Source: Bathymodiolus japonicus methanotrophic gill symbiont
Lineage (GTDB): Bacteria > Pseudomonadota > Gammaproteobacteria > Methylococcales > Methylomonadaceae
Direction: 5' to 3'
Length of the DNA stretch: 64,000 nucleotides
Assembly: GCF_019721995.1 (NCBI RefSeq)
Contig: NZ_BLYC01000001.1
Location: 124,001 to 188,000, forward strand
A program made the position numbers and the translations under genes. This document shows positions 1 to 64,000 of this stretch, one piece after another (the first letter of the stretch is position 1; each line of letters opens with the position of its first letter). Under the pieces are notes generated by a model. It did not search any database, was not told where the DNA came from, and worked only from the letters and a program-made list of their open reading frames with translations.

Positions 1-1244
1 CGCACCATAATACTCAATAATCTGTGTGACGGATAAACTTAGATCGGTCGTAAACAAAGCAATCCACTGTGTGCGACGAAACACCCAGACAACCTGAACG
101 GGTCGTTTCAATGTTTTCAGCATGACAACGCGACTATAAGCCCTGACTTCACGCTGTTTTCCATAGAGATTCACGGTATACGATCGGGCCTTTTGTTGTA
201 CTTTTTTTGCCATGTCTGTGGCTGACCTCAGACGCTGCCCGTACTTTTTATTCCGCCCCCTCTGCTTGGGTTTTCTTTTTTCTGGACGATCGTACAGTAC
301 ATTATTGCACCTTAACCTAGAGAGAATATTAAACCGGCTTCCGATAGCTTTGTAAACAGGCTTCCATAGGCCATTGTTGCCAAACCAGCTATCAGTGACT
401 GTCAATATCGGAGCGGTGGAAAAATGTTCTGCAATTGCAATCAGCATTTGAGCCGCCTGAGTCATCTTGGTCTGGAAAGGAACGACTTCCCCTCTTATCG
501 TGGCGGTTTCTTTTTTTGCCTGAATTGTTTTTAAGGGCAGATAAAATCGGAAATCTAAAAATAAGCACGCCCAGCGACCGCTGAAAATCAGGGAAACGGA
601 GCCTAAGCGAAGGTGGAGACAAAATAAAAGGCCATCCGACACGGCGTCAAGTCATTTGGAGCCTATGTTCCGACCCCTTGTTGGGTCGGGACGAGGTGAC
701 GAGGACGAATCGGGGCCGCCGGAGGCATAAGTGGTCGCGTTAAGTTTTTGCTGCTTGCTTGGGCTGGGATGCCCAAAACAAGCTTTCGCAAAAATAGCGA
801 CTCCCCGACTTTGACCTGTTTCAGCAACCCTACCGACACAATATTTTGTGCCCATGGATATTTGCTTTGATTCGATTTGGCCGCGTGGTCAAAAATGGCT
901 TCACAGCCGAAGATATTTTTGCCTACTTTAGTGATAATGGAGTCATCCAGTGCAACCAATATGCGCCCATCTGTTTCAGGAGACGGAATCAGCTCCCAGA
1001 TAGTTTTCCACAGCCCAGCCCACGGCAAAGTTGAAGAAGCCATGAAAGTGTAAACGCGCTTATTCTTGATCTCAAACCCAAACAGCGTATCAAGGCAACG
1101 CCAAAGATTAGATGTCATCGACGACGTAAAGGGAACGATAATAGACGGGATCGTGTAAACAAACAGAGAGGCTCGTTCGCGGCCTAAAGTGGTTTTGGAA
1201 AAATGATCTTGAAACGGAAGTAAAGTATCGCGTAAAATGAACAT
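1..1244 (-). pseudogene. ISc transposase (IS4-like DDE), interrupted
   Basis: The frame starts with MFILRDTLLPF at 1244 and contains the aspartate-rich stretch LVALDDSIITKVGKN, typical of the first catalytic Asp of DDE transposases. A second Asp lies in the VTDSWFGNNGLW region near 390, read on the minus strand. The HCE at 579-808 separates residues around LLKQVK from GRWACLFLDF. The fragment at 61148-61420 carries the uninterrupted version of that junction, so removal of the HCE restores the frame exactly. The C-terminus is beyond base 1. It is inactive as it stands, because the insertion introduces stops. Confidence 0.8.
579..808 (+). mobile_element. HCE type B (L1-R2), 230 bp, internally deleted
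   Basis: Begins CGCTGAAAATC and ends CTCCCCGA. The flanks CCAGCGAC and CTTTGACC join into the sequence seen uninterrupted (reverse strand) at 61380-61400, so there is no target duplication. Compared with 295-bp copies it lacks 65 bp between two AGCGAAG repeats, which suggests a slippage or recombination deletion. The four bases before the insertion are CGAC. Confidence 0.9.
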
Positions 1245-1570
1245 GAATGAGGCCGGTTTGTTTGTATAATCAATGTGTTAGAAACTTTCATTATACAGTG
1301 AAACCAGGCCTCATTAACGATTAATCTGTTGTTTTTAAAAAGAATTCAAGGCTTTTAGTCAACGGAATTCCATCGATATTAGCAATATCTAATATTTCAG
1401 AAAAATAAGCATTAGCTGATATTCTTATGCTTTAAAAACTAGGAAACTTCAGACGGTTAAGCAGTGTAACTAAAGTAATCAGGTGCAATACAAAATTTAA
1501 ATTGATAATGGAATAATCACCACCGAGCCTGTATTATTAAGCACTTAATTCTAAGTCGAGTGTTTGTGCT

Positions 1571-1957
1571 ATGGAACAGAGAAGAAGACCGCTTTCACCT
1601 CATTTGCAAGTGTATAGATTACCCCTGACTGCAGTGGTGTCGATGACGCATAGAATGACTGGGGTATTGTTAGCAGCCGGGTTGATGTTATTTGTAGTGA
1701 GTCTGGCCGTGCTTCAATGTGGTGCCAGTAGCTTTGAATCTATGCAGTCTGTTATATTGCAGCCTTTAGTCAGCGTAGCAATCTGGATGATGGTCTATGC
1801 CTTGTTCTTTCATATGTGTCATGGCGTTCGCCATTTATTCTGGGATGCAGGTGAGGGCTATGAAAAACCCCTAATGAATTACTATATTATATTGGAGCTT
1901 TTTGCCTCGGTTATTCTAACCGGGATCAGTTACTTATTTGTTCAGTTAGGGAGTTAA
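1571..1957 (+). CDS. sdhC: Succinate dehydrogenase cytochrome b556 subunit
   Basis: A 128-residue membrane anchor of complex II, which passes electrons from the SdhB iron-sulfur clusters to ubiquinone in the inner membrane. The N-terminus has the family signature RPLSPHLQVYRLP followed by SMTHRMTGV, where the Ser and Arg help form the quinone site. Three hydrophobic helices follow, and the His in HMCHGVRHLFWD is the expected heme b ligand. It is the first gene of a tight sdhCDAB cluster, two bases before sdhD. No clear Shine-Dalgarno is visible upstream. Length is normal for the family. Confidence 0.96.
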   Translation: MEQRRRPLSPHLQVYRLPLTAVVSMTHRMTGVLLAAGLMLFVVSLAVLQCGASSFESMQSVILQPLVSVAIWMMVYALFFHMCHGVRHLFWDAGEGYEKPLMNYYIILELFASVILTGISYLFVQLGS

Positions 1958-1959
1958 AT

Positions 1960-2343
1960 ATGAGTTATCAAACTCCTTTGGCACGAGCACGAGGCCTGGG
2001 TTCTGCAAAAACGGGTACTACGCATTGGTGGATGCAAAGAGTGACTGCTGTTGCTTTAATTCCTTTATCTTTCTGGTTGATTTTATTTATTCAACAGCTT
2101 TTTTATGCCTCTTATGATGAAATCAGGCAGTGGCTAATGAGCCCGCTTAATTTTACCTTATTGCTCGCCTGGGCATTTACCGGTTTTTATCATGCGGCAC
2201 TAGGGCTACAAGTTGTTATTGAAGATTATGTTAATCCCAACTGGCTAAAAATTGTCATGGTCTGGGTAATTAAATTAACGTTTACCGGGATGGCAATTGC
2301 ATCGCTGGTATTTGCCATACGTATTGCTATTTCTGCAGGATAA
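1960..2343 (+). CDS. sdhD: Succinate dehydrogenase membrane anchor subunit
   Basis: A 127-residue second membrane anchor of complex II. It begins with the short soluble segment ARARGLGSAKTGTTHWWMQR and has three transmembrane helices. The segment FYHAALGLQVVIEDYV holds the second conserved heme-region His and the Asp-Tyr pair near the quinone pocket. A GGGAG ribosome-binding sequence lies inside the end of sdhC, so the two genes are probably translationally coupled. The frame, length and order are all standard. Confidence 0.95.
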   Translation: MSYQTPLARARGLGSAKTGTTHWWMQRVTAVALIPLSFWLILFIQQLFYASYDEIRQWLMSPLNFTLLLAWAFTGFYHAALGLQVVIEDYVNPNWLKIVMVWVIKLTFTGMAIASLVFAIRIAISAG

Positions 2344-2349
2344 TTAAAC

Positions 2350-4134
2350 ATGAAAGATAAGTATAAGATTATTGAGCATGAATACGATGTAGTGGTCGTG
2401 GGTGCCGGTGGCGCTGGTTTACGTGCTACTTTTGGTATGGCTGAAAAAGGCTTGAAAACAGCCTGTATTAGCAAGGTATTTCCAACTCGTAGTCATACCG
2501 TTGCTGCGCAAGGTGGAATTAGTGCCGCGCTGGGTAATAATGGTGAAGATGACTGGCGCTGGCATATGTACGACACGGTTAAAGGATCTGACTGGTTAGG
2601 CGACCAGGATGCCATTGAATATATGTGCCGTGAAGCTATTCCGGCAGTGTTGGAACTGGAACATTACGGTGTGCCATTCTCGCGGAATGAGGATGGCAAA
2701 ATTTATCAGCGCGCCTTTGGTGGCATGACCACGCATTTTGGTGAAGGCAAAGCACAAAGAACTTGTGCTGCAGCTGATGTGACTGGTCATGCTATTTTAC
2801 ACACGCTTTATCAGCAATCCTTAAAGCATGAAGCTGAATTTTTTGTTGAATATATCGTAATTGACTTAATCATGGAAGATGGAGCGTGCCGTGGCGTTCT
2901 GGCCTGGTGTCTGGATGATGGCTCGATGCATGTGTTTAAGGCGCATACAGTGGTCATCGCCACGGGTGGTTATGGACGCTGCTTCTTTTCCTGTACATCA
3001 GCACATACAGTGACGGGTGATGGTAGTGCCATGGTGTTACGTGCAGGGCTGGCTTTACAGGATATGGAATTTATTCAATTTCACCCGACCGGGATTTATG
3101 GTGCAGGCTGTTTGATTTCCGAAGGGGTGCGTGGTGAAGGTGGTTATTTAACCAATTCAGAAGGTACTCGCTTTATGGAAGAATATGCACCACATGCGAA
3201 AGACCTGGCTTCGCGAGATGTGGTTAGTCGTGCAATTACCATGGAAGTGAATGCCGGGCGTGGCATAGGTGAGCATAAAGATCATGCTTATTTACATGTT
3301 GAACACCTGGATCCAGATGTTATTAATGAGCGGTTACCAGGGATTTCTGAATTGGCACGGATTTTTGCCGGAGTGGATGTGACTAAGGAGCCTATTCCGG
3401 TGATTCCTACCGTGCATTACAATATGGGCGGTATTCCCACCAATTATAAAGCGGAAGTGGTGACCTTAAAAGAGGGTGACCCTGATGCGGTTATTCCAGG
3501 CCTGATGGCGATTGGTGAGGCCGCGTGTGTATCGGTGCATGGTGCTAATCGACTGGGTTCTAATTCTTTACTGGATCTGGTGGTTTTTGGTCGTGCGGCA
3601 GCGATACGTTGCGCAGAATTGATCAAACCTAGAACCCCTCATAAACCTTTGGCTGAAGATGCCTATGATAAAGCGCTGGAACGATTTGATCGCTTACGTT
3701 TTGCAGAGGGAAGTCTAAAAACAGCCGAGATTCGCCTGGATATGCAAAAAACCATGCAAACCCACGCCGCTGTTTTTAGATCGGGAGATATGCTGGCTGA
3801 AGGCGAGCAGAAAATTGCTGAAATTCGTGCTTCCTTTGCAGATGTGCAGGTCAGTGATCATTCATTAATCTGGAATACCGATTTAGTGGAAACGCTGGAA
3901 CTGGAAAATCTTCTGGATTTATCCATGGTTACGATGTCTGCCGCAGCTAATCGTACTGAAACCCGGGGCGGTCATGCGCGCGATGACTTTCCAGACAGAG
4001 ATGATGAAAACTGGTTAAAACACTCTTTATTATGGCTAGCAGATAATAAAGTCAAGATCGATTATCGACCTGTGCATATGTACACATTAACCGATGAAGT
4101 TGAAGTGATTCCACCGAAAAAGAGGGTTTACTAA
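2350..4134 (+). CDS. sdhA: Succinate dehydrogenase flavoprotein subunit
   Basis: The 594-residue catalytic subunit oxidises succinate to fumarate on the cytoplasmic face. It has the FAD-binding fold [12 protein letters not shown] near residue 16, the flavinylation segment [10 protein letters not shown] (His carries the covalent FAD), the substrate-loop motif FHPTGI near residue 245, and NMGGIPTNY near residue 360. The C-terminal [14 protein letters not shown] is also typical. Length matches the family. The stop overlaps the sdhB start (TAATG). Covalent FAD attachment would need SdhE, encoded just downstream. Confidence 0.98.
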
Positions 4135-4919
4135 TGGTTGAATTTACACTGCCAAAAAACTCAGTGGTGCAAAAAGGCAAGTTTTATTCCGCACCCAAAG
4201 GCGCGACCCGAGTAAAGCGGGTAGAAGTCTATCGCTGGGATCCGGACACCGATGAAAATCCACGCATAGATTGCTACGATATAGACTTGGATCAATGTGG
4301 TGAAATGGTGCTGGATTTAATTCTGAAAATTAAAGACGATATCGATAGTAGCCTGACATTCAGACGCTCATGCCGTGAGGGAGTGTGTGGATCGTGCTCA
4401 ATGAATATCAATGGTAAAAATACCCTGGCATGTATTAAGGCCATTGCCGATTATAAAGGCAGGATCAAAATCTATCCATTGCCGCATATGGATGTGGTGA
4501 AAGATCTGGTTGCTGATATGACCCATTTTTATGCGCAATATGCCTCGATTAAACCGTGGATAGAAACCCAGACACCACCTCCGGCTGATCAAGAGCGCTT
4601 GCAAAGTGTAGCAGAGCGTAAACAGTTAGATGGCCTGTATGAATGTGTCTTATGTGCCTGTTGCTCAACCAGTTGCCCTAGTTATTGGTGGAATAGTGAT
4701 AAATACCTGGGGCCTGCAGTATTATTACAGGCGCATCGCTGGTTAAGTGATAGTCGTGATGAGCACACCGGTGAGCGCCTGGATGATTTGCAAGACCCGT
4801 TTAAGTTGTATCGTTGTCATACTATTATGAATTGTACCGACACCTGCCCAAAAGGCTTAAATCCGGCAAAAGCAATCGCTGAAATCAAAAAAATGCTGCT
4901 GGTCAGGGAAGAAGGTTAA
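4134..4919 (+). CDS. sdhB: Succinate dehydrogenase iron-sulfur subunit
   Basis: A 261-residue electron-transfer subunit between SdhA and the membrane anchors. The 2Fe-2S ligands are in [17 protein letters not shown] with a further Cys in TLAC. The 4Fe-4S and 3Fe-4S ligands are in [16 protein letters not shown] and [17 protein letters not shown]. The gene starts within the stop of sdhA and is followed at once by sdhE, consistent with one transcript. It is slightly longer at the N-terminus than the E. coli protein. Confidence 0.98.
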
Positions 4920-5162
4920 TTGCAGGATTTGAGGCGTCTGCGCTGGCAATGTCGGCGCGGAGTGAAGGAGCTGGATGCTCTATTATGTGCTTATTTGGAT
5001 AATCAGTATGCAGCATCAGGGGTGACAGACCAGCGTTTATTTAGCGAATTACTGGCACTGGAAGATGATCTATTAATCGCCTATTTTCTTGCCGATAGCT
5101 TGCCTGAACACCAAGAGTTAAAACAGCTTGTCAAAAAGATCCGCAGCTCCTTTATGGGTTGA
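4920..5162 (+). CDS. sdhE: FAD assembly factor SdhE (YgfY/CptB family)
   Basis: An 80-residue cytoplasmic protein that helps insert FAD covalently into SdhA. The N-terminal RRLRWQCRRGVKELD contains the RGxxE motif that defines the family. A TTG start directly after the sdhB stop is used here, as no ATG fits; the length then matches relatives. Its place at the end of sdhCDAB agrees with its role. The 3' end overlaps the next gene, ygfX, by 35 bases. Confidence 0.9.
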   Translation: MQDLRRLRWQCRRGVKELDALLCAYLDNQYAASGVTDQRLFSELLALEDDLLIAYFLADSLPEHQELKQLVKKIRSSFMG

Positions 5163-5553
5163 TGTAAAACAATCACGCAATTTACTAGCCTTTATCATTA
5201 TCGTGCATGTACTTGCACTGCTTAGTAGTTGGTTGATGCCTGTTGCTGCTATATTAAAAGTCGCGCTGTGTTTGTTGTCAGTGGGTAGTTTTTACTTTTA
5301 CCTGCAGCGCTATCAACAAGGTTTTTATAGCTTTAGCTTAAGATATTCAGAGGAACTTTCCTGGGAGCTAGTAGTGAATGATCACCACTCCTGTCTGCAT
5401 GTTTTAAGGTCTACTGTACTCACCTCTTTTATTATCATTCTGCAAGTCAAGATTGATAGCAGGCAGCGAAGTTTACTGGTTTGTCGGGATGCTGTGTCTG
5501 CCGAGGAATACAGAAAGCTGTTTGTGGCATTAAAAATCATGAAGCTGGAATAA
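5128..5553 (+). CDS. ygfX: YgfX/CptA-like membrane protein
   Basis: A 141-residue protein with two adjacent hydrophobic helices near residues 18-60 and a soluble C-terminal domain, the layout of the YgfX family, which is usually encoded with sdhE. The family was described as the toxin partner of SdhE/CptB, but a housekeeping role is equally possible. The TTG start gives the overlap with sdhE; a later start would shorten the N-terminus. The assignment rests on gene order, size and topology more than on motifs. Confidence 0.7.
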   Translation: MSKRSAAPLWVDVKQSRNLLAFIIIVHVLALLSSWLMPVAAILKVALCLLSVGSFYFYLQRYQQGFYSFSLRYSEELSWELVVNDHHSCLHVLRSTVLTSFIIILQVKIDSRQRSLLVCRDAVSAEEYRKLFVALKIMKLE

Positions 5554-5647
5554 CGTCAAGTATGCTTTATTTTTTCTGTAAAGCTATGCCGAAACACTCT
5601 GAATTAGTTTAAAATTACCAGTTTTACACCTTAACAATATTCATTTT

Positions 5648-6580
5648 ATGTCACAAACATCGTTAGAAACGATTCAGACGCTGGTAACAGTAAGGGACTA
5701 TATACGCTGGGCTGCAAGCCAGTTCGCTGAAGCAAAGTTGTTTCATGGACATGGAACTGCAACAGCATTGGATGATGCGGCGGCTCTTGTTTTACATACG
5801 CTGCATCTGCCATATAATCTATCCGAGAGCTATTTTAGTGCCAGGTTGAGAGAAGAGGAACGGTATAAAATTGTTGATCTTGTTAATCGGCGCATTCAGA
5901 CCCGTATTCCATCGGCGTATCTAATGCATGAAGCTATTTTTGCTGGTTTAGCTTTTTATGTTGATGAGCGCGTTCTAGTGCCTAGGTCACCTATTGCTGA
6001 ACTTGTTCGGGAGCAGTTTACGCCCTGGGTCACGGCTGATCAGGTGCAGTATATATTGGATTTATGTACCGGCAGCGCCTGCATTGCGATTGCCTGTGCT
6101 TATGCATTTCCCGGTGCGCATGTGGATGCAGTGGATTTGTCTGCAGATGCCCTGGAAGTGGCGAAAATCAATGTCGCTAAACATGAAGTGGCAGAGCAAT
6201 TAAGCTTGTATCATTCGGACCTGTTTACTGCATTACCCACGCGAAAATACGATTTAATTGTTTCTAATCCGCCGTATGTCGCTATCAGCGAGTGGCAGGA
6301 ACTTCCAGACGAATTTCATGCTGAGCCTGAAATGGGCTTTACCGGCGGTGAAACAGGGCTGGATCTGGTGATTAAAATTTTAGTGGATGCGGCTGATTTT
6401 CTCAGTGAACAAGGGGTTCTGGTCGTAGAAGTCGGCAGCAGTGCGGAAACCTTGCAAACACAGTTTCCAGAAGTGCCATTTTACTGGCTAGATTTTGAGC
6501 AGGGCGGTGATGGCGTGTTTTTACTTAACGCAGAACAGGTGTTTGCATTTTATCAATTATTTAAAGAGGCATTAAATTAG
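5648..6580 (+). CDS. prmB: Ribosomal protein L3 glutamine N5-methyltransferase
   Basis: A 310-residue SAM-dependent enzyme of the HemK/PrmB family that methylates a glutamine of 50S protein L3. The SAM-binding motif is [16 protein letters not shown] near residue 138, and the catalytic substrate-binding motif NPPY is at [11 protein letters not shown] near residue 208. The N-terminal domain preceding [10 protein letters not shown] is the helical recognition region of this family. It lies two bases upstream of aroC, the usual gammaproteobacterial order, which favours PrmB over PrmC. Confidence 0.93.
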
Positions 6581-6582
6581 GT

Positions 6583-7671
6583 ATGTCAGGTAATAGCATA
6601 GGAAAATTATTTACAGTTACGACGTTTGGTGAGAGTCATGGTATTGCATTAGGCGCAACTGTTGATGGCTGTCCGCCAGGGCTGCCTTTGACAGAGGCTG
6701 ATTTACAGGCTGATCTGGATCGGCGCAAGCCTGGAACTTCCAGGCATACAACTCAGCGCCGTGAAGCGGATCAGGTGGAAATTTTATCCGGTGTGTTTGA
6801 GGGAAGGACAACCGGCACACCGATCGGTTTATTGATTAAAAATACCGATCAGCGTTCTAAAGACTATACGAATATCGCCGAAACTTTTCGTCCAGGGCAT
6901 GCTGATTATGTTTACGACCATAAATATGGATTTCGCGATTATCGCGGTGGTGGGCGTTCTTCTGCTAGAGAAACTGCGATGCGTGTGGCGGCAGGTGGGA
7001 TTGCCAAGAAATATTTAAAGCGGCAATATGGTATAGACATTCGCGGATATCTGGCTCAACTTGGGCCGATTAAAATCGAAAAAATCGACTGGGCGATAAT
7101 GGATAATAGCGACTTCTTTTGTCCAGATAGTAGTAAAGAAGCTGAATTAGTCGCTTATATGGATGCCCTGCGTAAAGAGGGTAATTCGATAGGTGCTAAA
7201 GTCAATGTGATGGCAAGTCATGTTCCGCCGGGCTTAGGCGAACCCATCTTTGATCGCCTGGATGCTGATTTGGCGCATGCTTTAATGAGCATTAATGCGG
7301 TTAAAGGTGTGGAAATTGGCGATGGCTTTGCTTGTATTAATAGCAAGGGAACTGACTTTAGAGATGAAATGACCCCGGGTGGTTTTTTAAGTAACCATGC
7401 GGGCGGTATCTTAGGCGGTATTTCCAGTGGCCAGAATATCGTTGCCAGTATTGCCTTAAAACCCACTTCCAGTCTGCATTTGCCAGGACGTAGTATCAAC
7501 CGGAAAGGTGAGGCCATTGAGGTAGTCACTCAGGGACGTCATGATCCTTGCGTGGGTATTCGTGCTACGCCGATAGCCGAGGCGATGATGGCAATCGTAT
7601 TAATGGATCATATGCTGCGCCATAGAGCACAAAATTTTGATGTGCAGTCGACTTTGCCAGTGTTGTGTTAA
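6583..7671 (+). CDS. aroC: Chorismate synthase
   Basis: A 362-residue enzyme that converts EPSP to chorismate with reduced FMN, the last common step of aromatic amino acid synthesis. The three family signatures are visible: [18 protein letters not shown] at residue 16, the [19 protein letters not shown] segment near residue 125, and the [13 protein letters not shown] region near residue 272. Length is normal. It probably shares a transcript with prmB. Confidence 0.97.
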
Positions 7672-7715
7672 AACATAAAAGTGAATTCGTTTTATTCAGT
7701 AAGGTTGAAGGCGTA

Positions 7716-8211
7716 ATGCAGCATATCATTGAGCTAGACCGGCAGGCAGAGGGAATTTTATCTGAGATAGCGATACATACCCAGAAATCAAAAGATGATA
7801 TTTTTCTGGAAGTTATTAAAAATTATTTATTGCAGCAGGCTAAACGTGCTGACCAGGCGCGCCATGCTACCTCACGAAATTCCGGGACTCCTGTCGCCAT
7901 AATTCGTTCACCTACGCAGCGGATGGGAGATGCCCTGAACGCCCTGCGTCCGCAACGACTACGCACAAAAGCCGCTTCGTCATTACTACCTCACTGGCTG
8001 GACGGCTATTCGGAATGCAATTCTTGCTCCTCTCGCGTGCTGCTAGCACACGTCGAATCAGCGAATTTCCCTGTCGCCTATCAGGGACTAAAAATCACCA
8101 CTTCGCTAAGCTCCGTTTCCATGATTTTCAGCGTTGGATCAATTCCTAAAGCCCTATAAAGCCAATTTGAGTGGCTATAAGTTTGATAGAGATGCTGCAA
8201 ATGAGCGGTAG
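7716..8211 (+). pseudogene. Small antitoxin-like gene split by an HCE
   Basis: The gene starts MQHIIELDRQAEGILSEIA and continues to LLQQAKRAD at 7853. If the HCE at 7854-8133 is removed, the frame continues as LDQFLKPYKANLSGYKF to a TAG at 8209-8211, giving a 71-residue protein. The stop overlaps the ATG of a PIN-domain fragment, the usual antitoxin-toxin overlap, so an antitoxin role is inferred from position and size. No named antitoxin family is certain. With the insertion the protein runs into HCE sequence. Confidence 0.65.
7854..8133 (-). mobile_element. HCE type A (L1-R1), 280 bp
   Basis: A full-length copy reading on the minus strand (CAGGCGCGCC at 7854, ending TTTTCAGCG at 8133). It sits inside the antitoxin-like gene, and the flanks fuse into one reading frame without any duplicated base. 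The element-strand upstream bases are CCAA. Confidence 0.92.
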
Positions 8212-8344
8212 TTTCTACGATAGTTTGATTATTGCATCAGCTATAGAGGCTTCTTGCGGCATACTTTACTCGGAAGATATGCAGCATGGGCAAATAATAG
8301 AAAATAGCATACAGATTGTTAGCCCATTTGAACTTTCTGAGTGA
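8201..8344 (+). pseudogene. PIN-domain toxin, C-terminal fragment
   Basis: A 47-codon frame with FYDSLIIASAIEA and LYSEDMQHGQ, the C-terminal active-site region of VapC-type PIN ribonucleases, where the Asp residues of YDSLI and SEDMQHG contribute to metal binding. A complete toxin has roughly 80 more residues upstream, absent here. The ATG overlaps the antitoxin-like stop. The loss of the first acidic residues means the fragment should be inactive. It overlaps the GTG of the following MFS gene. Confidence 0.75.
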
Positions 8345-9501
8345 AAACTAAAACCCCTTACTGGCGCTTGTCCGGTTTTTATTTCTTTTACTTTGCGACC
8401 TTAGGGGGCTTTTTACCTTACTGGAGCCTGTACCTTAAAGAGTGTAGTTTTAGTGCTGCAGAAATTGGTGAGTTAACTGCTTTTATGGTGGGAACCAAAG
8501 TCCTTGCTCCCAACCTTTGGGGCTGGATTGCTGATCATACTGGAAGAAGTCTACGCATTATTCGTATTGCCTCTTTTTTTGCCATGGTTTTTTTTGCAGG
8601 TTTTTTATATCAGCAATCTTTTCAATGGTTTGCCTTTGTGATGGTCAGCTTTAGTTTTTTCTGGAATGCAGCATTGCCGCAATTTGAGGCGGCGACACTG
8701 CATCACTTGAAAGCAGAGCCACACCGCTATAGTCATATACGCTTATGGGGCTCTATCGGGTTTATCATCACGGTTTTAAGTGTCGGATATTTACTGGATT
8801 TATATACAATTCAGTTATTGCCCTATTTAATCGTTATCCTGCTGGCTTGTATCTGGCTAATATCCTTGCTTACTCCCGAGGTGTCAACTGCAAAAGCCAG
8901 TCAAGCGGCTTTGAGAGTTTGGCAAATAGTTAAGCAACCCGAAATAATTGCTTTCTTGCTGGTATATATGTTGTTGCAGGCTGCCCATGGCCCGTATTAT
9001 GTTTTTTTCTCGATATACTTAAAACAGCTGGGTTATTCATCCAGTATGATTGGCTTGCTTTGGTCGCTCGGAGCTGGGGCTGAGATTATTGTGTTTATCT
9101 TAATGCGTCAGTTGTTAAAATTTGTTTCATTGCGGCGTATCTTGCTGGTCAGCGCTTTACTCTCGGTTTTAAGGTGGTTAATCATCGCCTGGTATGCGGA
9201 TCATCTCTGGATGCTACTCGGAGCGCAAGTATTGCATGCGGCTACTTTTGGTACGGCACATGTAACCGCTATTCATCTTGTGCAAAATTATTTTGGTCAG
9301 CATCATCAGGGTAAAGGCCAGGCGCTTTATAGTAGTTTTAGTTTTGGTTTAGGCGGTATGCTGGGCGGCCTGTATAGTGGTTATGCCTGGGATGCCTTCG
9401 GCGGGCATTGGGTGTATAGTTTTGCAGCAATATTAAGTGCTTTAGCGTATATTATTGCAGTGATCTGGGTCGGTAAAGGCAAGGCTTTTTGTCATCAATA
9501 A
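8341..9501 (+). CDS. MFS transporter, HcaT-like family
   Basis: A 386-residue inner-membrane protein with about twelve hydrophobic segments. The N-terminus YWRLSGFYFFYFATLGGFLPYWSLYLKE and the loop LWGWIADHTGR fit the MFS_1-like group that includes the phenylpropionate transporter HcaT; many members are of unknown substrate. The GTG start overlaps the PIN fragment, so an upstream start cannot be excluded. Nothing nearby indicates the substrate. Confidence 0.8.
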   Translation: MKTKTPYWRLSGFYFFYFATLGGFLPYWSLYLKECSFSAAEIGELTAFMVGTKVLAPNLWGWIADHTGRSLRIIRIASFFAMVFFAGFLYQQSFQWFAFVMVSFSFFWNAALPQFEAATLHHLKAEPHRYSHIRLWGSIGFIITVLSVGYLLDLYTIQLLPYLIVILLACIWLISLLTPEVSTAKASQAALRVWQIVKQPEIIAFLLVYMLLQAAHGPYYVFFSIYLKQLGYSSSMIGLLWSLGAGAEIIVFILMRQLLKFVSLRRILLVSALLSVLRWLIIAWYADHLWMLLGAQVLHAATFGTAHVTAIHLVQNYFGQHHQGKGQALYSSFSFGLGGMLGGLYSGYAWDAFGGHWVYSFAAILSALAYIIAVIWVGKGKAFCHQ

Positions 9502-9522
9502 TCATCAGTAAAGGAAAAATCA

Positions 9523-10140
9523 GTGTTTGAGTTAATTCAAAGTGGGGGGGTGTTAATGATCCCTATTCTTTTTTGTTCAGTGCTGGCTATGGGAATAGTC
9601 TGTGAGCGCTTCTGGACCTTGCGTAAAAAGAAAATCATCCCCCCTGAATTAGTCTCGCAAGTCTGGCGGCTGGCCAAGGCAAAAAAGCTTGACGCGATTA
9701 CCTTAAAGCACTTAAAAGATAGTTCGCCATTGGGCGCTATTTTAGCGACTGGCTTAAAGAGTCGCAGCTTGGGGCGCGAGGTCATGAAAGAGGCAATTGC
9801 TGAATCCGGGCGACAGGTGGCGCATAGACTGGAGCGGTTTTTAAATACTCTGGGTACGATTGCGACAATCACGCCATTACTGGGCTTGCTTGGCACAGTC
9901 GTCGGGATGATAAAGGTGTTCGCTGCGATAGTTAGTCATGGTGTCGGCGATCCGGCAGTGTTAGCGGGTGGTATTTCTGAGGCACTGATTACCACTGCAG
10001 CAGGTCTATCCGTAGCAATACCCTGTGTCATTTTTCATCGATATTTTGACGGTCTAGTTGATGCCTATGTGCTAAATATGGAAGAAGAATCCTTAAAACT
10101 AATTGAAGTGATTCATGGCACGCACGACGAACTCGAATGA
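9523..10140 (+). CDS. exbB: ExbB/TolQ-type proton channel subunit
   Basis: A 205-residue MotA/TolQ/ExbB family protein with one N-terminal transmembrane helix (GGVLMIPILFCSVLAMGIV), a cytoplasmic domain, and two C-terminal helices. The conserved segment TLGTIATITPLLGLLGTVVG and the ITTAAGLSVAIP helix are diagnostic. It pairs with the ExbD-like protein whose start overlaps its stop. In many gammaproteobacteria this exbB-exbD pair precedes msbA-lpxK; here an IS remnant follows instead. Whether it energises TonB or another process cannot be told. A GTG start (shown as Met) is used. Confidence 0.92.
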   Translation: MFELIQSGGVLMIPILFCSVLAMGIVCERFWTLRKKKIIPPELVSQVWRLAKAKKLDAITLKHLKDSSPLGAILATGLKSRSLGREVMKEAIAESGRQVAHRLERFLNTLGTIATITPLLGLLGTVVGMIKVFAAIVSHGVGDPAVLAGGISEALITTAAGLSVAIPCVIFHRYFDGLVDAYVLNMEEESLKLIEVIHGTHDELE

Positions 10141-10547
10141 ACTTTCGCAATAAAAAACATAAGCCGCTGGAAATTTCCCTAACACCGATGATCGATGTGG
10201 TGTTTTTGTTGCTCATATTTTTTATGGTCACGACCACGTTTAGCAGGCAGTCGACAATTAAAGTGGTTCTGCCGCAAGCAGATGGGCAGCAAACTGAACA
10301 GCAGCAACAAGCGGTAATACTGACAATTGATAAAGCTGGGCTGTATTTTATTGATGATAAACCCTTGAGCGATAAAAGCCTGGGCACATTAGCCCGGGAA
10401 CTTAGTGCGAGCAGGAAAGACAGAAATATCCCGTTAATTATCAATGCAGATGCTGCGGCTCCAGTGCAATCAGCTATTTCAGTGTTAGATGTTGCATCAA
10501 AAATAGGTTTTTCCAACATCACTTTTGCAACCCAAAAACAGGAATAA
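10137..10547 (+). CDS. exbD: ExbD/TolR family biopolymer transport protein
   Basis: A 136-residue protein with a short cytoplasmic N-terminus, one transmembrane helix and a periplasmic domain. The segment SLTPMIDVVFLLLIFFMV contains the conserved membrane Asp used in proton translocation. It overlaps exbB by four bases (ATGA). An ISc end begins at 10548, directly after the stop, so the operon is cut here although the protein appears complete. Confidence 0.93.
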   Translation: MNFRNKKHKPLEISLTPMIDVVFLLLIFFMVTTTFSRQSTIKVVLPQADGQQTEQQQQAVILTIDKAGLYFIDDKPLSDKSLGTLARELSASRKDRNIPLIINADAAAPVQSAISVLDVASKIGFSNITFATQKQE

Positions 10548-10621
10548 CTGAAGTTTCCTAGTTTTTAAAGCATAAGAATATCAGCTAATGCTTATTTTTC
10601 TGAAATATTAGATATTACTAA

Positions 10622-10901
10622 CGCTGAAAATCATGGAAACGGAGCTTAGCGAAGTGGTGATTTTTAGTCCCTGATAGGCGACAGGGCAATTTGCTGATTC
10701 GACGTGTGCTAGCAGCACGCGAGAGGAGCAAGAATTGCATTCCGAATAGCCGTCCAGCCAGTGAGGTAGTAATGACGAAGCGGCTTTTGTGCGTAGTCGT
10801 TGCGGACGCAGGGCGTTCAGGGCATCTCCCATCCGCTGCGTAGGTGAACGAATTATGGCGACAGGAGTCACGGAATTTCGTGAGGTAGCATGGCGCGCCT
10901 G
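10622..10901 (+). mobile_element. HCE type A (L1-R1), 280 bp
   Basis: Inserted into the ISc leader. The uninterrupted leader at 57145-57165 reads ATTACTAATGTTAATG, and the filled site is ATTACTAA, element, TGTTAATG, proving insertion without duplication or loss. Bases before the element are CTAA. Confidence 0.95.
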
Positions 10902-11171
10902 TGTTAATGGCATTCCGTTGACTAAAAGCCTTTAATTCTTTTTAAAAACAACAGGTTAATCGTGAATGAGGCCTAGTTTTACTGTATAATGAAAGTTTAT
11001 AACACATGATTATACAAATAAAACGACCTCATTCATGTTCATTTTACGCGATATTTTACTCCCGCTTCAAGATCATTTTTCCGAAACCACTTTAGGCCGC
11101 GAACGAGCCTCTCTGTTCGTTTACACGATCCTGTCCATTATCGTTCCTTTTACGTCATCAATGACCTCTAA

Positions 11172-11462
11172 CGCTGAAAATCAGGGAAACGGAGCTTTAG
11201 CGAAGTGAAGATTTTTAGTCCGCGATAGCCGTAGGGCCGTTGTTTTGTCGGAGTCTGAGCGTTAGCGAAGGTGGAGACAAAATAAAAGGCCATCCGACAC
11301 GGCGTCAAGTCATTTGGAGCCTATGTTCCGACCCCTTGTTGGGTCGGGACGAGGTGACGAGGACGAATCGGGGCCGCCGGAGGCATAAGTGGTCGCGTTA
11401 AGTTTTTGCTGCTTGCTTGGGCTGGGATGCCCAAAACAAGCTTTCGCAAAAATAGCGACTCC
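11172..11462 (+). mobile_element. HCE type B, split near its right end by a type C HCE
   Basis: Starts CGCTGAAAATC after CTAA and is full length up to GACTCC, where a type C copy begins. The last bases of the R2 end may continue beyond that copy as CC at 11723. This is an HCE inside an HCE, or a fusion of two. Confidence 0.8.
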
Positions 11463-11722
11463 CGCTGTCAGCCCCGGACGGGCTGATAGTCTCCAGAAGG
11501 CGCAGGGAAATTTGCCAATCCGAAGTGCGCGATAGCGCGCGAGGGAGGCTAAAATTTTATCCCGAATAGCCGTAGAGCCATTTGAGGTAGCCATGACTGA
11601 GCTGCTTTGTGCTCAGTCTGTGGCGGACGCAGGGCGGCTGGAGCATCTCCTATTCGCTGCGTAGGTGAACGAATTACGGCGACAGGAGTCCCGGAATTTC
11701 GTGAGGTAGCATGGCGCGCCTG
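11463..11722 (+). mobile_element. HCE type C (L2-R1), 260 bp
   Basis: A complete 260-bp copy beginning CGCTGTCAGCC. The preceding bases CTCC belong to the R2 end of the neighbouring type B copy and fit the C-N-N-N rule. Confidence 0.88.
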
Positions 11723-11766
11723 CCAAGGATGACTCCATTATCACTAAAGTAGGCAAAAATATCTTC

Positions 11767-12046
11767 CGCTGAAAATCATGGAAACGGAGCTTAGCGAAGT
11801 GGTGATTTTTAGTCCCTGATAGGCGACAGGGCAATTTGCTGATTCGACGTGTTCTAGCAGCACGCGAGAGGAGCAAGAATTGCATTCCGAATAGCCGTCC
11901 AGCCAGTGAGGTAGTAATGACGAAGCGTCTTTTGTGCGTAGTCGTTGCGGACGCAGGGCATTCAGGGCATCTCCCATCCGCTGCGTAGGTGAACGAATTA
12001 TGGCGACAGGAGTCCCGGAATTTCGTGAGGTAGCATGGCGGGCCTG
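11767..12046 (+). mobile_element. HCE type A, 280 bp, at a junction
   Basis: Follows ISc sequence ending ATCTTC. The right flank (AAATTAAGG) is not ISc, so this copy marks a rearrangement joint. Its end reads GGCGGGCCTG, one base different from other R1 ends. Confidence 0.88.
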
Positions 12047-12089
12047 AAATTAAGGTTGTTTAGGCATAGGAATGCTGTAATAGGTACTT

Positions 12090-12130
12090 GAAAAAAACCT
12101 TTCCACCCTCGTAGTTGAGGCTGGAAAGGT
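12090..12130 (-). terminator. Intrinsic terminator of the stress cluster
   Basis: On the minus strand an inverted repeat CCTTTCCA...TGGAAAGG with a paired CCTC/GAGG inside is followed by seven T. It lies about 30 bases past the stop of the zinc-ribbon gene at 12156, the last gene of the minus-strand cluster. Confidence 0.8.
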
Positions 12131-12155
12131 CTTGCACTCATTTCTATATTGAAAT

Positions 12156-13633
12156 TCAATAAGCATAATAATTATTGTATTCAATATGTTCCAATGCACC
12201 AGACTGTTGCAGCAAGCTTATTCCTCCCGTAATAACTATTAACCCGGTAATGACGGCAAATGCAATTTTCCAGTAACTATAGGGACGTTCACCCTGTACC
12301 TGCCCAGTTCTGCCATTAACGACAAAGCGATAGGATTTGTTAGCATATAAAAAAGCTGCAGACCAGATGGGCAGCAGGCAATGTTTATAGGTAATATCAC
12401 TATGCCGGGTATTCACCTGATATATACGCTGATGATCACCGCCTATGTCGTAGGCGATATCCTGGTGAATAATACCGTCCATTACCTGTTTCGCTCGATC
12501 AAATCCTTCATCCAGTTCGACTTGATATACTTCCGACTGAAAGCCGCTAATATACTGCTCTTCGTAGGGTACTAGGTTTTCAAGATCCCAAGGTTGTAGC
12601 TGGTCAATGATTTTCCGAGGTAAGGATAGACTTGCACCAATTAACACATCATCAAAAATCCGGGAAACCTGCCCTTGAGTATTAGTCCAGCGTATCTTGG
12701 GTACGCGCCTGACCCTGGAAACCTGGCGTCCATTTTGCACATAGGTAACCCGCTGGTTAACCCATCTTCGTCACTTTCATCTTTCTAAGCCATTGATTCA
12801 TCGGTTTAAGCGATTTTTTGTCGAAAAATTCTCTTTAAAATCAATGGTGTTTTTTTTGAAAGTTTTGTAGTGCCATTTATATTATTTTTGTCGATAAATT
12901 CATTGACTTTTGTCAAAAAAATCATCATTATTTGAGTGTAATTTACATGCGACAAAAATACTCTAAAAAATCCAACGTTTTATACAAAAACACAAAATCT
13001 GTAGTGCCAACTGGCTACTTTTTAAAATTTCAACCAATTGATTTATAACAACTACATCATCAATAGTGACGAAGATGGGTTAACATAATAAGTATCACCT
13101 CTAGCACCGGTGTATGTGCTTGTTGTATTGCTGTCATACGTCCAGTAAGGAAGGTATATGCCGATTAGTTTGAGATTGCTTCGGGCATATTTTTTGAGTT
13201 TATTGGGCGCAAACCACAGACTTTGTAACCAGTGGCGAAATTTATTATTCGCCTCGCTCTGATTGATAATAAAGGGTAATAGTGATTTAGGCGTAATACG
13301 CTGATTTTTTTGCGGGCTGATAACGATATCAGTGCCACAAAAAGGACATTGTCCGGCATTCAGGTTGGCTGCAAACTTAAAGCTTGCACCACAGGCATTA
13401 CAGTGTGCTTGTTTAGTGATACTGGTCGATTTTGTGTTAGCAAGTTCCTTTAGTGCGGTATGTAAGTCGTACTCCTGGATATCCACCTGATTATCGACAA
13501 TATCATTTTCTTGTCCACAATATCCACATATCTGATGTGTCGTTCCAGGCTGATATTTAAGCATTGCACCACATTGCGAGCAGGGAAACTGTTTGTATAT
13601 GGGGTGCGCTTGGGTTTTTTTATTGGTTTTCAC
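12156..13633 (-). pseudogene. TFIIB-type zinc-ribbon membrane protein, split by M2
   Basis: The N-terminal part (MKTNKKTQAHPIYKQF) has two CxxC zinc-ribbon pairs, CSQCGAML/CGYCGQ and CNACGASF/CPFCGTD. The C-terminal part ends with a transmembrane segment near IAFAVITGLIVITGG. M2 at 12761-13079 plus a TTAA duplication splits it; removing 323 bases joins DTYYV to NQRVTYVQNGR and gives 384 residues in one frame. Such proteins are often annotated as primosomal helicase-like and occur beside SPFH and TelA genes, as here. The molecular function is unknown. Confidence 0.8.
12761..13079 (+). mobile_element. Miniature element M2 (319 bp), copy 1
   Basis: Terminal inverted repeats CCCATCTTCGTCACT and AGTGACGAAGATGGG, with TTAA duplicated on both sides (12757-12760 and 13080-13083). 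It has no coding capacity and is AT-rich. Two more 319-bp copies lie at 22147 and 60174. The target YTAA fits the YTAR preference of the IS5 group of IS5-family elements. Confidence 0.92.
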
Positions 13634-13673
13634 GAGTTGCTTAAAGCTAGCATTACTTTGATGCGAATTGAAG

Positions 13674-15072
13674 CTAGGGTTGTCTTAATTTATTGCGTAT
13701 TTCTAGTGGGCAAAGGGGGGGCATGGGGAAAAAAGCAGCTAGTTCGGCAACTTTTCCTGCTTTGGTCCATTCCACCAGCTTTTGACTCCAGACTAGAGTT
13801 TCTTTGCTAATTTCAGCTGCTTTGATTTTATTTTGCAGTACATTTAGATCGAAAGGGCCAGACTGCTGGCCGTTAATGGCAATAAAATATTGGGCATGTT
13901 GCGGAATAGGGGGAGGTGAAACGGTTGAGTTGCTAGCTTGTGGTGGAGTATAGGACTGGCCCATTTTATTGGTCATGGCAAAGCCAATACCCATACCTAT
14001 GCCTTCTGAAGCGCCGCCCGAAGTATTTTCGGCGGCCTGAAATTCACTGTAATCTTTTAAATTGCCAATAACACCCATGCTGGTACGCTTGTCTAGTGCA
14101 TCTTCTACAGCAGGAGGTAGAGAAATATTTTCTACTAATAGTTTGGTGATTTCCAGTCCGTCGCTGAAAATCCTGGAAACGGAGCTTTAGCGAAGTGAAG
14201 ATTTTTAGTCCGCGATAGCCGTAGGGCCGTTGTTTTGTCGGAGTCTGAGCGTTAGCGAAGGTGGAGACAAAATAAAAGGCCATCCGACACGGCGTCAAGT
14301 CATTTGGAGCCTATGTTCCGACCCCTTGTTGGGTCGGGACGAGGTGACGAGGACGAATCGGGGCCGCCGGAGGCATAAGTGGTCGCGTTAAGTTTTTGCT
14401 GCTTGCTTGGGCTGGGATGCCCAAAACAAGCTTTCGCAAAAATAGCGACTCCCCGAATGCGACAAACTCAGGAGCGATGCGAGCAGTGACATAGTCGCTT
14501 AAATCATCATAATTACCAGCAAGGTCAAGTACAGGGATACTGGATTCACCCAGAATACTGGCAAAGCGGGAGAGGATCAGGTTGCGTAATTGATCGCTAA
14601 TATCCTGTGTGGAAAAATGCCCACTCGTGCCGGTAATTTCCTTGAGGAAGGTTAGTGGGTCACTGATTCGCACACAATAGCTACCAAATGCACGCAGCCT
14701 GACTGCACCAAATTCCTTATCGCGCAGCATAATCGGGTTTTTAGTGCCCCACTTTAAATCAACAAAGCGGCGCATATTGAAAAAATAGACTTCTGCTTTA
14801 AAAGGGCTCTCAAATCCATGTGGCCAGTTTTCCAGCGTAGTCATAATCGGCATATTGCTGGTTTTAAGCTCATACAAGCCCGGCTCAAAAAAATCAGCAG
14901 CTTTGCCTTCGTTAACTAAAAGGGCAACTTGTGATTCGCGTACCGTTAATTTAGCACCGTACTTTATTTCATTACCATAGCGTTCAAAGCGGTAGACCAT
15001 GGTATTGCTCGACTTTTCCAGCCATTCAATAACATCAACAAATTCGCCAAACAGTTTATCAAAAAGTCCCAT
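13674..15072 (-). pseudogene. SPFH-domain protein with C-terminal GYF_2-like domain, split by an HCE
   Basis: Begins MGLFDKLFGEFVDVIEW, the usual N-terminus of the YdjI-like 'virion core' SPFH family, and continues to TARIAPEFVA at 14457. After removal of the HCE at 14162-14456 the frame runs on as YGLEITKLLVENISLPP, a conserved stretch of the family, to 367 residues. A Gly-rich linker is followed by a GYF_2-like domain (YFIAINGQQSGPFDLNVL). It is encoded with telA and xpaC, a conserved membrane-stress grouping. The insertion creates stop codons, so only a truncated protein is made. Confidence 0.85.
14162..14456 (+). mobile_element. HCE type B (L1-R2), 295 bp
   Basis: A reference full-length type B copy, antisense to the SPFH gene. 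The flanks CAGTCCGT and ATGCGACA fuse to an intact conserved SPFH coding sequence with no duplicated base. The upstream bases are CCGT. Its R2 end contains a long terminal stem, GTCGC...GTTTTTGC pairing with GCAAAAATAGCGAC. Confidence 0.93.
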
Positions 15073-15089
15073 TTTACTCTCCGAGTGTG

Positions 15090-16265
15090 TCAGTTAGACG
15101 GATTGCTTGCGTCGGTTTTGCTTACCCTGGCAGTTGCAGAAGAGAGTGTCTTGCGTAATTCGGCTTCACATTCTTGTAATTGTATAACAGCATCAGCGCG
15201 CATTTTTTTACCTTCATCAGCTATTTGCAAGCTTTCATTGATAGTTTCAATTAGCGTATTATTGGCTTTTTTAACAGACTCAATATCAAATACGCCACGC
15301 TCAATTTCTTTACGTGCCTCAGCATTGGCCTGCTTCAGGTTTTGTGCATTCGCTTCCAGTAAATCATTGGTTAGATCGGTTGCTGCCTGCAGAGTTCCTG
15401 CAGCATCGGATGAGCGATAAATAGCCACTGCAGTGGCTAGTTGCTGACGCCAGAGGGGAATGGTATTAACAATCGTAGAGTTAATTTTATTAACCAGGCC
15501 TTTGTCATTATCTTGTACTAGGCGTATGCCGGGTAGGCTTTGCATGGCAACCTGGCGCGTTAGACGTAAATCATGCACGCGGCGCTCAAGATCATCCCTT
15601 GAGGCACGTAAGTCTCTTAATTCCTGAGCTTCTATAATGGCTTCCGAATTTTCTACCGCAAGTGCTTTTGCAGGGATGGTTTCGTCATCCAGTTGTTTTA
15701 ATTTTTCATCACCCGCAGAAATATAAAGATCAAGATTATGAAAGTATTCCAGGTTAGCATCGTATAATCTGTCGAGCATGGTAATGTCGGTTAACAGTGT
15801 GGTTTTATGCGTGTCCAGCTTATCGGTAATGGCATCAATCTGTTTGCGCACATCTTCATATTTCTGCAAAAACTTTGCCACGGGCTTGGCCTTACCCAAT
15901 AGTCTGGCAAAAAAGCCTGGTTTCTTGTTTGGGTCTAGAGCATCAACATCAAAGCCACGTAACGTAGCGACCATTCCATTTAAATCGCCGCCTGCCGAGC
16001 CCATATCCTTATTTTTAACACCTTCCAGCATTTTGTCCGAGATAGTCGTTAACTCTTCCTGGGCCTTGCTGCCAAAATAAATAATAGACTTACTATCATT
16101 AATATCAATTTCAGCCAGTTTACTTTCGATAAGCGCCTTGTTGTCCGTATCAGATTGATCATAAGATAAAATATCCTTTGCTACGCCCGGGACTCTCTCA
16201 TCAAAAACTGCACTGCCTGGAATAGCTAGCTCATCTGTTTTCATTGTAGTTGTTTGTTCGTTCAT
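15090..16265 (-). CDS. telA: TelA family toxic-anion resistance protein
   Basis: A 391-residue, mostly helical and charged protein of the TelA/KlaA family (PF05816), with the conserved central portion KNKDMGSAGGDLNGMVATLRGF and NSTIVNTIPLWRQQLATAVAI. Family members are linked to tellurite and envelope stress resistance, but their biochemical action is not established. It is a soluble or membrane-peripheral protein. It lies between the SPFH gene and the xpaC-like gene on the same strand, 17 bases before the SPFH start, so the genes are probably co-transcribed. The frame is intact. Confidence 0.9.
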   Translation of the reverse strand: MNEQTTTMKTDELAIPGSAVFDERVPGVAKDILSYDQSDTDNKALIESKLAEIDINDSKSIIYFGSKAQEELTTISDKMLEGVKNKDMGSAGGDLNGMVATLRGFDVDALDPNKKPGFFARLLGKAKPVAKFLQKYEDVRKQIDAITDKLDTHKTTLLTDITMLDRLYDANLEYFHNLDLYISAGDEKLKQLDDETIPAKALAVENSEAIIEAQELRDLRASRDDLERRVHDLRLTRQVAMQSLPGIRLVQDNDKGLVNKINSTIVNTIPLWRQQLATAVAIYRSSDAAGTLQAATDLTNDLLEANAQNLKQANAEARKEIERGVFDIESVKKANNTLIETINESLQIADEGKKMRADAVIQLQECEAELRKTLSSATARVSKTDASNPSN

Positions 16266-16305
16266 GGTATCTCCTTTTGCTGTTTGCGATGAGAGGCGCG
16301 TTACC

Positions 16306-17169
16306 TTAAATAACCCCTTCGTGTTTAAGTTGGGCAGTCAAGACTTCAATTTGTACATCAAGGTCGAGTACATCATCTTCTAATAATTTCTGCTTCTGTG
16401 CAATAAATACAGACTCGATAGTGAGCAGCACATTTTCAAAGTTTTTGCTTAATTGCACAGATTGGTGTTTTTTTTGCATATCTGCATAGCCCGTAGTCAC
16501 TTTTAATGCACCGTCTAGATAGATGTTAAGGAATTTTCTTGCACGTCTGATATCGCCAGGGTCGTCTTCCAGCATGCTAACAATTTCTCTGGCTTGGTGA
16601 CAAATAAGCCGGATACGCTGGTTAAAGTCGCGGTTGTGAATTTGTTTATTTGCTTGTTCAATCCCGGCAATTTGCGCTTCAGCCTCATCTATCGTTGCAG
16701 ATATTTCGTCAGCGGTATAACCATGCGAACCAGCAAGTATTTTCTCCTCGCGTGGGTCAAAACCATATAACAAATACATGCCTGCCAGTGCTCCAAGGCC
16801 AAACGCAATAGCAACCATAAAGGAGTTATCAGCACTCAGATAAGCGACAGCTCCAGTCGTTATTGCGGTAATAATCGCTGCAAAGGTTTTTAGTGGCCAC
16901 TTTGGCGCCCGAGTTATTTTTTTAGCCTGATATTCCGCTTTAGCTGAAATCCCTTTGCGTAATAGGCTTGCAGCCAGAAAGAACATGATACAAGCGCTGA
17001 CATTAACTGTTATGCGTAATAAATCGCCATAGATAAATGCCAGGATAGACGCAGGAATAAGTGGCAGGGGTAAGAGGTAGAGTAACAGCCCGCGACTACT
17101 GTGGCTCAAACCGCTAGGGGTTTTTTTTTGATAAGGCCTTGGCCTGCTCAATTGTTCGGTACTATTCAT
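16306..17169 (-). CDS. XpaC-like (5-bromo-4-chloroindolyl phosphate hydrolysis family) membrane protein
   Basis: 287 residues with four hydrophobic segments in the first half (LLLYLLPLPLIPASILAFIY, ITVNVSACIMFFLAASLL, TFAAIITAITTGAVAYL, FMVAIAFGLGALAGMYLLYG), then a helical cytoplasmic domain with DDPGDIRRARKFLNIYLDGA. This architecture and the position next to telA match the XpaC family. The enzymatic name comes from an old plate assay and may not describe its role. It is the first gene of the minus-strand cluster. Confidence 0.8.
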   Translation of the reverse strand: MNSTEQLSRPRPYQKKTPSGLSHSSRGLLLYLLPLPLIPASILAFIYGDLLRITVNVSACIMFFLAASLLRKGISAKAEYQAKKITRAPKWPLKTFAAIITAITTGAVAYLSADNSFMVAIAFGLGALAGMYLLYGFDPREEKILAGSHGYTADEISATIDEAEAQIAGIEQANKQIHNRDFNQRIRLICHQAREIVSMLEDDPGDIRRARKFLNIYLDGALKVTTGYADMQKKHQSVQLSKNFENVLLTIESVFIAQKQKLLEDDVLDLDVQIEVLTAQLKHEGVI

Positions 17170-17426
17170 GGCACTATTATATAACGTGATGACTCTATGT
17201 TATTTTGAGTCAGAATTCATAAAGGTAGCTAGAGGACTTATTTTTATAAGCGATTGGCATGTTGCTAGACTAACTGTGGTGATAAGTAGCAATAGACCAA
17301 TAATAAAACGTAAAGGTTTAGGCATAAACAAATTCCTGAATACGTATTAGAGATAATTGTCGAATTAAGCCATACAAATGATATGGCGGTCAAATAAATA
17401 GTTGTATATCGGGCTTAATTATTAAA

Positions 17427-17630
17427 CTGAAGTTTCCCAATTATTGAGTAGCTGAAATACACCATGCTGGTGTATCGAGGTTTATTTTAGGTGGTTTTGC
17501 CATGTTTATAGCAAACCCCTACTTAATTCCCCTTAGGCAATAGCATTTGAAACGAATGAAAAGACTATTTTTTTCATATAGTTGTAGCATAGTTTCAATT
17601 TTACCATAAATAATTATTGGGAAACTTCAG
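17427..17630 (+). mobile_element. Miniature element M1 (204 bp), copy 1
   Basis: Ends CTGAAGTTTCCCAAT and ATTGGGAAACTTCAG, with no gene inside. It lies directly before the sheath gene remnant and probably marks the loss of that gene's 5' part; no matching flank duplication is visible. The 257 bases between it and the xpaC-like gene show nothing I can identify. Confidence 0.9.
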
Positions 17631-18656
17631 TAATGTTAATATTAGCCAGCAATTATTGGTTGATACAGGTACGGTACTCAGTACATCAGTTAGCTTCCCT
17701 GATCCACCGTCTGTAACTCCCGCCTATTACCTATATTATTCAATGCAGCTGTTTTTTGCTAATGGTGGTGGACCATGCTATATCGTCTCCATTGGAACTT
17801 ATGATGATAATGGAGCAATGCCGGGAACATTGGTAGATGATTTTACCGGTGCGATTGATGAGCTGGAAAAATTTGATGAGCCTACGTTGTATGTGTTTCC
17901 AGGTATTAACCTAGGTACTAGTGGAAATGCCATATCTGTTGGCGATCATGCATTGCAAAGCTGTGAGAAACTGCAGGATCGTTTTACAATTATGGATATC
18001 CATAATGCAATTCCGGGAGGTACAGTAAATAATGCAGATGTGAATACCGTATTTCGTGATGGTAGTCTGTCTGATTTGGATTTCACCAAATATGGCGCTA
18101 TTTATTACCCTTACCTGAAAACAGCCATCAATTGATGCCAATATTACCATTGCTGCGCATACCGTAGAAACGATCAATGCGGATGGCACCTCAAATGCCC
18201 CAGTAGATGGCGATCTAGTAAATATAGATCCTGGCAGTGGTAAATCGGTTAATGCGATCCGAAAATTTAGAGGGAAGGGCACATTAGTCTGGGGGGGCTA
18301 GAACGCTGGCAGGTAATGATAATGAGTGGCGTTATATATCTGTACGACGGTTTTTTAATTTTGTTGAAGAATCAGTGAAGAAAGCAACAGCAGCCTTTGT
18401 ATTTGAACCGAATGATGCGAATACCTGGGTAAAAGTGCGCAGTATGATTGAAAACTTCCTAATTTTACAGTGGCGTGATGGTGCATTGGCAGGTGCTAAG
18501 CCAGAGCATGCATTTTATGTTAATGTCGGCATTAATCAAACCATGACAGCAGAAGATATACTGAATGGCTATATGATTGTAGAAATTGGTATGGCTGTGG
18601 TACGACCCGCTGAATTTATTGTTTTGAAATTTATGCACAAGATGCAGGAATCCTGA
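17631..18656 (+). pseudogene. Contractile tail sheath protein remnant
   Basis: The remnant begins about residue 60 of a sheath protein, with YYLYYSMQLFFANGGGPCY, and ends with the sheath C-terminal motif MIVEIGMAVVRPAEFIVLKF. Two frameshifts break it, one near 18133 (after YLKTAIN) and one in a run of seven G at 18291-18297. With six G the frame reads GTLVWGARTLAGND, as expected. The C-terminal signature is shared by phage sheaths and extracellular contractile injection systems; the latter are more likely given the tube gene that follows. Confidence 0.82.
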
Positions 18657-18717
18657 TTTGTGAAAACAAGCAGGTGATGTAAATTAACTAATAATCAGTC
18701 CAGAGGGGCTTAGTGTT

Positions 18718-19273
18718 ATGGCAGATAAATATCCTCTACCAAAATTCCATTTTCAGGTTGAATGGGCGTCAGTGTCAATTTCATTTACCGAAGTTTCCGG
18801 TCTCGATGTCGAAACTGAAGTAATTGAATACCGTGATGGTGCAAGCCCTGAGTTCAGTAAATTGAAGATGCCGGGTATGCAGAAATTCAGTAATATCACC
18901 TTAAAGCGGGGTGTATTTAAATCAGACAATGAATATTTTTCTTGGTGGAATACTGTCGCTGAAAATCATGGAAACGTAGCTTAGCGAAGTGGTGATTTTT
19001 AGTCCCTGATAGGCGACAGGGCAATTCGCTGATTCGACGTGTGCTAGCAGCACGCGAGAGGAGCAAGAATTGCATTCCGAATAGCCGTCCAGCCAGTGAG
19101 GTAGTAATGACGAAGCGTCTTTTGTGCGTAGTCGTTGCGGACGCAGGGCGTTCAGGGCATCTCCCATCCGCTGCGTAGGTGAACGAATTATGGCGACAGG
19201 AGTCACGGAATTTCGTGAGGTAGCATGGCGCGCCTGTAGTCTAAATACTATCGAGAGACGAGACATCATTATT
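18718..19273 (+). pseudogene. Tail tube protein (gp19-like) remnant
   Basis: The start MADKYPLPKFHFQVEW and the segment FTEVSGLDVETEVIEYRDG are typical of inner-tube proteins of contractile injection systems. An HCE at 18957-19236 interrupts it. Joining the flanks gives WWNTVSLNTIERRDIII in one frame, as in intact relatives. An ISa copy at 19274 removes the rest, about 50 residues. Baseplate and other genes of such a system are absent from the window. Confidence 0.82.
18957..19236 (+). mobile_element. HCE type A, 280 bp
   Basis: Inserted in the tube gene between WWNTV and SLNTIERR, with the frame restored on removal. The upstream bases are CTGT. Confidence 0.92.
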
Positions 19274-19360
19274 ACTCGATGTTCAAGTTTTTCCATCCCA
19301 TTGCCATCAAACTCTTACCTTCACCCAGCAGAACAATACTTTAATGATGCTGTTGGCCCT

Positions 19361-19620
19361 CGCTGTCAGCCCCGGACGGGCTGATAGTCTCCAGAAGGCG
19401 CAGGGAAATTTGCCAATCCGAAGTGCGCGATAGCGCGCGAGGGAGGCTAAAATTTTATCCCGAATAGCCGTAGAGCCATTTGTGGTAGCCATGACTGAGC
19501 TGCTTTGTGCTCAGTCTGTGGCGGACGCAGGGCGGCTGGAGCATCTCCTATTCGCTGCGTAGGTGAACGAATTACGGCGACAGGAGTCCCGGAATTTCGT
19601 GAGGTAGCATGGCGCGCCTG
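19361..19620 (+). mobile_element. HCE type C (L2-R1), 260 bp
   Basis: The filled site GTTGGCCCT, element, AAGCGCCC corresponds to GTTGGCTCTAAGCGCCC in the ISa copy at 37810-37830. There is no duplication. The upstream bases are CCCT. Confidence 0.95.
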
Positions 19621-20641
19621 AAGCGCCCTAAATCTCTGCCAATCATATGTTTTCCTGATGGCATCAGTTGAAACACATCCTTTATTAATTCACCTAACTC
19701 TTTCAGCTTATCACCAGGATCTGGAAACTCTAGCAATGACGTGATGAACTCAAGCAGTACATCCATTTGAGACTTGCGCTGTAAGCTTCCTACGGTATAC
19801 GCAGGTAGTTTGCTTTCAATGCGGGCTATTTGCTCTGGGTGAAGGAGAAGGCAATGGTCAAACAAAAGACTCAGAATCAGGCCACGGCTTGATCCCTCTT
19901 CATCTAATTGTTTGGCCTCACGCCCCCATCCTTCATAAAGCTTCCAGTCCTCAAAGAAAACCTCAATCAGCCATCTCAACGTATAGGCTTGAATAATATC
20001 TTGTGTGCGCCAAGTCAGGTCTGTCGCCACTAAATAGCGATAGTCGTTTTCACCGTCATATTTTAAGGCAATGACAAAGCGTTTTTTACTGTGAGAACTC
20101 ACCTTCAATCGTGCACTGCTGACAGTCACTTTAATCTCTTTGCCGCCACGTACACGTATTATCTGATCAATGCCTTTGTTAATCGAATTAAAGTAGCTCT
20201 CGACTGACCTTATTCTACCTCTATATTCAATATTTTGGTTTTTACGTAATTGGCTAATCACCTGCGAGCCTCCAGATTCTTTAGCGGCTTCGTCCATAAA
20301 GGCTTTTTCACCATACAGCGCATCAGCCAGTACGCCTTTAATTTTAATCAGGCTATGCGCAACTTTAAACTCTTTTAATAAGCCTAATGCAATCTCTGTT
20401 TTGGTCGGGTAGGCACTGTCACGTTCAGGCTTAATAGGCCGATCTTTTTTTGCTATACCGCTCTTTTTCAACCGTTTATCTTCTTTATCCCACTGCTTTA
20501 AGGCTGGATCCGGCATATAAAAGAAAAAACCGACAGGCACTGTAATGGATGAGGTAACTAGCAGCAATAATACTATCGTTTGTCCATTAACATACCCGCC
20601 GGAGCCTTTGTGTTTCTGCTTGTAAACCTTATAAATACGTT

Positions 20642-20901
20642 CGCTGTCAGCCCCGGACGGGCTGATAGTCTCCAGAAGGCGCAGGGAAATTTGCCAATCC
20701 GAAGTGCGCGATAGCGCGCGAGGGAGGCTAAAATTTTATCCCGAATAGCCGTAGAGCCATTTGTGGTAGCCATGACTGAGCTGCTTTGTGCTCAGTCTGT
20801 GGCGGACGCAGGGCGGCTGGAGCATCTCCTATTCGCTGCGTAGGTGAACGAATTACGGCGACAGGAGTCCCGGAATTTCGTGAGGTAGCATGGCGCGCCT
20901 G
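20642..20901 (+). mobile_element. HCE type C (L2-R1), 260 bp
   Basis: A reference type C copy. The filled site ATACGTT, element, TTGTAGAC matches ATACGTTTTGTAGAC in the ISa copy near 38843. There is no duplication. The upstream bases are CGTT. Confidence 0.96.
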
Positions 20902-21924
20902 TTGTAGACTTAGATCGTGCTCGGTCTGATTCATCAAAGGCCAACACACCTTCAGTAATGCCATAACGTTTTAAAATTAAGACCACACTCACCCGTAGCA
21001 ACCAGTCCCAGGGTATACTTGCTTTACGAAACACCCAGGATAATGCGGCTACTTTGCAATCTCCAAGGCTTGCTCGCTCAAACTTAGCCCAGCAAACAGA
21101 GTTCATTAGCAGTATGCCCGTTAAACAAGTGCCCAACCAAACGGCTTGAATCCTTGTCAAAGCGGCTCCGGGTTTTAGCTGATTGAGCGAATCATTTAAA
21201 TCGTCAATATAGCTTTGGATAAAGGTGGCTGGGGCATTCATTAACATGGGCTTACACCGATAAAATTACAACAACCTCAGAATACCTGATTTTACCTTCT
21301 CAATATCAAAAACTTGAACATCGAGTTTAAGGGTAAACTGGTTACTGCTTAAATGCTGAAGTTTCCCAATAATTATTTATGGTAAAATTGAAACTATGCT
21401 ACAACTATATGAAAAAAATAGTCTTTTCATTCGTTTCAAATGCTATTGCCTAAGGGGAATTAAGTAGTGGTTTGCTATAAACATCATCAGTGTTTCCCTA
21501 TCAATTGAGGCCGTGAAACTAACCTCGCCACAAGAGAGCTCATAAAGCACTGTAAAGACATTCCTGTTATTATTGCGTTTTGAACTGCCCGAATGGTATA
21601 CGAGCTGATACGAGATATTCTTGCCTGGAAAAATAATGGATTCACAAAACGATCTCGTTTTTGGGTCTGTTGCTGCCTAATCTCCAGAGCCTCGCTATAT
21701 TTTTTATCCGATGGATGAATCAATTCTGGCTGTTGTGTTTTTGAAATCTCTTCAAACACGCGCATTAAATTATAGCTCATTGCAGTCAGGCGCATTTGAT
21801 TTTCAAGTGAGCGGGTATTGGAAGACCAAGCTTTAGTTTCCTTGAAATTACTTTTAGTGTTATTGAATGTCTTTTCAATCGTCCATCGCTTGAAATACAG
21901 CATGGCAATGGTTCCAGGGTTAAT

Positions 21925-22663
21925 ACTCGATGTTCAAGTTTTTGATATTGAGAAGGTAAAATCAGGTATTCTGAGGTTGTTGTAATTTTATCGGTGTAAG
22001 CCCATGTTAATGAATGCCCCAGCCACCTTTATCCAAAGCTATATTGACGATTTAAATGATGCGCTCAATCAGCTAAAACCCGGAGCCGCTTGGTTGGGCA
22101 CTTGTTTAACGGGCATACTGCTAATGAACTCTGTTTGCTGGGCTAACCCATCTTCGTCACTTTCATCTTTCTAAGCCATTGATTCATCGGTTTAAGCGAT
22201 TTTTTGTCGAAAAATTCTCTTTAAAATCAATGGTGTTTTTTTTGAAAGTTTTGTAGTGCCATTTATATTATTTTTGTCGATAAATTCATTGACTTTTGTC
22301 AAAAAAATCATCATTATTTGAGTGTAATTTACATGCGACAAAAATACTCTAAAAAATCCAACGTTTTATACAAAAACACAAAACCTGTAGTGCCAACTGG
22401 CTACTTTTTAAAATTTCAACCAATTGATTTATAACAACTACATCATCAATAGTGACGAAGATGGGCTAAGTTTGAGCGAGCAAGCCTTGGAGATTGCAAA
22501 GTAGCCGTATTATCCAGGGTGTTTCGTAAAGCAAGTATACCCTGGGACTGGTTGCTACGGGTGAGTGTGGTCTTAATTTTAAAACGTTATGGCATTACTG
22601 AAGGTGTGTTGGCCTTTGATGAATCAGACCGAGCACGATCTAAGTCTACAAAACGTATTTATA
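21925..22663 (+). mobile_element. ISa fragment (5' part) with M2 inside
   Basis: Starts ACTCGATGTTC within ISb and covers the leader and start of the transposase (MLMNAPATFIQ). It lacks 21 bp between two GCCGCTT repeats, the same deletion as the copy at 37740-39250. M2 sits at 22147-22465. At 22664 another ISa end begins. Confidence 0.82.
22147..22465 (+). mobile_element. M2 copy 2 (319 bp)
   Basis: Flanked by CTAA at 22143-22146 and 22466-22469. The uninterrupted ISa sequence GGGCTAAGTTTGAGC confirms a 4-bp YTAR target duplication. Confidence 0.93.
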
Positions 22664-22799
22664 ACTCGATGTTCAAGTTTTTGATATTGAGAAGGTAAAA
22701 TCAGGTATTCTGAGGTTGTTGTAATTTTATCGGTGTAAGCCCATGTTAATGAATGCCCCAGCCACCTTTATCCAAAGCTATATTGACGATTTAAATAAG
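22664..22799 (+). mobile_element. Second ISa 5' end, truncated
   Basis: A new ACTCGATGTTC end starts inside the preceding ISa fragment after GTATTTATA and runs only to ATTGACGATTTAAAT, where an HCE tail follows. It indicates an ISa-in-ISa event followed by deletion. Confidence 0.75.
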
Positions 22800-22848
22800 T
22801 GTTGGTGACAGGAGTCCCAGAATGTTGTGAGGTAGCATGGCGCGCCTG
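22800..22848 (+). mobile_element. HCE type D, right-end fragment
   Basis: 49 bases identical to the type D right end (TGTTGGTGACAGG to GGCGCGCCTG). The left part is lost at the deletion joint with ISa, and the right flank is ISb. Confidence 0.8.
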
Positions 22849-23216
22849 GCAGTGTTGGTGAATATGTTCAGAGAGTGGTAGGTCTTTAAGCATGGGTGAT
22901 ATCCGTTTATGAGGTGATTAAAACGGAAATTTTTAGAAAATTTTTTCGGCAATTGCAAGCTTTATTTGAAATTATTTGTTGTTTTTTTACGGTGCCTACA
23001 GAGTGTCTATTTGCTGTTATAAGTGATTAAAATCAAAAAGATGGAAATATTCGAGTGGTGCTACCTTCAGGTAGGTTATAGGCTGCTTTGTTTAGGTACT
23101 TCTTCTTTCAATGGGAACACTGATGATAAACATGGCAAAACCACCTAAAATAAACCTCGATACACCAGCATTGTGTATTTCAGCTACTCAATAATTGGGA
23201 AACTTCAGCTTAAATG

Positions 23217-23600
23217 GTGTCTGGCATAAAAGTGGCATGAACTTATTTTAGGCTTTTTTACGGAACGTGGAAACTGTCGTACTGATGTTAAGGGAGAAAC
23301 CCAAGCGGAAGCCCCGCAAGGGTCTGAGTACCGATGCAGAACACAGGGGCGGATCAGCTCGTAGTAGTGATGAAGTTTCTGTAATGGAAATGGAGCGAAG
23401 GGGCTGACATGTCTATGAGCAACCTTTAGTCAACCAGAAAAGGGCTGAACTAAAGGTTTATTCAAACTTGGTAATTGCAAGGGGCATGAAGAGCCGTATG
23501 AAGCGAGAGTTTCAAGTACGGATCTGTGAGAGCCTGAGGGGGAAGATCCTTGGGCGACTCGACTAAAGTCACTACAACGCAGAAGACGGACAAAAAGACA
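23217..23600 (+). ncRNA. Group II intron remnant without maturase
   Basis: The stretch near 23330-23420 has AGTACCGATGCAGAACACAG and CGTAGTAGTGATGAAG followed by GGAGCGAAGGGG, sequences found upstream of maturase genes in bacterial group II introns. At 23491-23524 a domain V-like hairpin reads GAGCCGTATGAAGCGAGAG then TTCAAGTACGGATC. No reverse transcriptase frame is present, so domain IV is deleted. The boundaries are approximate. Confidence 0.6.
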
Positions 23601-23613
23601 AGCAAGGTGGGTG
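23568..23613 (+). repeat. Short repeat shared with 55086-55121
   Basis: The core CTACAACGCAGAAGACGG and ACAAAAAGACAAGCA at the end of the intron remnant recurs with few changes near 55089, before bpt. It may be an intron flank or an unrelated short repeat. Confidence 0.45.
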
Positions 23614-23718
23614 GGTTATTTCTTGCGAGTTACCTTAGTACTTTTAACAAATGAATCTGTCAGCCGATTTGAATTCCAGCTAGTCGAGAGGATATATACT
23701 GATTTTTTTGCTGGGGTG

Positions 23719-24705
23719 TTACTCAGAAAAATAATTGGCCGCTCCGATTAAGGGGGCACTCGGGTTAAGCGATAGTTTGATGGACATCTGGCTGAGTAGG
23801 TTTTTAAAGCGTCCCTTGGCAGTAAATGCACGCAAAAAGTGCTCACTTTCCATTGCAGGGCGGATTTTTGGGCCTATTCCGCCACCAATAAATACGCCGC
23901 CTGTAGATAAGCATTTAAGCGCCAGGTTTCCTGCCTCTGCTGCATACAGTTCGGTAAATAGACGTACAACTTCTATGCATACTGGATCTTCATTATTCAG
24001 ACCTAAGCGGGAAATAGTTGCATTGCGATCACTGACAGTAGCACTGTTAGTATCGGCTGTAGGAATTGTCTGATTGGCTGGTCCGAAGCCAGAAGCCAGC
24101 AGAAAATCATAAAGGTGCCCAAATCCATCTCCGCAGAGTACACGCTCCCAGCTAACATGATCGGTAAACTGTTTACGCAAGTAGCATAGTAACTGATCCT
24201 GTTGTGGGGTTTGTGAGGCAAAATCAGTGTGACCACCTTCGGTTGCTATCGGCTGATGGCGCTTACCATCCCAGTGAAGAATCGCCTGGCCTAATCCGGT
24301 TCCTGCAGCGATAACTGCAATATTACCGTTTTTGGTTTGTGCATTCGGGTTTAGTTCGACCAAATCGCTAGCTGCGCTGTTTAGTATACCAAGTGCCATT
24401 GCCTCTAAATCATTTAACAGCATAACTTTTGGGGTACCTAGTTTTGTTGCAAGCTCTCTTGCATCAATGATCCAGGGTAGGTTGGTAGTTTGGCATCGCT
24501 GGTCTACAATAGGGCCTGCAATACCGAAACAGGCAGTATCAATTTTGCTATCGGATTTTAGAAAGATTGCCAGGATATCATCAAATTGTGGGTAAGCATT
24601 GCTGGCAAATGTTTGCTCGCGAACACATTGTAAAGTGCCCTGAGGGTTTTTTGTATATAGGCCTAAAACAGTTTTTGTACCACCTATATCACCTGCTAAA
24701 ATCAT
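23719..24705 (-). CDS. glk: Glucokinase
   Basis: A 328-residue enzyme of the bacterial ROK-related glucokinase family, phosphorylating glucose with ATP in the cytoplasm. The phosphate-binding motif LAGDIGGTKTVLGLY is at the N-terminus. The catalytic region LPWIIDARELATKLG is followed by LLNDLEAMALG, where the Asp is the expected base. ATEGGHTDFA and the adenosine motif GGVFIGGGIGPKI follow. It is monocistronic here. With pgm at the far end of the window it fits sugar or glycogen metabolism. Confidence 0.95.
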   Translation of the reverse strand: MILAGDIGGTKTVLGLYTKNPQGTLQCVREQTFASNAYPQFDDILAIFLKSDSKIDTACFGIAGPIVDQRCQTTNLPWIIDARELATKLGTPKVMLLNDLEAMALGILNSAASDLVELNPNAQTKNGNIAVIAAGTGLGQAILHWDGKRHQPIATEGGHTDFASQTPQQDQLLCYLRKQFTDHVSWERVLCGDGFGHLYDFLLASGFGPANQTIPTADTNSATVSDRNATISRLGLNNEDPVCIEVVRLFTELYAAEAGNLALKCLSTGGVFIGGGIGPKIRPAMESEHFLRAFTAKGRFKNLLSQMSIKLSLNPSAPLIGAANYFSE

Positions 24706-24793
24706 TATTAACGCCTGCTGTTTTGTTTGCGATTATATGGAACTAAACCCGGATGTAGGGTCTTTAGCCCTGCATGATTCAGGTGGGGATAAG

Positions 24794-24943
24794 GAGACTG
24801 TAAAAGTATTTAATAGTACGCCTGAACAATCAGGCTGGGTAGCCTGGTATGGGTTTGAAAACCTCGGCAATCATTAGCTTTCGTGGCCTTGATTGTTGAG
24901 ACTCATACCTCTACCAAACTACAAAAAATACTTTTACAGTCTC
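24794..24943. repeat. Palindromic element, 150 bp, with 18-bp inverted ends
   Basis: GAGACTGTAAAAGTATTT and its exact reverse complement bound a non-coding stretch between glk and the DUF6524 gene. It could be a miniature transposable element or a large hairpin; no second copy is visible and no clear target duplication is present. Confidence 0.6.
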
Positions 24944-24995
24944 GAAACGCCCCAATTCCTATTTGAAAATATACTTTTATACATTGAATACTATC

Positions 24996-25309
24996 ATGAA
25001 TAAATTTAACTTTGTAAGTTTTACACTGCGACTACTAGGTACTATGACCTTGGTCTTATTGACTTATAACCCAACCGGATATTCCTATTTTCACTGGGTT
25101 CAAGATTCGCTAGCACTTCAGGGGACAGGGTTCGGAGCTGAGCATGCATTTTCCGGCGTGGTTATGCTAATAGGCTGGACTATCTTAATCAGGTCAACGT
25201 TACAGTCATTGGGAGCGTTATGCTTAATTCTGGCGGCTGCTTTTATTGGTACTTTGGTCTGGCTGATGACTAGTTATGGTGTCGTAGAAGTTGAGTCTTC
25301 CACGGCTAT
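24996..25309 (+). pseudogene. DUF6524-like membrane protein, truncated
   Basis: The likely start is MNKFNFVSFTLRLLG, with four hydrophobic segments and the conserved YNPTGYSYFHWV early on. Function is unknown. The coding sequence runs into a type B HCE after STA at 25309. The right flank of that HCE is an unrelated gene (DUF429), so the last part, about 20 residues, has been lost by rearrangement. Confidence 0.65.
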
Positions 25310-25604
25310 CGCTGAAAATCAGGGAAACGGAGCCTAAGCGAAGTGAAGATTTTTAGTCCGCGATAGCCGTAGGGCCGTTGTTTTGTCGGAGTCTGAGCGT
25401 TAGCGAAGGTGGAGACAAAATAAAAGGCCATCCGACACGGCGTCAAGTCATTTGGAGCCTATGTTCCGACCCCTTGTTGGGTCGGGACGAGGTGACGAGG
25501 ACGAATCGGGGCCGCCGGAGGCATTAGTGGTCGCGTTAAGTTTTTGCCGCTTGCTTGGGCTGGGATGCCCAAAACAAGCTTTCGCAAAAATAGCGACTCC
25601 CCGA
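25310..25604 (+). mobile_element. HCE type B, 295 bp, at a gene-gene junction
   Basis: The left flank is the DUF6524 gene (upstream bases CTAT); the right flank is the 3' region of a minus-strand DUF429 gene. A single insertion cannot explain both flanks, so recombination between two HCE copies is likely. Confidence 0.9.
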
Positions 25605-26626
25605 ATTTGCCCCGCTTTTTTTTCTGCCACCTTGCCTTTTTTATATTTAAGTCGTTTGCTTAAAGCAAAGATTTCAATCAGGGCAGGGTGCGGATAACAT
25701 TCAATCTGCCACCGATCGCCCTTTAGATGCTTAAACTCGATGTTCAAGTTTTTGATATTGAGAAGGTAAAATCAGGTATTCTGAGGTTGTTGTAATTTTA
25801 TCGGTGTAAGCCCATGTTAATGAATGCCCCAGCCACCTTTATCCAAAGCTATATTGACGATTTAAATGATGCGCTCAATCAGCTAAAACCCGGAGCCGCT
25901 TTGACACGGATTCAAGCCGCTTGGTTGGGCACTTGTTTAACGTGCATACTGCTAATGAACTCTGTTTGCTGGGCTAAGTTTGAGCGAGCAAGCCTTGGAG
26001 ATTGCAAAGTAGCCGCATTATCCTGGGTGTTTCGTAAAGCAAGTATACCCTGGGACTGTTTGCTACGGGTGAGTGTGGTCTTAATTTTAAAACGTTATGG
26101 CATTACTGAAGCTGAAGTTTCCCAATAATTATTTATGGTAAAATTGAAACTATGCTACAACTATATGAGAAAAATAGTCTTTTCATTCGTTTCAAATGCT
26201 ATTGCCTAAGGGGAATTAAGTAGGGGTTTGCTATAAACATCATCAGTGTTCCCATTGAAAGAAGAAGTACCTAAACAAAGCAGCCTATAACCTACCTGAA
26301 GGCAGCACCACTCGAATATTTCCATCTTTTTGATTTTAATCACTTATAACAGCAAATAGACACTCTGTAGGCACCGTAAAAAAACAACAAATAATTTCAA
26401 ATAAAGCTTGCAATTGCCGAAAAAATTTCCGTTTTAATCACCTCATAAACGGATATCACCCATGCTTAAAGACCTACCACTCTCTGAACATATTCACCAA
26501 CACTGCAATGAAAGTATGGAACGTGCCCTGTTAGCAGAGCGTCATCCTTTGTGGGCTCGTTCATGCCCAGAGTTGAAGGATATCGACTTTATTCGCCTTG
26601 GGTTATTACGCTGTATCAGTGTAGTC

Positions 26627-28047
26627 ATCTCCTTACACACAAGTCTGATATAAGAGTGTAAAATCTCATTATTTTAGTAACGATGACTGAGACTTGGGCA
26701 GAAATGGAATTTTGTAATTTAGATTTAGGTGATTCACGGCTTAATAAAAGAGCAGTTAAATTGATAGAAACTTTTGTAAAAGCGCCTAAACTAAGCATTC
26801 CTCAGGCTTGCCAAGGCTGGGCTGAAACACAAGCGACTTATCGATTTTATGCAAATGAAAATGTGACATGGGAAAAGTTGTTAGTCGCCCATACAGATCA
26901 AGTTGAACAGCGCATTATAGTCAGTGAAGAGCCCGTTATTTTATGCTTACAAGATACGACAGAATTAGATTTTAATGGACAAGAAACTGAGGATTTAGGT
27001 CGCTTATCTTACGATGCCCAAAGAGGCATGTACTTGCATCCGACACTCTGCATTACACCAGACCGGCTCCCTTTAGGGGTTAGTGATGCGTGGATGTGGG
27101 CAAGAGGAAAAAGCAAAGCAGAAGATCAAAATAATCCCACGATAAAAGAAAGTGATCGCTGGATAGAAGGTTATGAACGTGTCGCTGAAATGGCCGAACG
27201 TTGCCCTAAAAGTCGGCTCGTTTATGTGGCCGATAGAGAAGGTGATATTTTAAGTCTTATGCAGAGAAGTAAGGCGTTAAATACGCCTGCTGACTGGCTA
27301 GTAAGAGCCAGGCATAACCGTAAATTATCAGCGGATGAAACACTGTGGGATAGCGTCGATAAGCAAGAGGTTATGAGTCGCGTTAGTTTTATTAAGCCAC
27401 GAAAAAAAGGCGAAAAATCGCGACAAGTTCAGCAAGAAATTAAAGTGTTACGCTGCACTTTCCCCGTAAAAGGGAAAGAAGGTATTGAAGTAACTTTGGT
27501 TCAGGCAAAAGAAATCAACCCGCCTAAAGGGAAGTCACCGCTCATATGGCGCTTATTAAGCAATCGAAGGGTAGAAAGTGAAGATCAAGCCTGTGAGTTG
27601 ATTGACTGGTATCGCTGTCGCTGGGAAATAGAAATGTTTTTTGATATTTTGAAAGTGGGCTGCAAGGTTGAAAAGCTTCAATTATCCAGTAAAGAGCGCA
27701 TTGAAAAAGCCTTAGTCATGGCCATGGTTATTGCTTGGCGGGTGATGTATCTTATGCGCTTAGGTCGCATCTGTCCTGACTTGCCTGCTGAATTAATCTT
27801 TGATCCTTTAGAATGGAAATCATCTTATGGTTTATTGGACAAAAAGATACCCAAAAAAGTGCCTACACTGAATGCCGTGTTAAGAAATTTAGCGACATTG
27901 GGTGGTTTTTTAGGGCGTAAATCAGATGGTGACCCTGGTGCGAAAAGTATTTGGATCGGTTTTCAGAGGATTCAGGACTGCGTATATGGTATTCAAATGG
28001 CCAGAAAGCTAAAAGGCGTATTTTAGGACTTGTGTGTAAGGAGGTGC
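26627..28047 (+). mobile_element. ISh, IS50/Tn5-like IS4-family element
   Basis: 1421 bp with shared end sequence CTCCTTACACACAAGTC and a 9-bp target duplication AGTGTAGTC at 26618-26626 and 28048-28056. A 9-bp duplication is the norm for IS50 relatives. It is the innermost layer of the nest and the only IS in the window whose transposase frame looks whole. Confidence 0.92.
26683..28026 (+). CDS. tnpA: IS50/Tn5-like transposase
   Basis: A 447-residue DDE transposase. The Tn5-type N-terminal DNA-binding domain is recognisable (LGDSRLNKRAVKLIE, ACQGWAETQATYRFYAN). The catalytic Asp residues are in CLQDTTELDFNG and VYVADREGDI. The YREK motif YRCRWEIEMFFDILK supplies the Glu. No frameshift or stop is seen, and length is close to that of Tn5 transposase. 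It is likely the youngest insertion here and potentially active. Confidence 0.93.
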   Translation: MTETWAEMEFCNLDLGDSRLNKRAVKLIETFVKAPKLSIPQACQGWAETQATYRFYANENVTWEKLLVAHTDQVEQRIIVSEEPVILCLQDTTELDFNGQETEDLGRLSYDAQRGMYLHPTLCITPDRLPLGVSDAWMWARGKSKAEDQNNPTIKESDRWIEGYERVAEMAERCPKSRLVYVADREGDILSLMQRSKALNTPADWLVRARHNRKLSADETLWDSVDKQEVMSRVSFIKPRKKGEKSRQVQQEIKVLRCTFPVKGKEGIEVTLVQAKEINPPKGKSPLIWRLLSNRRVESEDQACELIDWYRCRWEIEMFFDILKVGCKVEKLQLSSKERIEKALVMAMVIAWRVMYLMRLGRICPDLPAELIFDPLEWKSSYGLLDKKIPKKVPTLNAVLRNLATLGGFLGRKSDGDPGAKSIWIGFQRIQDCVYGIQMARKLKGVF

Positions 28048-28272
28048 AGTGTAGTCGATAGTGGTCGTCATTTCCTCCAAACCAATGAACAGATTTATGG
28101 CCAGCTGCTTCCCCACTCAACGTATTTTAAATCACTGAAGTCGCATAGACGAACAAGTATGCTTGAGGCATTTGAACAGCAGAGCTATCATCTTCACGCC
28201 GAAACACTGCTATCGCAAGGCATTGATTATCTTAAAGCATTCCCGGAACTTGACGAATACACCATAGAAGCA

Positions 28273-28532
28273 CAGGCGCGCCATGCTACCTCACGAAATT
28301 CCGGGACTCCTGTCGCCGTAATTCGTTCACCTACGCAGCGAATAGGAGATGCTCCAGCCGCCCTGCGTCCGCCACAGACTGAGCACAAAGCAGCTCAGTC
28401 ATGGCTACCACAAATGGCTCTACGGCTATTCGGGATAAAATTTTAGCCTCCCTCGCGCGCTATCGCGCACTTCGGATTGGCAAATTTCCCTGCGCCTTCT
28501 GGAGACTATCAGCCCGTCCGGGGCTGACAGCG
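28273..28532 (-). mobile_element. HCE type C, 260 bp
   Basis: Antisense to ISb. The upstream bases on the element strand are CCAC. A part of the ISb transposase is missing beside it, so it may have taken part in a deletion. Confidence 0.92.
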
Positions 28533-28588
28533 GTGGTGGATTACCGTGATCCAGAAACCGGAAAACTTCACCGGTTCGTGACAACCTT

Positions 28589-28883
28589 CGCTGAAAATCC
28601 TGGAAACGGAGCTTTAGCGAAGTGAAGATTTTTAGTCCGCGATAGCCGTAGGGCCGTTGTTTTGTCGGAGTCTGAGCGTTAGCGAAGGTGGAGACAAAAT
28701 AAAAGGCCATCCGACACGGCGTCAAGTCATTTGGAGCCTATGTTCCGACCCCTTGTTGGGTCGGGACGAGGTGACGAGGACGAATCGGGGCCGCCGGAGG
28801 CATAAGTGGTCGCGTTAAGTTTTTGCTGCTTGCTTGGGCTGGGATGCCCAAAACAAGCTTTCGCAAAAATAGCGACTCCCCGA
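28589..28883 (+). mobile_element. HCE type B, 295 bp
   Basis: The filled site GACAACCTT, element, GCCAATGAC matches GACAACCTTGCCAATGAC in the ISb copy near 42715 (reverse strand). There is no duplication. The upstream bases are CCTT. Confidence 0.96.
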
Positions 28884-29246
28884 GCCAATGACTATTAACC
28901 CTGGAACCATTGCCATGCTGTATTTCAAGCGATGGACGATTGAAAAGACATTCAATAACACTAAAAGTAATTTCAAGGAAACTAAAGCTTGGTCTTCCAA
29001 TACCCGCTCACTTGAAAATCAAATGCGCCTGACTGCAATGAGCTATAATTTAATGCGCGTGTTTGAAGAGATTTCAAAAACACAACAGCCAGAATTGATT
29101 CATCCATCGGATAAAAAATATAGCGAGGCTCTGGAGATTAGGCAGCAACAGGCTCAAAAACGAGATCGTTTTGTGAATCCATTATTTTTCCAGGCAAGAA
29201 TATCTCGTATCAGCTCGTATACCATTCGGGCAGTTCAAAACGCAAT

Positions 29247-29541
29247 CGCTGAAAATCAGGGAAACGGAGCCTAAGCGAAGTGATGATTTTTAGTCCGCGA
29301 TAGCCGTAGGGCCGTTATTTTGTCGGAGTCTGAGCGTTAGCGAAGGTGGCGACAAAATAAAAGGCCATCCGACACGGCGTCAAGTCATTTGGAGCCTATG
29401 TTCCGACCCCTTGTTGGGTCGGGACGAGGTGACGAGGACGAATCGGGGCCGCCGGAGGCATAAGTGGTCGCGTTAAGTTTTTGCTGCTTGCTTGGGCTGG
29501 GATGCCCAAAACAAGCTTTCGCAAAAATAGCGACTCCCCGA
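29247..29541 (+). mobile_element. HCE type B, 295 bp
   Basis: The filled site AACGCAAT, element, AATAACAGG matches AACGCAATAATAACAGG at 39528-39544. There is no duplication. The upstream bases are CAAT. Confidence 0.96.
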
Positions 29542-31116
29542 AATAACAGGAATGTCTTTACAGTGCTTTATGAGCTCTCTTGTGGCGAGGTTAGTTTTAC
29601 GGCCTCAATTGATAGGGGAACACTGATGATAAACATGGCAAAACCACCTAAAATAAACCTCGATACACCAGCATTGTGTATTTCAGCTACTCAATAATTG
29701 GGAAACTTCAGTACTAGAAGGTGTGTTGGCCTTTGATGAATCAGACCGAGCACGATCTAAGTCTACAAAACGTATTTATAAGGTTTACAAGCAGAAACAC
29801 AAAGGCTCCGGCGGGTATGTTAATGGACAAACGATAGTATTATTGCTGCTAGTTACCTCATCCATTACAGTGCCTGTCGGTTTTTTCTTTTATATGCCGG
29901 ATCCAGCCTTAAAGCAGTGGGATAAAGAAGATAAACGGTTGAAAAAGAGCGGTATAGCAAAAAAAGATCGGCCTATTAACCCTGAACCTGACAGTGCCTA
30001 CCCGACCAAAACAGAGATTGCATTAGGCTTATTAAAAGAGTTTAAAGTTGCGCATAGCCTGATTAAGATTAAAGGCGTACTGGCTGATGCGCTGTATGGT
30101 GAAAAAGCCTTTATGGACGAAGCCGCTAAAGAATCTGGAGGCTCGCAGGTGATTAGCCAATTATGTAAAAACCAAAATATTGAATATAGAGGTAGAATAA
30201 GATCAGTCGAGAGCTACTTTAATTCGATTAACAAAGGCATTGAGCAGACAATACGTGTGCGTGGCGGCAAAGAGATTAAAGTGACTGTCAGCAGTGCACG
30301 ATTAAAGGTGAGTTCTCACAGTAAAAAACGCTTTGTCATTGCGTTAAAATATGACAGCGAAAACGACTATCGCTATTTAGTGTCGACAGACCTGACTTGG
30401 CGCACACAAGATATTATTCAAGCCCATACGTTGAGATGGCTGATTGAGGTTTTCTTTGAGGACTGGAAGCTTTATGAAGGATGGGGGCGTGAGGCCAAAC
30501 AATTAGATGAAGAGGGATCAAGCCGTGGCCTGATTCTGAGTCTTTTGTTTGACCATTGCCTTCTCCTTCACCCAGAGCAAATAGCCCGCATTGAAAGCAA
30601 ACTACCTGCGTATACCGTAGGAAGCTTACAGCGCAAGTCTCAAATGGATGTACTGCTTGAGTTCATCACGTCATTGCTAGAGTTTCCAGATCCTGGTGAT
30701 AAGCTGAAAGAGTTAGGTGAATTAATAAAGGATGTGTTTCAACTGATGCCATCAGGAAAACATATGATTGGCAGAGATTTAGGGCGCTTAGAGCCAACAG
30801 CATCATTAAAGTATTGTTCTGCTGGGTGAAGGTAAGAGTTTGATGGCAATGGGATGGAAAAACTTGAACATCGAGTTAAAGCCACTGTTTAGTAATTGGG
30901 TCGATAAATATACGCTATCTGCATTGGGATAGAGCGTAGTGTTTGATGCATGACAGGTTGCTCCTTGGGCACCATAGTGGCGGCCAATTTCTCTTTCACA
31001 CTGGCGCATGCCCTGATTATTATTGATAATAAGAGACGCGTCAATTACGATACCAGTAAGCTTATCAATTCCATACACAGCAGGCTCAATCATTTTCACT
31101 GTTAGAATATTGTTAA

Positions 31117-31320
31117 CTGAAGTTTCCCAATTATTGAGTAGCTGAAATACACAATGCTGGTGTATCGAGGTTTATTTTAGGTGGTTTTGCCATGTTTATA
31201 GCAAACCCCTACTTAATTCCCCTTAGGCAATAGCATTTGAGACGAATGAAAAGACTATTTTTTTCATATAGTTGTAGCATAGTTTCAATTTTACCATAAA
31301 TAATTATTGGGAAACTTCAG
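31117..31320 (+). mobile_element. M1 copy 4, intact
   Basis: 204 bp flanked by TATTGTTAA at 31108-31116 and 31321-31329, a perfect 9-bp target duplication. It lies just upstream of the DUF429 start and about 200 bases before the TPR gene, so it may affect both promoters. Nothing else is recognisable in 31330-31518. Confidence 0.94.
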
Positions 31321-31518
31321 TATTGTTAATAAGTTCTCCGCTGGCAATTGCTGATGGATTTTTTTTGCTTTGCCAGGCTAGATCTATCCCTGCTAAGATC
31401 AAATTTTATTCCCTGCTCATGAAGTATACGGAAGTATGATTATCATAATCTGACAGTGTAACTTAGTCATTATTATAAAGCTAAATACTTTATAATTGCG
31501 TGTGCCTTTTTACTCAAT

Positions 31519-34029
31519 GTGTTAGTTTCAATGCAAAAACAATCATCCATCTCGGGCTTGCTAGATCATGATCTGGAAGCTCAAGCGCTATCATTGCAAA
31601 AATCAGCTAAGAACAAAGAAGCGATAAAACTGTATAAAAAATTATTGCAGATTGATGATAATGAACAGTGGCAGCAACAGATTGCATTCTGCTATGTGCA
31701 GCGTGCAAAAGCCTTTGCTGAAAAAGGCATGCTTCAGGAAGCGCTGGTATTATGGGAGAGCCATACCGAGTATACTCAGCCGCCTTTTATCGCCTATGAT
31801 CAATATATCATCTGGTTGATCCTGGTCAATAATCAGCCAAGTATTCAGGCGGGTTTAGAGCAATTAACGGCGCAGCAACTAGATAAGCAATACCCGGTAT
31901 TAGCCACTGCTCTGGGATACCTGCTCTTGACTAAGCACCCGGAATTTGAGCAGATGCTGCCGCATGAGTCGCTATTCCTTACACATTTTAAGATTGCACA
32001 AACGGCAATACAAGCTTATCAGGATGGAAATAATGATAAGCTCCAGGCGGCTTTAAAGCAGATACCTTACCGCTCCGCGTATAGAGATTTACGTACTCTA
32101 TTAAGCGCCATAGTGGCTATGGCTGATTCGCCAGTACAGGCGCAGATACTACTGACTAAAATTCCTGCTGTGTCAGCTTATGCGCCAGCAGCGAAGTTAT
32201 TGCTTGCCTGTGCCAGAGATGGTGCAGAACTTGTTGAAGATCTGGTTGAATTCAATCACCAGCAGCGCAGTTTTGTCGGCGATATAATAGGCCTGAATAA
32301 AAAGCAGCTGGATTTTGTGCAGCACTACAGTCGTGAGCATGAACATTTATCTGACAAGGTGCAATTTAATCTGGCCATTCAATATCTAGATTTGCTCGAT
32401 ACTGACACTGTGCAACAGTTTTGCCAGGCACTACTGGCTAGCTATCATGCTGGAAAAAAGGATTATTACAAGCACTTTGGTGAGCCTGACGAGTTTGAAG
32501 AATACCGGGTTAAGGCATTGCGCTGTGAGCAAGATAATAACCTCTACGATGCTGACTATTACTGGAGGGAATGTATCAGTATTCTGGATGCTAATGCTGC
32601 TGAGAATGGTTTGCAGATTGCCCTGATATTGCAGCGTATGGCAGCGAGAGAACCCGAGGGAGACAAACGCACTGAATTGCTGATTGATAGTGTGGCGTAT
32701 GAGCCTGATAATCGCAATACCTATCTGCAAATCATGCATTACTTTAGTCAGCAGCAGGAAACTGCAAAGGAGCATAAACTCTGGTTAAGTAAAACTCTGG
32801 AACAATTTCCGCAAGACGTAGACGTATTAACTCAGGCGGTTAAAGCCGCAACGCGTAATAAAACATTTAAAAAAGCCAGTCAGTATGCCGCTAAAATATT
32901 AAGCATAGATCCGCTTAATACCTTTGCCAAACAAACATTGTTTGCCAGTTATCTGGCACATGCCCAGCGATTGATGCGTGAAAAAAATTACCGTCTGGTA
33001 GCAAAAGAAATTAGCGAAGCCGAGCAGCTAAAAAGTGGCAAAGCATATTCTAAGCAGCTGGAATTAATGCATGCACTATTGTACTTTGCCAGTGAGGACA
33101 AGCAACAGGGCATACAAAAAATCAGTACCGCACTTGCTGATCTGCATACTGATCCTGTGAATCGTATGTTTCACGCAAGTATGCAAGCTTTGTTAAATGG
33201 CTTACCAGTGGCGACTATTTTACGTGAATTACCCCAGGCGAAGGAGTATTTGCTTAGTACACAGGAAATGTCAGACCTTATTCAGCAGTTCGAGCTGTAC
33301 GCTATTGATAGTGATAACCTGGGTTATTTATATAAGGCGCTGGATAAAATTAAAGCGCCATTAAAAAAATCACTTTCCGATCAAAACTACCCTGAGGAGT
33401 TACTGCTAAATCTATGCAAAGTACTGGATAGCTTCGAACATTTTGAATTATTACGCCATTGTGCGCGAGTTGCTCAGTTACAATGCAAAAAACCTATCTG
33501 GATGTATTATCGGGTTTATGCAGATAAAAATGGCAAGGCTGAAGACTGCTCTTATTGGGAAATTCAGCGCCTGGAAAATGCAAATAAACAGGCTAGAGAA
33601 GCTAAGGACTACCCGAGCAGTATCTTGATAGATAAGTTTCTGGATAGCTATTATGAAGCGCATCCAGAGCAAAATATGGGCTTTCTGGAAGGGCTATTTG
33701 GTGGTGCTGGTGATGAAGATGGGCAGGGTGATCCATTAGAAGAATTATTCGGTCACCTGCCTGATCGAGTAATGATTGATCTTAATAGCAAGGCTGAAGC
33801 ATTATTGAAAAAAACCACTCCGGAGAATTTAATTCAGGGCTTAGCGCAACAGGTAGATGGTGATCAATCTTTACTTATGGCAATGATGGCAAACCCGGAC
33901 ATATTCTCTGCGTTAATGTTGCTTAAGGCAGCAGATGAATTGTTGATAGATATTGATACTAATATTGATGATGTAATAGGAGTTTTTGGTATTACTGAAA
34001 ACAAAAGCGCATTTCCATTTCCTTTTTAA
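31519..34029 (+). CDS. Large TPR-type helical protein heading the chaperone operon
   Basis: 836 residues, almost entirely helical, with tetratricopeptide-like repeats such as EAQALSLQKSAKNKEAIKLY near residue 20 and KKASQYAAKILSIDPLNTFA near residue 455. A glycine/acidic segment (FLEGLFGGAGDEDGQGDPLE) near residue 720 precedes the C-terminal helices. No signal peptide is seen, so it is probably cytoplasmic. Five genes follow on the same strand with tiny gaps, including J-like, GrpE-like and Hsp70 proteins, so it may deliver clients or scaffold the machine; that is inference. The upstream TTG at 31519 is possible, but the ATG at 31531 (MQKQSSISGLL) is a better start. Confidence 0.75.
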   Translation: MLVSMQKQSSISGLLDHDLEAQALSLQKSAKNKEAIKLYKKLLQIDDNEQWQQQIAFCYVQRAKAFAEKGMLQEALVLWESHTEYTQPPFIAYDQYIIWLILVNNQPSIQAGLEQLTAQQLDKQYPVLATALGYLLLTKHPEFEQMLPHESLFLTHFKIAQTAIQAYQDGNNDKLQAALKQIPYRSAYRDLRTLLSAIVAMADSPVQAQILLTKIPAVSAYAPAAKLLLACARDGAELVEDLVEFNHQQRSFVGDIIGLNKKQLDFVQHYSREHEHLSDKVQFNLAIQYLDLLDTDTVQQFCQALLASYHAGKKDYYKHFGEPDEFEEYRVKALRCEQDNNLYDADYYWRECISILDANAAENGLQIALILQRMAAREPEGDKRTELLIDSVAYEPDNRNTYLQIMHYFSQQQETAKEHKLWLSKTLEQFPQDVDVLTQAVKAATRNKTFKKASQYAAKILSIDPLNTFAKQTLFASYLAHAQRLMREKNYRLVAKEISEAEQLKSGKAYSKQLELMHALLYFASEDKQQGIQKISTALADLHTDPVNRMFHASMQALLNGLPVATILRELPQAKEYLLSTQEMSDLIQQFELYAIDSDNLGYLYKALDKIKAPLKKSLSDQNYPEELLLNLCKVLDSFEHFELLRHCARVAQLQCKKPIWMYYRVYADKNGKAEDCSYWEIQRLENANKQAREAKDYPSSILIDKFLDSYYEAHPEQNMGFLEGLFGGAGDEDGQGDPLEELFGHLPDRVMIDLNSKAEALLKKTTPENLIQGLAQQVDGDQSLLMAMMANPDIFSALMLLKAADELLIDIDTNIDDVIGVFGITENKSAFPFPF

Positions 34030-34044
34030 GCAACGATAAAAATA

Positions 34045-34386
34045 ATGCAAACACCTTATCAAATACTTGACGTTGCAGTTGATGCCAATGATAAAGCAAT
34101 TAAACAGGCATATTTGCAACAGGTTAAGAATAATCCGCCGGACCGAAATCAGCAGCGGTTTCAGTTAATTCATGATACGTATACCTCAATTAAAGATCAT
34201 AAAAGTAGGGTTGCTCATAATTTATTTACCCTACAGGCTGCTGATTTCAATACGATACTCGATAAAGCGCTACATACTAAGCAAGTAGGCACTACAGTGA
34301 GCGCTGAATCGTTTAATAAACTACTAAGTATAAGCATGGATGATACAAGCCTTTTAAATGCCTTTGCAGATGCTGATAACACATGA
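34045..34386 (+). CDS. J-domain-like protein lacking the HPD motif
   Basis: A 113-residue protein whose first 60 residues resemble a J domain: YQILDVAVDANDKAIKQAYL, then VKNNPPDRNQQRFQLIHDTY. The catalytic HPD of canonical DnaJ proteins reads PPD here, so the His is replaced by Pro. The remaining C-terminal part has no zinc or substrate domain. The stop overlaps the next start (ATGA). It is encoded between the TPR protein and a GrpE-like protein and just before an Hsp70, so it is expected to act on that Hsp70, perhaps without stimulating ATP hydrolysis in the usual way. Confidence 0.8.
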   Translation: MQTPYQILDVAVDANDKAIKQAYLQQVKNNPPDRNQQRFQLIHDTYTSIKDHKSRVAHNLFTLQAADFNTILDKALHTKQVGTTVSAESFNKLLSISMDDTSLLNAFADADNT

Positions 34387-35042
34387 GTACAGAAATACAA
34401 AAAACTGAATTACTGGAAGACTTTCAGAAGTATCTTGAGTACAGCCATGCTGGATCACTGAGCTCTTCAGAACAACCAGATCTGCATACCTTGCTGGGAG
34501 AAATAACTGGCTTAAAAACAGAGGTCAAAGCAGAAGCCAGGCAATATAAAAATACCCTGGATACTTTGAGTTCAGCTCTGGATACCGTGCAGCAAGATAA
34601 TAAAGTGCTATCAGCCGAGCTTGCGGCAAGTGCCGAGCGCTTTGATCAACAACAAGCTGAAATGATGCGCACTCTGTTGCTGGAAATGGTCGATCTATAT
34701 GACCGCATAAGTGCCGGAGTTACTGTGTTAAAAAATTATCAACCGCTTAGTTCCCTGTTCAGGCACTCTAAAAAACATGACGTGCGTTTTATCGAGCGCT
34801 TTAAACAAGGACAGCAAATGACGCTCAGGCGCTTTGAGCAATTATTACAAAACTACCAGGTAAAAGCAGTGGACTGCGTAGGGCACAAGCTAGATCCTTT
34901 GACCATGATAGCAGTTGAAACCGGTGAGAATCAAAAACTTGGCAATGGCATAGTACTAGAAGAATTGCGCACTGGCTTTTTATATCAGGGCCAGGTACTA
35001 CGTCTGGCAGAAGTTAAAGTAAATAAAATCAGGATTAGATAA
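34383..35042 (+). CDS. GrpE-like nucleotide exchange factor
   Basis: 219 residues with a long coiled coil around 40-110 (ITGLKTEVKAEARQYKNTLD and following) and a C-terminal beta-like domain, VGHKLDPLTMIAVETGEN then LEELRTGFLYQGQVLRLAEV, closely matching the GrpE head that contacts Hsp70. It is divergent from housekeeping GrpE, with an extended N-terminus. It overlaps the J-like gene by four bases and sits three bases before the Hsp70 gene, which supports a dedicated partner role. Confidence 0.82.
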   Translation: MSTEIQKTELLEDFQKYLEYSHAGSLSSSEQPDLHTLLGEITGLKTEVKAEARQYKNTLDTLSSALDTVQQDNKVLSAELAASAERFDQQQAEMMRTLLLEMVDLYDRISAGVTVLKNYQPLSSLFRHSKKHDVRFIERFKQGQQMTLRRFEQLLQNYQVKAVDCVGHKLDPLTMIAVETGENQKLGNGIVLEELRTGFLYQGQVLRLAEVKVNKIRIR

Positions 35043-35045
35043 TAC

Positions 35046-36806
35046 ATGAACGATATTATTATTGGTATAGATTTAGGAACCACTAACGCAGAAGTTTCTA
35101 TCGTCGAAAACGGTAAGGTGAGAGTAATTGCTGATGGCGATAGTAAAATGCTACCGTCATTTGTCGGAATAGATGATAACGGGCAGGTTATCGTCGGTGA
35201 AACGGCTCGCAACCAATATCTAGTCTATCCGGAACGCACTATTAAATCGATCAAACGCCAGATGGGGCAGGATACGCATGTCGTATTAGCCGAGCAGAGT
35301 TACACTCCGCAGGAGATTTCAGCGATTATTCTTAAGCGCCTGAAGTCTATTGCAGAAAATGACTTAGGACAAACAGTTAGCAAGGCAGTGATTACCGTTC
35401 CTGCTTATTTTTCTGATGCACAACGCCAGGCAACTCGCGAGGCTGGAGAGATTGCAGGTCTGGAAGTAGTGCGCATGATCAACGAGCCGACTGCTGCCGC
35501 GTTAGCCTATGATGCTAATCAATCCGAGTCTAAACATGTGCTTGTCTATGATCTGGGAGGGGGAACCTTTGATGTCTCGGTGGTGAATATCGAGTCGGGC
35601 GTGGTTGAAGTATTGTCGAGTCATGGAGATAATCAACTGGGGGGTGATGATTTTGATCAGCAGATTGTTGACTATTTGCTAGCGCAAATTCAGGACACTT
35701 ACCAGGTCAATGTGCGTGCGCATAGTAAGGCGATGGCGCGCATTACCCGCGCTGCAGAAGAGGCAAAGTTTTTACTTTCCGACCAGCCCTATGCGCAGAT
35801 TGAAGAAGAATACTTGCTGGAGCATGAAGGCGTTGCCATTCATTTATCGCATGAACTATCCCGTATGGCTTATGAAGAGATGATTGATGATTATATTAAT
35901 GCCACACTGGATGCAGTACATATCGCGCTAAAAGGTGCAAGGTTCACTACTGCTGATATTGATGAAATCATATTGGTGGGAGGTTCTACGCGCACGCCTT
36001 GTATACGCGAACGCCTGCTGAATGAATTTGGCTTTGAGCCGCATAGTGAAGTCAATCCGAACTTATGTGTCACTATAGGGGCAGCTATTCAGGCTGCGAT
36101 GATAGCTGGGCAGGAAGTGGATACTGTATTGGTTGATGTCACGCCATATACCTATGGAACAAGTGCGATAGGTAGTCTGGATGGCTCGCCGTATCCGTTT
36201 ATGTATGTGCCGATAATTCATAAAAACACCGTGTTGCCGAGTCGTAAGTCCGATGCGTTTGCGACTAGTTATGATGGCCAGGAAGCGGTGGAGATTACGC
36301 TATATCAGGGAGAAGATCCCGATGCGTTGAATAATGTCAAAATTGGTGAGTTTCGGGTTGAGGGTCTGTTAGATGTTGCCTCTGGAAATGTGATTACTCT
36401 GACGCTGGCACTGGATCTAAATGGAATGTTACAGGTTTCAGCGCAGGAAAAAGACACTGGGCTGGAAAAGTGCATCATCATTAAAAATGCCTTATCTGAA
36501 TTTGAGGGTGATGCGCTGGATACCGCAAAGCAGCGTATTAATTCTTTACTAGGACAAATGGACCCTCGGGTTATAGAAGATCAGCCACCTGAAGAAAAAA
36601 CTGGAATTATAGCACCGGAAATAGTTGCAGCTGGTGAGTTGATTTCTAAAGCCGAATGTTTGTTCGGGAAGGTGTCTAATGAAGATAAGGAAGACATGAG
36701 CGACTTAATTGAAACGCTAAAAAACTGTATCGATGCCAAAGATATTCAGGGACTGGATGACCTAACCCGGGAATTACAGGATATTATTTATTATCTGGAG
36801 TCCTGA
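35046..36806 (+). CDS. Hsp70-family chaperone (HscC/DnaK-like)
   Basis: 586 residues. The nucleotide-binding domain has IIIGIDLGTTNAEVSIV at the N-terminus, the phosphate-2 motif VYDLGGGTFDVSVVN near 175, and VGGSTRTPCIRE near 312. The substrate domain follows with VDVTPYTYGTSAIG and a shortened C-terminal lid ending FLEs-like helices without the EEVD-type tail. It is shorter than housekeeping DnaK (about 640). With its own J-like and GrpE-like genes it forms a specialised Hsp70 system. Confidence 0.93.
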   Translation: MNDIIIGIDLGTTNAEVSIVENGKVRVIADGDSKMLPSFVGIDDNGQVIVGETARNQYLVYPERTIKSIKRQMGQDTHVVLAEQSYTPQEISAIILKRLKSIAENDLGQTVSKAVITVPAYFSDAQRQATREAGEIAGLEVVRMINEPTAAALAYDANQSESKHVLVYDLGGGTFDVSVVNIESGVVEVLSSHGDNQLGGDDFDQQIVDYLLAQIQDTYQVNVRAHSKAMARITRAAEEAKFLLSDQPYAQIEEEYLLEHEGVAIHLSHELSRMAYEEMIDDYINATLDAVHIALKGARFTTADIDEIILVGGSTRTPCIRERLLNEFGFEPHSEVNPNLCVTIGAAIQAAMIAGQEVDTVLVDVTPYTYGTSAIGSLDGSPYPFMYVPIIHKNTVLPSRKSDAFATSYDGQEAVEITLYQGEDPDALNNVKIGEFRVEGLLDVASGNVITLTLALDLNGMLQVSAQEKDTGLEKCIIIKNALSEFEGDALDTAKQRINSLLGQMDPRVIEDQPPEEKTGIIAPEIVAAGELISKAECLFGKVSNEDKEDMSDLIETLKNCIDAKDIQGLDDLTRELQDIIYYLES

Positions 36807-37195
36807 TGCAGCGTTGCCCCAGTTGTAATGCACGACTCAAAGGTCGGGTAATATGCGCCCGATGCAAGGCTGATCTGACAGTATTGATTAACGCTGAACG
36901 ATCTGCACAGCAATGGCTAACTAAAGCAGTCGAGGCATATGTAGCAGGTAATATTGAGCAGAGCATAACAGCGTTAGCTATTTCCTTAAGCCAGCATAAG
37001 ACCCGCCTAGCCTTGGTGTTTCGCGAGTTTATCATTGAGCGGCAATGTCGGGATATTCTTGAATTACTGGCGCAAAAGCAATTGCTGCAAGCCAGGCAAA
37101 GACTTTACCAGTTACGATTATTACTTCCCAGCAGTCCGCAATTACAACAACTGCAATCATTCAGTGATTACTTATTCGTGAATAGCCAGGAATAG
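36806..37195 (+). CDS. Small zinc-ribbon helical protein
   Basis: 129 residues. Two CxxC pairs at the start, CPSCNARLKGRVICARCKAD, should bind zinc. The rest is helical with a TPR-like pattern (VEAYVAGNIEQSITALAISL). The ATG overlaps the Hsp70 stop, so co-translation is likely. I do not recognise a named family; it probably assists the chaperone set. Confidence 0.75.
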   Translation: MQRCPSCNARLKGRVICARCKADLTVLINAERSAQQWLTKAVEAYVAGNIEQSITALAISLSQHKTRLALVFREFIIERQCRDILELLAQKQLLQARQRLYQLRLLLPSSPQLQQLQSFSDYLFVNSQE

Positions 37196-37199
37196 TCAA

Positions 37200-37372
37200 A
37201 TGCAAAGTGAAGAAGCTAAAGAAACAACACTCTCTAGGCTTGATAGCGCGATTGTCCTGTTTAAAGAGATCTCAATTTTTGGTGGCTTTTTCATTGGTGT
37301 GAGCGTTGCTATATTTTACCTGTTCGGGATAGCGATTTATGCAACCTTCACCAGCATGATGGGTATCTCGCC
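37200..37372 (+). pseudogene. Membrane protein, truncated by an HCE
   Basis: 58 codons from MQSEEAKETTLSRLDSAIV with one transmembrane segment (IFGGFFIGVSVAIFYLFGIA). It is the last gene of the chaperone operon. The coding sequence runs into the type A HCE and the far flank is unrelated, so the original length is unknown. Confidence 0.6.
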
Positions 37373-37643
37373 CGCTGAAAATCATGGAAACGGAGCTTAG
37401 CGAAGTGGTGATTTTTAGTCCCTGATAGGCGACAGGGCAATTCGCTGATTCGACGTGTGCTAGCAGCACGCGAGAGGAGCAAGAATTGCATTCCGAATAG
37501 CCTGAGGTAGTTAATGACGAAGCGGCTTTTGTGCGTAGTCGTTGCGGACGCAGGGCGTTCAGGGCATCTCCCATCCGCTGCGTAGGTGAACGAATTATGG
37601 CGACAGGAGTCCCGGAATTTCGTGAGGTAGCATGGCGCGCCTG
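37373..37643 (+). mobile_element. HCE type A, 271 bp, at a gene-gene junction
   Basis: It lacks nine bases net in the middle (GAATAGCCTGAGG instead of the longer version). The left flank is the chaperone operon (upstream bases CGCC); the right flank is a restriction-enzyme fragment on the other strand. It is probably a recombination joint. Confidence 0.9.
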
Positions 37644-37739
37644 GCGTTTTTTGCCATCTTCCAAGCCTAGAATATGATCCTCTGCCGCCAGAATTAGTGA
37701 CAACTTTTGAGCGTTATCAGCGGTAAAAAATTCCTTATA
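37644..37739 (-). pseudogene. hsdR: Type I restriction HsdR fragment
   Basis: The minus strand encodes EFFTADNAQKLSLILAAEDH and then ILGLEDGKKR, resembling the C-terminal helical region of HsdR subunits. It is only 32 codons, cut by ISa on one side and an HCE on the other. The identification rests on a short match from memory. Confidence 0.5.
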
Positions 37740-39250
37740 ACTCGATGTTCAAGTTTTTCCATCCCATTGCCATCAAACTCTTACCTTCACCCAGCAGAAC
37801 AATACTTTAATGATGCTGTTGGCTCTAAGCGCCCTAAATCTCTGCCAATCATATGTTTTCCTGATGGCATCAGTTGAAACACATCCTTTATTAATTCACC
37901 TAACTCTTTCAGCTTATCACCAGGATCTGGAAACTCTAGCAATGACGTGATGAACTCAAGCAGTACATCCATTTGAGACTTGCGCTGTAAGCTTCCTACG
38001 GTATACGCAGGTAGTTTGCTTTCAATGCGGGCTATTTGCTCTGGGTGAAGGAGAAGGCAATGGTCAAACAAAAGACTCAGAATCAGGCCACGGCTTGATC
38101 CCTCTTCATCTAATTGTTTGGCCTCACGCCCCCATCCTTCATAAAGCTTCCAGTCCTCAAAGAAAACCTCAATCAGCCATCTCAACGTATAGGCTTGAAT
38201 AATATCTTGTGTGCGCCAAGTCAGGTCTGTCGCCACTAAATAGCGATAGTAGTTTTCACCGTCATATTTTAAGGCAATGACAAAGCGTTTTTTACTGTGA
38301 GAACTCACCTTCAATCGTGCACTGCTGACAGTCACTTTAATCTCTTTGCCGCCACGTACACGTATTATCTGATCAATGCCTTTGTTAATCGAATTAAAGT
38401 AGCTCTCGACTGACCTTATTCTACCTCTATATTCAATATTTTGGTTTTTACGTAATTGGCTAATCACCTGCGAGCCTCCAGATTCTTTAGCGGCTTCGTC
38501 CATAAAGGCTTTTCACCATACAGCGCATCAGCCAGTACGCCTTTAATTTTAATCAGGCTATGCGCAACTTTAAACTCTTTTAATAAGCCTAATGCAATCT
38601 CTGTTTTGGTCGGGTAGGCACTGTCACGTTCAGGCTTAATAGGCCGATCTTTTTTTGCTATACCGCTCTTTTTCAACCGTTTATCTTCTTTATCCCACTG
38701 CTTTAAGGCTGGATCCGGCATATAAAAGAAAAAACCGACAGGCACTGTAATGGATGAGGTAACTAGCAGCAATAATACTATCGTTTGTCCATTAACATAC
38801 CCGCCGGAGCCTTTGTGTTTCTGCTTGTAAACCTTATAAATACGTTTTGTAGACTTAGATCGTGCTCGGTCTGATTCATCAAAGGCCAACACACCTTCAG
38901 TAATGCCATAACGTTTTAAAATTAAGACCACACTCACCCGTAGCAACCAGTCCCAGGGTATACTTGCTTTACGAAACACCCAGGATAATACGGCTACTTT
39001 GCAATCTCCAAGGCTTGCTCGCTCAAACTTAGCCCAGCAAACAGAGTTCATTAGCAGTATGCCCGTTAAACAAGTGCCCAACCAAGCGGCTCCGGGTTTT
39101 AGCTGATTGAGCGCATCATTTAAATCGTCAATATAGCTTTGGATAAAGGTGGCTGGGGCATTCATTAACATGGGCTTACACCGATAAAATTACAACAACC
39201 TCAGAATACCTGATTTTACCTTCTCAATATCAAAAACTTGAACATCGAGT
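37740..39250 (-). mobile_element. ISa copy 4, near complete, frameshifted
   Basis: 1511 bp with both ends. The transposase (39171 to 37787) has no HCE, but one T is missing near 38510 (four T where copy 1 has five), and 21 bp are deleted between GCCGCTT repeats near 39085. It provides the empty-site references for two HCE insertions. It separates hsdR debris from ISb debris. Confidence 0.92.
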
Positions 39251-39622
39251 AAAAGTAATTTCAAGGAAACTAAAGCTTGATCTTCCAATACCCGCTCACT
39301 TGAAAATCAAATGCGCCTGACTGCAATGAGCTATAATTTAATGCGCGTGTTTGAAGAGATTTCAAAAATACAACAGCCAGAATTGATTCATCCATCGGAT
39401 AAAAAATATAGCGAGGCTCTGGAGATAAGGCAGCAACAGGCTCAAAAACGAGATCGTTTTGTGAATCCATTATTTTTCCAGGCAAGAATATCTCGTATCA
39501 GCTCGTATACCATTCGGGCAGTTCAAAACGCAATAATAACAGGAATGTCTTTACAGTGCTTTATGAGCTCTCTTGTGGCGAGGTTAGTTTCACGGCCTCA
39601 ATTGATAGGGGAACACTGATGG
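39251..39622 (+). mobile_element. ISb fragment, 3' end
   Basis: Carries the last ~115 transposase codons (ETKAWSSNTRSLENQMRLTA) and the right end GGGGAACACTGATG. It contains the uninterrupted target AACGCAATAATAACAGG of the HCE at 29247. Confidence 0.85.
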
Positions 39623-39719
39623 ATATTGTAGAGAAAATTCCGGTTAATAAAACGGTTAAAATACGCCTTATCAGAAATGGAAAATTATTCAGAACGGAAT
39701 TTAGAACAAAAATTTTACC

Positions 39720-41393
39720 ATGACAGATTCCGCACAAATTTTACATCGATACGAGTTGATTCTGAGTTCCGCTGTCGATGGTATTTATGGCCTGGATATA
39801 GACGGCAGGATAACCTTTGTTAACCCCGCTGCGCTGAAAATGAACGGCTGGGGGTTGAGCAAGAAACACTTGGTGAACTGGGGCATATGCAGCACCATCA
39901 TAGCAAAGAAAATGGTGAGCATTATCCGCGTCATGAGTGCCCGATTTATGCCGCCTTAAAAGATGGTGAAGTACATCATGTCACGCATGAGGTGTTCTGG
40001 CGTAAAGATGGCTCGTGTTTTCCAGTGCATTACACCAGTACCCCAATTTGGGAAAATAATGCCATCATAGGTGCAGTGGTGGTGTTCCAGGGTGTGAGTA
40101 AACTCAAGCAAGCAGAAGCGAAGGTTACCCTGTTACAACGCAAAAATGAATTGATTTTAGCCTCTGCAGGGGAAGGCATCTGTGGCTTTGGCCGTGAGGG
40201 CAGGGTCACTTTTATTAACCCTGCTGCTGCCATTATGCTAGTCTGGCCAGAGGACGGGGTAGCCGGGAAAACCATTCATGATATTTTTGGGCGTGATGAG
40301 CCGGATGCAGATAAATACTGTCCAGTGCAAAATATAATGCGCGGTAAACAGCGGTTTAAAGCCTGTGACAAAGTTTTCTGGCGTAGTGATGGGACTTTCT
40401 TTTCGGTAGATTTTGTTAGTACCCGGATTATGGATAATAATCATCTCAAGGGTCAGGCGCGCCATGCTACCTCACGAAATTCCGGGACTCCTGTCGCCAT
40501 AATTCGTTCACCTACGCAGCGGATGGGAGATGCCCTGAACGCCCTGCGTCCGCAACGACTACGCACAAAAGCCGCTTCGTCATTACTACCTCACTGGCTG
40601 GACGGCTATTCGGAATGCAATTCTTGCTCCTCTCGCGTGCTGCTAGCACACGTCGAATCAGCGAATTGCCCTGTCGCCTATCAGGGACTAAAAATCACCA
40701 CTTCGCTAAGCTCCGTTTCCATGATTTTCAGCGATTGAAGGTACGATTTTTCTGGATGAAATAGGTGAGATCCCGTTGGAGCTACAGGCAAAATTATTGC
40801 GCGTACTACAGGAAGGTGAAATCGAACGCCTGGGCGACTCAAAAACCATTAAGATAAATGTTCGAGTGGTTGCTGCTACCCATAGGGATTTAAAGCAAAT
40901 GGTCGCCGAGGGTGAGTTTCTCGAAGATCTATATTATCGGCTTAGTGTATTCCCGTTAACCATTCCCGCCTTACGCAAGCGCAAAAATGATATTGCAATA
41001 TTAGCGCAAAGCTTTGTCGGTAAATATGCACAGAAAATGAGCAAGCAGATTAAGCATATTCCAGAGAGCGTGATGGAGAATTTAATTAGCTACAGCTGGC
41101 CAGGAAATGTGCGGGAACTGGAAAACGTGATTGAACGCGCAGTCATACTTTCACCTGATCAAACTCTGCAGGTAGCCCCTTTGTATAATTCAGGACTAAG
41201 TGATAAAGTCTCTGGTCAAGTACTATTGCCCCTGGCAGCAATAGAAAAAGCGCATATTATTAAAGTGCTGGAAAGTGTGCAATGGCAAATTTCCGGCGAA
41301 AATGGCAGTGCTGCAATTTTAGAAATGCATCCCAATACCCTGCGCCCGAGGATGAATAAGTTAGGCATACGTAGGGAGGTGACGGCTTTGTGA
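39720..41393 (+). pseudogene. PAS-domain sigma-54 activator, multiply broken
   Basis: The two PAS domains are visible (HRYELILSSAVDGIYGLDID; NELILASAGEGICGFGREGR). A frameshift lies at a run of five G (39850-39854). At 40454 a type A HCE stands where the first part of the AAA+ domain, including Walker A and the GAFTGA loop, should be. The reading resumes at GTIFLDEIGEIPLELQAKLL with Walker B, then YSWPGNVRELENVIERAVIL and a Fis-like C-terminus. It is a regulator of sigma-54 promoters in origin, certainly inactive now. Confidence 0.85.
40454..40733 (-). mobile_element. HCE type A, 280 bp, replacing part of a gene
   Basis: Complete copy; upstream bases on the element strand are CAAT. The host gene has lost about 120 codons exactly at the element, which a simple insertion would not do. 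Confidence 0.92.
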
Positions 41394-41726
41394 AAAAATC
41401 TGGACGCGAAATCCTGCAGAACCGCTCTCGACAAGGGAATAACCATTCTCTTCGATCGGTTCTTTGACTTTCACGCCCAGATTTTCCATAAAATTCATAC
41501 ATTAACTGATGTATATAGGTTTAATGCAATCTTATCTATTTAAGCTTTAATATCTAAGCATATATTCGGATAATTTCTAGCTCATTTTTATCTAACTTTA
41601 CTGCAACAATAAGTGATTTATTTATTGTCTCTGTTAAGACAAATGTTTCACTTCCACCCGGGGGTTCATATCTATTACGGGAGGTCATTTTCCTGGCCAC
41701 TGCTTCTGCTAGTGAGCAGCATAACC
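41394..41726. other. Gap without recognisable gene
   Basis: Between the broken regulator and the IS66 end. I see no coding frame, repeat or hairpin that I can support. Confidence 0.5.
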
Positions 41727-41807
41727 GTAAGCGTCAATTAAAGTACACATTCTAAACCAATATAAAAAATGGCAGACTAATACCTCCAATTAACTCAGGA
41801 GGAATTT

Positions 41808-42149
41808 ATGAGTCCATCTCAAAATAAAGCGGCTATGCAAAATCATATACCGCAATGGCAAGCCAGTCGTTTAACTCAGGTCGGGTATTGCAAAGCCCAT
41901 GATATCAAGCCGCATATCTTCAGTTATTACAAAAAGCAATTCAGTTCGCTCGCTCCACCAGTGTTACAAGCCAAGCAATTGGTTCCGGTAACACTGGTTG
42001 CAGAGGACATGTTGAACGGATCAGGCGTACCTGCTGATTCATCAGTTATCAAAGTGACTCATTCTAATGGCTTCAGTCTGGAAATTTGTGCCAGTACAGA
42101 ACTTGCATCATTAAAGCCGCTTCTGAAACTGGTTAGGTCTATCTCATGA
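41808..42149 (+). CDS. tnpA: IS66 accessory protein TnpA
   Basis: 113 residues; N-terminal helix-turn-helix-like region IPQWQASRLTQVGYCKAHDI, then FSYYKKQF, typical of the small IS66 orf1 product. A strong AGGAGG ribosome site lies eight bases upstream. The frame is intact, but the element lacks its transposase. It overlaps tnpB by four bases. Confidence 0.82.
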   Translation: MSPSQNKAAMQNHIPQWQASRLTQVGYCKAHDIKPHIFSYYKKQFSSLAPPVLQAKQLVPVTLVAEDMLNGSGVPADSSVIKVTHSNGFSLEICASTELASLKPLLKLVRSIS

Positions 42150-42422
42150 TAAACGGGCTTGTTGTTAATCAAGTGTTTTTGGTGACCGGCGTTACTGATA
42201 TGCGTAAATCTATCAATGGTCTGTCACTGATTGTTTCGGAATAGTTTGGCCATGATCCCTTTGCCGGAAGTATTTTTGTCTTTTGTAACCGCTCTCGCGA
42301 TAAACTGAAAATACTCTATTGGGAGTGTAATGGGTTCTGGCTTTATTATCGGCGCCTGGATAAGGGGAAGTTTCGAGTTAAACGAACATCCGTTATCATT
42401 AACCTTACGTGAATTACACTGG
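42146..42422 (+). pseudogene. tnpB: IS66 TnpB remnant
   Basis: Encodes MINGLVVNQVFLVTGVTDMR and later DPFAGSIFVFCNRSRDKLKI, the conserved IS66 orf2 pattern. An in-frame TAG at 42242-42244 and a later frameshift break it, and the end is cut at M1. Confidence 0.85.
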
Positions 42423-42626
42423 CTGAAGTTTCCCAATTATTGAGTAGCTGAAATACACAATGCTGGTGTATCGAGGTTTATTTTAGGTGGGTTTGCCATG
42501 TTTATAGCAAACCCCTACTTAATTCCCCTTAGGCAATAGCATTTGAAACGAATGAAAAGACTATTTTTTTCATATAGTTGTAGCATAGTTTCAATTTTAC
42601 CATAAATAATTATTGGGAAACTTCAG
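42423..42626 (+). mobile_element. M1 copy 5
   Basis: 204 bp, complete ends. The left flank is IS66 and the right flank ISb, with no shared duplication, so it is at a rearrangement joint. Confidence 0.92.
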
Positions 42627-42899
42627 CTTGAAATTACTTTTAGTGTTATTGAATGTCTTTTCAATCGTCCATCGTTTGAAATATAGCATGGCAATGGCTC
42701 CAGGGTTAATAGTCATTGGCAAGGTTGTCACAAACCGGTAAAGTTTTCCGGTTTCTGGATCACGGTAATCCACCACGTTAAATTTGATGCCCTTGTTTTC
42801 GTACACACTGTATGCTTCAACCCCTGTATTGATCTCATGGCGGGAGTCAAAAGGGATAGACTCAACCAGAGTCGCAATTGAATTTTCTTTTAGCATGGC
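42627..42899 (-). mobile_element. ISb fragment, central part
   Basis: Encodes [20 protein letters not shown] and YRDPETGKLYRFV on to YFKRWTIEKTFNNTK, the middle of the ISb transposase without any HCE. It joins an HCE tail (GGCGCGCCTG, ending 42906) through the shared bases TAGCATGG. Confidence 0.85.
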
Positions 42900-42906
42900 G
42901 CGCCTG

Positions 42907-43695
42907 TTAATATAAATCAATTACAGTGGGATGATGAACTTCTGCAACTATTTGATATTCCGCTTGCGCTTTTGCCAGAGGTTAAGTCTTCTAGTGAATG
43001 TTACGGTATTACCCGAGATACTGATATCGGAGTCGGGATTCTTATTGCTGCAATAGCCGGTGATCAGCAGGCGGCTTTGTTTGGACAGCAGTGTTTTAAG
43101 CAGGGAATGGCAAAGTGTACCTACGGAACCGGATCTTTCTTGATCATGAACACTGGCTGTAGAAAAGTGGTGTCCAGCAATAAGCTGTTAACCACGATAG
43201 CCTGGAAAATTGGTGATAATGTTGTGTATGCGCTGGAAGGCCTGGCTGCTCCACACTGGCGCTGAAAATCATGGAAACGTAGCTTAGCGAAGTGGTGATT
43301 TTTAGTCCCTGATAGGCGACAGGAGTCCCGGAATTTCGTGAGGTAGCATGGCGCGCCTGGACGCGGATGCGCTGTTATCGACCATGAGTGCGGATACCGG
43401 CGAGCCAATTGCAGAACTACGTATTGATGGTGGTGCCACGGCAAATAACCAGCTTATGCAATTCCAGGCAGATATATCGGCGATTAAAATCATTCGTACT
43501 GCCAATCTTGAATCCACTGCGCTAGGAGCTGCTTATCTAGCAGGTATCGCAACGGGGTTTTGGAGCCTGGAAGACATTACCTTGAAAGGTAAAATTGACC
43601 ATGAATTTAATGGTACATTGCTGCCTGATAAGATTTCAATGCTTAAACAGCAATGGCTGAAAGCCGTTAAAAGATCCATGCACTGGGTAGAATAA
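42907..43695 (+). pseudogene. glpK: Glycerol kinase remnant
   Basis: Begins about residue 195 of glycerol kinase ([17 protein letters not shown]), with [13 protein letters not shown] and [15 protein letters not shown]. About 45 codons are missing between YALEG and LAAPHW, then a 100-bp HCE remnant stands in for more, and the reading resumes at ELRIDGGATANNQLMQFQAD to the normal C-terminus. The first 195 residues are gone at the HCE tail/ISb joint. The FGGY-type kinase cannot function. glpD lies 54 bases downstream. Confidence 0.88.
43260..43359 (+). mobile_element. HCE type A, 100-bp deletion derivative
   Basis: The full left and right ends are kept, and 180 bp are missing between two copies of GGCGACAGG. 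The upstream bases are CTGG. The host gene glpK has lost sequence at this point too. Confidence 0.92.
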
Positions 43696-44912
43696 GATTG
43701 CTGCCCAGCCAGTTTTCAGACAGGGCTTAAGCACAACTAGGGAGATGTCATGCAGCGTAAGCATACGATTGAAGCGATACAACATAATCCAGAAAAGATC
43801 TGGGATATTATTATCATCGGCGGTGGTGCTACCGGCCTAGGTGCAGGTGTGGATGCTGCATCACGAGGGTATCAGACGCTGGTGCTGGAACAATACGATT
43901 TTGCCAAGGGGATGTCCTCACGCAGTACAAAACTGGTACACGGTGGTGTTCGGTATCTGGTACAGGGAGATATTCCATTGGTACTGGAAGCATTGCATGA
44001 ACGAGGTTTACTCAGGCAGAATGCACCGCATCTAGTCAAAAACCTTGAATTTATTATTCCAAATTATGACTGGTGGGCAGGCCCATTTTATACCGCTGGT
44101 TTAAAAGTATATGACTTGATGGCTGGCAAGTTAGGCTTTGGCCCATCTGTACATATCTCTAAAGAGGAAGCCATGCAGGCTATCCCAAATCTGATTGAAG
44201 AAGCTCTTAAGGGCGGGGTTATTTATCATGACGGCTAGTTTGATGATTCCAGGCTTGCGGTCAATCTGGCACAAACAATTTGTGATAAAGGGGGCTATGT
44301 CGCCAATTATTGTGCTGTTACTGCTTTGCTAAAAGATGCCGAGGGTATGATCTCAGACGTTAGCTATCATGATGCAGAAAGTGATCGTATCGTTACGGTT
44401 AATGCCCATGTGGTTGTGAATGCAACCGGAATTTTTGTGGATCATATTCATGCGATGGACCAGCCGGGAATGCCAAAAACTGTGCTGCCAAGTCAGGGGG
44501 TACATATCGTACTTGATAAGTCTTTTTTGCCGGGTAAGTCTGCAATCATGATCCCGAAAACTGAAGATGGTAGAGTGTTATTCGCTGTTCCCTGGCATAA
44601 GCAGGTGATTGTCGGTACCACTGATACGCCAGGTGTTGACGTGTCTATCGAACCCAGGGCTCAGGAAGAAGAAATAGATTTTATTCTTGATACTGCAGCA
44701 GTTTTTCTACGCAAGGCGCCTAAACGTAGCGATGTACTATCTATTTTTGCTGGCCTAAGACCTCTGGCAGCACCGGAGCAGCAGGGCGAAGAGACTAAGG
44801 AAATTTCCCGGGGGCATAAGCTCACAATTTCACACTCGGGCCTGATTTCTATTATCGGTGGCAAGTGGACGACTTATCGTCGCATGGGTGAAGAAATTGT
44901 TGATAAGGCGAT

Positions 44913-45205
44913 CGCTGAAAATCAGGGAAACGGAGCCTAAGCGAAGTGATGATTTTTAGTCCGCGATAGCCGTAGGGCCGTTATTTTGTCGGAGTCTGAG
45001 CGTTAGCGAAGGTGGAGACAAAATAAAAGGCCATCCGACACGGCGTCAAGTCATTCGGAGCCTATGTTCCGACCCCTTGTTGGGTCGGGACGAGGTGACG
45101 AGGACGAATCGGGGCCGCCGGAGGCATAAGTGGTCGCGTTAAGTTTTTGCTGCTTGCTTGGGCTGGGATGCCCAAAACAAGCTTTCGCAAAAATAGCGAC
45201 TCCCC
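44913..45205 (+). mobile_element. HCE type B, right end eroded
   Basis: 293 bp: the usual final GA, and apparently one base of host sequence, are missing, so the glpD frame is one base short when joined. The upstream bases are CGAT. Confidence 0.9.
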
Positions 45206-45283
45206 AATTTATTGGGCGGCTTACAGGCAAAGCCGTGTGTCACTGAGTATATGCCAATTCATGGAGCTATAGAGACTTCTATC

Positions 45284-45697
45284 ACTCGATGTTCAAGTTT
45301 TCAGCTATAACTGGGCTAAGAAAAGTAAATTTTTCCGGCTTTGTTTTATAAGTGATTGATTTACAATGATGTTGATACTTTCTTTGTCAGTCGCTGTCAG
45401 CCCCGGACGGGCTGATAGTCTCCAGAAGGCGCAGGGAAATTTGCCAATCCGAAGTGCGCGATAGCGCGCGAGGGAGGCTAAAATTTTATCCCGAATAGCC
45501 GTAGAGCCATTTGTGGTAGCCATGACTGAGCTGCTTTGTGCTCAGTCTGTGGCGGACGCAGGGCGGCTGGAGCATCTCCTATTCGCTGCGTAGGTGAACG
45601 AATTACGGCGACAGGAGTCCCGGAATTTCGTGAGGTAGCATGGCGCGCCTGAAAATTATCAATAAAATCAATCAGTTAAAAAACTTGAACATCGAGT
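45284..45697 (+). mobile_element. Miniature element M4 with ISa ends, carrying an HCE
   Basis: The ends ACTCGATGTTCAAGTTTT and AAAACTTGAACATCGAGT match ISa, and ATC is duplicated at 45281-45283 and 45698-45700. Without the type C HCE it is 154 bp and non-coding, so it should be mobilised by ISa transposase. Its removal restores glpD frame across ETSI-SDSSLTVY. Confidence 0.9.
45392..45651 (+). mobile_element. HCE type C, 260 bp
   Basis: Inside M4. The upstream bases are CAGT; the right flank is AAAATTATC. Confidence 0.94.
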
Positions 45698-46054
45698 ATC
45701 AGCGATTCTAGCCTCACAGTTTATGGCACAGATGCAGCGGGTATTACTGAGATTATTCAGCAACACCCGGCTCTCGCCCAATGCTTGCACCCCGACCTGG
45801 ATTATATTAAAGCCGAAGTGATTTGGGCGGTCAGGGAAGAAATGGCGCTATGCGTGGAAGACTTTCTCGCGCGCAGAACTCGTGCCTTGTTTTTAAATGC
45901 GCAGGCAAGCATGGAAATGGATCCTGCTGTAGCTAGATTGATGGCGCAAGAGCTGGGCTTTGACCAGAACTGGGAAGAGCAGCAAGTCAGGCTTTATCAA
46001 GAGAATGCCAGAGGGTATTTGCTGGAATAGTGCGTAGCATATTGCAGGTATAAA

Positions 46055-46975
46055 TTACCGCGCACCTTTCCAGTTCTGCTTACGCTTTGCTTTTTTAGTC
46101 GCTGTTTTCTCGCGGATAATCGTCAGCTCTGCCAGTTCCTTTTGCATCATTTCAGGCGTTTCCAGAGTGATTCGTCCTAATGTGCCATCACGGATTTCAG
46201 CGAGCAGGATTTTAGCGACTTTATCAATATCAATATGCCCACCTGAGCGTAAGCAGCCACGTTTCTTACCGATGACCTGTAATAATTCGTAGTCGGTCTC
46301 GGGTAGAGTTGCTAACTGATAGCGTTGCTTTAAAGCTTCCGGATAGTGCTGCAGAAAAAACTCACCGGCAAAGGATGCAACATCGTCGTGCTTGAGTGCC
46401 GTATCTTTAATAGCTCCCGTGGTTGCAAGACGATAACCGGTATTATGATTTTCCAGGTTTGGCCAGAGCATACCGGGAGTATCACAGAGGATAATACCAT
46501 TGCGTAAATCTATGCGTTGCTGACGTTTAGTGACCGCAGGTTCATTACCGGTTTTGGCGATAGTGCGACCAGCCAGGGCATTGATCAGGGTGGATTTACC
46601 GACATTGGGAATACCCATAATCAGCACATGAATGACTTTGCTATCTGTGGCTTTATGCGGGATTAATTTGCGGCATAGTTCGATGACGGTATCAACTTTA
46701 TCTGTTTGCACGGCAGTCAGAGCCAGTGTTTTTACACCTTCTTCCTGTTCCAGAAATTTTTGCCACTGCTGGGTGCGCACAGGATCAGCCAGATCCGCTT
46801 TATTGAGTATTTTAATACAAGGCTTATCGCCGCGTAGTTCCGATAACATCGGGTTGGCACTGCTAAACGGCAGGCGGGCATCGAGTATTTCAATCAGCAA
46901 GTCGATATCGGGCAGGACTTCCTTTATTTCCTTGCCTGCCTTGTGCATATGTCCCGGGAACCATTGGATTTTCAT
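46055..46975 (-). CDS. rbgA: Ribosome biogenesis GTPase (RbgA/YlqF)
   Basis: 306 residues with the circularly permuted GTPase order: G4 motif ILNKADLADP near residue 58, then G1 GIPNVGKSTLINALAG near 120, then G3 LCDTPGMLWP near 165. The N-terminus KIQWFPGHMHKAGKEIKE is the family signature. Such proteins help mature the large ribosomal subunit. It converges on glpD. Some proteobacterial homologues have less defined roles. Confidence 0.92.
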   Translation of the reverse strand: MKIQWFPGHMHKAGKEIKEVLPDIDLLIEILDARLPFSSANPMLSELRGDKPCIKILNKADLADPVRTQQWQKFLEQEEGVKTLALTAVQTDKVDTVIELCRKLIPHKATDSKVIHVLIMGIPNVGKSTLINALAGRTIAKTGNEPAVTKRQQRIDLRNGIILCDTPGMLWPNLENHNTGYRLATTGAIKDTALKHDDVASFAGEFFLQHYPEALKQRYQLATLPETDYELLQVIGKKRGCLRSGGHIDIDKVAKILLAEIRDGTLGRITLETPEMMQKELAELTIIREKTATKKAKRKQNWKGAR

Positions 46976-47057
46976 GTGTTGAATTCTTAATATTAAGTGA
47001 GTGCGGAAAAGGCTGGAAGGAGGTCAAGTAATTGTCCTAAAATCATCAGATGGCTTG

Positions 47058-47126
47058 TTCCCAGGCTCCGCTTGGGAATACGTGGGTGAACAGCTCTGCT
47101 GTATGATGCCTGGGTAAGCAGAGCTT
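47058..47126. repeat. Intergenic hairpin pair
   Basis: TTCCCAGGCTCCGCTTGGGAA forms one hairpin with one unpaired position, and AGCTCTGCT/AGCAGAGCT forms a second. Similar TTCCC...GGGAA hairpins are common intergenic repeats in gammaproteobacteria. It lies between rbgA and the cysH terminator. Confidence 0.55.
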
Positions 47127-47187
47127 AGTCTCCATGCAAACGAGGTTTTTTATCTTTTCTTCATGAGCTTCATGGTAAAAATAAGGG

Positions 47188-47214
47188 AGTGCAATAGAAA
47201 GATCTATTGCACTC
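47188..47214 (-). terminator. Terminator of cysH
   Basis: A perfect stem GAGTGCAATAGA/TCTATTGCACTC with a 3-base loop directly after the cysH stop. On the minus strand it is followed by a CCTTATTTTT stretch. Confidence 0.72.
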
Positions 47215-47218
47215 TAGC

Positions 47219-47926
47219 TTATTTAGGGATATGCAGACCACATTCCTTTTTAGTTGCTTCTTCCCACCACCAGCGACCTGCGCGTTCGTGCTGATTAGGT
47301 AAGACAGGGCGGGTACAAGGCTCACAGCCGATGCTGATATAACCTTGTTCATGCAGCGTATTAAACGGCACTTGATAGGCTTCTATATAATCCCAGATCT
47401 GTGCTGAACTCTGATTGACCAGCGGATTAAATTTAATTAGCGGGTGGCTGTCTGTCGTAAATGCCGGATCGACTTGTATTTCGGGGATATTTTGCCGGGT
47501 ATCCACGCTTTGGTCTTTACGTTGTCCGGTAATCCATGCATCCACCTGTGCCAGCTTGCGCTTTAAGGGCTCAACTTTGCGTATGCCACAACATTCTTCA
47601 TGTCCATCTTCATAAAAACTAAACAAGCCTTTTTGTTTAACCAGGGCTTGCAGCAGTTTATAATCCGGTGTCAGCAGTTCTATATCAATTTTGTAGTGCT
47701 TTCTAACTTTTTCAATAAACTGATAGGTTTCAGGGTGTAAACGCCCTGTGTCCAGAGAAAACACCTGAATATCCTGGCGAATCTTTAACGCCATATCAAT
47801 CAGTACCACATCTTCTGCACCGCTAAAGGAAATTGCAACTTGGTCATAATTTTTCAGTGCATGGCGTAGCACCTTGCGCGGGTTTTTACCTTGCAATTCG
47901 GTTTGGTTTTGTTCGATATTAATCAT
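47219..47926 (-). CDS. cysH: Assimilatory adenylylsulfate (APS) reductase
   Basis: About 235 residues from [13 protein letters not shown]; an upstream GTG would add 19 residues but has no support. The PAPS/APS-reductase fold shows [17 protein letters not shown] and [15 protein letters not shown]. The double pair [12 protein letters not shown] and GCEPCTRPV marks a 4Fe-4S cluster, which indicates APS rather than PAPS as substrate. The catalytic Cys is in the C-terminal KKECGLH. It makes sulfite for cysteine synthesis in the cytoplasm. Confidence 0.93.
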
Positions 47927-48021
47927 ATTAGGTAGTATTCGAGATTTTGGCTTTTTCTTTGCTGGGTTTCGTGCCTCAACCACAGCCTACATGGAATGCA
48001 TGATATTTAATAAGGGTAATG

Positions 48022-49593
48022 TTATTGCTGACTAAAATATTTTTCTAAAAACGCGTCAAAGTCTAGGCTATCATTAGTTTCAATTTCTGCTTGCTTGAGC
48101 AGTGACTCGCGAGTCATTCGCTCAAATTTTTCAGTATCAGTCGCATTCAGTGTCTGAGCGGTAAAATTCTCGGCATGAGTGCGTGATATATTATTTGCAA
48201 AGCAGGAAAATGGCTGATTGCTAGTCTGCATTTCATCTAAAATACGTGCCGAGGGTGTTAGCTCCGGATTTGCAATCAGTTTACGCTGTCCCTGCAGGGT
48301 TTGATTAAAATAGTTGTCTGACTCGTTTGCATCCAGGATGTCGCAAATAGGCTGCATATTATCCAGTATTTCGTTTGCCCAGTCCTGTAAGCGCACAGCC
48401 TGCTGGTCTTTAATCAGTGTAACATCAGGCTTGCGACCTTCAAGAGCAACGGTCAGTTGGTTGGTATTATGTATGCTAAATTCATCAGCGTTAATTTCCG
48501 GGCTTTCATGTACCAGACAGCTCAGTAACAGTGCTTCGATAAAACGTGCCCGGTTTGCATCAATGCCTATAGGATTAAATAGATCCAGATCCAGCGAGCG
48601 AATTTCTACATAATGTACACCTCGGCGCTTGAGTGCCAGGGTCGGTTTTTCGCAGGGCTGAATAATCTGCTTAGGTCGCACGGTACTGTAATATTCATTT
48701 TCAATTTGCAGAATATTAGTATTCAGTTGCTGATATTCGCCATGCACTTTTACCCCGATAGGCTGGTAGTCAGGATACGGTGTATTAATCGCATGCGTCA
48801 GGCTGTCTACATAGCCACTGAGGGAGTTGTAATCAATATTTAAATCTGCCTGGTTATTGCTTTTATAACCGATATCACTCATGCGTAATGATGTGGCATA
48901 TGGAAAGTACAGCGTGCCATGGTCAAATTCCTTAAATTGTGCCATCAGTTCGGGGCGACTTTTAAAGAAACTCTTGCAGATGGCAGGCGATGCGCCAAAT
49001 AAATACAGGATAATCCAGCCCTGGCGCTGAAAGTTGCGAATTAAATCAAAATAGGCCGCAGACTTAAAGTCATCGAGCGAATTTTGTGCGCCTTCAAGCT
49101 GGTGTAACACTGGCCAGAGTGCTTCCGGAACCGAGTAGTTAAAGTGTATCCCTGCAATTGCTTGCATGGTGCGGCCATAACGATGCCATAAGCCTTTACG
49201 ATAGACATGTTTCATTTGACCTATATTGGACTTGCCATATTGGGCAATGGGAATACTCAGGTCGCCATTAATACCGCAGGGCATGCTGGTGGCTAATAAA
49301 TATTCATTATCGAGCTGGTCATACACATACTGGTGAATATTGCGCATAAAATCCAGGGTTTTATCAATACCTGCAAAGGGCGGAGTAATAAACTCTAATA
49401 AAGCTTCTGAATAATCAGTTGTAATATGTGGATGTGTTAATGCGGAGCCGAGTTGTGGTGGGTGTTCTGTCTGAGAAATAAAACCTTGTTCAGATAAGCG
49501 TAGGCTTTCTTTTTCTATGCCTTTGAGACCATTTTTTAACAGCGACTGTTGCTTATGTTTTAGTAAAAGTTGTAATCGATTTGTACTACTCAT
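48022..49593 (-). CDS. gshA: Glutamate-cysteine ligase
   Basis: 523 residues of the E. coli GshA type, joining glutamate and cysteine in the first step of glutathione synthesis. The N-terminus GLKGIEKESLRLS and TDYSEALLEFITPP are the conserved metal and substrate regions, and YVEIRSLDLDLFNPIGID lies near residue 330. The length is normal. It is probably transcribed separately from cysH, though both use cysteine metabolism. Confidence 0.96.
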   Translation of the reverse strand: MSSTNRLQLLLKHKQQSLLKNGLKGIEKESLRLSEQGFISQTEHPPQLGSALTHPHITTDYSEALLEFITPPFAGIDKTLDFMRNIHQYVYDQLDNEYLLATSMPCGINGDLSIPIAQYGKSNIGQMKHVYRKGLWHRYGRTMQAIAGIHFNYSVPEALWPVLHQLEGAQNSLDDFKSAAYFDLIRNFQRQGWIILYLFGASPAICKSFFKSRPELMAQFKEFDHGTLYFPYATSLRMSDIGYKSNNQADLNIDYNSLSGYVDSLTHAINTPYPDYQPIGVKVHGEYQQLNTNILQIENEYYSTVRPKQIIQPCEKPTLALKRRGVHYVEIRSLDLDLFNPIGIDANRARFIEALLLSCLVHESPEINADEFSIHNTNQLTVALEGRKPDVTLIKDQQAVRLQDWANEILDNMQPICDILDANESDNYFNQTLQGQRKLIANPELTPSARILDEMQTSNQPFSCFANNISRTHAENFTAQTLNATDTEKFERMTRESLLKQAEIETNDSLDFDAFLEKYFSQQ

Positions 49594-49656
49594 GCTCTAA
49601 TGCAAAAATCCTGATAAAGGTGGGAAGGCTTAATTTATAATTCTGGAAACCGCAGT

Positions 49657-49760
49657 TGAGCACGGAGTATGTGGAAAATCTGAGTGTGAAAGACAATGCA
49701 CAGCTCGCAGGAAATGGCCGTAACCCTTGGCAAGAGTTGTAACACCGTATTTCGTGCTCA
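49657..49760. repeat. Intergenic inverted repeat between gshA and recQ
   Basis: TGAGCACGGAGTAT and ACCGTATTTCGTGCTCA are imperfect inverse copies about 70 bases apart. It could be a small palindromic repeat element; no duplicate is visible here. The rest of 49594-49929 contains no gene that I can see. Confidence 0.4.
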
Positions 49761-49929
49761 GATTTATTCACAAAACCGTGAGGCGGGGGAATACTTACCC
49801 AGCAGGTGGCAAATATTTACGATCATTTTATCTAATATATAGATACTTATTAGTGTTTAATAGCGGTCAACTGCGGTTTCTAGCATAATATGTGTATTAT
49901 AAACTGTTTCAAGAAAAAGGATAAAAAGT

Positions 49930-52071
49930 GTGACGCAATCTGATAAAGCTAGTCAGGCGATAGAAGTTTTGCAGACTGTATTTGGTTATCAGGATTTTCG
50001 TGGTGATCAGGCCGAAATTGTTGCAGAGCTTATTGCCGGAAACAGTGCTGTAGTGTTAATGCCTACCGGAGGGGGTAAATCCTTGTGCTATCAGATCCCT
50101 GCAATAGTACGTGAGGGAGTTGGAATCATTATTTCCCCCTTGATCGCTTTAATGGCTGATCAGGTGAATGCCTTGCATCAATTGGGCGTTAATGCAGCCT
50201 TTTTAAATTCCACCCTGGCTTATGAGCAGGTGCAAGCTATAGAGCAGCAATTATTACGTGGCGAGCTGGATCTACTGTATGTAGCACCGGAGCGATTAAC
50301 CTCCGAGCGCACCCTGCAATTATTTAGTCGCTTAAACATAGCCTTGTTTGCCATCGATGAGGCGCATTGCGTATCTCAGTGGGGACATGATTTTCGTAGT
50401 GATTACTTACAGCTCTGTTTATTGGCTGAGCGCTTTCCAGCTATTCCTCGTATCGCTCTAACGGCAACGGCAGACCAGCGTACCCGCGAGGAAATTATCA
50501 GCCGCCTGACATTAAGCCACGCAAAGCTGTTTATTAGTGGCTTTGACCGGCCTAATATTCGCTACCGTATCGTGCAAAAAGATAATGCACGTCAGCAATT
50601 ACTCAGTTTTATTCAGGCTGAACATAATGGCGATGCCGGGATTGTGTACTGCCTGTCACGCAAAAAAGTGGAGTCTACTGCAAGCTGGTTGCAGACTAAA
50701 GGCGTAGATGCCTATCCCTATCATGCTGGGCTATCGCATCAACTGCGCAATAAGCATCAACACCAGTTTTTAATGTCCGAAGGCGTGGTCATTGTTGCCA
50801 CTGTTGCTTTTGGCATGGGTATCGATAAGCCTAATGTGCGTTTTGTCGCACACCTGGACTTACCCAAGAGTATCGAAGGATATTATCAGGAAACCGGAAG
50901 AGCAGGGCGTGATGGCAAACCTGCTAATGCGTGGATGACTTACGGTTTGCAGGATGTTATTACCCTAAGGCAAATGTTGCAAGGTTCGGATGCCGATGAA
51001 ATGCATAAACGGGTCGAGCTACATAAACTGGATGCCATGCTGGGTTTATGTGAACAGGTATCGTGTCGGCGCGCAGTGCTTTTAAGCTATTTCGGTGAAG
51101 TGGATACTCAGCCTTGTGGCAATTGTGATACCTGTCTTGAACCGGTAGAAACTTGGGACGGTACGGTTGCAGCTCAGCAAGCCCTGTCCTGTATTTACCG
51201 CACTGAGCAACGCTTTGGTGTGAATTATCTGCTGGATGTCTTATTAGGTAAAGATATTGAACGTATCAGAAGTTTTGGCCATGATAAACAAAGCACCTTT
51301 GGTATCGGCAAAGAGCTGAATGAAAGCCAATGGCGCTCAGTATTTAGACAATTGGTGGTTAAAGGTCTGGTGGATGTAGATTTTGAAGGCTATGGTGCAT
51401 TAAAACTTAATAGTAGTTGTCGGCCATTATTGCGTGGTGAGGCGCAAATCAGGCTGCGCAAAGACCTGGCTAAAGCGAAGAGTAAAAAAGCAAAAGTGAC
51501 TCGGGGAGATTTTGCAAGACATAGAGATAATGTTTTATGGGATGCTTTACGTGCCAAGCGGACTGAATTAGCTAATCAGCAAGATGTGCCGCCCTATGTT
51601 ATTTTCAGTGATGCCAGCCTGACTGAAATGGTGGAGAAATTACCGACAAATCATCAGCAGTTTGCCCGAATCTCAGGAGTAGGGAAGAAAAAACTGGAAT
51701 TATATGCAGATGAGTTTCTAGGGGTTATTAGCAGGATTCATGAGATACAGGAACAGAACTCAGAACTGTCTGAAACAGTCGATGAAACAGTAGCTTTATT
51801 TAAAGTTGGGTTTTCTGTGGAAAAAATAGCTCAGCAGCGTAAGCTAAAAGACACAACTATCTATGGCCATCTTGCCGAGGGTATCGCGTCAGGAGTAGTA
51901 GAGTTAATGGATGTAATTGAGTTGAGTGAGCAGGAAATAAACACGATTCAAGATGAAATTTTAAGTTTACCAATAGAGCAGAATAATGCCTTAAAACCCG
52001 TGTATGAGTCTCTTGATGAGGCCTATGACTACGGGCTTCTACGCTGTGTCAGGGCGGCAATGGACGTTTAG
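49930..52071 (+). CDS. recQ: ATP-dependent DNA helicase RecQ
   Basis: 713 residues, GTG start. Walker A is in [14 protein letters not shown] near residue 45 and the DEAH-box in [16 protein letters not shown] near 145. The zinc-binding set is in [11 protein letters not shown] and CGNCDTC near 375-400, followed by winged-helix and HRDC domains ([18 protein letters not shown]). The C-terminal ~100 residues add a helix-turn-helix-like region ([20 protein letters not shown]), found in the longer RecQ forms. It unwinds DNA in recombination repair. Confidence 0.96.
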
Positions 52072-52108
52072 TGAGTGCAGTTCCGCTAAATATAACTATA
52101 CTTTTTAT

Positions 52109-52284
52109 GTAACTACTCAGCGTAATTTAAACTCATAACAGATTGATTTAAAATAATAATTAATGTATCTCTCTGAATTTTAGTCCAATTTTCACCCCTT
52201 TTTAAAGGTGAAAATGACTAAAGTCAGGTTAAATCAAAATATATCCATTTGATTTTAAAGTTAAAAAACACGCTGAGTAGTTAC
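52109..52284 (+). mobile_element. Miniature element M3 copy 1 (176 bp)
   Basis: Perfect 14-bp ends GTAACTACTCAGCG, with CTTTTTAT duplicated at 52101-52108 and 52285-52292. It lies 37 bases past recQ and has no coding capacity. Confidence 0.94.
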
Positions 52285-52760
52285 CTTTTTATTAAGCTAT
52301 TCCATATTTAGGCTTAATAGATAGTAACTGAAGTTTCCCAATTATTGAGTAGCTGAAATACACAATGCTGGTGTATCGAGGTTTATTTTAGGTGGTTTTG
52401 CCATGTTTATAGAAAACTATAATGATCCCCAAAAACTAGACCAGCATTTAAGATAGAATCTTGCCCTCAAAACTGAGGATTAAGAAATGACCATAAATCG
52501 GAAGAAGCATAGTACGCAAACCAAAGTAAAAGTGGTATTAGACGTACTAAAAGGGGAAAAGACAAGAGCTGAAATTACCGCGAAATATGGTATTCATGCA
52601 ACACAAATCAACAATTGGAAAAAAGCTGTATTAGAGGTTATTCCTGAAGCATTCTCGACTAAAAGGAAACAACAGGATAATGACCAGCAGGCTTTAGTTG
52701 ACGATCTGTACAAGCAGATAGGGCAACTGAAAGTAGAGAATGATTTTCTAAAAAAAAATC

Positions 52761-53237
52761 GTAACTACTCAGCGTGTTTTTTAACTTTAAAATCAAATGG
52801 ATATATTTTAATTTAACCTGACTTTAGTCATTCGCTGCCAGCCATGGAGAGCGAAAGCGAGGGCTGGTAGTCCCCAGAAGGCGTAGGGCCGTTGTTTTGT
52901 CGGAATCGTAGCGCTAGCGTAGGTGTAGACAAAATAAAAGGCATTCCGAAACGCCGTCCAGTCATTTGAGGGAGTGTTACGAAGCCAGCACCGAGTTTAC
53001 GATGGTAATGGCGAAGTGGCACGTACGCAGGACGTCTGGGGCGCCGAAGGCATTAGTGGTCGCGTTAAGTTTTTGCCGCTTGCTTGGGCTGGGATGCCCA
53101 AAACAAGCTTTCGCAAAAATAGCGACTCCCCGCTTCACCTTTAAAAAGGGGTGAAAATTGGACTAAAATTCAGAGAGATACATTAATTATTATTTTAAAT
53201 CAATCTGTTATGAGTTTAAATTACGCTGAGTAGTTAC
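52761..53237 (-). mobile_element. M3 copy 2, carrying an HCE
   Basis: Flanked by AAAAAATC at 52753-52760 and 53238-53245. Without the 301-bp HCE it is 176 bp, the same as copy 1 and in inverse orientation. Confidence 0.94.
52833..53133 (+). mobile_element. HCE type E (L2-R2), 301 bp
   Basis: The only copy with an L2-like left end (CGCTGCCAGCC) and an R2 right end (CTCCCCGC). The empty site GTCATTTTCACC in M3 copy 1 (reverse strand, near 52200) shows insertion between CATT and TTCACC with no duplication. Its middle diverges from types A-D. Confidence 0.92.
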
Positions 53238-53246
53238 AAAAAATCT

Positions 53247-54417
53247 ATGACTCTTCCACTTGCGACTCGAAAAATGTGGATAGAGCCAGGTCATTCAGAG
53301 TTAAGTATCAGAAAGCAGTGTTGCTTGTTGAGCATCAACAGGTCAAGTTTATATTACCGACCCGTTGGCATAGATGACTATACCCTGATACTGATGCATG
53401 AATTGGATAAACAATATACCGAAACACCCTTTTACGGTGTCTTGAAAATGACGGAGCATTTGAGATCTCAAGGGCACCAGGTCAATCCGAAGCGAGTGAG
53501 GCGGTTACTAAGGCAGATGGGGCTGGAAGCGGTATATCCAAAGCCAAGACTAAGTCAGGGCAACTCAGAGCATAAGATCTATCCTTATTTACTGAGAAAC
53601 CTGCAGATCGAGCGATGCAATCAGGTCTGGAGTACGGATATTACCTACATCCGCATGAAGCATGGTTTTGTCTATCTGATGGCCATTATTGACTGGCATA
53701 GCCGATATGTACTTAATTGGGCGTTAAGTACGACAATGGACGCAGACTTTTGCATAGCAGCCCTTAATGAAACACTAAGTTCATCACAGTGTGAAATCTT
53801 TAATACGGACCAGGGAAGTCAATTCACAACGAATCGATTTACAGGGCCCTTATTGGAGAAAGGAATCCGTGTTAGCATGGATGGCAGAGGCCGCGCACTG
53901 GATAATATTTTTGTTGAACGATTGTGGCGATCAGTCAAGTATGAAAAGGTCTATCTGAATGACTTTCAGACAGTGAATGAAGCATATTTAGGGCTGAAAG
54001 ACTATTTTGAATTTTACAATCACAGGCGAATTCATCAGTCCTTGGACTATCGAACGCCAGCGGAGGTTTATTATAAAAAAAACGGTCTATACGTGAGAGT
54101 CCCTGCAGGCGGACTCCATCGCTTAAAATCAGGGAAACGGAGCCTAAGCGGAGTGATGATTTTTAGTCCTTGGTAGGCGACAGGGCAATTCGCTGATCCG
54201 AAGTGCGCTAGTAGCGCTCGAGGGAGGCAAGAATTGCATTCCGAATAGCCGTCCAGCCATTTGAGGTAGTCTTAACGGAGCAGGGTTTTGTGCGTAGTTG
54301 AGACGGACGCAGGGCGACCAGGGCATCTCCCATTCGCTGCGTAGGCGAATGAATGTTGGTGACAGGAGTCCCAGAATGTTGTGAGGTAGCATGGCGCGCC
54401 TGGTGGACAAAGAGTAG
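53247..54417 (+). pseudogene. ISd OrfB transposase (IS3 family), split near its end by an HCE
   Basis: The rve integrase core is complete: first Asp in VWSTDITYIRMKHG, second Asp in IFNTDQGSQFTTNRF, and Glu in NIFVERLWRSVKYEKVYL, followed by YNHRRIHQSLDYRTPAEVYY. The HCE at 54120 sits after GGLH, and joining the flanks adds VDKE and a stop. Only the last five codons are affected, so the protein might still fold with an altered tail; OrfA is broken though. Confidence 0.9.
54120..54402 (+). mobile_element. HCE type D (L1-R1 variant), 283 bp
   Basis: Begins CGCTTAAAATC, ends GGCGCGCCTG, and differs from type A throughout, with paired changes in stems. The upstream bases are CCAT; the right flank GTGGACAAAGAG completes the orfB frame. 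Confidence 0.92.
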
Positions 54418-54529
54418 TATCAAAACGCCTGCGGCGCAATAATAACAAATTATTAATATAAAAAGGGAAGGGCTATCTTAACTATTTAATAAATTGGTCT
54501 GGACAATGGGGAGTATTATAAACCCCTAC

Positions 54530-54809
54530 CGCTGAAAATCATGGAAACGTAGCTTAGCGAAGTGGTGATTTTTAGTCCCTGATAGGCGACAGGGCAATTT
54601 GCTGATTCGACGTGTGCTAGCAGCACGCGAGAGGAGCAAGAATTGCATTCCGAATAGCCGTCCAGCCAGTGAGGTAGTAATGACGAAGCGGCTTTTGTGC
54701 GTAGTCGTTGCGGACGCAGGGCGTTCAGGGCATCTCCCATCCGCTGCGTAGGTGAACGAATTATGGCGACAGGAGTCACGGAATTTCGTGAGGTAGCATG
54801 GCGCGCCTG
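54530..54809 (+). mobile_element. HCE type A, 280 bp
   Basis: Inserted in M1: CCCCTAC, element, TTAATTCC equals CCCCTACTTAATTCC in intact M1 copies (for example near 17520). There is no duplication. The upstream bases are CTAC. Confidence 0.96.
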
Positions 54810-54917
54810 TTAATTCCCCTTAGGCAATAGCATTTGAAACGAATGAAAAGACTATTTTTTTCATATAGTTGTAGCATAGTTTCAATTTTACCATAAATAA
54901 CTATTGGGAAACTTCAG

Positions 54918-55010
54918 ATAGTAAGATCTTGGGGAGTACGAGTACAGGCGTTGAAAAAACCTGAACGTATTGATTTTGAGTTGGACGATTCATTAGGGAG
55001 CTGGAAATAA
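54918..55010 (+). other. Unrecognised coding tail
   Basis: A 30-codon open frame VRSWGVRVQALKKPERIDF to a TAA at 55008 has protein-like composition but no start; M1 lies before it and a stop precedes it if M1 is removed. It may be the end of a lost gene. Confidence 0.3.
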
Positions 55011-55085
55011 ATAATTGTCCAATATTGGGCAGGATTTTTGTTCGTATTCAAGGCGTAGTAACCGGCGCATAGCAGGCTACGTAAA

Positions 55086-55121
55086 GTCGCTACAACACAG
55101 AAGACGGACAAAAAGACCAGC
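55086..55121 (+). repeat. Short repeat shared with 23568-23613
   Basis: CGCTACAACACAGAAGACGG followed by ACAAAAAGACCAGCA nearly repeats the sequence at the end of the intron remnant. It lies between IS debris and bpt. Confidence 0.45.
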
Positions 55122-55167
55122 AGTTTTGGTTGATGTGTGTTTCCATCTCCCTTACTCAATCACCTGG

Positions 55168-55866
55168 TTAGGGTATAGGTCGCCAGTGATTATCCACCAG
55201 GCCTTGCAAGGGCTGGTAATTGGTTTTATAGGACATTTTCTGGCAGTCTGCAACCCAGTAGCCCAGATAAAGCCAGTCTAATCCGAGTGATTTAGCGTGC
55301 TCTATTTGCCATAGCACGGCAAAGACACCCAGGCTGCGGGTAGAGTATTTAGCATCAAAAAAAGTGTACACAGCAGATAGAGCATTTTCGAGTAGATCGA
55401 CGACAGCAACACCTGCTAATTCATTGCCGCAATGAAACTCGACAAACAGGCTGTTACACCAGTCAGAACTTAAAAAATTAATATAGTTTTCCTTACTGGT
55501 ATTGGCCATTTCGCCATCCGCATGACGGCTTTGTTGATAGCGTTGGTAGAGTTCAAAATGTGCTTGTTCAAAGCTGGCGGGTTTAATCTTGACTGCCAGG
55601 TCACAATTTTTCTTTAATGTTCTACGTTGTTGCCGCGATGGACAAAAGTCATGTACAGCTAAACGTGTTGGGATGCATTGCGAACAATGGGAACAGTAAG
55701 GTTGATAAACGTGATTACCACTGCGCCTGAAGCCCTGGCTAATCAGCTGGGAATAATGTGCACTATTAATTGAAAAATCTGGATGAATATAGGCAAATTG
55801 CGCGTTGCGCTTATCTAGATAGCTGCAATCATGTGGCTTATCCAGGTATAAGGGAATAGAAATCAT
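55168..55866 (-). CDS. bpt: Aspartate/glutamate leucyltransferase (Bpt)
   Basis: 232 residues of the bacterial arginyltransferase-like family that adds Leu to N-terminal Asp/Glu for ClpS-ClpAP degradation. The N-terminal CSYLDKRNAQFAY and YCSHCSQCIPTRLAV hold the conserved cysteines, and the C-terminal LYLGYWVADCQKMSYKTNY is the family signature. The ATG overlaps the stop of aat (ATGA), so the pair was translationally coupled. The frame is intact and the length normal. Confidence 0.93.
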   Translation of the reverse strand: MISIPLYLDKPHDCSYLDKRNAQFAYIHPDFSINSAHYSQLISQGFRRSGNHVYQPYCSHCSQCIPTRLAVHDFCPSRQQRRTLKKNCDLAVKIKPASFEQAHFELYQRYQQSRHADGEMANTSKENYINFLSSDWCNSLFVEFHCGNELAGVAVVDLLENALSAVYTFFDAKYSTRSLGVFAVLWQIEHAKSLGLDWLYLGYWVADCQKMSYKTNYQPLQGLVDNHWRPIP

Positions 55867-56560
55867 ATTTGCCAGGCGGTGGACATAGGTTTGCGCTGAT
55901 GGTATTGGCGCAATAATGAAGAAAAACGAGTCCGGCTTATCTCTTCAGCGCCCAGTTTGACTAGATGTTCGGTATGTACCTGACAGTCTATTAATTTGTA
56001 TCCCCAGTTGCTAAGTTGTTGCACCAAACTGACAAAAGTCACTTTTTAGGCATCGGTTTCAGTATGAAACATCGACTCGCCAAAAAATAGCTGACCAACC
56101 GCGATACCGTATAGACCGCCGACTAGTTGATTATCTTGCCATGCTTCGACTGAATGTGCGTAGCCTTCATAATGCAGGCGGATATAAGCAGTCTGCATGG
56201 CTGAGGTTAGCCAGGTACCCGTTTCTTCCGATCTGGGAGATGCACAGGCTTTAATGACTTTGGCAAACGCAGTATCAAAGCTGACCTGGAAGAGCTGTTT
56301 GCGTAGCGTTTTCTGCAGACTTTTGGAAATATGCAAGTTTTCGGGAAAAAGCACTAAGCGTGGATTAGGCGACCACCATAAAATTGGCTCATCATGACTG
56401 TACCAAGGAAAAATCCCCTGATTATAGGCGTTAATAATGCGCTGAGTTGATAAGCACCCCCCCCACGGCAAGCAAGCCATCGGGTTCATCGAGGGCAAGT
56501 TCTACGGGTGGAAAATCCTGGTCTGCCTGATTAGGATCGAGTAGTGTGAGTATGATTAAG
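55863..56560 (-). pseudogene. aat: Leucyl/phenylalanyl-tRNA-protein transferase, broken
   Basis: The conserved FPPVELALDEPDGLLAVGG lies upstream of 56464, then the frame shifts in a run of eight G (plus-strand C at 56457-56464) and goes on as LSTQRIINAYNQGIFPWY and WWSPNPRLVLFPE. A TAA at 56046-56048 then interrupts FHTETDA before KVTFVSLVQQLSNWGYKLID and the normal end. A seven-G run would cure the first lesion, but the stop remains. The enzyme adds Leu/Phe to N-terminal Lys/Arg. The exact start is unclear. Confidence 0.85.
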
Positions 56561-56790
56561 TGTGCAGATAACTTTTGTAGATTATATAGAGTTTAGGTGC
56601 AACTAGGGGCTTGAAGCGCAACGGTACGAAAAGTAACGCTAGCGTTTAAAGTAAGTTGATATTTTAATTTAAATTTCTTATTATGAACATTAGGTTACGA
56701 ATCATTGTAGTCCATAATAGAGATATACTTTTTTCCTACTTTAGAATTTAATTTTATGCTGACTGCCTGGATAGAAGGAAGGCTTGAACA

Positions 56791-56962
56791 ATGAGTAACA
56801 TCTCCGGCATCGTAAAATCAGCCAGAAAAATCATGAGCCAGGACACCGGAACAGGCAGTGATGAACTGTGAATTTTGCAACAGGGCTGTTTCTAAAAATA
56901 TTCAGCGACAAAGACAAAGAACTGGAGCTCATACAAAACGATTACACCTCACCCATACCCGG
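56791..56962 (+). pseudogene. hsdM: Type I modification HsdM N-terminal fragment
   Basis: The start MSNISGIVKSARKIMSQDTG and later KIFSDKDKELELIQNDY (in another frame) match the N-terminus of HsdM subunits. A TGA follows after 26 codons and a frameshift separates the parts. ISe begins at about 56963. The 230 bases between aat and this fragment hold nothing I can identify. Confidence 0.68.
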
Positions 56963-57082
56963 CCCCCCCTGTGTCAGAATAGTTTTCGCCTTATTTGAAA
57001 TATCATAACTTCAAACAAGGGGCGGAAAAAACTATGACAACTCAATATCCAAAAGAAAGAAAAGATGCCATCATTAACTAAA
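56963..57082 (+). mobile_element. ISe left-end fragment
   Basis: 120 bp nearly identical to the start of ISe at 57433 (CCCCCTGTGTCAGAATAG; MTTQYPKERKDAIIN). It is cut by an ISc fragment at 57083. Confidence 0.8.
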
Positions 57083-57405
57083 CTGAAGTTTCCTAGTTTT
57101 TAAAGCATAAGAATATCAGCTAATGCTTATTTTTCTGAGATATTAGATATTACTAATGTTAATGACATTCCGTTGACTAAAAGCCTTGAATTCTTTTTAA
57201 AAACAACAGGTTAATCGTGAATGAGGCCTAGTTTTAGTGTATAATGAAAGTTTATAACACATTGATTATACAAATAAAACGACCTCATTCATGTTCATTT
57301 TACGCGATATTTTACTCCCGCTTCAAGATCATTTTTCAGAAACCACTTTAGGCCGCGAACGAGCCTCTCTGTTCGTTTACACGATCCTGTCCATTATCGT
57401 TCCTT
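57083..57405 (+). mobile_element. ISc fragment, left end
   Basis: Begins CTGAAGTTTCCTAG and keeps the leader without any HCE, giving the empty-site reference ATTACTAATGTTAATG. The transposase start MFILRDILLPLQD follows; it stops at an HCE fragment. Confidence 0.85.
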
Positions 57406-57432
57406 CGCTGTCAGCCCCGGACGTGCTGATAG
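57406..57432 (+). mobile_element. HCE type C, left hairpin only
   Basis: 27 bases: the L2 hairpin CTGTCAGCCCCGGACG then TGCTGATAG. The upstream bases are CCTT. The remainder was lost at the joint with ISe. Confidence 0.72.
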
Positions 57433-57504
57433 CCCCCCGTGTCAGGATAGTTTTCGCCTTATTTGAAAAATAATAACTCAAACAAGGGGCGGAAAAATAA
57501 AACC

Positions 57505-58008
57505 ATGACAACTCAATACCCAAAAGAAAGAAAAGATGCCATCATTAACAAAATGCTTCCGCCCTTAAGTATGAGCGTACCTGAATTAGCTAAGGCCGAA
57601 AATATTCCTTACGGAACGCTGTATACGTGGAAGCAAACTTATGTTGATAAGAAGTGTAAAAACACTAAAAACACAAGCCATTCTCCTATACAGTGGACAG
57701 CCGAGAAAAAATTATCAGCCATTATAGAAACAAGTACCCTGAGCGAGCAAGAGTGTAATGAATATTGTCGTACACATGGGCTTTATAAAGCTGAACTTGA
57801 GTCCTGGAAGACCCATTTTATTAAAGGATCAGAGCAAAACGTGACGCAAGAAAAAACAGATAGAAACGTATTAAAACAATTACGTAGTGAAAACAAAAAA
57901 TTAAAGAAAGAGCTTAATCGCAAAGAGAAAGCACTTGCAGAAACAGCAGCCTTATTGGTGCTTAGAAAAAAGATGGATGCGCTCTGGGAGGAAAACGAGG
58001 ACGCTTAA
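57505..58008 (+). CDS. ISe OrfA (IS3-type helix-turn-helix protein)
   Basis: 167 residues from MTTQYPKERKDAIINKMLPP with a helix-turn-helix (MSVPELAKAENIPYGTLYTW) and a coiled-coil end (LKQLRSENKKLKKELNRKEK). An upstream ATG would add 14 Asn/Lys-rich residues and is less likely. It is intact, but its orfB partner is broken. A related fragment is at 61716. Confidence 0.85.
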   Translation: MTTQYPKERKDAIINKMLPPLSMSVPELAKAENIPYGTLYTWKQTYVDKKCKNTKNTSHSPIQWTAEKKLSAIIETSTLSEQECNEYCRTHGLYKAELESWKTHFIKGSEQNVTQEKTDRNVLKQLRSENKKLKKELNRKEKALAETAALLVLRKKMDALWEENEDA

Positions 58009-58424
58009 TTCCTCACTCAGAGCGCGTAAATTATGTCACATGGATCAATGAAGCCATTGGACAAGGTGCCAGAAAGGGCAAAGCCTGTGATATTGTTGGT
58101 ATCAGCATTCGTACCTTACAAAACTGGCAAGTTAACGGAGGAGTAGAGGCCGATAGAAGGTCGGATGCCATACGCCCATCTCCTAATAATAAATTAAGCG
58201 AATATGAGCAACTTGCTATTTTAATGACCTGTAATGAGGACGAGTATGCCAATTTACCACCGAGTCAAATCGTCCCTATCCTGGCAGACAAAGGCATCTA
58301 CATTGCCTCCGAATCATCATTTTATCGAGTGTTGCATAAAGCAGAACAAGTCACACATAGAGGGCGGGCTAAAGAGCGCAAAAACACCTCCAAACCAGCG
58401 AGTTATAGACTTTCAGAAAATTAA

Positions 58425-59795
58425 TTTCCGAACAAACAAAAACGACAGAGGGGAAACTGGCTTATAATTTTCGTCCCAACACTAACGGAAACAGTCAAAA
58501 ATGGTATCCCTCACTTTTTCAAAGTCAATTGTAGACCGACTAAAAAAAAATATGGCGACAGCTCTCAAGCTAAGTAATATTTGTTTATATCGATTAACTC
58601 AAGCTCTACTCTGGTTCAGTGAATGCATGGGAATCAAAGAAATAGCACGCCTAATGTGAGTCTGTGAAAAAACCATTATAAATTGGCTGAAAACATTCAT
58701 GCATAAAGGTGTCGGTTGGTTAATAGGGCAACACTATCAAGGACGTGGTCGGAAGTCAAAGTTAACTAAAGACCAGAAAAATAAATTGGTTGAGTTGATA
58801 AAGAAAGGCCCAGAAGACAATGGATTTCATTGTGGAATATGGAATACTGCGATGATTGCCGAGCTTATTTGGTTAAAATTTGAAGTTCGTTATAACTTGA
58901 ACTATTTATCAAGCCTAATGAAAAAACTGGGCTTCAGTTATCAAAAAGCTCGTTTTGTGACTGATCGCCAAGAAGAAGAAAAGTACGAGCTTGAAAGAAA
59001 AACGTGGCTGGAAGAAACATTGCCTGCCATTATGGAAAAGGCGGTAGAAGAAAAGAGTGTCGTTTTATTCGGTGATGAGGTGTCATTTGCTATGTGGGGT
59101 TCATTGGCACGAACCTGGGCTCCAATAGGAGAGCAACCCACAGTGAAAACATCAGGGATTCGAAAAGGGTTGAAAATGTTTGGTACGATCGAACTCGAAG
59201 GAGGGAGTTTTCAATACCGAGAATCATTGGCTTATGAGATAAAACCAAAGTCACTTAGACTTTTAAAAGAAGCTGGGCTGCCTCAAGAATTTTTAGCTAT
59301 TCTTAAAAGCTTAAAAAATGAGAAATATCCAACACAGAAGCTTTTTATGGAAGCGATATATTCTATTGCCGACAACGTCTTAATCGAGAGTTATAAGCCA
59401 ATGATATTACAACACGCTGAAACATCTGGGCGTTTTAATGGTGAAAGCTATGTTGAGTTTTTAACACAATTGCTGGCTTATTATAAAGGCAAGATTATTC
59501 TAATTGAAGATGGTGCCCCGTATCATGGAAGCGGTGTTATTAAGGAATTTAAGTTAGCTAATGTAGATCGTTTGACAGTAGAACGTCTCCCTGCGTTCTC
59601 GCCGGATTTTAATCCGATTGAGAAATTATGGAAAAATACGAAACGCGATTCGACTCATATGAAGTATTTTAAAACTTTTGAAGATCTTCATGATTCAGTT
59701 GTGCAAACTTTTAACACTTATATGCATGATGCCAGTAAAGTGATTTGTGTTATGCAAAAATTGCGGGAAGATTTCGTTGTTACCGCCTAAGTTTA
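58425..59795 (+). mobile_element. ISf, IS630 family
   Basis: It interrupts ISe orfB. The ends are only approximately placed; no clear TA duplication could be fixed by eye. It contains one transposase gene with a nonsense codon. Confidence 0.7.
58501..59790 (+). pseudogene. IS630 transposase with early stop
   Basis: The frame starts MVSLTFSKSIVDRLKKN and has a TGA at 58657 inside the helix-turn-helix (GIKEIARLM-stop-VCEKTIINWL). After it the frame is open for 363 residues with the IS630 core: Asp in VLFGDEVSFAMWGS, second Asp in IILIEDGAPYHGSG, and Glu in FSPDFNPIEKLWKNTK. Downstream re-start at MHKGVGWL is possible but would lose the DNA-binding domain. Confidence 0.85.
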
Positions 59796-59893
59796 AGCGC
59801 TCCAAATTTGGAAATTATTTATCTGAGAAACTATATATCGCAGAAAAAGCGAACCAGGTATGGACGTGGGATATCAGCTACATGCCAACACCC

Positions 59894-60499
59894 CAGGCGC
59901 GCCATGCTACCTCACAACATTCTGGGACTCCTGTCACCAACATTCATTCGCCTACGCAGCGAATGGGAGATGCCCTGGTCGCCCTGCGTCCGTCTCAACT
60001 ACGCACAAAACCCTGCTCAGTTAAGACTACCTCAAATGGCTGGACGGCTATTCGGAATGCAATTCTTGCCTCCCTCGCGCGCTACTAGCGCACTTCGGAT
60101 CAGCGAATTGCCCTGTCGCCTACCAGGGACTAAAAATCATCACTCCGCTTAGGCTCCGTTTCCCTGATTTTAACCCATCTTCGTCACTTTCATCTTTCTA
60201 AGCCATTGATTCATCGGTTTAAGCGATTTTTTGTCGAGAAATTCTCTTTAAAATCAATGGTGTTTTTTTTGAAAGTTTTGTAGTGCCATTTATATTATTT
60301 TTGTCGATAAATTCATTGACTTTTGTCAAAAAAATCATCATTATTTGAGTGTAATTTACATGCGACAAAAATACTCTAAAAAATCCAACGTTTTATACAA
60401 AAACACAAAATATGTAGTGCCAACTGGCTACTTTTTAAAATTTCAACCAATTGATTTATAACAACTACATCATCAATAGTGACGAAGATGGGTTAAGCG
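59894..60499 (-). mobile_element. HCE type D, 283 bp, split by M2
   Basis: 59894-60173 plus 60497-60499 rejoin as a complete type D copy. The flanks (ACACCC and ATCGTGGG) fuse to a continuous transposase frame. Upstream bases on the element strand are CGAT. Confidence 0.93.
60174..60492 (+). mobile_element. M2 copy 3 (319 bp)
   Basis: It lies three bases from the left end of an HCE, duplicating TTAA (60170-60173 and 60493-60496). Confidence 0.94.
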
Positions 60500-61147
60500 A
60501 TCGTGGGTCAGTTCTACTATTTATATATGATAGAGGACATTTATAGCCGAAAAATAGTCGGGGCTGAAGTGTATGAACAAGAAAGTGGCGAAGATGCCGC
60601 TACACTACTTGAGCGTAGCCTATTAAAGGAAAAAATGATGTATAACCCATTGGTGCTCCATTCTGATAATGGCGCACCAATGAAATCACTCACCTTGCGC
60701 AGCAAAATGTATGATTTAAACTTAACCAGCTCATACAGCCGCCCACGAGTGAGTAATGACAACTCTTATTCTGAAGCTTTGTTTAGAACGGTAAAGTATT
60801 GTCCTGACTGGCCTGGCAGTGGCTTTGATAGTCTTGATGAAGCCCGGGAATGGGTAGGTAACTTTGTCGAATGGTATAACAACGAGCACCGGCACAGCAA
60901 AATAAAATTCGTCACACCTGCGGAACGACATGAAGGAAAAGACAAAAATATTCTTGAAATGCGAGATAAATTATATCTCCAGAAGAAAAAAGAAAAAAGA
61001 AAAAAGAAAAAAGAAAAACCTTCCAGATGGTCTGGCTCAACCAGAAACTGGGATGCTACAGGGCCAGTTCCATTAAATCCTGACAGGACTGATGAGGCGG
61101 CTTAAATAATTTAGGCGAAAACTATCTTGAAAAACACCGCGGGGGGG

Positions 61148-61420
61148 CTTTCATGGCTTCTTCAACTTTGCCGTGGGCTGGGCTGTGGAAAACTATCTGG
61201 GAGCTGATTCCGTCTCCTGAAACAGATGGGCGCATATTGGTTGCACTGGATGACTCCATTATCACTAAAGTAGGCAAAAATATCTTCGGCTGTGAAGCCA
61301 TTTTTGACCACGCGGCCAAATCGAATCAAAGCAAATATCCATGGGCACAAAATATTGTGTCGGTAGGGTTGCTGAAACAGGTCAAAGGTCGCTGGGCGTG
61401 CTTATTTTTAGATTTCCAAT
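61148..61420 (+). mobile_element. ISc fragment, central part
   Basis: Encodes FMASSTLPWAGLWKTIWELI to GRWACLFLDFQ without interruption and gives the empty-site reference for the HCE at 579. It starts at the ISe end and stops at an HCE. Confidence 0.86.
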
Positions 61421-61715
61421 CGCTGAAAATCAGGGAAACGGAGCCTAAGCGAAGTGATGATTTTTAGTCCGCGATAGCCGTAGGGCCGTTATTTTGTCGG
61501 AGTCTGAGCGTTAGCGAAGGTGGCGACAAAATAAAAGGCCATCCGACACGGCGTCAAGTCATTTGGAGCCTATGTTCCGACCCCTTGTTGGGTCGGGACG
61601 AGGTGACGAGGACGAATCGGGGCCGCCGGAGGCATAAGTGGTCGCGTTAAGTTTTTGCTGCTTGCTTGGGCTGGGATGCCCAAAACAAGCTTTCGCAAAA
61701 ATAGCGACTCCCCGA
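61421..61715 (+). mobile_element. HCE type B, 295 bp, between ISc and ISe pieces
   Basis: Full length; upstream bases CAAT. The left flank is ISc and the right flank ISe orfA, so a recombination joint is likely. Confidence 0.93.
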
Positions 61716-61797
61716 CTTCATTAAATATCAGCGTAGCTGAATTAGCTAAGACCGAAAATATTCCTTACGGAACGCTATATACGTGGAAGAAAACTTA
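61716..61797 (+). mobile_element. ISe-related orfA fragment
   Basis: Encodes LNISVAELAKTENIPYGTLY then TWKKTY, about 85 percent like the ISe OrfA helix-turn-helix. It comes from a related, not identical, copy. Confidence 0.75.
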
Positions 61798-62054
61798 CGC
61801 TGAAAATCATGGAAACGGAGCTTAGCGAAGTGGTGATTTTTAGTCCCTGATAGGCGACAGGGCAATTCGCTGATTCGACGTGTGCTAGCAGCACGCGAAT
61901 AGCCGTCCAGCCAGTGAGGTAGTAATGACGAAGCGGCTTTTGTGCGTAGTCGTTGCGGACGCAGGGCGTTCAGGGCATCTCCCATCCGCTGCGTAGGTGA
62001 ACGAATTATGGCGACAGGAGTCCCGGAATTTCGTGAGGTAGCATGGCGCGCCTG
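61798..62054 (+). mobile_element. HCE type A, 257 bp, internally deleted
   Basis: It lacks 23 bp near GCAGCACGCGAATAGCC. The upstream bases are CTTA. The right flank GCAAACCTG leads toward the pgm 3' side. Confidence 0.9.
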
Positions 62055-62128
62055 GCAAACCTGTCAGGTCTTTTGCTACCGAAAAAGCCCCGCTAGAATT
62101 GCTAAGCCCGTGTGCTTAGTCGTTATAT

Positions 62129-63817
<1,689 letters not shown>

Positions 63818-63819
63818 CT

Positions 63820-64000
63820 ATGCGATATTTCATTTTTTTATTCCTGCTTTTTTTTGCCTCTCTCAGTATTGCGGATGAAGCCGTCTGGTTACTAGTCGAT
63901 ACGCAGAAAAAAGTTATTCTGGTTAAACGGGGAGAGCTGACTGTGGCAAGTTTTGATGGAATTTCTATAGGCCGGAAAGGCGCAATGTATAAGCAAAAGT
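63820..64000 (+). CDS. L,D-transpeptidase-like secreted protein, 5' part
   Basis: Begins MRYFIFLFLLFFASLSIADE, a signal peptide, then VWLLVDTQKKVILVKRGE, similar to the start of ErfK/YbiS/YkuD L,D-transpeptidases, which cross-link peptidoglycan or attach lipoproteins. The catalytic His/Cys motif lies beyond the window end, so the call is provisional. It is divergent from pgm with 56 bases between the starts. Confidence 0.6.
   Translation, partial: MRYFIFLFLLFFASLSIADEAVWLLVDTQKKVILVKRGELTVASFDGISIGRKGAMYKQK

Follow-up and report, generated by a model that had tools for sequence, protein, structure and literature searches.

HCE, structured non-coding elements inserted after C-N-N-N in Methylococcales, and host topoisomerase I as their possible mobiliser

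HCE are non-coding elements of 260-310 nt that insert behind a pre-existing cytosine, which stands four positions upstream of the junction in nearly every copy. The rule was noticed in a stretch of 64,000 nucleotides (the window) from the genome of the Bathymodiolus japonicus methanotrophic gill symbiont, in a reading made from the sequence only; the observation is confirmed here and is larger than that reading stated. From the resemblance of the insertion site to a known cleavage motif, and by elimination of other enzymes, we infer tentatively that HCE may be non-autonomous mobile elements that travel as a single folded DNA strand, with the host topoisomerase I (TopA) doing the cutting and joining. 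We regard this as close to an even call.

Results

A cytosine at -4 precedes insertion

A profile search of the window returned 26 left ends, belonging to types A/B, D and E (Table 1), with C at -4 in 25 of them. The sole exception, the minus-strand match at 59894-60176, is flanked by AGAT, and because the copy begins GGGTTAAAATC we count it among those that have lost their edge. The sequence-only reading had given C at -4 in 26 of 26 copies with an intact edge; every intact copy does carry it, but their number is 25. All 21 tetranucleotides that were listed then are present among the left flanks of the window.

Table 1. HCE copies and left ends in the 64-kb window, with the four bases preceding the left end.
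Type	Position	Strand	Left flank	Remarks
B	579..808	+	CGAC	internal deletion; empty site found
A	7854..8133	-	CCAA	
A	10622..10901	+	CTAA	empty site found
B	11172..11726	+	CTAA	interrupted by type D insertion 11463-11722; right end CCAA continues from 11723 (sequence reading)
D	11463..11722	+	CTCC	nested in right end of B copy 11172..11726
A	11767..12046	+	CTTC	
B	14162..14456	+	CCGT	
A	18957..19236	+	CTGT	
D	19361..19620	+	CCCT	
D	20642..20901	+	CGTT	
B	25310..25604	+	CTAT	
D	28273..28532	-	CCAC	
B	28589..28883	+	CCTT	empty site found
B	29247..29541	+	CAAT	empty site found
A	37373..37643	+	CGCC	
A	40454..40733	-	CAAT	
A	43260..43359	+	CTGG	deletion derivative, 100 nt
B	44913..45207	+	CGAT	
D	45392..45651	+	CAGT	
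E	52833..53133	+	CATT	
A variant	54120..54402	+	CCAT	empty site found
A	54530..54809	+	CTAC	
D	57406..57434	+	CCTT	left end; no right end within 600 nt
A variant	59894..60176	-	AGAT	left edge lost, no C at -4; profile match
B	61421..61715	+	CAAT	
A	61798..62054	+	CTTA	internal deletion

Across 1.23 Mb of the window's genome, with all types pooled, C occupies -4 in 326 of 334 distinct left flanks (background 0.208; binomial p about 3e-208), the rest having A in five cases and T in three. The earlier argument that the excess is not due to chance is thereby upheld in this sample of the genome. Taken by type, the count is 228/232 distinct left flanks for A/B (1,227,036 bases, same genome) and 89/91 for D (genome sample). 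Loci fetched separately, mainly from other Methylococcales, gave C in 97 of 97 distinct left flanks; nearly all of these come from other genomes, and at least one (L113) from the window's own. The one-base rule at a fixed distance holds, then, both within the sampled part of this genome and among other members of the order. The whole genome contains 1,199 exact HCE left ends.

The state of the site before insertion can be read from its empty counterparts, which were found within the same genome for 83 of the 234 copies having both ends. Comparison with these (77 of the 83 with a regular gap) shows that insertion is seamless and produces no target duplication. At 75 of the 77 regular-gap sites, most empty copies carry C at -4; one exception has C in the filled copy and T in all 55 empty copies, while the other has A in the empty majority and the filled copy alike. 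A staggered-cut 'coupling sequence' model is ruled out because bases -4 to -1 already match the empty-site majority in 72 of these 77 copies; the remaining five differ from it at one to three of the four positions, and in two of the five the empty counterparts are distant or variable. With C in excess in the genome sample and present in the matching empty sites, neither of the two outcomes named earlier as contrary to the rule (no such excess, or no such C) was what we found.

The same base recurs at the other end of the element. All 109 distinct type A right junctions have C at -4, where the search motif itself includes these bases, and among fetched loci with right ends assigned by motif C-N-N-N is read in 46 of 47, the other being TCGC. 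The right boundary of type B was set from empty sites; its last three bases are hypervariable, which fits slippage along its C-run. A C four nucleotides before the cut, as expected of a topoisomerase I substrate, is found at left flank, target and right end.

Weaker preferences surround the strict base

The initial statement that nothing else around the insertion is fixed fails because the biases at -5, -3, -2, -1, +1, +2 and +4, weaker as they are, are significant. At -1, G falls to 3.0% (background 22.6%) and T reaches 50%; at -5, C is down to 5.2% (background 22.1%) and T is preferred; C is enriched at -3, and G is depleted at both -3 and -2. Downstream, T is enriched at +1 (42%, against 24% for A), +2 and +4. 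The targets can be summarised as T-5, C-4, W-2, T-1, T+1, with G disfavoured at -1, and C-N-W-T occurs at 121 of 328 HCE sites, compared with 17% of those background sites that have C at -4. An enzyme reading one base at a fixed distance from its cut had been proposed, and one pre-existing base is indeed strict at such a distance, but it is not the only base for which there is a preference. It had also been said that no described element has a bare C-N-N-N target. The literature that we searched yielded no mobile element of this kind; an enzyme with the same rule is known, however, and it is topoisomerase I.

A folded element with a strand preference

The top strand of HCE lies on the locally G-rich strand in 274 of 354 copies (77%, p 6e-26). 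With GC skew used as a proxy for the direction of replication, this is the preference for the lagging-strand template that characterises IS200/IS605. The bias is about equal for copies that are co-directional with the frame containing them (35:10) and for opposite copies (57:15). Alignments give a fold that is conserved over the whole length of the element and that fits one strand, the top one, better. Pairs with at least two Watson-Crick types show no strand difference in these alignments (14 vs 13 in A; 27 vs 30 in B/C), and single-sequence DNA folding finds excess stability for type B (z -3.3) and none for type A (z -0.3).

G-U pairs are commoner on the top strand, where they fill 103 of 827 paired cells in type A against 19 of 755 on the other strand, and 75 of 814 against 40 of 803 in types B/C. 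Such a fold would suit a short retroelement, that is, a structured RNA reverse transcribed into the lagging-strand template, and the strand bias fits insertion at replication forks. We nevertheless consider a retroelement unlikely, as both ends of HCE are sharp and seamless and the reverse transcriptases of the genome do not fit the part. Its open frames best match defence families (RT_UG17, Drt3a, Drt3b and the retron type) and are, among the best matches shown, at most 29% identical to 30 frames of eight other hosts. The single close relationship is between a broken fragment, L276, and a 427-aa frame of G008 (about 90%). No closely related reverse transcriptase common to all hosts compared was found.

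High copy number, a conserved fold and a preference at -1 would also be expected of a self-splicing, intron-like insertion that is harmless inside genes. HCE copies, however, avoid genes: 43 of 310 (13.9%) cross frames of at least 300 codons, whereas 43.6% of 2,000 randomly chosen positions do so. Among the longest crossed frames listed, most look like transposases by eye. Rfam has no credible match either: none was returned for element copies, and a further search gave two at chance level only. The intron reading is rejected as very improbable.

Palindromic forms of 48-51 nt also occur, and were dropped as candidates for minimal elements. Because they replace 43 or about 579 bases where both flanks recur (two cases), we take them to have arisen by deletion from inverted pairs.

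The search for a transposase

No enzyme-encoding HCE copy was recognised in the 1.23 Mb genome sample or in the fetched loci. In a survey of unpaired left ends, which took in A/B ends and judged frames by eye, 17 of 251 left ends in the 1.23 Mb had no right end within 450 nt, and 10 of the 17 were followed by a frame of at least 100 codons, lying either ahead of the next right end or no more than 600 nt away. The frames in those 10 look like genes of a multi-copy IS, frames inside repeats, and host-like genes beyond old copies. An element-encoded Y1 (HUH) transposase, as IS200/IS605 would have, was accordingly not seen in the 1.23 Mb with frames judged by eye. Nor were there autonomous relatives among the 97 left ends of the fetched loci, where the aligned part of pairs stops short of 320 nt.

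A HUH transposase (Y1-type or other) could instead act in trans on HCE as a non-autonomous IS200/IS605-like or REP-like element, its cleavage site reduced by degeneration to a single C at -4. HCE share the topology of single-strand transposition in having no duplication, end hairpins and a strand bias, and TnpA_REP cut sites may be as short as two bases, according to excerpts of one study (PMC8266576). The genome has two candidates: an open, RAYT-like Y1 gene of 222 aa (L038; NF047646 below its cut-off) and an IS200-like Y1 frame of 121 aa without a start (L031). L031 has 85-94% identity to IS200-type frames in the same-genus G008 and 42% in G004 and G009, and all three of these genomes carry HCE.

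The distribution of L038, however, does not follow that of the element, and no closely related Y1 was found in all hosts compared. Relatives of L038 (at least 60%) are found in G103, G119, G134, G140, G017 and G064, of which only G017 belongs to the 39 element-bearing genomes, so that L038 is rejected as the mobiliser for want of co-distribution. G076 has near-identical HCE copies, yet nothing in it matches L038 at E<=0.001; a small direct comparison gave its Y1 frames 22-26% identity to L038, and its IS200 type amounts to an 84-codon fragment with 40% identity to L031 over 63 residues. The five Y1 matches of G075 look RAYT-like by eye, and none of them matches L031 at 1e-3. There is no consistent HCE end beside Y1 genes, and TnpA_REP, in the excerpted text of PMC8266576, reads C and T across the cut, not a C four back. 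Among HUH families the search covered Y1 and IS91-type Y2; the Y2 search gave no match, which shows little, since its control also gave none. Elimination of a transposase is incomplete, as an IS200-type gene related to the start-less L031 is whole in G008. Taking both sides together, we hold a HUH enzyme in trans to be rather doubtful, though far from negligible.

Topoisomerase I as candidate mobiliser

When it cuts a single strand, bacterial topoisomerase I favours sites with a cytosine at -4 (PMC7587558, PMC6101483, PMC11999072, PMC9352719), and this base is not read by topoisomerase III (PMC7587558, PMC6101483, PMC11999072), as far as excerpts of these papers go. The E. coli TopoI motif, TCNTT(A/T), is cut after the second T; it lies under in vivo binding peaks and closely resembles the motif of in vivo cuts (PMC9352719, in excerpt). 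The target preferences of HCE resemble it, and the biases at -1 and -5 had been recorded before this comparison was made. The genome gives one type IA topoisomerase match, which is TopA (TIGR01051, 819 bits). By alignment spacing it keeps E. coli Arg168/Arg169 and has Phe, an aromatic residue, at Tyr177.

Were TopA the enzyme, it would act where the strand is single, for example on the lagging-strand template, and would cut behind C-N-N-N at both ends of the element and at a target. Each cut would yield a 5'-phosphotyrosine and a free 3'-OH. Should the cleavage complexes swap their 3'-OH ends, the element would be joined into the target without duplication and the donor strand resealed, with the conserved fold holding both end sites side by side. 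This would reproduce the 'peel and paste' topology of IS200/IS605, the transposase being replaced by a housekeeping enzyme.

Several findings count against TopA. E. coli Arg173, part of the cytosine pocket, is Tyr in the host enzyme. E. coli TopoI prefers T before and A after the cut, whereas the +1 base of HCE is mostly T; C is raised at -3, a position that is free in the E. coli motif; and the element's own right ends (CCTG, CTTG and CCGA) lack the preferred T at -1. The fold, conserved over the whole length, exceeds the needs of two cut sites. Type IA topoisomerases are present in 14 of 14 control genomes and HCE, among the matches listed, are almost confined to Methylococcales; something besides a type IA topoisomerase must therefore limit them. 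We know of no case in which TopA moves DNA segments, and a limited literature search found no report of strand exchange by type IA enzymes.

Discussion

If TopA moves HCE, then transposition can be carried out by a housekeeping enzyme, and parasites of this kind could live in many bacteria. HCE would possibly be the first mobile-element family without an enzyme of its own that hijacks topoisomerase I, its ends and target obeying only that enzyme's C-N-N-N rule, with more than 1,000 copies in one genome and an order-wide spread; here we lean slightly to the side of caution. They would also provide more than 1,000 natural records of the places at which topoisomerase I encounters DNA in single-stranded form, and would suggest how other structured orphan repeats without a known mobiliser might move. 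With a hidden transposase, HCE would be a variant of single-strand transposition, and even then a target rule that is strict for one base and holds in many genera is unusual.

The BOX and ERIC orphan repeats are, as HCE are, structured, non-coding and of high copy number, with no mobiliser known; we know of no C-N-N-N rule in them. IS200/IS605 elements (IS608, ISDra2) and their derivatives move as single strands, as HCE are proposed to do, and resemble them in hairpin ends, in lagging-strand bias, in inserting 3' of a short site without duplication, and in having a corresponding cut site at their right end. They differ in that a guide sequence reads their tetra- or pentanucleotide site and the element carries its own TnpA gene, whereas HCE have one strict C, other positions being weak, and no TnpA recognised in the element. 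REP/BIME and REPIN sequences (TnpA_REP, RAYT) are also non-coding and numerous and form palindromic single-strand structures, and their enzyme works in trans, as that of HCE would. REPs, however, measure 20-40 nt, carry a GTAG motif and are cut between C and T (cut rule from excerpts of PMC8266576), in contrast to the far longer HCE, whose 5' end lacks GTAG and whose junctions follow CNNN. Topoisomerase I cleavage sites, finally, are known as places of transient cutting and resealing rather than of movement of a DNA segment, but they share with HCE the C at -4, the T-rich neighbours, the single strand and the one deciding base.

The C-N-N-N rule at left ends

HCE is a non-coding repeat of 260-310 nt that occurs as types A, B, C, D and E, and the sequence-only reading held that it is always inserted after C-N-N-N, that is, with C four positions upstream of the join (-4). 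Within the window this is so for 25 of 26 copies, the sole exception being a copy without its left edge. We used 1,227,036 bases, about a quarter of the symbiont's 4.97 Mb genome (contig C1 whole, C2 1-320 kb, C3 1-260 kb, C4 1-120 kb, C5 and C6 1-20 kb each), as a wider sample. It held 251 type A/B left ends, 245 of them with an exact CGCT start, and C stood at -4 in 228 of 232 distinct type A/B left flanks, in 89 of 91 for type D (left end CGCTGTCAGCCCCGGACGGGCTGATAGTC) and in 326 of 334 with all types pooled (the rest being five A and three T), which bears out the original claim. Types A, B, D and E have a left end of the form CGCTG-stem-loop-TAGTC in common, with unrelated stem sequences; a structure search for CGCTG and TAGTC flanking at least five Watson-Crick pairs gave 308 hits in the sample, none of any other type, and 304 of them have C at -4. 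Fetched loci, at least one of which (L113) comes from the window's own genome, had C at -4 in 97 of 97 distinct left flanks, and in them too G is disfavoured at -1 and C at -5. The C-N-N-N rule is confirmed, and as a target rule it appears to be new. Exact left ends in the whole genome number 864 (A/B) and 335 (D), 1,199 together, from which we estimate that HCE, if its copies are mostly full length, makes up about 7% of the genome.

Empty sites and the join

Because many HCE copies occupy multi-copy repeats, empty counterparts were available within the same genome, and were found for 83 of 234 copies. In 77 of these 83 the element joins the target seamlessly; the other six have irregular gaps, and in two of those the right end is one base shorter. 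Among the empty copies C was the majority base at -4 in 75 of 77 cases, so the C is nearly always the target's own and not supplied by HCE. One set had T at -4 in all 55 empty copies and C in the filled copy, and another had A in both filled and empty copies.

Two sites, ttatttCCCT/TGTttt and ctttttCAAC/CGTtta (slash at the join), were each struck by two different HCE copies in separate copies of the repeat concerned, so something besides the C may make some targets stronger than others. The flanks of several copies match about 50-110 places in the sampled quarter of the genome (a pool in which some loci overlap), so other repeats abound in this genome as well.

Right ends and palindromic derivatives

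The right end also follows C-N-N-N in form. Type A ends in CCTG, with C at -4 in 109 of 109 distinct right junctions, the search motif having contained these bases. Motif-assigned right ends of fetched loci (CCTG, CCTA, CCAG, CTAG, CTTG, CCGA, CCGC, CCTT and similar) had C at -4 in 46 of 47, the remaining one being TCGC. Type B ends in GACTCC-CCGA; across 111 copies the major-base frequency at positions 271-292 is 1.00 (rounded), but in an element otherwise almost free of variation the last three bases differ, being CGA (66), CAA (20), CGC (14), CGT (6), CCG (2), GCT, CAT and CGG (1 each). Part of this variation tracks sub-lineages, as with CGC, which goes with C at index 238, but the CAA ending is present on both main backgrounds. 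We put the variation down to the cut slipping along the C-run (CCCC), one or two bases early, after which donor flank would be captured at the next round.

Eleven palindromic forms are built of two opposed left ends, and C-N-N-N is obeyed at 22 of 22 outer flanks, each on its own strand; two entries appear to be a single site seen from its two strands, which leaves 20 ends at 10 sites. At one site, other copies (27 places) hold 43 bases in the palindrome's stead that are missing here, and at a second they hold about 579 bases instead (mostly 577-581; 874 in four places).

Locations of features in the window and in the symbiont genome
Feature	Location	Remark
Last three bases of a type B copy	window 14454-14456	variable among copies
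Group II intron domain	window 23489-23563	RF00029, 58 bits
Right end one base short	C2+244553	empty-site comparison
Right end one base short	C4-77048	empty-site comparison
Third short right end	C1+466265	suggested by alignment
Palindromic form	C1:71277	48-51 nt
Palindromic form	C1:303494	48-51 nt
Palindromic form	C18:51251	48-51 nt
Palindromic form	C31:13568	48-51 nt
Palindromic form	C34:16207	48-51 nt
Palindromic form	C43:9159	48-51 nt
Palindromic form	C43:22327	48-51 nt
Palindromic form	C51:7167	48-51 nt
Palindromic form	C60:1814	48-51 nt
Palindromic form	C65:12423	48-51 nt
Palindromic form	C80:7805	48-51 nt
Reverse transcriptases on short contigs	L275, L277, L278, L279	match RT_UG17, Drt3a, retron-type RT, Drt3b

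Fold, strand bias and distribution

HCE has a conserved fold. Read from the CGCTG left end, the top strand folds at -68.8 kcal/mol against -39.4 for the bottom strand in an alignment of 12 type A elements, and at -73.5 against -61.8 in one of 11 type B/C elements. G-U cells number 103 of 827 (top) versus 19 of 755 (bottom) for type A and 75 of 814 versus 40 of 803 for type B/C, and pairs showing at least two Watson-Crick types are similarly numerous on both strands. The better fold and the additional G-U cells argue that it is probably the top strand that folds; the case is clearer for type A than for B/C. For HCE, Rfam gave no credible match; the window's only match at gathering scores is the group II intron domain tabulated.

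Insertion is strand-biased: in 274 of 354 copies the top strand coincides with whichever strand is locally richer in G (p 6e-26). Inside frames of at least 150 codons the ratio is similar in opposite (57:15) and co-directional (35:10) frames, with a weaker lean toward opposite frames (72 of 117 copies). IS608 and ISDra2 target the lagging-strand template, according to passages of PMC6006769. Frames of at least 300 codons are crossed by 43 of 310 copies (13.9%) versus 43.6% of 2,000 random sites, so HCE copies avoid genes.

Of 151 related genomes from 47 genera, a type A query matched 39, which represent 16 of the genera, and the left-end pattern was present in at least 52 stretches of a named genome collection. 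Among the matches listed, nearly all are labelled Methylococcales, including Bathymodiolus methanotrophic symbionts, Methylotuvimicrobium, Methylomonas, Crenothrix, Methyloglobulus and Methylicorpusculum; the exceptions, by title alone, are a thiotrophic mussel symbiont (L264) and a Rhodospirillales MAG (L267).

Candidate enzymes

No HCE-encoded enzyme was recognised in the sequence searched. Y1 transposases gave 22 matches in the symbiont genome, the open one being a RAYT-like gene (L038) that is not co-distributed with HCE. An IS200-like frame without a start (L031) has kin at 85-94% in genome G008 and at 42% in G004 and G009; G076, which holds near-identical HCE copies, has only an 84-codon fragment matching it (40% over 63 residues), and no relative was seen in G075. 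The reverse transcriptases comprise four open frames and one broken fragment (L276). The open frames best match defence families and, set against 30 frames in eight other hosts, reach no more than 29% identity (best hits shown); the fragment shares about 90% identity with a frame of G008. With kin this patchy, neither class has a close relative in all the hosts that were compared. That an unseen or unrecognised HUH transposase, a Y1 enzyme included, moves HCE is possible, though we rather doubt it; it would make HCE a new variant of single-strand transposition, not a new kind.

The reading of the lone C that we prefer involves the host topoisomerase I, TopA, which would make the cuts on HCE and whose cleavage complexes would swap ends. 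Our literature search found no published case of end exchange by such complexes; in older work, the E. coli covalent complex was reportedly able to rejoin to another 3'-OH. For TopA-borne movement of HCE we judge the balance to be roughly even. Relevant passages of PMC7587558, PMC6101483 and PMC11999072 give the bacterial topoisomerase I rule as a lone C four bases before the single-strand cut, a rule that does not apply to topoisomerase III. The single type IA topoisomerase match in the symbiont genome is TopA (776 aa), which by alignment spacing retains E. coli Arg168-Arg169, has Tyr at E. coli Arg173 and has Phe, as in reverse gyrases, at E. coli Tyr177, the residue described as wedging between -4 and -5 in a passage of PMC7587558, PMC6101483 or PMC11999072.

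Scored against background sites likewise with C at -4, HCE targets favour T (+0.62 log2) and avoid C (-2.06) at -5, have C raised at -3 (+0.66 log2), prefer A/T at -2, favour T (+0.80 log2) and avoid G (-2.84) at -1, and prefer T at +1, +2 and +4; the -1 and -5 bias was recorded before the TopA idea arose. As set out in part of PMC9352719, the E. coli TopoI binding motif in vivo is TCNTT(A/T), with a very similar cut motif and the cut inside TA, four nucleotides after a strictly required C. The two agree only in part: E. coli TopoI cuts between T and A, whereas T is commoner at +1 in HCE targets, and the C favoured at -3 in HCE targets is absent from the E. coli motif.
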